Positions 1-32,766 of a stretch of 32,766 nt of DNA are shown here, piece after piece. This DNA is from Pseudomonadota bacterium. GTDB lineage: Bacteria > Pseudomonadota > Gammaproteobacteria > Steroidobacterales > Steroidobacteraceae. The position numbers and the translations under genes were made by a program. The stretch spans positions 1 through 32,766 of the forward strand of contig JAJYLP010000039.1 in NCBI GenBank assembly GCA_021787615.1, in the 5' to 3' direction. Under the pieces are notes generated by a model. The model was not told the origin of the DNA, searched no databases, and saw only the letters and a list, made by a program, of their open reading frames with translations. Each line of letters opens with the position of its first letter. The first letter of the stretch is position 1.

Positions 1-1
1 G

Positions 2-1054
2 CTGCCACTTAAGGTTGAGCGGCTGAAAACGCTGGCCGTGATCGGCCCGAACGCCGCGCCGGTGCGCCTCGGCGGCTACTCCGGCATCCCGAGCCACCCG
101 GTGAGCGTGCTGCAGGGAATCCGCAACTACGTCGGCAAACGGGTGCGGATCCTCTACGCCAGGGGCGTGAAGCTGCTCGCCTACGGCAACAAGGACACCA
201 ACCGCGAGGTGCTGGAAAGCCCGGCGGCGAACCTGCCGCGCATCCGTCACGCGGTCGCCGTCGCGCGCCGCGCTGATGCCGTTGTGCTGGTGCTCGGCAC
301 GAGCGGCGCGCTGTGCCGCGAGGGCTGGGCGACCTATCATCTCGGCGATCGCGACACGCTCGCGCTGCGCGCCCAGCAGAACCGGCTCGCCCGCGCGATC
401 TTCGCGCTCGGCAAGCCGGTGGTGGTGGTGCTGATCAACGGCTGTCCGGTGACGGTCAACCGCATCCTGCCGCGCGCCAACGCTCTGCTCGAGGGCTGGT
501 ATCTCGGCCAAGCGGGCGGCACCGCGATGGCCGACGTGCTGTTCGGCAAGACCGATCCGGGCGGGAAACTGCCGGTGACCATTCCGCGCTCGGTGGGCAT
601 GGTGCCCTACAACTATGACGAGAAGCCGAGCGCGCACCGGGGCTATCTGTTCGCGAACAATTCGCCGCTGTTCCCGTTCGGCTACGGCCTCTCGTACACG
701 ACCTTCCACGTCGGACGTCCGCGGCTCTCGGCCGCAAGCCTGCCGCCGCACGGCGCGGTGACCGTGACGGTCGAGGTGCGCAACACCGGCAACGTGTCCG
801 GCAGCGAGGTAGTGCAGCTGTACGTCCATGAGCTCGTCACCTCGGTGACCGAGCCGGTCAAGGAGCTCAAGGGCTTCAAGCGGGTGTGGCTCGCGCCGGG
901 GCAGTCCACGCAGGTGCACTTCACTCTGCGCCCGAAGGTTTTCGCGATCTGGAACGAGCACCTGCGCGATGTGGTCGAGCCCGGCACAGTGCGCGTCATG
1001 GTGGGCCCTGACTCCGTGCACTTGAAGTCGGCCACGTTGCTGCTGACCGGCTGA
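2..1054 (+). CDS. GH3 family beta-xylosidase/beta-glucosidase, C-terminal part (5' end outside window)
   Basis: The frame is open to the left edge, so only the C-terminal ~350 residues are visible. They open with the GH3 C-terminal alpha/beta domain (LKTLAVIGPNA, then LGGYSG). Next come the family's conserved REGWATYHLGDRDTL segment, GKPVVVVLING, and the GGKLPVTIPRSVG and SPLFPFGYGLSYTTF blocks. The last ~100 residues are a fibronectin-III-like domain (VEVRNTGNVSGSEVVQLYV). The enzyme would remove non-reducing-end beta-xylosyl or beta-glucosyl units from oligosaccharides. The KPSAHRGYLF stretch resembles GH3 xylosidases of Xanthomonas-type xylan loci, and the surrounding xylA, xylB and esterase genes favour xylosidase, but specificity is inference. 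The catalytic N-terminal barrel and any signal peptide lie outside the window. It converges on xylB across a strong hairpin. Confidence 0.9.
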   Translation: MPLKVERLKTLAVIGPNAAPVRLGGYSGIPSHPVSVLQGIRNYVGKRVRILYARGVKLLAYGNKDTNREVLESPAANLPRIRHAVAVARRADAVVLVLGTSGALCREGWATYHLGDRDTLALRAQQNRLARAIFALGKPVVVVLINGCPVTVNRILPRANALLEGWYLGQAGGTAMADVLFGKTDPGGKLPVTIPRSVGMVPYNYDEKPSAHRGYLFANNSPLFPFGYGLSYTTFHVGRPRLSAASLPPHGAVTVTVEVRNTGNVSGSEVVQLYVHELVTSVTEPVKELKGFKRVWLAPGQSTQVHFTLRPKVFAIWNEHLRDVVEPGTVRVMVGPDSVHLKSATLLLTG

Positions 1055-1075
1055 CACGCGCGCTCGGCGCTTTTT

Positions 1076-1135
1076 CCCGCCGGCGCTCACCACGGGCCTG
1101 CTCTGCCCCCGGCCCGTACCGGGGTCGCCGGCGGG
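1076..1135. terminator. Nested hairpin between convergent GH3 and xylB genes (bidirectional terminator)
   Basis: A perfect 10-bp inverted repeat (CCCGCCGGCG at 1076-1085, CGCCGGCGGG at 1126-1135) encloses a second perfect 7-bp one (ACGGGCC at 1092-1098, GGCCCGT at 1111-1117). A run of five T precedes it at 1071-1075 and serves as a U-tract only for a small GCGC hairpin just upstream. The 10-bp palindrome CCACGCGTGG follows at 1146-1155. The position between two convergent stop codons suggests transcription termination for both genes. That no clear U-tract follows the large hairpin is a weakness. Confidence 0.6.
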
Positions 1136-1170
1136 CACTCCACCGCCACGCGTGGTGAAACGCCGGTGCC

Positions 1171-2628
1171 TCAGGCGAATTCGGCGAACGCGCCCTTGAG
1201 GTCGCGGTAGAGGCGCTGGAATACTCGGCGGCGGCTCGCGAGCAGCGCCGCGAGCGGCGCGTCGGGCTCGACGACGCGCGCCACCGGTGGCGCGGCACAC
1301 ACGTCGGCCTCGGTGCCCTCGCCGGCGGCGAGCTGCGCGAGCCGGGCGGCGCCGAGGGCTGCTCCGAGTTCCCCGCCCTCTCGATATGTCAGCGGCCGCC
1401 GCAGCGCCGCCGCGATCAGTCGGCCCCAGTACGGCACGCGCGCGCCGCCCCCGGTGATGCTGATCTGCCCGATCTGATCGCTCGTTTCCGTCAGCACATC
1501 GAGCCCGTCGGCGAACGCGAAGGCGACGCCCTCGAGCACCGCCGCGGTGAGCTCCGCGGGCGCCGTGTCGGGCCGCAGTCCGAAGAACACGCCACGCGCA
1601 TGTGGATCGTTGTGCGGCGTGCGCTCGCCAGTGAGATACGGCAGAAACAGCGGTGAGTGCCGCGTGAGGCCGCGCGCTTGGGCGGCGGCGGCCAGCTTGC
1701 CTAAATCCGTCTCGCCGACGATCTGCGCGATCCAGTCGAGGGTGTTGGCCGCGCTCAGCATCACCGACATCTGGTGCCAGCGCTGCGGCAGGCAATGGCA
1801 GAACGCGTGCGCGGCGCGCTCGGGGTTGGGGCGGAAGCGGTCGGTCACCACGAACAGCACCCCCGAGGTGCCGAGCGAGAGAAACGCCTCTCCGGCACGC
1901 ACCACGCCAAGCCCGACCGCGCTCGCCGCGTTGTCACCGCCGCCGCCCGCAACGATCACCGGCGGCACGCCGAGCTGCTCGGCCGCCGCGGCCGTCAGCG
2001 TGGCGGAAGGACTCGAGCCCTCAACCAGCCGCGGCATGTGTGCGCGGGTCAGATCGCTCGCGGCAAGCATGGCGTCCGACCACTCGCGGCGAGCGACGTC
2101 GAGCCAGCCAGTTCCGGCCGCATCGGACAAATCGCTGACGCGCTCGCCCGTGAGGCACAGTCGGACATAGTCCTTCGGCAACAGCACGTGCGCCGTGCGC
2201 CGGAACACCTCGGGCTCGTGCCGGGCCACCCACAGCAGCTTCGGCGCGGTGAAGCCCGGCATCATGATGTTGCCGGTGATGATCCGCGCGGCAGGCTCGC
2301 GCCGCTCGAGCTCGAGGCATTCCTCGGCGGAACGGCCGTCGTTCCAGAGGATGGCGGGGCGCAGCGGGCGGTCGCGCTCATCGAGCAAAGTCGCGCCGTG
2401 CATCTGTCCGGACAGTCCGAGGGCCCGGACGCGCGAGCGCATCGCCTGCGGCACCGTCCGGACGGCGCGCAGGGTCGCCTCCCACCACTGCCGCGGATCC
2501 TGCTCGGAGAACCCGGGCGCGGGGCGGCTCACCTCGAGCGGGGCGGAACTCTGCGCAGCGATCCCGCCGTGCTCATCGAGCAGCACCGCCTTGACGCTGG
2601 AGGTGCCGATGTCGATACCGAGGTACAG
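1171..2628 (-). CDS. xylB: Xylulokinase XylB (apparent CTG start)
   Basis: FGGY-family kinase phosphorylating D-xylulose to xylulose 5-phosphate in the cytoplasm. Visible blocks are YLGIDIGTSSVKAVLL at the N-terminus (phosphate loop, Asp6), GQMHGATLLD (~75-84), PAILWNDGRS, GFTAPKLLWV, LPKDYVRLCLTGE, GGGGDNAASAVG with the presumed catalytic Asp at ~232, PYLTGERTPHNDP and ITGGGARVPYWGR. No ATG, GTG or TTG lies in frame between the upstream stop and the conserved N-terminus. A CTG at 2628-2626 sits exactly where the family starts (Met-Tyr-x-Gly-Ile-Asp), with GGGAG seven bases before it. From there the protein is 485 residues, almost the same as E. coli XylB. A start further in would delete the phosphate loop. 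It is divergent from the esterase operon, and its promoter overlaps an operator. Confidence 0.93.
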   Translation of the reverse strand: MYLGIDIGTSSVKAVLLDEHGGIAAQSSAPLEVSRPAPGFSEQDPRQWWEATLRAVRTVPQAMRSRVRALGLSGQMHGATLLDERDRPLRPAILWNDGRSAEECLELERREPAARIITGNIMMPGFTAPKLLWVARHEPEVFRRTAHVLLPKDYVRLCLTGERVSDLSDAAGTGWLDVARREWSDAMLAASDLTRAHMPRLVEGSSPSATLTAAAAEQLGVPPVIVAGGGGDNAASAVGLGVVRAGEAFLSLGTSGVLFVVTDRFRPNPERAAHAFCHCLPQRWHQMSVMLSAANTLDWIAQIVGETDLGKLAAAAQARGLTRHSPLFLPYLTGERTPHNDPHARGVFFGLRPDTAPAELTAAVLEGVAFAFADGLDVLTETSDQIGQISITGGGARVPYWGRLIAAALRRPLTYREGGELGAALGAARLAQLAAGEGTEADVCAAPPVARVVEPDAPLAALLASRRRVFQRLYRDLKGAFAEFA

Positions 2629-2656
2629 GACGCCGCTCCCATGAACAAAGGCAGCG

Positions 2657-2686
2657 ATGGTAGCGATATCAGTCTGGCAGTGTCAA
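2657..2686 (-). promoter_or_regulatory. Putative xylB promoter overlapping operator
   Basis: Read on the - strand there is a perfect -35 TTGACA (2686-2681), an 18-nt spacer and a -10 TACCAT (2662-2657). The -10 is one half of the 14-bp palindromic operator. Transcription would start near 2650 and leave a ~20-nt leader just long enough for the GGGAG ribosome binding site and the CTG start of xylB. Confidence 0.6.
2658..2671. promoter_or_regulatory. LacI/XylR-type operator 1 (xylB side)
   Basis: TGGTAGCGATATCA is an imperfect palindrome with a central CG, as is usual for LacI-family operators. It recurs, inverted and identical, 75 bp away at 2733-2746; with one flanking base the inverted repeat is 15 bp on each side. 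Close variants precede the TonB receptor, the GH35-like pseudogene and xylA. It resembles the xylose-responsive box I recall from Xanthomonas xylan loci (TGGTAGCGCTAACA). Confidence 0.7.
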
Positions 2687-2718
2687 TTGCATACGCGGCG
2701 CGGTGTGCGGCCATGAGG

Positions 2719-2747
2719 TTGTGACCGAAACGTGATATCGCTACCAT
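2719..2747 (+). promoter_or_regulatory. Putative promoter of the esterase operon
   Basis: TTGTGA (2719-2724) as -35, a 17-nt spacer and TACCAT (2742-2747) as -10. The -10 is embedded in operator 2. Start of transcription would be near 2754, giving a ~50-nt leader before the SGNH hydrolase gene. Both hexamers match the sigma-70 consensus at four of six positions. Confidence 0.5.
2733..2746. promoter_or_regulatory. LacI/XylR-type operator 2 (esterase operon side)
   Basis: TGATATCGCTACCA, the exact reverse complement of operator 1. Centre-to-centre spacing is 75 bp, close to seven helical turns, so one tetramer or two dimers on the same DNA face could hold both divergent promoters. Confidence 0.7.
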
Positions 2748-2802
2748 GCGATGACGAAGCGCGCGAGCGGCGTCGCGCCGTACATCGAACGAGGGGACCC
2801 CG

Positions 2803-4131
2803 ATGCCGTCGACACTCAAGCAGTCTCTGTCACGCCTGTGCGTCTGGAGCGCCTGCGCCGCGCTCGCCGCCTGCAGCGCCTCGGGACCGGCCGGCGCGCC
2901 GAGCCACGCGCCCGCGCCGTCCGCAGCGCCCAGCGCCACGGTCGCGCACTGGCTCGGTACCTGGGCCTCCTCGCAGCAGATTCCCGAGACGCGCAACGCG
3001 TTGCCGGCCGCCGCGCTCACCAACGCGACTCTGCGCCAGATCGTGCACCTGACGGTCGGCGGCCATGAGCTGCGCGTGCGCTTCGCGAACGTGTTCGGCA
3101 CTACGCCATTGCACATTCTTGCAGCGCACATCGCCCTGCCCGTCTCGCGCGCCACAGGGGCGATCGATCCCGCCACCGACACCGCGCTCGCCTTCGGCGG
3201 GCGAGCGAGCGTCACCATTCCGCCGGGCGCGGTCTATTATTCCGACCCGGTGGCCTTCGACGCCAAGCCGCTGTCCGATCTGGCGGTGACGATCTACCTG
3301 CGCAAGCCGCCGGTGCGCCAGACCAGCCACCCGGGCTCGCGGGAAACGTCCTTCCTGCTGCACGGCAATCACGTCGCCGCAGTGCAGCTGCCCGGCGCGA
3401 TGCGCTTCAATCACTGGTTCTTCCTCTCCGGCCTCGACGTGCGCGTGCACGGACCCGCCGCCGCCATCGTCACCCTCGGCGACTCGATCACCGATGGCCA
3501 TGCGACTCCCAACAACAGCGACACGCGCTGGCCGGACGATCTCGCCCGCCGGCTGCAGTCCTCCCCGGCCACGCGCCACCTCAGCGTGCTCAACGTCGGC
3601 ACCGGCGGCAACCGCCTGCTGCGCTATGGGCTCGGCCCCGATGCGCTCGCCCGCTTCGACCGCGACGTGCTCGGTCAGCCGGGCGTGCGCTATGTAATCG
3701 TGATCGAGGGCGTGAACGATCTCGGCGTGGCGGGCATGCACGGACCAATCACGGCAGCGCAAAACGCCGCACTGGTGCGCCACATCATCGGCGCATACCG
3801 GCAGATCATCCTGCGCGCGCACGCCCACGGCATCAAGGTCATCGGCGGCACCATCACCCCGTTCAAGGGCTCGAGCTACTACCGCCCGTCGGCCGCGACG
3901 CTCCAGGACCGCAAACAGATCAACGCCTGGATCCGCGCGCCGGGTCATTTCGACGCGGTGGTGGACTTCGCCAAGGCGGTGCGCGATCCGCAGCATCCCG
4001 CGCGGCTGCTCCCCTCGTACGACTCCGGCGACAACCTGCATCCCAACCCGGCCGGGTATCGGGCCATGGCCGACGCCATCCCGCTGTCGCTGTTCAAACT
4101 GCCCACAAGCCCGGACGGCTCGCCGCAATGA
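2803..4131 (+). CDS. SGNH/GDSL-family esterase, predicted lipoprotein
   Basis: A 442-residue secreted hydrolase. The N-terminal signal ends in a lipobox (ALAAC, Cys24), followed by a Pro/Ala/Ser-rich linker to ~46. A beta-sandwich-like region occupies ~50-215 and the SGNH domain runs from ~220. The four hydrolase blocks are visible: GDSITDG with nucleophile Ser228, the GTGGN block at 266-270, GVNDLG with Asn305, and the Asp410/His413 pair in SGDNLHPN. A likely role is removing acetyl or other ester groups from xylan or xylo-oligosaccharides at the outer membrane or in the periplasm; substrate is inferred from the neighbours. The ATG is preceded by GAGGGGA. The last four bases overlap the next gene (ATGA), so the three esterases are probably translationally coupled. 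Confidence 0.88.
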   Translation: MPSTLKQSLSRLCVWSACAALAACSASGPAGAPSHAPAPSAAPSATVAHWLGTWASSQQIPETRNALPAAALTNATLRQIVHLTVGGHELRVRFANVFGTTPLHILAAHIALPVSRATGAIDPATDTALAFGGRASVTIPPGAVYYSDPVAFDAKPLSDLAVTIYLRKPPVRQTSHPGSRETSFLLHGNHVAAVQLPGAMRFNHWFFLSGLDVRVHGPAAAIVTLGDSITDGHATPNNSDTRWPDDLARRLQSSPATRHLSVLNVGTGGNRLLRYGLGPDALARFDRDVLGQPGVRYVIVIEGVNDLGVAGMHGPITAAQNAALVRHIIGAYRQIILRAHAHGIKVIGGTITPFKGSSYYRPSAATLQDRKQINAWIRAPGHFDAVVDFAKAVRDPQHPARLLPSYDSGDNLHPNPAGYRAMADAIPLSLFKLPTSPDGSPQ

Positions 4132-5687
4132 TCCGGCACACCAGCGCACTGCTCGCAGCGCTCGCGTACACCCCATGGTGCGCGAGCGCAACGCCTCCGC
4201 CCGCTCGGGCGTCGCCTGCCCCCGTGACGTTCACCGCCCGGCAGGACCATCGCAACATGATGGAACAGCTGGGGATCCAGGCGCTCTGGCCAGGCGCAAG
4301 CGGCAATGAGAACTCCCCGCGCCACGCCAACTACGATGAGGCGCTCGCCGATCCCTATGGCGCGCTGCCCGACGCGTTGCGCTTTCCCGACGGGCGGGCC
4401 GTCACCACCGCAAGCCAGTGGTGGCACGCGCGACGGCCGCAGATCGTGGCGGCCTTCGAACACGACGTCTACGGGCGGATCCCCCACGGGGTGCCCACAG
4501 TGACCTGGAAGGTCGTAGGCCGGGGCCGCGGCACGCTCGGCGGCTATCCGATCGTGTACCGGCGGCTGCTCGGTGTGGTGAACGACAGCGCCTATCCGCT
4601 GATCCGCGTGAACATCCCGGTGACCCTGGTCATTCCAGCCGCCGCGCAGCGCCCAGTGCCAGTGCTGATCATGCTCACCTTCGGCGCGCCTCCCGTGCCG
4701 CGCACCGGGCCCGACCGGCGCGAACTCGCGGCTGTGAACCGCGCGCTGCGTACGGCGCTCACGCGCACTGGTCCAGCGGCGCGCGCCGTGTTCCAGCGCC
4801 ACCCTCATGCCGCCCTGATCACCCGCTCGATCCTTTCTCCTTTGCGCCGCAACGTCGACGGCGGCGCGCCCTCGGTGGTGCAGCTGATCGCCGCCGGCTG
4901 GGGCTTCGCCTCGCTCGATCCGACGGCGGTGCAGGCCGACAGCGGCGCGGGGCTGACCCGTGGCATCATCGGGCTCGCCAACAAAGGCCAGCCGCGCACA
5001 AGCGGCCAATGGGGCGCGCTGCGCGCCTGGGCGTGGGCGGCGAGCCGCACGCTCGATTATCTGCGTACCGATGCCGCCGTCGACCCTCACGCCATCGGCA
5101 TCGAGGGTGTGTCGCGCTTCGGCAAGGCGGCGCTCGTGACCATGGCGTTTGATCCGCGCTTCGCGATGGGCCTGATCGGCTCCTCGGGCAAGGGCGGCGC
5201 GACGCCGCTGCGGCGCAACTTCGGCGAGTCCGTCGGCAATCTCGCCGGCGCCGGCGAGTACCATTGGATGGCCGGCAACTTTCTGCGCTATGACGCGGAG
5301 CGCGCCGCCTTCGGCAGCCGCAATCCCGGCGATCTGCCGGTCGACGCGAACGAGCTGATTGCGCTGTGCGCGCCGCGCCTTGTGTTCGTGAGCTACGGCA
5401 TCCCCGCCATGGGCGATGCGCGCTGGTTGGACCAGCGCGGCAGCTTCATGGCCACCGTCGCCGCGAGCGCGGTGTACCGGCTGCTCGGGGTGCGGGGCCT
5501 CGGCGTGCGCGGCAACCCCCTCACCGCCCACATGCCGCCGGTCAATCACGGCCTGCTCTCCGGCCGTCTCGCCTGGCGGCAGGATGACGGCGGCCACACC
5601 GATGCGCCCAACATGAAGTACTTCATCGCCTGGGTGGATCGATTCATCCACTACCACAACCGGCAGCGCAGGATGCCCGCAAGATGA
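4128..5687 (+). CDS. Glucuronoyl esterase-like protein (CE15 family)
   Basis: A 519-residue alpha/beta hydrolase with an N-terminal export signal (~1-22). The CE15 nucleophile motif is GVSRFGKAA, with Ser329 and the Arg that contacts the uronate. Downstream come GSSGKGGATPLRR, GESVGNLAGAGEYHWMAGNF and a likely catalytic His490 in DDGGHTDAPN. Near the N-terminus lies the conserved NENSPRHANYDEA stretch. CE15 enzymes cleave the ester between 4-O-methyl-glucuronic acid side chains of xylan and lignin alcohols, which fits the acetyl esterase, xylA/xylB and KDG kinase genes nearby. The start overlaps the previous stop by four bases and the end overlaps the next gene by four. There is a ~60-residue insertion around 188-250 relative to the compact core as I remember it. 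The family call is confident; substrate is inference. Confidence 0.85.
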   Translation: MIRHTSALLAALAYTPWCASATPPPARASPAPVTFTARQDHRNMMEQLGIQALWPGASGNENSPRHANYDEALADPYGALPDALRFPDGRAVTTASQWWHARRPQIVAAFEHDVYGRIPHGVPTVTWKVVGRGRGTLGGYPIVYRRLLGVVNDSAYPLIRVNIPVTLVIPAAAQRPVPVLIMLTFGAPPVPRTGPDRRELAAVNRALRTALTRTGPAARAVFQRHPHAALITRSILSPLRRNVDGGAPSVVQLIAAGWGFASLDPTAVQADSGAGLTRGIIGLANKGQPRTSGQWGALRAWAWAASRTLDYLRTDAAVDPHAIGIEGVSRFGKAALVTMAFDPRFAMGLIGSSGKGGATPLRRNFGESVGNLAGAGEYHWMAGNFLRYDAERAAFGSRNPGDLPVDANELIALCAPRLVFVSYGIPAMGDARWLDQRGSFMATVAASAVYRLLGVRGLGVRGNPLTAHMPPVNHGLLSGRLAWRQDDGGHTDAPNMKYFIAWVDRFIHYHNRQRRMPAR

Positions 5688-7156
5688 CTCCCGCGACGAC
5701 CCTCACGCGCGCCGTGCGCGCACTCGCCCTGACGCTCGCCGGCTCGCTGCTGCCCCTTGCCGCGAGTGCGGCGGTACCGAAGGTGATCTTCACACCGTTT
5801 CATGCCGACGGCATCTATCGCCTCGGCCGCAAAGTCGGCTGGACGGTCACGGTGCCGCCGGGCGCGCCGGATCCGCGCGGCCGCTTCGCCTACACCATCA
5901 AGCGCAATGACCTTGATGTGGTCAGGACGGGAAGCTTCTCGCTCGCCGCCGGCCGGGCGACGATCGCGATGACCTTCGATGCGCCCGCCATGCTCTATGT
6001 CGTGGTCGACTACGAGCCCTCGCCCACGGCGATCTCCCGCGACGATTACCTGGCGCTCAATCGTGGCTTGAAAGCACTGCTCGCCAAGACGGATCCGTCC
6101 CTGCGCGGCCTCTTCGCCCGCTATCCGCACTACCAGCCGCTCGCCCCGCAGTTTCCCTTCGGCGCCTTCGCCGAGCACCGCGTCGCGACCCTGGGGGCCG
6201 CCGTCGCGCCGACGCTGCTGCGCCCATCGGTGCCGGCGCCGAGCGATTTCATGCCATTCTGGTCAGGCAAGCTCGCCGCGCTCGCCAAGGTGCCGATGAA
6301 GGCCAAACTGACGCCGCTGCCCACCGCGCAGGCGAGCGTCAGGCTGTTTCGCGTCCGGTTGAACAGCCTCGGCTCCGACGTGCGCGGCTACCTCGCCATG
6401 CCGGCCCGCGCGGGCCGATTCCCGGCACTCATCATCTATCAGTATGCCGGCGTGTACCCGCTGCACACCGCCTGGGCCACCAACCGCGCCGCCGAGGGCT
6501 GGCTCGCCTTCGATGTCGACTCGCACGACATCGCCCCGGCGAGCGGCAGCGGCGTGCCGCAGGACTACCCGAGCATCGGCGATCGCAGCCCCGCTACCTC
6601 CTACTTCCTCGACATGTACCTGCGCGACACGCGCGCGCTGCAGTACATCCGGCGCAGCCCCTACTGGAACAGCAAGACCGTGGTACTGACCGGGCTCAGC
6701 ATGGGAGGCCAGCAGAGTCTCGCCACCGCGGGATTGAACCCGGGCAAGGTCAGCGCCGTGATCGTCGATGAGCCCTCGGGCGCGGACATGAACGGCCTGG
6801 CGCACGGGCGCAGGCCAGGATACCCCTTCTACACCACGACCGACCGCGCGGTGCTGCGCACGGCGGGGTATTTCGACACCGTCAACTTCGCGCGCTACAT
6901 CACCGCGCCGACGCTGATCGCGATGGGATTCATCGACACCACCGCGCCGCCGGCGGGGATTTGGACCGTGCTCAACCGGATTCCAGCGCCCAAGGAAGCG
7001 GTGCCGCTAGTCGACTCGGACCACATGAACATCACGCCCGATGAGCAGGCGCCCTGGTCGCAGCGCTCCGAGGAGTTGCTCGCCGAGCTCGCGCACGGCG
7101 GAACGTTCGTGCCCAATCAGGCGCTGACCCGCCCGGCGACCCGCCGCGGGCGCTGA
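5684..7156 (+). CDS. Acetylxylan esterase-like alpha/beta hydrolase (CE7/AXE1 family)
   Basis: 490 residues with a Sec signal peptide (cleavage around AASA/AVP, ~29). An N-terminal ~150-residue beta-rich region is followed by the hydrolase domain from ~185 (PSDFMPFW). The triad is readable: Ser339 in GLSMGGQQ, Asp418 in GFIDTTAPP, His447 in DSDHMN. FPALIIYQYAG (246-256) sits where the oxyanion strand is expected. CE7 members deacetylate xylo-oligosaccharides and related acetyl esters. The ATG overlaps the CE15 stop (ATGA), making this the last gene of a three-esterase operon. The Arg-Gly-Gln motif of classic CE7 enzymes is not obvious, so a related esterase activity is possible. A perfect hairpin spans its stop codon. 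Confidence 0.83.
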   Translation: MTPATTLTRAVRALALTLAGSLLPLAASAAVPKVIFTPFHADGIYRLGRKVGWTVTVPPGAPDPRGRFAYTIKRNDLDVVRTGSFSLAAGRATIAMTFDAPAMLYVVVDYEPSPTAISRDDYLALNRGLKALLAKTDPSLRGLFARYPHYQPLAPQFPFGAFAEHRVATLGAAVAPTLLRPSVPAPSDFMPFWSGKLAALAKVPMKAKLTPLPTAQASVRLFRVRLNSLGSDVRGYLAMPARAGRFPALIIYQYAGVYPLHTAWATNRAAEGWLAFDVDSHDIAPASGSGVPQDYPSIGDRSPATSYFLDMYLRDTRALQYIRRSPYWNSKTVVLTGLSMGGQQSLATAGLNPGKVSAVIVDEPSGADMNGLAHGRRPGYPFYTTTDRAVLRTAGYFDTVNFARYITAPTLIAMGFIDTTAPPAGIWTVLNRIPAPKEAVPLVDSDHMNITPDEQAPWSQRSEELLAELAHGGTFVPNQALTRPATRRGR

Positions 7157-7179
7157 GCGGCGGCGATGAGGCTCAGCGC
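7150..7179. terminator. Hairpin spanning both stop codons of convergent genes
   Basis: GCGCTGAGC (7150-7158) and GCTCAGCGC (7171-7179) form a perfect 9-bp stem with a 12-nt loop. The TGA of the acetylxylan esterase (7154-7156) and the TGA of kdgK (7175-7173 on the other strand) both lie inside the stem arms. It probably serves as a shared bidirectional terminator; there is no U-tract. Confidence 0.55.
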
Positions 7180-8192
7180 CGCATCGCGCTCTCGCCGCGC
7201 ACGAGCGCCTCGACCTCCCCGGCGGGGGCGACGCTGAAATCCGTTGCCACAGAATGCTTCAGACAGGCGCACGCGGCGGCGAACTCGACCGCGCGCTGCG
7301 CATCCATGCCGGTGAGCTCACCGTGCAGCATGCCCGCCGCGAACGCATCGCCGCTGCCGATCCGCTCGATGATGCCGCGCAACGCATGGGTCCGCGACCG
7401 GAACACCCCGTCCCGCGAGACGCCTACGGCCGCGAGTGCCTGATCGTCCGCCCCGGGCTCAAGGCGCAAAGTGGTCGCCACCAGACGCAGTTGCGTGAAG
7501 CGCGCAAGCGCTGCGCGAGCGGCCCGCGTGAATGCCTCCTCATCTGCGGGGTGCGGCGCGCCCTCACCCAACATCAGCGCGAGGTCGTGTCCGTTGGCAA
7601 ACAGCGTGTCCGCGTGCTCGGCGATGCCGCGCAGGACCGCTCCAGCCTGTGCGGCGCGCGCTTGCCAAAGCGATGCGCGATAATTGCAGTCGAAGGAAAT
7701 ACCCACCCCGCGGGCGCGCGCCGCGCACACGCCGGCGATCAGAGCGTCCGCCGCCGCCGCGCTCAGCGCAGCGGTAATGCCCGACACGTGCAGCCGGGCA
7801 CAGCCTTCGAGAAGCCTCTCCCAGGGCAGGGGCTCGGTCATCGCACGGCAGAATGCGGAATATTCGCGGTCGTACACCACGCGCGCCGGCCTCGACCCGG
7901 CGCCGCGCTCGAGAAAATACAGTCCCATCCGACCGGCGCCGGTGCGCACCCCCGCGGTGTCCACCCCGTGACGGCGCAGCTCGCCGGCACACAGCGCGCC
8001 GAGCGGATTGTCCGCAAGCACGGTAATCATGACGCTCGGGTGCCCGAGATGCGCCAGGGCGATGGCGACGTTGGCCTCCGCCCCGCCGACGAACAGGCGC
8101 AGATCCTGTGCCGTGCGCAGTATTTCTCCCGGCTCAGCCGCGAGCCGCAACAGCATCTCGCCAAAGCAGGCGATGCGATCAGTTCCGCTCAT
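7173..8192 (-). CDS. kdgK: 2-keto-3-deoxygluconate kinase (PfkB/ribokinase family)
   Basis: A 339-residue sugar kinase. It shows FGEMLLRLA at the N-terminus, LFVGGAEANVAIALAHLG (substrate-binding Gly-Gly), GRMGLYFLERGAGSRP and VVYDREYSAF, both typical of KDG kinases, FDCNYRASLW in mid-protein, and the PfkB signature GSGDAFAAG with the catalytic Asp near residue 287. KDG arises from hexuronate breakdown; with the CE15 esterase next door it likely serves 4-O-methylglucuronate or other uronate released from xylan. I placed the start at the ATG giving MSGTDRIACFGE; an in-frame ATG 17 codons upstream exists but adds residues the family lacks, and neither has a strong ribosome binding site. It follows the DoxX-like gene on the same strand by 113 nt. 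Confidence 0.85.
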   Translation of the reverse strand: MSGTDRIACFGEMLLRLAAEPGEILRTAQDLRLFVGGAEANVAIALAHLGHPSVMITVLADNPLGALCAGELRRHGVDTAGVRTGAGRMGLYFLERGAGSRPARVVYDREYSAFCRAMTEPLPWERLLEGCARLHVSGITAALSAAAADALIAGVCAARARGVGISFDCNYRASLWQARAAQAGAVLRGIAEHADTLFANGHDLALMLGEGAPHPADEEAFTRAARAALARFTQLRLVATTLRLEPGADDQALAAVGVSRDGVFRSRTHALRGIIERIGSGDAFAAGMLHGELTGMDAQRAVEFAAACACLKHSVATDFSVAPAGEVEALVRGESAMRR

Positions 8193-8305
8193 GCTCGCGC
8201 GCCGTTGTGCATCGCAGTCTCTCGGACAAATTGACTCCCACATCGAGCGTATCCGGCGTACCGCTGCGCGTCAAAGCCATCGGCGCGCTCAGGCGCGGCG
8301 ACCGC

Positions 8306-9133
8306 TCAACGGCTGCCCTCGGGACCGGCGTGAACTCCTCTGAGAGGGCGTGAGGGCCCTGCCAACCACGGAGCGCCGTGGTACGAGGCGGCAACCAGCC
8401 ACCCCGCGCCCGTCAGCGCCGAGGACACCATCAGTCCCGTCCAGTTCACGCGGTTGTCGGGCGCTTGGAGCACGAAGCTCACCCAGCACAGTAGCGTCAG
8501 CGCGCTCATCATCCCTGCCGCCAGGCAGGTGGCGAGCCGCGCGGCGATGCGGCAAAGGACAGCGAGCCCCACGGCGATGAAGCCGCAGCCGACCAGGTAG
8601 CCCCAGCCCATCCAGTGCGGGATCCACACCGGCGGGAAATCCGCGTTGGCGCGCAGATAAGCGAGATTGTCGAGACTCATCAGGAAGGCGGCCACCGCGA
8701 ACAGAACACGCCCCGCGCGCACGCCGGCATCGCCGCGAAGCCACGGTGCCCAGCCCGGCTCGGCGGTCATTGGAGCCGCCGCATACAGCAGGAGGGCGCC
8801 GACGATGAGGGCGGCATTCTCGCCAAATCCCGACCAGTGATCGGCAACACCCGGTGAGGCGGCGACGATGGGCCCGTGCAGCAGCACGAACCACAGCGCA
8901 AAGTACGCGCCGAGCGCAAGCGCCGAGCGCCCCTGCAGGCGCCGCCAGAGCAGCCCGGCGCCGAGCCCCACCATGAGCACGCCGTTGGCGTAAGCCAGGA
9001 TCAGCCTCGCCGGCAGGTCCTTCGGCACCGGCTGCCAGACCGAAGCGAAATGCCCCGTCGCAAGCGAGATGACGCCCAGACCGATGACGGCCAGCGAAAA
9101 GATCGTCTGACCGGCGTTATTTGCGATACGCAT
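8306..9133 (-). CDS. DoxX-like integral membrane protein with two similar halves
   Basis: 275 residues, about eight hydrophobic segments. The two halves look related: IFSLAVIGLGVISLATG, a P-rich loop and ILAYANGVLMVGLGAGLL in the first; VLFAVAAFLMSLDNLAYL, FPPVWIPHWMGWGYLVGC and FIAVGLAVL in the second. This pattern recalls DoxX/DoxD-like four-helix proteins in tandem, but I do not recognise a specific function. The ATG has a GA-rich ribosome binding site (GAGGGGGG). It lies between the cupin-like gene and kdgK on the same strand, 174 nt after the former. It may belong to the receptor operon or have its own promoter. No catalytic motif is visible. Confidence 0.72.
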   Translation of the reverse strand: MRIANNAGQTIFSLAVIGLGVISLATGHFASVWQPVPKDLPARLILAYANGVLMVGLGAGLLWRRLQGRSALALGAYFALWFVLLHGPIVAASPGVADHWSGFGENAALIVGALLLYAAAPMTAEPGWAPWLRGDAGVRAGRVLFAVAAFLMSLDNLAYLRANADFPPVWIPHWMGWGYLVGCGFIAVGLAVLCRIAARLATCLAAGMMSALTLLCWVSFVLQAPDNRVNWTGLMVSSALTGAGWLVAASYHGAPWLAGPSRPLRGVHAGPEGSR

Positions 9134-9212
9134 CGGCCCCCCTCAGGTTCAACGGTTCAGTGCGCCAGTGCGTCTCCACCATGCCGCACGCCTGCGACGG
9201 GAGCCGACGGAT

Positions 9213-9235
9213 TGCCTCGCGCGGGACCCGAGGCA
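9213..9235. other. Hairpin in the 9134-9307 gap
   Basis: The 174-nt gap between the cupin-like gene and the DoxX-like gene contains one perfect 7-bp inverted repeat, TGCCTCG (9213-9219) and CGAGGCA (9229-9235), with a 9-nt loop. No U-tract follows on the - strand, so it could be an attenuating or mRNA-processing hairpin between operon segments rather than a terminator. I see no gene in the gap. Confidence 0.35.
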
Positions 9236-9307
9236 GGCTTTGTTCGGCCACCGCCGTCCCTCAGCTCCGCGCTGCCCGATCGCACAGGCGAGCGAGCGCC
9301 GTCCCGA

Positions 9308-10327
9308 TCAGCCACCCCGCATCAGGCGCATGATTCGTGCGCGGATGTATCCATAGTTGTTCGGCTTCAGCGGACCCAGCAGCCCATGCTGTTGCGGCGG
9401 CAGGTGCGCCAGCGGATGGCCCTGGGTGCGAAACACGAAGTGATCGAAAAACGCCTTCCACGCCTGCCGCTCCGCGGGCGGCCGCTCGGCAATGGTGATC
9501 ATGGCGAACAGCAGACTGGTGTAGGGCGCGTCGGGGCCTGCGCTGAATGCATCCCACCAGTGGTTGATCATCGCGTTGAACGGCGCAAGCGACTCGACCT
9601 GATGCCACCAGAGCTTCGGCAGGTACAGCGCATCGCCCGGCTCGAGCTCGGCCACCAGCGCCTGATCGCGGATCGGCTCGAACAGCGGGAAGCGCTCCGC
9701 GCTCGGCTCGTCGGCCGAGGCCGCCAGACTCACCGGCGGACCCGCCATGGTGTGGTCGATGGGTCCGACATAGAGCCTTCCGATCAGCTCCGGCGCATAG
9801 AGAGTGAAGCGGCGCCTCCCGGCGATGACGCAGGCAAGGTTGTCGAAGGTGTCGTAGTGGCTCGAGACGTTGGAGGGATGTCCGAACCAGAGCCGCGCAC
9901 CGGCGCTCGCCGGCAGCAGCGGCATGGGATTGGCGCCGGCGAAGCCCGGCATGCACTGCACCACCGGCACCGAGCCGACGTAGAGTGTCTCGGCCTGCGG
10001 CCGCTCGAGGCGCTCGAGCATCAGCTCGAGCGCCTCGAGAAACTTCAGCTGCCGCCGCTCGAAGTTGAATGCCTTCAGGTCCGGCGTGTAATAGTACTTG
10101 CCGGCAATGGCCGGATCGCCGGCAAACGCCTCGACGCTCAGACCCGTGTCGAACGTAGCGAAATACTGCTGCAGTTCCCGCGGCGAGCGACGCCCTGCCT
10201 GCACGGCGGGCCACTCGGCGGTGAGTCCGCGCAGCACGACGGGACGGCAGGCCTCGAGGATCTCGCTGCGGAACTGCTCCGGTCCCGCCAGATCGCGGCC
10301 GGCGATCTCGGTTGGGGATTGAGCCAT
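9308..10327 (-). CDS. Cupin-like (JmjC/cupin_8) domain protein, putative Fe(II)/2-oxoglutarate dioxygenase
   Basis: 339 residues, no signal peptide. The N-terminal part (RPVVLRGLTAEWPAV) is typical of cupin_8 hydroxylases. The metal site reads His157-x-Asp159 in SSHYDTFDN, followed by the CVIAGRRRFTLYAPE strand, with the third ligand His242 in LYLPKLWWHQV. The family resembles factor-inhibiting-HIF and peptidyl or tRNA hydroxylases; the substrate here is unknown. It lies 32 nt after the sapC-like gene and belongs to the recurrent receptor-halogenase-SapC-cupin gene set seen in Xanthomonadales and Caulobacterales glycan loci. Because the HxD...H facial triad is intact, an active oxygenase is more likely than a structural cupin, but this is inference. 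Confidence 0.83.
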   Translation of the reverse strand: MAQSPTEIAGRDLAGPEQFRSEILEACRPVVLRGLTAEWPAVQAGRRSPRELQQYFATFDTGLSVEAFAGDPAIAGKYYYTPDLKAFNFERRQLKFLEALELMLERLERPQAETLYVGSVPVVQCMPGFAGANPMPLLPASAGARLWFGHPSNVSSHYDTFDNLACVIAGRRRFTLYAPELIGRLYVGPIDHTMAGPPVSLAASADEPSAERFPLFEPIRDQALVAELEPGDALYLPKLWWHQVESLAPFNAMINHWWDAFSAGPDAPYTSLLFAMITIAERPPAERQAWKAFFDHFVFRTQGHPLAHLPPQQHGLLGPLKPNNYGYIRARIMRLMRGG

Positions 10328-10359
10328 GGGCGATTCCGGGGCGTCGGCGCCGCCGGCTC

Positions 10360-11097
10360 TCAGCTCGCCTTCAGGTCGGGCGTGACCGCCAGACTCTCGG
10401 TCATCTGGAGCAGTCGTGCATTCTTCGTCCGGGCCATCACGCGCACCTGTTTGAGCGAGGCGATCATGAGATGAATGAGCGCCAGGTAGCCCCGGCGGAA
10501 CAGCTCGAGTGCCATCGCATCCGGAATCCGCAAGAGCACTTCCTGGTTGACGGTGTAGAGTCCCTCGCAGTGACGCAGCGTGCCGTCCTCGAACTCCACC
10601 TCGATGTCGATCGGCTCGATCAGATTGAGCTCGAGAAGCCGGGCGATGAAGATCCGGGTCCGCTCGATGCCCGGCTGCAGGTCCTGGAACGCCCAGATGA
10701 CGCTCTGCAGGTAACGGCTCGGCTGGCCATGTTCCGTGAACAGCGGCTTGCCCCCTTCGGCCTCGACCCGTGGGTGATCGAGATCGATCGCAAGCTCCGG
10801 CCCGTGGGCGTAGAACGGGGCGCGCTGCAGGCTGAGCGGGCGATAGAACTCCGGGTCTGCCCGCCAGTCCTGGAGAAACTGATTCTCGCCCTCGATGAAT
10901 CCCAGCATCGCGCCGCAGAAGAACTGCCCCGTCGCCTGCTGCTTGCCGAAGAGGATCGGATAATGCACCACCAGGTGCGGGAACTCGTTGACGATGACCT
11001 GCACGAAGTGCTGGTTGTCACCGTACTCGGCCGACGGCCGGCCGTCGACCTTCAGGTTGCGGTGCTTCTCATTGTTGAGCGGGACGATCTGGGTCAT
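10360..11097 (-). CDS. SapC family protein
   Basis: 245 residues, soluble, no signal peptide. It matches the SapC family (named after a Campylobacter S-layer gene) by its N-terminus (IVPLNNEKHRNLKV), the central FFCGAMLGFIEGENQFL, the GLYTVNQEVL segment and the C-terminal GYLALIHLMIASLKQV. The real function of this family in glycan loci is unknown. It sits 18 nt after the halogenase gene and 32 nt before the cupin-like gene, so all three are almost certainly co-transcribed with the TonB receptor. Nothing ties it to S-layer secretion here; a role together with the halogenase or cupin protein is the more natural guess. Confidence 0.86.
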   Translation of the reverse strand: MTQIVPLNNEKHRNLKVDGRPSAEYGDNQHFVQVIVNEFPHLVVHYPILFGKQQATGQFFCGAMLGFIEGENQFLQDWRADPEFYRPLSLQRAPFYAHGPELAIDLDHPRVEAEGGKPLFTEHGQPSRYLQSVIWAFQDLQPGIERTRIFIARLLELNLIEPIDIEVEFEDGTLRHCEGLYTVNQEVLLRIPDAMALELFRRGYLALIHLMIASLKQVRVMARTKNARLLQMTESLAVTPDLKAS

Positions 11098-11115
11098 GGC
11101 AGGGCGCGCTCAAGC

Positions 11116-12663
11116 TCACACGGGCTGCAGTCCGAATTGGTAAATCTTGTTCAACAGCTCGCGGTTGCGGGGCAGCCGCGTGCTCAGCTCGCCGGTGATC
11201 CGCTCATTCTCGCTCACGAACCGGGCGGCCGTCGCCGCCGTGTCCACCGTATCCTCGGGCATGACTTCGGTCCGGAATCCCATGCCGTAGAGCACGTACT
11301 GGTAGCTCGCTGCGGGGAACACCTCCTCGAGGCGGTCCAGCTCGTCGAAGAACCACGGCGACTGATACTTCCACAGAGTCAGCAGATCCTTCAAGCGATC
11401 GGGGACGGTAGCAGGATCCACATTGTCGCGCCAGAACGCCGTGTCCGTGCGTTGCGTCAGCACGTAGTGGAGCTTCAGGAAATCGATGATCCGGCCCCAG
11501 CGGTACATCGTGACGTCGTTGAAGCGGCGCGCGACGATGTCCATCACTTCCCGGCAGGCTGGCATCTGCTCCGCCAGGAGCTTCGCCGAAAGCTCAACCA
11601 GGACAATCGCGGAGGACTCGAGCGGTTCGAGAAAGCCCCCTGCGAGCCCCATCGCGACGCAATTGCGCTTCCAGAAGGTCTCCCGGTGCCCGGCGCGGAT
11701 TGGGATCTTGCGCACCGGCAGGTCCTTGTGCTGCGGCCCGATGTAGCGCAGCAGAGTCGCGCGCGCCGCCTCCTCGCTGCTGTGCCGGCTCGAATAGACA
11801 TAGCCCACGCCGCGGCGCGTGGGCAGGCAGATGTCCCACGTCCATCCCGCCTCGTGAGCGGTCGCAATGGTGTGCGAGGCCATCGGCGCATCGGGTGTCG
11901 CGAACGGCACCTGCACCGCGAGCGCCGTATCGCAGAGCAGCACGTCGCTGCAGTCCTTGAAGCCGACGCCGAGCGTCTTGCCGAGCAGCAGCGCGGAGAA
12001 GCCGCTGCAGTCGATGAACAGATCGCCGTGAATCTCACCGACCTGCCGGGTGAGCAGGCTCTCGATATCCCCGTTCTCGCGCTGATGCACACTGACAACG
12101 TCCGCGAGCACATGGCGCACGCCGAGCTTCTCCGTGCAGTGCTGCGCGAGGAACGGCCCGAACTTGCCCGCATCGAGATGGTAGGCGTAGTTTGCGAGTG
12201 CCCGGTATTCCCCGTGGGTGATGGTCTTCGGCGCGAGCCCCGCATCGCACAGCCGCCCCTGCGGGCTCACGAAATCGCAGAAGCTCGTGCCGCTGCCCTC
12301 GCGCAGCCAGTGCGGCACGAGGTTCACCTGCGAGAACCCCTGCGGAAGCATCAGCGGGTGGTAATACGAGTCCCCCGCCGCTCCCGTGGTCCAGCCGATG
12401 AACTGCCCTCCCTGCTTGAAGGCCGCATCACACTCCCGAAAGAGCGCCGTCTCCGACACACCCATCCGCTCCAGGGACGAGCGCATCGTCGGCCACGTGC
12501 CTTCCCCTACGCCGATCGCGCGGATGTCCGGCGACTCGATCAGCGTGACCGAGAAGCCGCCCGCCTTCATCCGAGCTTGATGGCGGGCGGCGATGGTACC
12601 TGCGGTGAGCCACCCGGCGGTTCCTCCGCCGACGATGACGACCGCCTTGACGGGTCTTATCAC
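11116..12663 (-). CDS. Flavin-dependent tryptophan halogenase-like protein (receptor-linked)
   Basis: 515 residues from a GTG start that lies one base after the receptor stop (TGA-T-GTG), suggesting coupled translation. The FAD-binding VIVGGGTAGW is at ~9-18. GVGEGTWP is followed by CDAAFKQGGQF with Lys83 at the position of the essential halogenase lysine. The signature tryptophans appear as WTWDIC (274-279), so the usual WxWxIP has Cys for Pro. GGFLEPLESSAIVL carries the conserved Glu. The machinery for FAD-based hypohalous acid chemistry thus appears kept, but the substrate pocket is unassigned. Related Xanthomonas proteins are known to halogenate free indoles, preferring bromide. Its position in a TonB receptor operon of a xylan locus argues for a role in sensing or processing imported molecules. 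An in-frame start 14 codons upstream would lie inside the receptor gene. Confidence 0.88.
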   Translation of the reverse strand: MIRPVKAVVIVGGGTAGWLTAGTIAARHQARMKAGGFSVTLIESPDIRAIGVGEGTWPTMRSSLERMGVSETALFRECDAAFKQGGQFIGWTTGAAGDSYYHPLMLPQGFSQVNLVPHWLREGSGTSFCDFVSPQGRLCDAGLAPKTITHGEYRALANYAYHLDAGKFGPFLAQHCTEKLGVRHVLADVVSVHQRENGDIESLLTRQVGEIHGDLFIDCSGFSALLLGKTLGVGFKDCSDVLLCDTALAVQVPFATPDAPMASHTIATAHEAGWTWDICLPTRRGVGYVYSSRHSSEEAARATLLRYIGPQHKDLPVRKIPIRAGHRETFWKRNCVAMGLAGGFLEPLESSAIVLVELSAKLLAEQMPACREVMDIVARRFNDVTMYRWGRIIDFLKLHYVLTQRTDTAFWRDNVDPATVPDRLKDLLTLWKYQSPWFFDELDRLEEVFPAASYQYVLYGMGFRTEVMPEDTVDTAATAARFVSENERITGELSTRLPRNRELLNKIYQFGLQPV

Positions 12664-12664
12664 A

Positions 12665-15600
12665 TCAGAACCGGGCTCGCACTCCAAAGGAGAGCGTAGG
12701 TCCATACTCGACCAAGTTCAAGGTCTGATTCGGGAACCGTCCGTACGTATGGTAGATCGAGTTCAGAATGTTGTTGGCATCGAAGTACACGTTCAGGTAC
12801 TTGTCGACCTGGTAGTTGGTGGCGAAATCGAGCTGCGTGAACGGCGCCTGATACACCGGCTCGTTGCCGAAGGCGCCGCCACCCTGCTCCTGACCCGTCA
12901 GGAGCAGCAGCTTGGCCTGCCAGTTCACCGTCACTCTCGCCTGCCACTTGCCCCTCTGGTAAAACACGGTGCCGTTTGCCGAGCTGCCGATGCCCGTCAG
13001 CGCGAACTGGTTGGAGTCCAGACTGTAGTTGTTGAAGTTCGCGTTGCTGTGCATCCATGTGCCGTTGATCATCACGCCGAAGTCATACGGCAACATCTGC
13101 TGCCAGGTGCCCGAAACCCCCGTGACATCCGCCGACAGCTTGTTCGTGAAGGTGGTCTCCGCGAACACCATCGGCTTGCCGCAGCCCGGGTCATTGAACA
13201 CCACCGCGCCGCTGCTGTTGACGTACTGGCACGGAGCCGGATCGTTGATCGGCAGCGTCACGTTCGCCACGCTCGATGTCGGGAAGTTCGACACCTGCTT
13301 GTAGAACGGATGTAGCTCCGCGTAGTCGCCGCGGGCGTAGAACCAGTTCACCCGCAGATCGAAGTTGTTCGAGAGGTATGGCAGCAGTCCCGGATTGTTT
13401 CCGGTCGCGGTGAGCGCGTTGACGCGCCCGCCGTAGCTCGTGTTCGGAATCAGCTGGAAGTTCGGCGGCGCCGACTCCGTCCGCGAGAAATCAAATGCCG
13501 TCTCGAAGTCCCGCGTGGGCCAGAGCGCCAGGTCCAGGGCCGGCAGGAAGTAGCCGTAGGACTCGGTGGTCTGGGTCCAGACGGGCTTACCGAGCGCGAA
13601 GCTATACGCGGTGGGATCGCCGGAGCCCAGCCAGGACACACCCGTCACCGCCGCGTTCAGGCCCGCGATGGTCTCGTCCGTCTTCTGGTAGCGCAGACCG
13701 AGGCGGGTCATCAGCTTCATGCCGCCGACGCGGAAATTGTGGCTCACCTGCACGAACGGCGCGTAATTCATGCGCGAGACGTGCTGCACGCTGCCCGGGT
13801 TCAGCGCTTCCGGCGGAATGTAGCCGCCCGTGTACGGCGCATAGCCGTTCTTGACGGCGGTCGCGTTCTGGCTCGGGTCCCACGGCTGATTGATCAGGTA
13901 ATTGAGCACCGTATACGGGTTGTACATCACCAGGCTCGCCGGCAGATTGCCGCCGCCGCTGTAGCCGGGCATCCAGGTACCGAGGTTCACGGCCGTGAAC
14001 ATCGACGCGGGCAGCGCGACGCCGTTGCCGTTGAGGTTGTTCGAGGCCGGGCCGTAGCCCGCCCAGAGCTCCCAGAAGTTGTTGGTGAAGGTATCCATCT
14101 CCTTGGTGTTCCAGTCGTCGTCGAGGAACTGCGCGCCGAACTGCACCTTGGTGGCGTCACCCGGGTTCCAGGTGGCGGAGATCTTCGCTTCGTTGATCTG
14201 GTCCGAATTCTGCTGGGTCTGCAGCGGCAGCACGTGCGAGCCGATGATGAACGGATTCAGTCCGTTGTAGTTCGACGATGCGACAGCGCTCGATCCGGAC
14301 GCAACGGCGTTCGGTCCGTAAGCGCTCCAGTACGGCAGCACATTGCCGCTCGCATTCAACACCAGGCCGCCGGTGTAGTTGTTCGCGTTGTTGCCGAAAC
14401 CCGTGTCGACGTCGATATCGGAGTACGTGCCGTTCGGGTTCAGCCGCGACTTGGACTGATCGGCGTCGACGCTCAGGGTCCAGTCCTCGTTTACGTTCCA
14501 CAGTACGTTCAAACCGTACGTGTTCGTGACGATGTACTGGTCCGCGACGAACGCATTGAAGTCGGTCGGGCCGGTGTAGTTGAAATTGGAGATCGAGCCG
14601 TTGCCGTCGAGCGTCGCATTGGGGAAACCGCCGAACCAGGTGCTGCGCTGCCAGCGCTCATCGTGCTGATCCCACGAGGAATAGTTGTCATCGAGCGTCA
14701 CCATCAACGCGCTGCTCGGATGCCACTGCAGCACGGCGCGCCCGTCCTTGCTGCGCGTATCGACGCGCTCGAGATACATGGCCATGTCCTGCGGATACCA
14801 CACCGGCACCCGCGCATCGCCGGTGGCGCCGGCTCCGACGCTCGCGCAGCCGGTGCTGCCGAAGGCGGTGTTGAAGTTGGCCGCGAGATTGGAGCAGGCG
14901 AATCCCCCGGCGGCGATGCCCTTCCAGCCCACGACGTCCTGATGATGCGTCAGCGTGTGGTGATCCTGGTAGTCCCCGTCGATGAGGATGCCGAACTTGT
15001 TATCATCGAACGTGTCGCTGAACAGAGCGCCGACCGCCGGCCGCATGCCGCCATCCATCGGGTAATCGCTCTCCCCGACGTTCACCCCGCCGTGCATGCC
15101 GGGATTCATGAACGGGGTCAGCATCTTGATGTTGACCACCGAGCCGATGTTGCCCGAGGAGAGGGCCATGTCCGGGGTCTTCAGGGTGTCGATTTCCCCG
15201 ACGTACATGGCACCGACGGACGCGACATTGAAGGTCTGTCCGTTGCCGGAGGCGATCTGCCGGCCGTCCATCAGCACCGTATTGAATGATCCGCCGAAGC
15301 CGTTGACGTTGAAGCCCTCGGGCAGGCCCGTGGCGGTCGGCGCCCCGAAAGAGCTCGAGTAGACGAGCGAGCCGCGGTTGATCGTGACGCCCGGCAAGTG
15401 CGCGAGCGCGCCGCCGATCGAGGAGTCGGGGAACTGGCCGATCGTCTCGGCGGAGATCGCATCGACCACCCCGATCGACTCGCGCTTGATCTCCAATGAT
15501 CGCTGCAGGGAGCCGCGGATGCCGGTAACGATGATCGGCTGCAGCTGCGTGGCGGATTCCGCCGCCGACTTGCCGATGCTGATGCTGTTGTTCCCGTTCG

Positions 15601-15916
15601 CGCCGTTGGTGAGCGCAGCGTTGTTCTGCGCGTAGAGTTCCGCGCCGGTGCGCGAGAACAGGCCCGTCGAGGCCAGCCGCTTCGCCTTGAAGCCGCGCCG
15701 CTTGATCTTGCCCGTCGCGCCGGGCACGGCCGGTTGATCCGCACCTTTCCTCGGGGCGCTCTGCGCGTGCGCGACGCCACCTGCGGCCAGGGTCAACGAC
15801 CCCAGCGCCAGCCCCGAGAAACCGAATTTCGCGTAGGCCGAACGGCCCAGCACATCGAGTCCCGCATTCCTCTTGAACGCGTGCGTCGATGCGTTACGCA
15901 GTGTCTTCCGACTCAT
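12665..15916 (-). CDS. TonB-dependent receptor (Xanthomonas/Caulobacter type), probable xylo-oligosaccharide importer
   Basis: 1083 residues. A long signal sequence ends near GVAHA/QS (51). An unusual ~73-residue basic and Asn/Ala-rich stretch follows before the TonB-box-like LQPIIVTG (125-132). The plug begins with IRGSLQRSLEIKRESIGVVD and continues with ISAETIGQFPDSSIGGALAHLPGV and NVNGFGG...VLMDGRQIASG. The rest is a large beta-barrel rich in Asn, Trp and Tyr, ending in VRARF with the C-terminal Phe of outer-membrane proteins. Such receptors bring oligosaccharides or other large ligands into the periplasm using TonB energy. Xylan-derived ligands are inferred from context and the shared operator. 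It heads an operon with a halogenase, SapC and cupin genes. The ATG is preceded by GAGGGGG. The leader is ~120 nt if transcription starts at the operator-linked promoter. Confidence 0.93.
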   Translation of the reverse strand: MSRKTLRNASTHAFKRNAGLDVLGRSAYAKFGFSGLALGSLTLAAGGVAHAQSAPRKGADQPAVPGATGKIKRRGFKAKRLASTGLFSRTGAELYAQNNAALTNGANGNNSISIGKSAAESATQLQPIIVTGIRGSLQRSLEIKRESIGVVDAISAETIGQFPDSSIGGALAHLPGVTINRGSLVYSSSFGAPTATGLPEGFNVNGFGGSFNTVLMDGRQIASGNGQTFNVASVGAMYVGEIDTLKTPDMALSSGNIGSVVNIKMLTPFMNPGMHGGVNVGESDYPMDGGMRPAVGALFSDTFDDNKFGILIDGDYQDHHTLTHHQDVVGWKGIAAGGFACSNLAANFNTAFGSTGCASVGAGATGDARVPVWYPQDMAMYLERVDTRSKDGRAVLQWHPSSALMVTLDDNYSSWDQHDERWQRSTWFGGFPNATLDGNGSISNFNYTGPTDFNAFVADQYIVTNTYGLNVLWNVNEDWTLSVDADQSKSRLNPNGTYSDIDVDTGFGNNANNYTGGLVLNASGNVLPYWSAYGPNAVASGSSAVASSNYNGLNPFIIGSHVLPLQTQQNSDQINEAKISATWNPGDATKVQFGAQFLDDDWNTKEMDTFTNNFWELWAGYGPASNNLNGNGVALPASMFTAVNLGTWMPGYSGGGNLPASLVMYNPYTVLNYLINQPWDPSQNATAVKNGYAPYTGGYIPPEALNPGSVQHVSRMNYAPFVQVSHNFRVGGMKLMTRLGLRYQKTDETIAGLNAAVTGVSWLGSGDPTAYSFALGKPVWTQTTESYGYFLPALDLALWPTRDFETAFDFSRTESAPPNFQLIPNTSYGGRVNALTATGNNPGLLPYLSNNFDLRVNWFYARGDYAELHPFYKQVSNFPTSSVANVTLPINDPAPCQYVNSSGAVVFNDPGCGKPMVFAETTFTNKLSADVTGVSGTWQQMLPYDFGVMINGTWMHSNANFNNYSLDSNQFALTGIGSSANGTVFYQRGKWQARVTVNWQAKLLLLTGQEQGGGAFGNEPVYQAPFTQLDFATNYQVDKYLNVYFDANNILNSIYHTYGRFPNQTLNLVEYGPTLSFGVRARF

Positions 15917-16046
15917 TAGAAGCCCCCTCTATCGCAAATGCCTGGTGTTGTGATCGAGCAACGTCGAGTGTGGCCGTCGACATGGGCCGGGTTGCGACGG
16001 CTGGAGAATTCCCACACGGCCCCTGGTTATTCGCCCCCTGTCGCTA

Positions 16047-16060
16047 TGGTACCGCTACCT
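16047..16060. promoter_or_regulatory. LacI/XylR-type operator 3 (receptor operon)
   Basis: TGGTACCGCTACCT fits the 14-bp operator seen upstream of xylB and the esterases. On the - strand its half-site gives TACCAT (16051-16046) as a possible -10 for the receptor operon, as in the other promoters. No good -35 lies 17-18 nt upstream (CTCGTT or ACTCGT), so this promoter may be weak or need an activator. Confidence 0.6.
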
Positions 16061-16589
16061 GATGACGGAACGAGTATGTTCCTGCTCTCACCTCCGTGTC
16101 AACAGCCGCGCAAGCTCGAGCGTCGCACGCTGTAAAATACGGCATTTTCCTGTCTAGCGCGGCATATTGGATTCACACCCGAGTATCCCGGAACGATGCG
16201 GATCGTGGCTTGCCCGGTCGGCGCGCTGGTGGTCGCATGGTTACGCGAACAGGCGGTGGCGAAGGCGCCGGCGGCATGCTCCGCCCGGCCTCGGCTCAGG
16301 CTGACAGCGGGACGCCGCGGCGGCCCGGGGTGGCCCGACTTGCGTTGGCCGATCACCACAGATGCGACGCACCTCGCTCTCGGGAAAGCCGCCGTGATCA
16401 CGCCGTGCCCCGGTCAGCGGCCGGACCCCCAACGGCGGGCCTCGGGCCGGCGTGTTGTTCGCTCCGCCGGAGCTTGACCCTGACAGTGGTGTCATCCGTT
16501 TGGCCATTGGGTTTTCGTAACGGCCGAGAACTGCGGCGAACGGATGCTGCCGCGCGGTCAGCGCTCACGGTCGGAGCGCCGCGCCAACC
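16061..16589. other. ~530-bp spacer without a recognisable gene
   Basis: The stretch separates the receptor operon (-) from the GH35-like pseudogene (+). Short open frames of 80-180 codons exist but show no family motif, no ribosome binding site and no agreement between frames. It holds a small AT inverted repeat (AAAAT-ACGGC-ATTTT, ~16135-16149) and a 10-of-14 palindrome, TGACAGTGGTGTCA (16481-16494), just after a TTGACC. The latter could be a binding site for another regulator, but only one copy was seen. Decayed sequence from a lost gene is possible. Confidence 0.4.
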
Positions 16590-16631
16590 TGATAACGTTA
16601 TCTTGACGGCCCGAAATCGGCTCCCTAGTCT
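16590..16631 (+). promoter_or_regulatory. LacI/XylR-type operator 5 with putative promoter of the GH35-like gene
   Basis: TGATAACGTTATCT (16590-16603) has a perfect 12-bp palindromic core, GATAACGTTATC, and fits TG(A/G)TAnCGnTA(C/T)C(A/T). It abuts a -35 TTGACG (16603-16608); TAGTCT at 16626-16631, 17 nt further, is a poor -10. Here the operator overlaps the -35 rather than the -10, unlike the other four sites. The downstream gene starts at TTG 16661 with GGAG seven bases before it. Confidence 0.5.
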
Positions 16632-16660
16632 CGGCAGCCGTCTGTAGCCGGAGCAGTGCA

Positions 16661-18321
16661 TTGAACAGCCTTGCGCGCACGGCGCGCCGCACGCTCACCG
16701 GTGTCGTCTGCGTACTCATCGCGAGCGCCGTGCGCGCCGCGGCGATCCCGCAGCTGCGCGTTGCGGGCGGCTCGGTGCAGCTGATCGTGCGCGGCAGGCC
16801 GTTCCTCATCCGCGGCGGTGAGCTCGGCAACTCCTCGGCCGGCACGGCCGCGGCGGCCGAGGCGGTGCCGCCGGCCCTGGCGCGGCGCAACTTCAACACC
16901 GTGCTGATGCCGGTCGCCTGGGACCAGATCAAGCCGCGCCCGGGCCGCTTCGAGTTCACCACGCTCGATCACTGGATCGCGCTTGCGCGCACTTGGCATC
17001 TGCACCGGGTACTGCTGTGGTTCGGCAGCTGGAAGAACGCCTTCTCGAGCTATGCGCCGCGCTGGGTGCTGGACGATCCGCGGCGCTCTCTGCGTGCGGT
17101 ATCGACCGCAGGCACGACGCTGCCGATGCTCTCGGTCTTCGGCCGCGCAACGCGCGCTGCCGATGCGTCCGCCTTCGCCGCTCTGATGCGCCATGTGCGC
17201 CGCATCGACGGCGCTCGCCGGACGGGGCTCATGGCGCAGGTGGAAAACGAGGTGGGCTGCCTAGGTCTCGGGGGCCGGGACCGCTCGCCCAGCGCCGACA
17301 GGCCGTTCGATCGCCCCGTCCCGCCGCGCCTGCTGCGAGCCCTCGCGGCGCCCGGCCGGCGCCTGCCGTGGCGGCTCGCGGCGCATTTCACGCCCGCGGG
17401 TCGTTCCTGACCATCGGTGTTCGGTCCGCGGGCCGGCGAGATGTTCATGACCTGGCACTACGTGCGTTACATCGAGTCCGTGGCCCAGGCGGGCAAGCGG
17501 CAGTATCCCCTGCCGATGTACATGAACGCGCAGCTGCCCGCTGCGCATGAACGGGCCGGACACTATCCGAAGCGGCGGGCCCTATCCACTGTGCCAGCCG
17601 GTTTACCGCGTGGCGGCGCCTGCGGTCGATTTCGATGCACCGGACATCCATTGGCCGGACTTGGAGCGTTGGGTCACTCGGGATCGGCGCGCGGGCAACC
17701 CGGCGTTCGTGCCCGAGTCGCGCCTCGAGCTGGCCCCGTATGACGCGCTCTACGTATTCGGCGAGGCGCGCGGCTTCGGCTTTTCGGCCTTCGGCGTCGA
17801 TCACCCGCTCGCTCCGCCGGATCGGGCCGAGCGCGCTCTCGCGGCCGTCTACGGCGCGCTCGCGCCGCTCGGCGAGCGATTCATCGCGGCGCAGCAGCCC
17901 GGGCTCACGCGCGCGCTGATTCTGCATCGGCACAGCCCCCGCCCCGAGCAGACCGTGGCGCTCGACGGCTACCTGTTCCCGCGCCACGCTGGCGCGCAAC
18001 CGGCGCGCCAAGGCACCGCTGGCGCGGACTGGCGCGATGCTCGTGCTCGAACGCCGGCCCAACGTGTTTGAACTGCTCGGCAGGGGCCTCACTGTCACCG
18101 TGCTGCGCAATCCTGACACCGATGATCGCATCGCCGGGATCGCGGGCATCGAGGCGCTGCGCTGGCGCGCCAGCCACTGGGCCGTCGCGGCGCGCCTGAA
18201 GGGGGACCAGAGCAATCAGGGCCGGCAGGTGCTGCTGGCCGCCCACCGCGTGCACCTCTACCGCGTGCGTCTCTACAGCATTGCGCGGCCGTCGCCGCCC
18301 TCGGGACGGGCGCGGCCTTGA
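16661..18321 (+). pseudogene. GH35/DUF5597-type beta-galactosidase-like gene, broken by a stop and two frameshifts
   Basis: The translated pieces align in order with secreted GH35-like proteins carrying DUF5597. They are a signal peptide, FLIRGGELGNSSAG, NFNTVLMPVAWDQIKPRPG, LLWFGSWKNAFSSYAPRWV, MAQVENEVG (acid/base Glu region), then FMTWHYVRYIESVAQAGK and PLPMYMNAQL, APAVDFDAPDIHW, GFGFSAFGVD and a C-terminal tail to 18321. Three lesions break it: an in-frame TGA at 17408-17410 where the family has Trp (likely TGG to TGA), one extra base at ~17570 (HYP then SGG resumes in another frame), and another extra base at ~17985-18036. The start is TTG with a GGAG site. No other gene in the window has such lesions, which favours true decay over poor sequence, but three assembly errors cannot be excluded. 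It would have acted on galactosyl or arabinosyl decorations of hemicellulose. Confidence 0.8.
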
Positions 18322-18352
18322 GCGGCACACCGGGGCCTGCCATGACGTGGCA

Positions 18353-18382
18353 TTGACGGCACCGGGATGATACCGCTACCAT
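18353..18382 (+). promoter_or_regulatory. Putative xylA promoter overlapping LacI/XylR-type operator 4
   Basis: TTGACG (18353-18358), an 18-nt spacer and TACCAT (18377-18382). The operator TGATACCGCTACCA occupies 18368-18381 and shares its half-site with the -10, the same arrangement and spacer as at xylB. Transcription from ~18389 would give a ~180-nt leader before xylA. That leader holds no convincing gene; very short frames of 18-20 codons (for example from ATG 18409) are present but unsupported. Confidence 0.62.
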
Positions 18383-18571
18383 GGCCATAGGGGATCCTTG
18401 AGTAGGTGAATGACCGCGTCAATCCAGGCATCGGCGTCCGCATCGCGACCGAATCGCAGGGGGTAGCTATGGGCCGGTCCGGCATCGCGTCCGCTTCCGA
18501 CCTCGCCACCCGGCGCCACGAGCGTACCTGACCGCGCCGGTCCATTCCGCACGTTTGCACGGAGTTTTCCG

Positions 18572-19888
18572 ATGAGCCTTTTTTCTGACATCGCCCCGAT
18601 TCGCTTCGAGGGATCGGACACGACCAATGAATATGCCTTCCGCGTATACGACAAGGACCGCCATGTGCTGGGCAAGCGCATGGAGGATTGGTTGCGCTGC
18701 GCAGTGTGCTACTGGCACTCGTTCAACTGGCCCGGCCAGGACATCTTCGGCGCCGGCACGCTGCCGCGCCCCTGGCTCCGCCCCACGATCACGCAGGAGA
18801 TGGCCGATACGAAGCTGGAAGCCGCCTTCGATTTCCTCACCCGGCTGGGCACGCCGTACTTCACGTTCCATGACATCGACGTGATGGCCACCGCCACGAC
18901 GGTGAAGGAGCACGACCGGAACCTCAAGACGATCGAAGCACGGATCCAGCAGAAGATGGCCGCCGCGAGGGTGACGCTGCTGTGGGGAACGGCCAATCTG
19001 TTCAGCCATCCGCGCTATGCCGGCGGAGCGGCCACCAGCCCCGATCCCGAGGTCTACGGGTGGGCGGCCGCGCAGGTGCGCGGGTGCCTGGAGGCGACCG
19101 ATCGGCTCGGCGGACAGAACTACGTGCTGTGGGGCGGCCGCGAGGGATACGACTCGCTGCTCAACACGGACCTGAAGCGCGAGCTCGATCACTACGGCCG
19201 CTTCCTCGCCATGGTCGTCGAGCACAAGCACCGCATCGGCTTCAAGGGCAACATCCTGATCGAGCCCAAGCCCTTCGAGCCGACCAAACACCAGTACGAC
19301 CGCGACGTCGCGGCCGTGTACGCCTTCCTGCAGCGCTACGGCCTCGCCAAGGAAGTGAAGGTCAACATCGAGGTCAATCACGCGACGCTCGCGGGCCTCG
19401 ACTTCGAGCACGAGGTTTGCGCCGCACTCGCCTATGGGATCTTCGGCTCGATCGACATCAACCGCGGCGACCCACGCAATGGCTGGGACACCGACCAGTT
19501 CCCGAACAACGCGCAGGAGCTCGTGCCGGCCTTCGTCGCCCTCATCGAGGGCGGCGGCTTCGGCGCCGGCGGGTTCAATTTCGACGCCAAGCTGCGCCGC
19601 CAGTCGGTCGATCCGGCGGATCTTTACCTGGCGCATATCGGCGGTATCGACACTCTGGCGCGCGCGCTGCTCGCCGCCGCCGACGTCGTCGCCGAGCGCA
19701 AGCTCGCCGAGCTGAAGAAGACCCGCTACCAGGGCTGGGACGGGGAGCTCGGCCAGCGCATCGAGAGCGGCAGGCTCGATCTGGCAGCGCTCGCCGATCT
19801 CGCTGCGGCCTCGGACTTCCAACCCACGGCGCGCTCGGGTCGGCAGGAGCTTGCCGAGAGCCTCATCGCCCGTCACTGCAAGTACTAG
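18572..19888 (+). CDS. xylA: Xylose isomerase XylA (class II)
   Basis: 438 residues; interconverts D-xylose and D-xylulose in the cytoplasm. All catalytic and metal-binding residues can be read: His100 and Asp103 in TFHDID, Glu231 and Lys233 in LIEPKPFEPTKHQYD, Glu267 and His270 in NIEVNHATLAG, Asp295, Asp306 and Asp308 in GSIDINRGDPRNGWDTDQF, and Asp338 in GGFNFDAK. The length and spacing match E. coli-type class II enzymes within a residue. The ATG is preceded by GGAG at seven bases. It is expressed from an operator-controlled promoter and followed 9 nt later by a halogenase-like gene. The product feeds XylB, encoded 16 kb to the left under the same operator motif. Confidence 0.97.
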   Translation: MSLFSDIAPIRFEGSDTTNEYAFRVYDKDRHVLGKRMEDWLRCAVCYWHSFNWPGQDIFGAGTLPRPWLRPTITQEMADTKLEAAFDFLTRLGTPYFTFHDIDVMATATTVKEHDRNLKTIEARIQQKMAAARVTLLWGTANLFSHPRYAGGAATSPDPEVYGWAAAQVRGCLEATDRLGGQNYVLWGGREGYDSLLNTDLKRELDHYGRFLAMVVEHKHRIGFKGNILIEPKPFEPTKHQYDRDVAAVYAFLQRYGLAKEVKVNIEVNHATLAGLDFEHEVCAALAYGIFGSIDINRGDPRNGWDTDQFPNNAQELVPAFVALIEGGGFGAGGFNFDAKLRRQSVDPADLYLAHIGGIDTLARALLAAADVVAERKLAELKKTRYQGWDGELGQRIESGRLDLAALADLAAASDFQPTARSGRQELAESLIARHCKY

Positions 19889-19897
19889 ACTACGTGC

Positions 19898-21403
19898 GTG
19901 AGCAATGAGCCCATCCGCACCGTGGCGATCGTCGGCGGTGGCACTGCGGGCTGGATGACCGCCGCGACGCTGTCGCAGTCCTTCCCGCACTTGAGGGGCG
20001 GCATACGTCTCGTTGAATCGGAGACGATCGGCACGGTGGGCGTGGGCGAGGCGACCATTCCGCCGATCATCGACTACATCCGCACGCACGCCATCGACGA
20101 GGACGATCTCGTGCGCAGGACGCAGGCGACCTTCAAGCTCGGGATCGAATTCAAGGACTGGACGCGCCCGGGTCACTCGTATATCCATCCCTTCGGCCCG
20201 ACGGGGCTGCCCAAGAGTGGCGTGCCGTTCTATACCTACTGGCATCGGTGCGCGCTCGAGGGAACCGCCGCACCGCTCGATGTCTATTCGCTGCAGGCGC
20301 TCGCCGCGCGCCAGAACAGGTTCATGCGGCCCGTCGCCCGCATGCACTCGCCGCTCGCGACCATCGTCTACGCCCTGCATCTGGACGCCCGGCTGTTTGC
20401 GGGCTATCTGCGCGCCTACGCCGAGGCGCGCGGCGTCATGCGCACCGAAGGCAATGTGCGCGACGTCGCGTTGCGATGCGAAGACGGCTTCATCGAGTCG
20501 ATCACGCTCGAGAGCGGCGAGCGGATCGAGGCCGACCTGTTCATCGATTGCACGGGATTTCGCGGCCTGCTGATCGAAGGGGCGCTGAACAGCGGCTACG
20601 AGGACTGGACGCACTGGCTGCCCTGCGACCGCGCCGTCGCCGTGCCCTGCGAGCGGACCGGGCCGCTGTCCTCACATACCATGGCGAGCGCCCGTGAGGT
20701 CGGCTGGCAGTGGCGCATCCCGTTGCAGCACCGCGTCGGCAATGGCTACGTCTACAGCAGTCAGTTCCTCGCAGACGATGCGGCGCAGGAGATTCTCCTC
20801 GCGAACCTCGAGGGCGCCGCGACGCGCGAGCCGCTGCGCCTGCGCTTCACCAGCGGACGGCGCAAGCAGTGCTGGAGCCGAAACTGCGTGGCCATCGGAT
20901 TGTCCGCAGGCTTCCTCGAGCCGCTCGAATCCACCGGCATCCATCTGATCCAGCGCGGCATCTTCGTGCTGCTGAAGCTGTTCCCCGACCGTCATTTCAG
21001 ACAGCGGGACATCGATCAGTACAACCGGCAGCTCGCCTTCGACTACGAGCGCGCGCGCGACTTCATCGTGGCGCATTACCACTTCACGGAGCGTGAGGGG
21101 GAGTTCTGGCGCTACTGCCGCAGCACGGTGCTTCCCGAGAGCCTGCGCGAGCGCATCGAGCTGTTCCGCAACTACGGGCGGCTGATGCGCGATGAGAACG
21201 AGCTGTTCTCGGTGCAGAGCTGGTTCCACGTGCTGATCGGCCAGGCCGTCACGACCGCAGGCTACGACCCCTTCGCAGACAGTCTCGGCCCGAACCCGCA
21301 AGCGGCGCTCGATGAGATCCGGGAAGTCGTGGCCAGTTGCGCCTCGACCATGCCCTCGCACGAGGCATTCATCGAGCGCCACTGCCGCGCCGCATCGGAG
21401 TGA
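19898..21403 (+). CDS. Second flavin-dependent tryptophan halogenase-like protein, in the xylA operon
   Basis: 501 residues from GTG (MSNEPIRTV), 9 nt after the xylA stop. FAD motif AIVGGGTAGW (10-19), GVGEATIPP, Lys80 in ATFKLGIEF at the essential lysine position, a complete WQWRIP signature (270-275), and SAGFLEPLESTGIHLIQ with the conserved Glu. All hallmarks of an active flavin-dependent halogenase are present. It differs clearly from the receptor-linked paralogue (GEATIP versus GEGTWP; intact Pro in WxWxIP), so they are not a recent duplication. A flavin reductase partner is not encoded here. Co-transcription with xylA and the shared operator mean it should be made when xylose is present. 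Its substrate is unknown; an indole or a plant phenolic is a guess. A weak ribosome binding site suggests translational coupling to xylA. Confidence 0.9.
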   Translation: MSNEPIRTVAIVGGGTAGWMTAATLSQSFPHLRGGIRLVESETIGTVGVGEATIPPIIDYIRTHAIDEDDLVRRTQATFKLGIEFKDWTRPGHSYIHPFGPTGLPKSGVPFYTYWHRCALEGTAAPLDVYSLQALAARQNRFMRPVARMHSPLATIVYALHLDARLFAGYLRAYAEARGVMRTEGNVRDVALRCEDGFIESITLESGERIEADLFIDCTGFRGLLIEGALNSGYEDWTHWLPCDRAVAVPCERTGPLSSHTMASAREVGWQWRIPLQHRVGNGYVYSSQFLADDAAQEILLANLEGAATREPLRLRFTSGRRKQCWSRNCVAIGLSAGFLEPLESTGIHLIQRGIFVLLKLFPDRHFRQRDIDQYNRQLAFDYERARDFIVAHYHFTEREGEFWRYCRSTVLPESLRERIELFRNYGRLMRDENELFSVQSWFHVLIGQAVTTAGYDPFADSLGPNPQAALDEIREVVASCASTMPSHEAFIERHCRAASE

Positions 21404-21451
21404 GATCCGCATTGGCGGCCGAGCACTCGCGCGCTGGCGCTTAGGCGTCGT

Positions 21452-22432
21452 TCACGCCGAGCGCGGCGTGCTGCGCGCGCTCACCACATCGAGCGCACGG
21501 CCCGTGTCCTGGCGGCGCACCAGGGTGCTCTTGCCGAACAGCGACTCCAGCAGATTCACCGCGAGCTCGGCGGTGCGATTGCGCTCATCGAGGGCCGGGT
21601 TCAGCTCGACCACATCGAGCGAGCCGACCTGACGCGTATCGGCGATCATTTCCATGCACAGCTGCGCCTCACGATAGGTCGGTCCGCCCGGCACCGTCGT
21701 GCCCACCCCGGGGGCGATGTCCGGATCGAGGAAATCGACATCGAAGCTCACGTGCAGGTGGGTATCGGCATCGACGCCCGCCAGCGCCTGCTCCAAGGTG
21801 GCGCGCATGCCCATCTCGTCGATGTAGCGCATGTCGAACACTTCCACGGCGAGCTCATGCACCAGGCGCCGCTCGCCCTCATCGACGCTGCGCACGCCGA
21901 TCTGGCGGATCCATTGCGGATGAATGGCCGGCACATGGCCGCCGAGCCCGGTGAGCGCCGGCGGCCCGAGGCCGCAGAGCACCGCCAGCGGCATGCCGTG
22001 CACGTTGCCGCTCGGGGAGAGCTCGCCGGTGTTGAAGTCCGCATGCGCATCGAGCCACAGCACGCGCAGCTTGCGTCCCGTTTCGCGGCAGTGGCGCGCC
22101 ACGGCGCTGATCGAGCCGATACCGAGGGAGTGATCGCCACCGAGAAGGATCGGCAGCTGAGCGCGGTCGAGGGACTCGTACACCGCCGCGTGCAGCAGCC
22201 GGTTCCACTCGAGCACGGCCGCGAGATTGCGGTAGCCGCTGCGCGGCGGCTCGCACGGATTGGCGGGACCGGCCAGATTGCCCCGATCGGTGACCGTCAG
22301 ACCGCGCGCCTCGAGCGCCGCGCGCAGTCCGGCGACGCGCATCGCCTCGGGCCCCATGGACGCGCCGAGCTGGCCGGCGCCGACTTCCGTCGGCGCTCCG
22401 ATCAGCGTGACGTTGTTGCGTCGCGCGCTCAA
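21452..22432 (-). CDS. rocF: Arginase
   Basis: 326 residues; hydrolyses arginine to ornithine and urea. Manganese ligands are readable: His101 in LLGGDHSLGIGS, Asp128, His130 and Asp132 in WLDAHADFNT, and Asp231 and Asp233 in SFDVDFLDPDIAPG; the substrate-contact SGNVHGMPLA includes His145. The start is TTG (22432-22430), four bases after the ornithine cyclodeaminase stop. GGAGG and GAGG lie in the end of that gene, so the two are one operon. Together they convert arginine to proline. No urease genes are present in the window. It converges on the xylA-halogenase operon with a 48-nt gap. Confidence 0.93.
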   Translation of the reverse strand: MSARRNNVTLIGAPTEVGAGQLGASMGPEAMRVAGLRAALEARGLTVTDRGNLAGPANPCEPPRSGYRNLAAVLEWNRLLHAAVYESLDRAQLPILLGGDHSLGIGSISAVARHCRETGRKLRVLWLDAHADFNTGELSPSGNVHGMPLAVLCGLGPPALTGLGGHVPAIHPQWIRQIGVRSVDEGERRLVHELAVEVFDMRYIDEMGMRATLEQALAGVDADTHLHVSFDVDFLDPDIAPGVGTTVPGGPTYREAQLCMEMIADTRQVGSLDVVELNPALDERNRTAELAVNLLESLFGKSTLVRRQDTGRALDVVSARSTPRSA

Positions 22433-22436
22433 GTCC

Positions 22437-23510
22437 TCAGGCCTCCGCCAGCTCCGCCACCCGCTCGCGCACCACTCGCGGGGTCGCGATCAGGCCGTAG
22501 AGGTCCTTCGGATCTTCGAGGTCCGGAATCAGGTCGATGCTGGCGTGGGTGCCCCGCCGCTCGCGGTGCAGCCGGTAGACGTAGCGCAGCGCGGAGAAGT
22601 CCTCGAGCGCAAAGCCCACCGAATCGAAGATCGTCACGTCGCGCTCGCCAGTGCGGCCGGCCACCACGCCGGTCAGCACCTTGCTGAGCTCGGTCACCGG
22701 GAAGTCCGCCGGCATCTGCTGAATCTCCCCTTCGATGCGCGACTGCGCCTCGAACTCGACCACCACGCGAGCATCCGGGCGCCGCAGGATGTCGGGGTGC
22801 AGCTCCGTCTTGCCGGGACAGTCCCCGCCCACGGCGTTCAGATGCATGCCGGGCAGGATCATCTCCGGGGTCAGAATGATCGCATTGCGCTTGTCGGCCG
22901 TAATGGTGGTGATGATATCCGCGCCGGCGCACGCCTCGGCCGCCGAGCGGCATCGCAGCACGCGCAGCCCGGGCAGCGCGAGGCCGCTGAGATTCCCCAT
23001 CAGCTTGTCGGTGGCGTGCGGATCGACGTCGTAGAGGCGCAGCTCGCGCACGCCGAGCTGGTCGTGAAATGCGATGGCCTGGAACTCCGATTGCGAGCCG
23101 TTGCCGATCAACGCCATGACGTGGCTGTCGCGGCGCGCGAGCGAGCGCGCCGCCACAATCGAGGTGGCCGCCGTGCGCAGCGCCGTGTTCAGCGTCATCT
23201 CCGCAAGCGCCAGCGGGTAGCCGGTATCCACGTCGGCGAGCATGCCGAAGGCCATCACGGTGAGCAGACCCTTGCCGGTGTTCTTCGGGTGGCCGTTGAC
23301 GTACTTGAACGCATACTGGCGGCCGTCGCAGGCCGGCATCAGCTCAATCACGCCGAGCGGCGAATGCGTCGCATGGCGCGGGGATTTTTCGAACTCGCTC
23401 CAGCGGCGGTAGTCGGCTTCGATTTCGCGCGCGAGCCCGGCGATGAAGGGGGCGGGTCCCAGATCCCGCACGAGTTCCTGAACGCGGCGGGTGCCGATGA
23501 AATCGACCAT
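22437..23510 (-). CDS. Ornithine cyclodeaminase
   Basis: 357 residues; converts ornithine to proline and ammonia using NAD. Key features: the substrate-site QYAFKYVNGHPKN with Lys69, Arg112 in LNTALRTAAT, the Rossmann motif LIGNGSQSEFQAIAF (~135-149), and HLNAVGGDCPGKTEL with the presumed catalytic Asp230. I chose the ATG giving MVDFIGTRRV because AGGAG lies seven bases upstream and the length fits the family; an in-frame start 25 codons earlier lacks such a site. It is the first gene of the operon with arginase and is divergent from an Lrp/AsnC regulator, which probably controls it. Related alanine or lysine cyclodeaminases are an alternative, but the arginase partner favours ornithine. Confidence 0.92.
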   Translation of the reverse strand: MVDFIGTRRVQELVRDLGPAPFIAGLAREIEADYRRWSEFEKSPRHATHSPLGVIELMPACDGRQYAFKYVNGHPKNTGKGLLTVMAFGMLADVDTGYPLALAEMTLNTALRTAATSIVAARSLARRDSHVMALIGNGSQSEFQAIAFHDQLGVRELRLYDVDPHATDKLMGNLSGLALPGLRVLRCRSAAEACAGADIITTITADKRNAIILTPEMILPGMHLNAVGGDCPGKTELHPDILRRPDARVVVEFEAQSRIEGEIQQMPADFPVTELSKVLTGVVAGRTGERDVTIFDSVGFALEDFSALRYVYRLHRERRGTHASIDLIPDLEDPKDLYGLIATPRVVRERVAELAEA

Positions 23511-23585
23511 GATGCGTCTCCTGTCAGTGGCCGGCGTGCCGGTATGGCGCCGCCACACATCCATGATCCCCGTCCCCTCGGCCAA

Positions 23586-23694
23586 AGAATAGGCAGAATA
23601 ATAGATAAATTGCGCTCTTAATTGATCAAAACGTCACTCAGACAAATCATTATGCTAAACTCAGGCAGCCTCAAGACCGTTTCCGGAGTCGCTC
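23586..23694. promoter_or_regulatory. AT-rich divergent control region between ornithine cyclodeaminase and the Lrp/AsnC gene
   Basis: This stretch is far richer in A and T than anything around it, mainly 23587-23662. It contains the 8-bp palindrome TTGATCAA (23622-23629), a near-consensus -10 TATTAT for the - strand (23603-23598), and TATGCT (23651-23656) and TAAACT (23656-23661) as possible -10s for the regulator. Spacings to -35 candidates are not ideal, so exact promoters are uncertain. Lrp-family proteins favour AT-rich, weakly palindromic sites, so autoregulation and control of the arginine operon from here is likely. Confidence 0.5.
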
Positions 23695-24117
23695 ATGGAC
23701 GATCTCGATCACCGGCTGATTTCGCTGCTGCGCGCCGACGCGCGTGCCTCGATCGCCTCGCTCGCCAAGCAGCTCGGCGTCGCGCGCGGCACGGTGCAGA
23801 GCCGAATGCACAAGCTCGAAGCCGACGGCACCATCGTCGGCTACACGGTGCGCCTGAAGCCCGACGTGCAGGAGCAGCACATTCGCGCGCTGATGACCAT
23901 CGCCGCCGACGGCAACCAGGTCGACGCGGTCATCCGCACGCTGCGCGGCGACCCGGCGGTGGCGAGCCTGCACAGCACCAATGGCCGCTGGGACTTGGTG
24001 GCGGAGCTGCGCGCCGACTCGCTGGCCTCCTTTGATCGCGTACTGGCTCGGGTCAGCCGCACGCCCGGGGTCACGAGCACAGAGACCAGCCTGCTGCTGT
24101 CGACGTTCAAGCTCTGA
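23695..24117 (+). CDS. Lrp/AsnC family transcriptional regulator
   Basis: 140 residues. The N-terminal winged helix-turn-helix (about 1-50) reads DDLDHRLISLLRADARASIASLAKQLG in overlapping segments, with the recognition helix around GVARGTVQSRMHKLEADG. The C-terminal ~80 residues form the ligand-sensing RAM domain (IRALMTIAADGNQVDAV; GRWDLVAELRADS). The ATG is preceded by GGAG. Divergent placement next to ornithine cyclodeaminase and arginase suggests it responds to arginine, ornithine or proline and controls that operon; this is inference from gene order. Confidence 0.92.
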   Translation: MDDLDHRLISLLRADARASIASLAKQLGVARGTVQSRMHKLEADGTIVGYTVRLKPDVQEQHIRALMTIAADGNQVDAVIRTLRGDPAVASLHSTNGRWDLVAELRADSLASFDRVLARVSRTPGVTSTETSLLLSTFKL

Positions 24118-24235
24118 GCCGTCCGGCTCGCGCGAGCGGTGCGCGCTTCCGCTATGCTTCACCGATCCAGCCGAGCCGGTGCACCCGTGCGCCGCCGGCT
24201 CTCACTGCGAACTGCGTTCCCCCACGGCCCAGCGC

Positions 24236-25336
24236 ATGACTGACACCGCGAAACTCCGCGTCGCCCTGCTCTTCGGCGGTCAATCCGCCGAGCATGAGAT
24301 TTCCATTCTCTCGGCCCGCAACGTGCTCGCGGCGCTCGATCGCGGGCGCTTCGAGCCGCTGCTGATCGGCATCGACAAGCAGGGGCGCTGGGTGCTGCAG
24401 GATGCGGCTCGGCTGCTCGCGAGCGCGCGCGATCCCCGCCTGGTGCACATCGAGGACGGCGCGCCCGTCGGGAAGGATCTGATCCTCTGCGGCGGGACGG
24501 CCGCCGCCGGAGGACCCATCGACGTCATCTTCCCGGTGCTGCACGGCACGATGGGCGAGGATGGGACTGTGCAGGGTTTCCTCGAGCTCACCGGCATCCC
24601 ATATGTCGGCGCCGGTGTGCTCGGATCGGCCATCGGCATGGACAAGGATGTCAGCAAGCGGCTGCTGCGCGATGCGGGTATTGCGGTCGCCGACTTCGTG
24701 ACACTGCGCCGCGAGCGCTTCGAGGCCGATCCAGCCGGCTCGCTCGCGCAGCTCGGCGCCCTGGGCTCGCCGGTTTTCACCAAGCCGGCCAATGCCGGCT
24801 CCTCGATCGGTGTCCGCAAGGTCACCGACCGCGCGCAGATCGAGGATGCGGTCCGCCATGCGTTCCGGTTCGACGCCAAGGTACTCATCGAGAGCGCCGT
24901 CACGGCGCGCGAAATCGAGCTGGCCGTCCTCGGCGGCAATCCTCCCGCGGTGTCCGTCGCCGGCGAGATCGTGGTGCGGCACCCGGACGGCTTTTACTCC
25001 TACGACGCCAAGTACCTCGATGAGAACGGCGCCCGTCTCGAGCTGCCGGCGCGCCTGACGCCGGATCAGCTCGCGCGCTCGCAGGCGATCGCCGTCCGCG
25101 CCTTCGAGGTGCTGGAGTGCGACGGGATGGCCCGCGTCGATCTGTTCCTCAAGCCCGACGGCGCGCTGCTCGTCAACGAGATCAACACCATTCCGGGCTT
25201 CACGGCGATCTCCATGTATCCGAAGCTGTGGGAATTGTCCGGCGTCCCGCCTACCGAACTCGTCACGCGGCTGATCGACCTGGCGCTCGAGCGCGGGCGG
25301 CGCCGCGCCGCGCTCGAGCGCAGCACGCTGCGTTGA
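24236..25336 (+). CDS. ddl: D-alanine--D-alanine ligase (DdlA type)
   Basis: 366 residues; ATP-dependent cytoplasmic joining of two D-alanines for peptidoglycan. Visible: LLFGGQSAEHEISILSARNV (~11-30, with the N-terminal substrate Glu), FPVLHGTMGEDGTVQGFLEL, AIGMDKDVSKRLLRDAGI, FTKPANAGSSIGV (ATP-grasp loop), ARVDLFL, and NEINTIPGFTAISMYPKLW with the metal-binding Glu/Asn. The length matches DdlA rather than the shorter DdlB. I placed the start at ATG 24236 (MTDTAKLRVALLFGG); an upstream extension in frame would be unusual for the family. The ribosome binding site is weak. The gene is apart from any division cluster, which is common for a second Ddl. Confidence 0.95.
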   Translation: MTDTAKLRVALLFGGQSAEHEISILSARNVLAALDRGRFEPLLIGIDKQGRWVLQDAARLLASARDPRLVHIEDGAPVGKDLILCGGTAAAGGPIDVIFPVLHGTMGEDGTVQGFLELTGIPYVGAGVLGSAIGMDKDVSKRLLRDAGIAVADFVTLRRERFEADPAGSLAQLGALGSPVFTKPANAGSSIGVRKVTDRAQIEDAVRHAFRFDAKVLIESAVTAREIELAVLGGNPPAVSVAGEIVVRHPDGFYSYDAKYLDENGARLELPARLTPDQLARSQAIAVRAFEVLECDGMARVDLFLKPDGALLVNEINTIPGFTAISMYPKLWELSGVPPTELVTRLIDLALERGRRRAALERSTLR

Positions 25337-25380
25337 ATTGGGTGTCATTCATCCCCCGTCGCCGGTGAGTAAGGAGTCCG

Positions 25381-25983
25381 ATGAAGCTCTACGCCAGTTC
25401 CACATCGCCGTTCGTGCGCAAAGTGCGCATCAGCGCGCTCGAACTCGGACTCGCCGCGCGGATCGAGGAGGTTCCGATCAGCCTCTCGCCGGTCAACCCG
25501 CATGCGGCTCTGCGCGAGCACAATCCGCTCGGCAAGATTCCGGCTCTCATCAGCGACACCGGCGAGGCGCTGTACGACTCGGCGGTGATCTGCGAGTACC
25601 TGGATGCGCTCGCCGGCGGCAGCCGGCTATACCCCGCCGAGGGCCCGGCGCGCTGGCGCGCGCTGCGCCGCCAGGCGCTCGCCGACGGGATCACCGATGC
25701 CGCGGTGCTGGTTCGTTACGAGCAGGCGACGCGCCCGGCGGCGCTGCGATGGCCGGAATGGATCGACGGGCAGTGGCTGAAGGTGCGTACCGCGCTCGAT
25801 GCGCTCGAGGGCGAGTCGCTCGATGGGCCGTTCGACATCGGCGCGATTTCCGTCGCCTGCGCGCTCGGCTACATCGACTTGCGCTTCTCCGAGGAGCGCT
25901 GGCGTGAGTGCCGGCCCCGTCTGGCCACGTGGCTCGCCGGCGTCAGCGAGCGCCCGTCCGTCGCGGCGACCCGTCCCTCCTAG
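25381..25983 (+). CDS. Glutathione S-transferase family protein
   Basis: 200 residues. The thioredoxin-like N-terminal domain begins MKLYASSTSPFVRKVR (glutathione-site Ser/Thr region), has the cis-proline loop in NPLGKIPAL and the DSAVICEYLD segment that binds the glutathione gamma-glutamyl part. The all-helical C-terminal domain follows from ~85. It resembles YibF-like bacterial GSTs; the substrate is not predictable. A strong TAAGGAG site precedes the ATG. Its stop codon overlaps that of rdgC on the other strand (CTAG shared at 25980-25983), so transcripts of the two converge with no spacer. Confidence 0.9.
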   Translation: MKLYASSTSPFVRKVRISALELGLAARIEEVPISLSPVNPHAALREHNPLGKIPALISDTGEALYDSAVICEYLDALAGGSRLYPAEGPARWRALRRQALADGITDAAVLVRYEQATRPAALRWPEWIDGQWLKVRTALDALEGESLDGPFDIGAISVACALGYIDLRFSEERWRECRPRLATWLAGVSERPSVAATRPS

Positions 25984-26885
25984 GCTGCCGCCCGCTCAGC
26001 CTCGCCGCCGAGTTCGCGGGCGAGGTCGGCGAGCAGCCGCCCGAGCTCGCCGGCCATGACCGTGAAGTCGAGGTCGAACTGTTCGAGCGGATCGATCTCA
26101 CCGCCGTCCTCGCGCTCCGGCGCGACCTCGAGGAACTGCAGCCGTTTGATCTGCAGCTTCTCGGTCAGAACGAACGCGATCCGGCCGTTCCAAGTAAGCC
26201 CGAGCTGGGTGGGTCGCTTACCCGCGGCGAGATGTGCGCGGATGTCCTGCCCGTCGAGCGGATGGCGCCTGTAGCGCACGCTCGCCTTCAGGGCGTCCGC
26301 GGACTCGAGCTCCAGATCCTGCTCGATCGCGAAGGCGCCCGGAGCGCCGCGCTGCAGCCAGGCGGCCATGCAGCCGCTCACGGAGCGCTGGGTGTCGAAC
26401 ATCTGCACGGCGAGGCTGCCGAGCGTATCGCGCAGCGTCTCCACCACCTCTTCGGCCCGCGTCGCGCTCGCTGCATCGACCACCAGCCATCCCTGCGTCG
26501 CATCGATCCATGCCCGGGTGAGCGTGCGCCGGGTCAGCGCGCGTGCGCGCAGCTCATCGGCCACCTGCAGCTTCAGCGCCCGCATCTGCCGACGCCCCAC
26601 GGGAAAGCCCTGTGACTCGGCCTGCCCGGCGGCGCGCCGCTCGGCCTCCTGACGGATGACCGCGGCCGGCAGCAGCTTCTGATCACACCCGAGCGCAAGC
26701 AGATGCTGCGTGCCGAGGGTGTGCAGCAGCCGTCCGGACGGCGACGGCGCCACCCAGCCGCGGCTGCGCATCTGCAGCGGGCTGCACGGCTGCAGCGGGA
26801 AGCGGCCGAGCGCCGCCTCAAGATCGGCGGCGGACCCGTGCCAGTCGCTCGGGAGACGGTAGACCGTGAGATTCTTGAACCACAT
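25980..26885 (-). CDS. rdgC: Recombination-associated protein RdgC
   Basis: 301 residues, the usual RdgC length. It starts MWFKNLTVYRL, and has GRFPLQPCSPLQMRSRGWVAP in overlapping parts, the LPAAVIRQE region, and the C-terminal GKRPTQLGLTW and LQIKRLQFLEV blocks. RdgC forms a ring dimer on DNA and limits RecA-promoted recombination; it is found in beta- and gammaproteobacteria. I chose the start at MWFKN; an open extension of 23 codons upstream has no family support. The stop overlaps the convergent GST stop. Confidence 0.93.
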   Translation of the reverse strand: MWFKNLTVYRLPSDWHGSAADLEAALGRFPLQPCSPLQMRSRGWVAPSPSGRLLHTLGTQHLLALGCDQKLLPAAVIRQEAERRAAGQAESQGFPVGRRQMRALKLQVADELRARALTRRTLTRAWIDATQGWLVVDAASATRAEEVVETLRDTLGSLAVQMFDTQRSVSGCMAAWLQRGAPGAFAIEQDLELESADALKASVRYRRHPLDGQDIRAHLAAGKRPTQLGLTWNGRIAFVLTEKLQIKRLQFLEVAPEREDGGEIDPLEQFDLDFTVMAGELGRLLADLARELGGEAERAAA

Positions 26886-26970
26886 GCTCGCAGGGCCGTG
26901 CAAAAGCCGCGCAGTATAGCGGCCCGCGGGGCTCGCTGCGCCCCGCCGCGCCACTCGCGCGCGCAGCGGT

Positions 26971-27134
26971 GATCACGTGCATCAATCCGGTGATCGCCAG
27001 GCCCCGGCGTGCTCGTGCTGCACGAGCAGCTCGGCGGGCCCGGGCCCGTCGGTCTTGCCGTCATTCTGGTGAGCGTGCGCCAGGCGACCGCCGCGGCGAG
27101 TGCCGAGTCGCTGCCGGCGGTCAAGCCGGATTGA
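26971..27134 (+). pseudogene. Decayed C-terminal fragment of an EamA-type transporter
   Basis: In one frame the sequence reads ITCINPVIA, resembling the INPVxA motif of the last helices of EamA drug/metabolite transporters. After a frame change at ~27000 it reads VLVLHEQLGGPGPVGLAVILVSV and a short tail ending at TGA 27132-27134, matching the typical LLGEQLxxxxxxGxxLIxxGV end of the same family. No upstream part is present because rdgC occupies the preceding DNA on the other strand. It appears to be a leftover from a gene truncated during rearrangement. The match is short, hence modest confidence. The rest of 26886-27213 holds only the cyo terminator hairpin. Confidence 0.45.
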
Positions 27135-27157
27135 GCCCACGCCGGCCCCGAAATGCG

Positions 27158-27193
27158 AGCGCCCGGATCGTCCTCGCGGGCGGTCCGGGCGCT
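27158..27193 (-). terminator. Terminator hairpin after cyoD
   Basis: AGCGCCCGGA (27158-27167) and TCCGGGCGCT (27184-27193) form a perfect 10-bp GC-rich stem with a 16-nt loop, starting 20 nt after the cyoD stop. On the - strand the stem is followed within a few bases by a short TTT. It most likely ends the cyo transcript. Confidence 0.65.
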
Positions 27194-27213
27194 GCCCACG
27201 AGCCAGGCTCAGG

Positions 27214-27588
27214 CTACTTCCACACGTTCCCGTGCATCGCGTGCGGCACCATGTTCACGTACAGGTGATGCATGATCCAGAGCGACCCGCCGAGGACGAT
27301 GAACACCATCACTCCCGTATACAGCAGCGCCATCAGATTCCAGCGCTTCTCTTCCGAGGTGTCGACGTGCAGGAAATACACGATGTGCACCAGAATCTGC
27401 GCGAGCGCGAAGCCGGCGATCACCAGCGGCGTCGCAGCCACCGTGTGGCTCATCACGAGCGCGAACGGGATCACCGTCAGAATGATGGCGAGCGCGAAGC
27501 CGATGGTGTACTGCTTGTGCGTCGGGCCGTGCGCCCCGTGGCCGCCGTGCGGCCCGCGGCCGGCGAGTGCTTCGTTTGCGACGTTCAT
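27214..27588 (-). CDS. cyoD: Cytochrome bo3 ubiquinol oxidase subunit IV (CyoD)
   Basis: 124 residues with three membrane helices: YTIGFALAIILTVIPFALV, PLVIAGFALAQILVHIVYF and LMALLYTGVMVFIVLGGSLW. HVDTSEEKRWNLMALLYT is typical of the COX4_pro/CyoD family. An N-terminal His/Gly-rich stretch (GPHGGHGAHGPTHKQ) makes it a little longer than the E. coli protein. The subunit helps assemble the copper/haem site of the oxidase. Its ATG overlaps the cyoC stop (TGATG), the last step of a tightly packed operon. Confidence 0.94.
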   Translation of the reverse strand: MNVANEALAGRGPHGGHGAHGPTHKQYTIGFALAIILTVIPFALVMSHTVAATPLVIAGFALAQILVHIVYFLHVDTSEEKRWNLMALLYTGVMVFIVLGGSLWIMHHLYVNMVPHAMHGNVWK

Positions 27589-28283
27589 CAGTGCGCCACT
27601 CCGAACAGATAAACGAGTGAGAACACGCCCACCCAGATGATGTCGAGGAAGTGCCAGAACAGGCTGAGATTCACCACGCGCGCCCGATTGGTCGGCGTCA
27701 GCCCCTTCTTCAGCACCGCCACCATCATGACGGCCATGAAGATCAGTCCACAGGTGACGTGCAATCCGTGCGTCGCCACCAGCGTGAAGAAGCTCGAGAG
27801 GAAAGCGCTGCGGTCGGGGCCGGCTCCGATCGCCACCAAATGCGCAAACTCGCTCACCTCCATGCTGATGAACCCGAGACCGAGCAGGAAGGTCACCGCG
27901 AGCCAGCCGACGGTCGCGTTGCGCCGGTCGGCGTTCATCGCGAGCGTCGCGAGACCGCAGGTAAAGCTGCTGAAGAGCAGGAACATCGTCTCGATGAGCA
28001 CGTTCGGCAGATCGAACAGCTGGCTGCCGGCAGGACCGCCTGCGGTGTGCGAATTGAGCAGCGCATAGGTGGCGAACAGCCCGGAGAACAGCAGACAGTC
28101 GCTCATCAGGTAGATCCAGAAGCCGAGCTGGATCGTGGAGGCGACGTCGTGGTGATGCTCGACCTCGAAGTCGACGGCACCCCCGCTGCGCCGCAGATCG
28201 CGCAGCGCATCCGCGGCATGATCCCCATAGTCGCGCCTCAGCGCGAGGTTGCCGCCCTGCACCAGTATTGGATCATTCGACAT
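27588..28283 (-). CDS. cyoC: Cytochrome bo3 ubiquinol oxidase subunit III (CyoC)
   Basis: 231 residues, five membrane helices, haem-copper oxidase subunit III family ([65 protein letters not shown]). It is ~25 residues longer than E. coli CyoC because of a charged N-terminal extension ([20 protein letters not shown]). It starts three bases after the cyoB stop and overlaps cyoD by one base. Part of the inner-membrane proton-pumping terminal oxidase. Confidence 0.95.
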
Positions 28284-28286
28284 GGT

Positions 28287-30260
28287 TTACACGCTCCTCG
28301 CTTGGACACGTCCATGCAGACCCTCGACCCGGCGGACCTCATCGGCGCCGAAGTGATAATCACGGTCGTCATCGAAGGCATGACGGATCAGGGTCCCGAT
28401 GACACCGGCGAGCCCGACGATCGCCATCCACCAGATGTGCCAAATCATTGCGAATGCCACCACGAACGCGAAGCCCGCGACGATGAAGCCGGCGGCCTTG
28501 TTGCGCGGCATGTGAATCGGCACGAAAGTCGAGCTCTTGAGGTCGACGCCGCGCTGCTTCATGTCCCAGAACGCGTCGCGCTCACGCACCACCGGGATAC
28601 GCGCGAAGTTGTACGCGGGCGCAGGCGAGGGAATCGACCACTCGAGCGTACGGCCGTTCCACGGGTCGCCGGTCAGATCGCGCGTCTGCTCGCGCTGGCG
28701 AATACTCACCACCACCTGCGCCACCTGCAGGATGACGCCGGCGAAGATGATGGCCGCGCCGACCGCCGCGACGATGAACAGCGGGTGCCACGCCGCCACG
28801 TCGTAGTGATCCATGCGACGCGTTGCGCCCATCAGACCGAGCGCGTAGAGCGGCATGAACGCGACGTAGAAGCCGATGAACCAGCACCAGAACGCCGCGC
28901 GGCCGAGCCGCTCGTTGAGGCGAAAACCGAAGATCTTCGGGGCCCAGTAGGAGATCCCCGCGAATACCCCGAACACCACACCGCCGATGATAACGTTGTG
29001 AAAGTGCGCGACCAGGAACAGGCTGTTGTGCAGCACGAAGTCCGCCGGCGGCTCGGCGAGCAGCACGCCGCTCATGCCGCCGATGGTGAAGGTGATGAGG
29101 AAGCCGATCGTCCAGAGCATCGGCGCCTCGAAGCGCACGCGGCCGCGGTACATGGTGAGCAGCCAGTTGAAGATCTTCACTCCCGTCGGCACCGCGATGA
29201 TCATGGTGGTGATGCCGAAGAACGTGTTCACGTTGGCGCCGTTGCCCATGGTGAAGAAGTGGTGCAGCCACACGATGAGCGACAGCAGCGCGATGGCCAT
29301 GGTCGCGTACACCATCGAGGTGTAGCCGAACAGGCGCTTGCCGGAGAACGTCGGCACGACCTCCGAGTACACGCCGAACAGGGGCAGCATGAGGATGTAG
29401 ACCTCCGGGTGCCCCCAGATCCAGATGAGGTTGATGTACATCATCGGATCGCCGCCGAGCGAGTTGGTGAAGAAATGCATGCCCAGGTAGCGATCCATCG
29501 TCAGCAGCCCGAGCGTCACGGTGAGCAGCGGGAAGGCCGCGACGATCAGGATGTTCGTGCACAGCGACGTCCAGGCGAATATCGGCATGCGCATGAGGGT
29601 CATGCCCGGCGCGCGCATCTTGAGAATGGTGGCGATGAAGTTGACGCCGGTCAGCGTCGTGCCGATACCGGATATCTGCAGCGCCCATATCCAGTAGTCC
29701 ACGCCCACGCCCGGACTGTAGTGCAGCTCGGAAAGCGGCGCGAAGCCGAGCCATCCGGCGTGCGAAAAATTGCCGACCGCGAGCGAGAGGTTCACCAGGA
29801 CCGCGCCGGCGGCGGTCAGCCAGAAGCTGAGGTTGTTCATCAGCGGGAAGGCGACGTCGCGCGCGCCGAGCTGCAGCGGCAAGATGCAGTTCATCAGCCC
29901 GATGATGAACGGCATCGCCATGAAGAAGATCATGATGGTGCCGTGGGCGCTGAACACCTGGTCGAAGTGTCCCGGCGGCAGGTAACCCATGTTGCTGCCG
30001 TAGGCGAGCGCCTGCTGCACGCGCATCATGATCGCATCCGCAAAGCCGCGCAGCAGCATGATCGACGCCAGGACCAGGTACATGATCCCGATCTTCTTGT
30101 GGTCCACCGAGGTCAGCCACTCGGTCCACAGATATTTCCATTTGCCGAGGTAGGTGATCGCCCCGAGGATGACCAGCGCGCAGATGAGCATGAAGGCCAC
30201 TGCGCCCATGATGATCGGGTTGGTGTAGGGAATGGCGCTCAGCGTCAGCTTACCGAACAT
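28287..30260 (-). CDS. cyoB: Cytochrome bo3 ubiquinol oxidase subunit I (CyoB)
   Basis: 657 residues, catalytic subunit reducing oxygen to water at the haem o3/CuB centre. As far as I remember the E. coli numbering, every key residue sits at the same position: Arg71, Asp75, His98 and Gln101 (ubiquinol site), His106 and His421 (haem b), His419 (haem o3), His284, His333 and His334 (CuB), Glu286 and the cross-linked Tyr288, Asp135 (D channel) and Lys362 (K channel). Motifs seen are [29 protein letters not shown] and [11 protein letters not shown]. It starts one base after the cyoA stop, with AGGAGA inside the end of cyoA. Confidence 0.98.
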
Positions 30261-30261
30261 T

Positions 30262-31176
30262 TCAATCTCTCCTCAGGGCACCGGTCTTCGCACCCGAGGT
30301 GACGGTAGTCGCCGCCAGCACATCGGCGCGGCCGGCCGCGAGCTTGCCCATGAGAATCTGCCCGAACAGATCCGGATTGACGTGCCCGTAGTAGCTCACC
30401 GGCACATTCGAGCTCGGTCTGTCGAGCGCCAGGTACTCCTTGGCGTCAAGCGTCCGGGTGGACGATCCGACCCTGGCGAGCCACTGCTGGTAATCGCTCT
30501 CGGACATGGCCTTGACCTTGAAGGTCATGCCCGAGAAGCCACCGCCGCTGAAGTTGGCGGAAATGCCCCGGTAGGTGCCCGGGACGCTGGCCACCAGATT
30601 GTCGGCCGTCTGCATGTTCGCCATGGCATAGATCTGGCTGCCGAGCCGCGGGATGAAGAACGAGTTCATCACCGTGGCCGAGGTGATGTGGAACACGACG
30701 GGCACGCCGACCGGCAGCGCGATCTCGTTGACCGTGGCGACGTTGTGCCCCGGATAGATGAACAGCCACTTCCAGTCCATCGCCACCGCTTCGATGCGCA
30801 CCGGCTTGTGCGTCGAGGGGATGGGCCGGAACGGGTCGAGCTCGTGCGAGGTGCGCCAGCAGATGACCGCCAGAACGGTGACGATCGCGATGGGGATCGA
30901 CCACATCACCGCCTCGATCTTGTTCGAGTGCGACCACTCGGGCTGGTACTCGGCCTTGGTGTTCGAGGCCCGGTAGCGCCAGGGGATGACGATTGCCAGC
31001 ACGATCACCGGCACGACCACCAACAGCATCAGCCCCGTGGCCGTGAAGAGGACCGAGCGCTCCGCGGCACCGATCGGGCCCGCCGGGTCGAGCAGGGCCA
31101 TGTGGCAGCCGGCCAGCAGCAAAGTTGCCGGCAGCGGCAGGAATCGACGGAATCGAGACCAGAGGTTACGCTTCAT
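30262..31176 (-). CDS. cyoA: Cytochrome bo3 ubiquinol oxidase subunit II (CyoA), lipoprotein
   Basis: 304 residues. A signal peptide with lipobox LLLAGC (Cys24) is followed by two membrane helices (~45-65 and ~85-105; [21 protein letters not shown] and [15 protein letters not shown] as split segments). The cupredoxin-like periplasmic domain follows ([27 protein letters not shown] in parts; [15 protein letters not shown]). The cysteine copper A ligands are absent, as expected for a quinol oxidase. I used ATG 31176 (MKRNLWSRF) because it gives a proper lipoprotein signal; an in-frame GTG 25 codons upstream would place charged residues ahead of it. No clear ribosome binding site was seen. First gene of the cyo operon. 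No cyoE (haem O synthase) is present next to it, unlike in E. coli. Confidence 0.95.
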
Positions 31177-31260
31177 TTGGGGACGGACACGAGCCAGCTT
31201 CGAACCGCATGAGCATGGTCTCTGCCCCTGAGGCAAATCCTTAGCCTCCACTGAATTGCG

Positions 31261-31280
31261 CTTAATCTTTCTTAATTCTT
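31261..31280. promoter_or_regulatory. Tandem direct repeat upstream of cyoABCD
   Basis: Two adjacent 10-mers, CTTAATCTTT and CTTAATTCTT, repeat the hexamer CTTAAT with a 10-bp period in an AT-rich island ~85 bp upstream of cyoA. Direct repeats of this period are usual for OmpR/PhoB-type response regulators. It could equally be an AT-rich promoter UP-type element. The -35 and -10 of the cyo promoter could not be fixed. Confidence 0.35.
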
Positions 31281-31338
31281 GCGCCCACGGCTTGCGGATG
31301 CGCTCAACGAGCGTTTGAGGTGGCGGAGGCGACCCGGT

Positions 31339-32766
31339 TCACGTCTCGAGCGCAGCGGCCAGGGCCTCGTCCTCGCTCCAATGCGCGCCGGTCTCCATGA
31401 GCGTCGTCAGGCGCTCCCCGGGGAGCGCGGCGCGCAGCTGCTCGAGGATGCCCGCCTCGATCATGACTTTGGCCGGGCTGCGCCCGGCGAATTCCGAGGA
31501 GAAGAACGCGTGCGCGTAGCCGATGAACTGCGCGGCGCGCTCGAAGCGCCGCTCGCGCGCCGCAATGGTCGCCCGATGCTGCATGCCGCCGGCGATCAGG
31601 GCCGTGTCGAGCTCGCTCTCCTCGGCGAGCGGCAGACCCTCGCGCAGCGCCGCATCGGCCGCCTCGAACTCATCGTGCGCGATGAGATAGCCGGCGAGAT
31701 TGCACAGCGCGTGCCCGAGCAGCCCGGTGCGCCGCCTCGCGCGCGCGAGCGCGACCACCTCGCGCGCCCCGGCAATGGCCTCATCCACGCGCCCTGCGGC
31801 GAACTGCACCTCGGCCCGGTAGATCAGCGCGCGCCAGGCCCAGAAATCGGCGTGCGAGCGCCGACCGACCGCGAGCGCCTCATCGAGCCGCGCGCAGGCC
31901 TCCTCGTACTCCCCGGCCACCGTGCGGGCAATGGCCAGGTTGGTCAGGCACAGCGCATAGCTCTTGGGCTGCGCGCTCGGGGACAGCAGCGCCCGGCCCT
32001 CCTCGAGCGCCGCGAGCCCCTCGGCAAGTGCCCCGGTGCGCGCCAGATTCAGCCCGTAGAAGGCGAGCGCCCGGGCCAGATCGAGCGGCTCGCCCGCCTC
32101 GCGCAGCAGCGCGACCGCGCGGCGCAGTGCCGGGACGGCGCGTCCGCGCGGCTCGCCGGTGGAGAGAAAGCCGTAGCCGTACCGGAGGCGCGCCTCGAGG
32201 CCTTTCGGCGTCTCGGGGCCGAGCGCCGCGGTGGCCCGCTCCAGCCGCGCCCGCCCTTCGGGCATCAGCGACAGCAGATACCACAGCAGATATGAGGAAG
32301 CCGCCAGCTCGAGTCCGGTCGCCGGATCGCCGTCGGCGCCGAACGCCCAATCGAGCGCCACGCGCACGTTGTCGATTTCCGGACCGAGTCTGTCCAGCCA
32401 CTCGTCCGAGGGCGTGTGCTCCCAGACGCCAAGCGCCTGGTTCAGCTTGTCGCGGGAATAGCGCGCGTGCAGGCGCGCGAGCGGTCCGAACTCACCGCTG
32501 TCGGCGAGCTTCTCCATCGCGTAGGCGTGGGTGGTCTCGAGCAGCCGGTAGCGGCGCTCCCGGCCCGTGGAATCGGCGATAACCAGCGACTTGTCCACCA
32601 GCTCGGCGATGCGGCCGACCACTTCCCACTCCGGCAGGGCCGCATCGGCCACCACCTGGCCGGCGGCCTCCAGGGTGAAGCTGCCGGCGAACACCGCCAG
32701 GCGGCGCAGCACGATCTGATCCGGCTCCGCGAGCAACCGATGGCTCCAGTCGAGCGTGGCTCGCAG
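31339..32766 (-). CDS. ATPase/TPR-type transcriptional regulator, C-terminal part (5' end outside window)
   Basis: The frame is open to the right edge. The visible 475 residues begin LRATLDWSHRLLAEPDQIVLRRLAVFAG read in short pieces, the end of the NB-ARC-like ATPase region found in large regulators with an N-terminal OmpR-type winged helix or LuxR domain. Then come VGRIAELVDKSLV, the RYRLLETTHAYAMEKLADSGE segment typical of this family, and ~350 residues of helical TPR-like repeats (for example ALCLTNLAIARTVAGEYEEA, ALCNLAGYLIAHDEFEAADA). The DNA-binding and P-loop parts lie outside the window. It is upstream of cyoA on the same strand with a 162-nt gap, but whether it regulates cyo is unknown. 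Confidence 0.8.
   Translation of the reverse strand: MRATLDWSHRLLAEPDQIVLRRLAVFAGSFTLEAAGQVVADAALPEWEVVGRIAELVDKSLVIADSTGRERRYRLLETTHAYAMEKLADSGEFGPLARLHARYSRDKLNQALGVWEHTPSDEWLDRLGPEIDNVRVALDWAFGADGDPATGLELAASSYLLWYLLSLMPEGRARLERATAALGPETPKGLEARLRYGYGFLSTGEPRGRAVPALRRAVALLREAGEPLDLARALAFYGLNLARTGALAEGLAALEEGRALLSPSAQPKSYALCLTNLAIARTVAGEYEEACARLDEALAVGRRSHADFWAWRALIYRAEVQFAAGRVDEAIAGAREVVALARARRRTGLLGHALCNLAGYLIAHDEFEAADAALREGLPLAEESELDTALIAGGMQHRATIAARERRFERAAQFIGYAHAFFSSEFAGRSPAKVMIEAGILEQLRAALPGERLTTLMETGAHWSEDEALAAALET

Follow-up and report, generated by a model that had tools for sequence, protein, structure and literature searches.

The window, meaning the whole stretch of DNA that was analyzed, is a 32,766-nucleotide contig from a genome of the Steroidobacteraceae and carries genes for the breakdown of xylan and the use of xylose. 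The following genes and operons were annotated, with all coordinates referring to the window unless a contig is named:

1..1054, + strand: GH3 glycosidase, C-terminal part (N-terminal part on contig C34, with an operator at C34:39023)
1171..2628, - strand: xylB, xylulokinase (TIGR01312 over cut-off)
2803..7156, + strand: esterase operon (Pfam matches over cut-off for its genes)
2803-4131, + strand: GDSL hydrolase of the esterase operon
4128-5687, + strand: glucuronoyl esterase-like gene of the esterase operon
5684-7156, + strand: AXE1 acetyl xylan esterase-like gene of the esterase operon
9308..15916, - strand: TonB receptor operon
12665-15916, - strand: TonB receptor
11116-12705, - strand: Trp_halogenase-like gene of the TonB receptor operon
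10360-11097, - strand: SapC gene of the TonB receptor operon
9308-10327, - strand: Cupin_8 gene of the TonB receptor operon
16661..18321, + strand: GH35-like gene, in several frames in the present assembly
18572..19888, + strand: xylA, xylose isomerase (TIGR02630 over cut-off)
19898-21403, + strand: Trp_halogenase-like gene 3' of xylA

An earlier sequence-only reading of this DNA had listed five 14-mers of the form TG(A/G)TAnCGnTA(C/T)C(A/T), all in gene-free DNA, and all five were recovered as exact matches at their positions and outside called genes (5/5). "Fixed columns" below gives the identity of the fixed motif positions in related genomes.

2658..2671, - strand: xylB operator, TGATATCGCTACCA read towards xylB; exact; fixed columns 1.00 in 4 relatives
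2733..2746, + strand: esterase-operon operator, TGATATCGCTACCA, the reverse complement of the xylB operator; exact; fixed columns 1.00 in 1 relative
16047..16060, - strand: TonB receptor operon operator; exact; fixed columns 1.00 in 2 relatives
16590..16603, + strand: operator 5' of the broken GH35-like gene, TGATAACGTTATCT; exact; fixed columns 1.00 in 1 relative
18368..18381, + strand: xylA operator; exact; fixed columns 1.00 in 1 relative

The five places correspond to eight strand-matches of the exact pattern, a number reached by none of 100 dinucleotide shuffles of the window (mean 0.02, largest 2). The palindromic form ascribed to the sites applies in full to three of them, while a final T puts those at 16047 and 16590 one base off the full palindrome. 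Their assignment to xylB, the esterase operon, the TonB receptor operon, the GH35-like gene and xylA stands as far as placement is concerned, but the GH35-like gene is broken. As neither of its two largest pieces matches a Pfam family, "GH35-like" remains the label of the earlier reading; in the sibling genome G030, the aligned stretch has an open frame of 575 codons. Translation of xylB probably starts at a CTG codon at 2628, which leaves 29 bases between operator and start codon; no publication on a CTG start was apparent by title among the literature matches listed.

Scanning the whole 3.73-Mb genome revealed exact sites at nine places. Eight of these lie within one stretch of about 49 kb, made up of the window contig and two neighboring contigs that each share an exact 127-bp overlap with it, and the ninth lies 5' of a GH51 arabinofuranosidase gene on contig C18. 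Matches in genes as frequent as those upstream had been named beforehand as an argument against a regulon; all nine exact places are intergenic, and the five of the window lie in a locus of which about 7% is intergenic (3807 of 52412 bases). When one mismatch to the strict palindrome was allowed, 15 places were found, including five in the locus, all of them intergenic (5/5). The ten outside the locus are divided into four in genes and six between genes (one of the six judged by coordinates), and look like background together with sites of other LacI proteins. Sites were also located 5' of GH67 with uxaC and of a transporter-manD unit. In all, the main units, including the glucuronate branch, are covered by nine exact sites and three with one mismatch. 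In the footprints of relatives, the fixed columns of the motif are 0.97-1.00 identical vs 0.68-0.89 for the flanks, most of these values resting on 1-5 sequences.

Promoter-like elements were predicted at three of the operators:

2686-2657, xylB: TTGACA-18-TACCAT, spacer and -10 covered by the operator
16102-16073, TonB receptor operon: TTGACA-18-CATACT, first operator base is the 13th after the -10
18353-18382, xylA: TTGACG-18-TACCAT, spacer and -10 covered by the operator

The regulator gene had been reported as missing from the window, and we found a LacI-family gene in the same genome, beyond the left edge:

C34:25774-26838, 13.5 kb left of the window: LacI-family regulator gene, putative XylR (PF00356, PF13377 and PF00532 over cut-off)

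These matches represent the DNA-binding and sugar-binding domains. The gene adjoins a XylE-like transporter gene and has a site on either side, one exact and the other with one mismatch. More specifically, the search proposed earlier, for a LacI/XylR gene with its own site, leads to this gene, which is preceded at C34:26983 by TGATTGCGTTATCA, with one mismatch and fixed columns of 0.97 in 3 relatives. A site 5' of the regulator's own gene is common in the LacI-type XylR family and is not required; the weak site seen here suggests feedback.

To relate sites and regulator across genomes, we used a set of 60 genomes, including our own, in which the regulator was scored as present at an identity of at least 60% to the C34 protein. 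The 18 genomes with the regulator contain 126 sites vs 18 for the reversed control, and the 42 genomes without it contain 27 vs 24. Site number thus follows the regulator gene (Fisher 8e-12 over the 60 genomes, with independence overstated by the kinship of the genomes). Within the genus, at least two sites were present in 18/18 genomes with the regulator vs 2/19 without. Exceptions that count against this association are G007 and G011, with 7 and 6 sites and no close regulator in incomplete genomes (80% and 84%), as well as G044 and G054 with two sites each and no close regulator. Homologues of the C34 protein, 50-62% identical, occur in Caulobacter, Dyella, Pseudoxanthomonas, Steroidobacter and others, and the motif adjoins them. 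In the 80 homologue loci kept out of 123, a set without Xanthomonas, TGNTANCGNTANCA was found 93 times vs 0 for its reverse, at least once in 63 of the 80 and nowhere in the fetched flank of the other 17.

The regulon also includes a secreted protein family that matches nothing in Pfam or NCBIfam and is present in two copies, 651 and 635 residues long and 44% identical to each other. GH10, GH11, GH30 (PF02055) and GH5 had no match in the genome, which is 99.7% complete, and GH43 gave a sub-threshold match only; the sibling G030 retains a GH10 gene, divided between two frames, downstream of a XylR operator. Co-regulation points to the secreted family as a putative xylan-related enzyme. That it represents a new class of xylan-active glycosidase standing in for the missing endoxylanase is a speculative and rather doubtful extension. 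A profile search of solved structures returned nothing up to E 10, a Pfam scan of six members at E up to 10 returned one weak, irrelevant family, and no relative was found in two scans of viral contigs or in plasmids. AlphaFold2 with a six-row alignment reached a mean pLDDT of 43.5, and no fold was drawn from it.

Taken together, we consider it highly probable (roughly 93%) that the sites are operators of the XylR-type LacI-family repressor encoded at C34:25774-26838. The co-occurrence of sites and regulator, the adjoining LacI gene and the motif beside its homologues argue for a XylR regulon like those of Xanthomonas and Caulobacter. The proposal that a LacI-type, xylose-box-like operator ties the locus into one regulon gains support from intergenic exact sites, a near-identical published xyl-box and an existing LacI gene with a site. 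From homology and position, we infer that XylR represses at the promoter and is released by xylose. In the sugar-free state, a XylR dimer would sit on each palindrome and block RNA polymerase, as proposed from operators that overlie the -10 region (xylB, xylA) or are located shortly beyond it (TonB receptor). On binding xylose derived from imported xylo-oligosaccharides, XylR would then leave the operator, and a joint rise would be expected for the genes of uptake (TonB receptor, XylE-like transporter), of debranching (esterases, GH67, GH51), of xylose use (xylA, xylB) and of the glucuronate branch (uxaC, a mannitol-dehydrogenase-family gene, manD), as well as for GH3.

The same regulator and sites could instead respond to a xylo-oligosaccharide or a glucuronate-derived sugar, the latter being conceivable because the glucuronate branch is also part of the regulon: a site precedes the transporter-manD unit, and another precedes GH67 with uxaC. 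In the part of PMC7748154 available to us, xylo-oligosaccharides are cited as inducing the Xcc xylR locus, which points the same way. Yet xylA, xylB and the XylE-like transporter belong to the regulon, and the accessible text of PMC10380989 describes XylR of Caulobacter and Xanthomonas as released by xylose, leaving another inducer a real but less probable option. It is unlikely that the sites are read by a different one of the six LacI-family proteins encoded in the genome. One such gene does lie on C18, the contig of the GH51 site, and another on C95 beside a one-mismatch site, but the recognition helix VSPMTVSRV, present in 77 of 79 homologous loci covering the helix, is found in the C34 protein alone among the six and differs in the other five; furthermore, site number tracks the C34 protein across genomes, and the motif travels with its homologues. 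Chance similarity in GC-rich intergenic DNA is the least credible reading of all: in the whole genome, matches with up to two mismatches show no excess of the motif (134 vs 222 for the reversed control), but the enrichment of exact sites, their intergenic placement, conservation and co-occurrence with the regulator argue against it, and the shuffle test and genome comparison, as run, speak against chance for the exact sites.

Judged from sequence, the predicted XylR regulon is a new occurrence of a known type of control, through which an uncultured lineage gains a defined regulon for xylan as well as a likely repressor. No XylR regulon in Steroidobacteraceae was apparent by title among the literature matches listed, which does not show that none has been published. 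Caulobacter degrades xylose oxidatively, whereas xylA and xylB are present here. The Caulobacter operator arms differ from ours by a T at position 3. In 15 Caulobacter-titled loci among the 80 of 123, the C34 homologues are 52-57% identical, and TGTTAGCGCTAACA lies within the fetched flank in 10. The Caulobacter crescentus XylR regulon has, as far as the accessible sources describe it, a LacI-type repressor, as predicted here, and its palindrome is common to the xylose regulon of Caulobacter and the xylose genes of Xcc (PMC1790865, in the part available). The Xanthomonas xyl-box, given as TGGTAGCGCTAACA in the accessible text of PMC10380989 and PMC7748154, is one base off the pattern of the present sites, whose arms, TGRTA/TAYCA, differ from it; TGGTAGCGCTAACA occurs exactly 5' of xylB in three of four Dyella loci. 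As described in the same sources, the Xanthomonas XylR regulon shares with the present one a LacI-type repressor, a TonB receptor, xylA and xylan genes. In the Xcc xylR locus, xylA2 alone is described as XylR-repressed in the available part of PMC7748154, whereas here the predicted XylR/xyl-box logic would bring the main units for xylan, xylose and glucuronate together under a single type of operator.

The sequence-only reading had placed five copies of a 14-bp palindrome-like operator, TG(A/G)TAnCGnTA(C/T)C(A/T), in gene-free stretches of a xylan locus. All five 14-mers (2658, 2733, 16047, 16590 and 18368) are exact, and all lie outside called genes in a locus that is ~7% intergenic. The zero-mismatch pattern matches the window eight times over the strands, corresponding to these five places, against a mean of 0.02 and a maximum of 2 in 100 dinucleotide shuffles.

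Across the genome of origin (3.73 Mb, 99.7% complete, 176 contigs, the window being one complete 32.8-kb contig, C60), the pattern was found at nine places, against one per strand for the reversed control. The exact sites on other contigs of this genome are:
C34:25717, flanked by a LacI-family gene and a sugar transporter gene
C34:39023, between a transporter gene and a GH3 gene
C70:4826, between a gene for a secreted protein of an orphan family and a divergent regulator-like gene
C18:18277, upstream of a GH51 arabinofuranosidase gene
The window shares an exact 127-bp overlap with C34 at one end and with C70 at the other, and the order from C34 into the window is found on a single contig of the sibling genome G030; eight of the nine exact places thus fall within ~49 kb.

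Fifteen places genome-wide lie one mismatch from the strict palindrome. They include sites 16047 and 16590 of the window and a further three in the ~49-kb stretch, of which one precedes the LacI gene, one lies in the gap that separates GH67 from a mannitol-dehydrogenase-family gene, and one precedes the second transporter. The remaining ten comprise four within genes and six between genes (C16:8474 judged from coordinates); three of these six carry ATCGAT cores on C16 and one on C95 adjoins another LacI gene, so that the off-locus intergenic places are probably operators of other regulators. The ATCGAT-core sites on C16 are paired (8457 with 8474, 21196 with 21212), and C95:1204 is a similar single site. 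At up to two mismatches, no genome-wide excess was seen (134 versus 222 for the control).

The proposed search for a LacI/XylR gene with its own site led outside the window, to contig C34:
C34:25774-26838 (window frame -14592 to -13528), LacI-family regulator gene
This gene lies between two sites, one exact and one with a single mismatch, and the best NCBIfam match of the adjoining transporter is XylE, just short of the cut-off (565.7 versus 608 bits). The genome encodes six LacI-type DNA-binding domains; the recognition helix VSPMTVSRV of the regulator differs from that of the other five proteins and recurs in 77 of 79 covering loci among the best 80 of 123 homologue loci in public genomes. 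Regulator identity in these best 80 starts at 98% (proteobacterial MAGs), continues at 66-72% and falls to 50-62% in Steroidobacter, Povalibacter, Phenylobacterium, Caulobacter, Dyella, Pseudoxanthomonas, Nitrospirillum and others. The same best 80 loci, 1.38 Mb in all, contain TGNTANCGNTANCA 93 times and its reversal 0 times, with at least one copy in 63 and none in 17; TGTTAGCGCTAACA occurs in 10 of their 15 Caulobacter-titled loci.

Regulator and sites also occur together in a set of 60 genomes, own included, in which presence was defined as at least 60% identity. The 18 genomes with the regulator each hold 2-11 exact palindromes (126 sites versus 18 for the reversed pattern), and the 42 without it hold 27 versus 24. 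Of these 27 sites, 13 come from two incomplete genomes, G007 and G011 (80% and 84%); G044 and G054 have two each, and G017 and G036, with a 50% identical regulator relative, one each. Within the genus, at least two sites are present in 18/18 genomes with the regulator versus 2/19 others. The Fisher value for co-occurrence over the 60 genomes, 8e-12, overstates independence because the genomes are related.

Intergenic stretches were aligned to relatives after removal of duplicates and alignments above 97% identity. At 12/12 sites, the ten fixed motif columns are 0.97-1.00 identical and the flanks 0.68-0.89, at a depth of 1-5 sequences for 11 sites and 16 for the XylE-like transporter. At xylB, the operator extends over the spacer and -10 of TTGACA-18-TACCAT, and at xylA over those of TTGACG-18-TACCAT, and the TonB-receptor operator starts at the 13th base past a TTGACA-18-CATACT promoter match; promoter-consensus scans gave no match at 2733 and 16590. 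A T directly 3' of the operator, in 12 of 15 gene-oriented contexts, completes a -10-like hexamer. Judged from such consensus matches, the repressor may act by occluding the promoter.

The units preceded by sites are:
in the window: xylB; the esterase operon (GDSL, glucuronoyl esterase-like, AXE1); the TonB receptor operon; a broken gene, GH35-like in the earlier label; xylA
outside the window: the XylE-like transporter; the regulator; GH67 with uxaC; the mannitol-dehydrogenase-family gene; a transporter with manD; GH3; GH51
This set reads as import and breakdown of branched glucuronoxylan oligomers. The broken gene (16661-18321, +) falls into several frames here, and the aligned stretch of G030, where site 16590 is kept, is open over 575 codons. 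At the expected start of xylB (2626-2628, -) there is no ATG, GTG or TTG; CTG fits, with GGGAG ahead, and eight rows from relatives show CTG in six (two of them identical) and GTG in two. Two Trp_halogenase-like genes lie at 11116-12705 (-), with SapC and Cupin_8 after the TonB receptor, and at 19898-21403 (+), after xylA.

The families searched for in the own genome were GH10, GH11, GH30 (PF02055), GH5 and GH43; the first four gave no match, and the GH43 match fell below threshold. The cell may live on oligomers freed by other organisms. A candidate xylan-active enzyme of its own is the orphan family, represented by a pair of secreted-looking proteins:
C34:34259-36214, third gene of the transporter-manD unit
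C70:2886-4793, with its own operator upstream
The family has no match in Pfam, NCBIfam or PDB sequences (PDB searched with the first copy by sequence, plus a profile). It occurs in 18 of the 60 genomes, all of the same genus and all with at least two sites, and is absent from four genomes with at least two sites. A motif lies within 300 bp upstream in 9 of the 35 stretches listed (some genes counted by both queries), and at two loci (L095, L096) the family gene immediately precedes the regulator. Among the seven bearers checked for xylanase families, G032 has an intact GH10 with no motif in the 3.2 kb analysed, G006 has GH30 and GH5, G026 GH5 and G003 GH43; the family is therefore not necessarily the sole xylanase. 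In G030, GH10 matches occur in two different frames (C24:195078-195922), ~660 bp behind an exact XylR-type site (C24:194420). Beyond the genus, one of the other 397 genomes of a phylum sample carries the family, amid GH31, GH3 and an esterase, with no motif in the 19.9 kb analysed. A family gene also adjoins SusD- and GH9-like genes on a faecal contig labelled Bacteriophage sp. (MT836551.1); given these and an epimerase-like gene, this contig may be a gut bacterial fragment instead of phage DNA. Within the XylR regulon, the orphan family is a point that merits bench work.

As far as sequence can tell, the claim of a LacI-type xylose regulon over the locus was right, and the system appears to be a XylR regulon, a known type of control. 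The published Xanthomonas xyl-box, TGGTAGCGCTAACA (PMC10380989, PMC7748154), lies upstream of xylB in three of four Dyella loci. In a published description of the Xcc xylR locus, XylR repression is given for xylA2 only (PMC7748154); measured against that description, local control looks more complete in the present locus.
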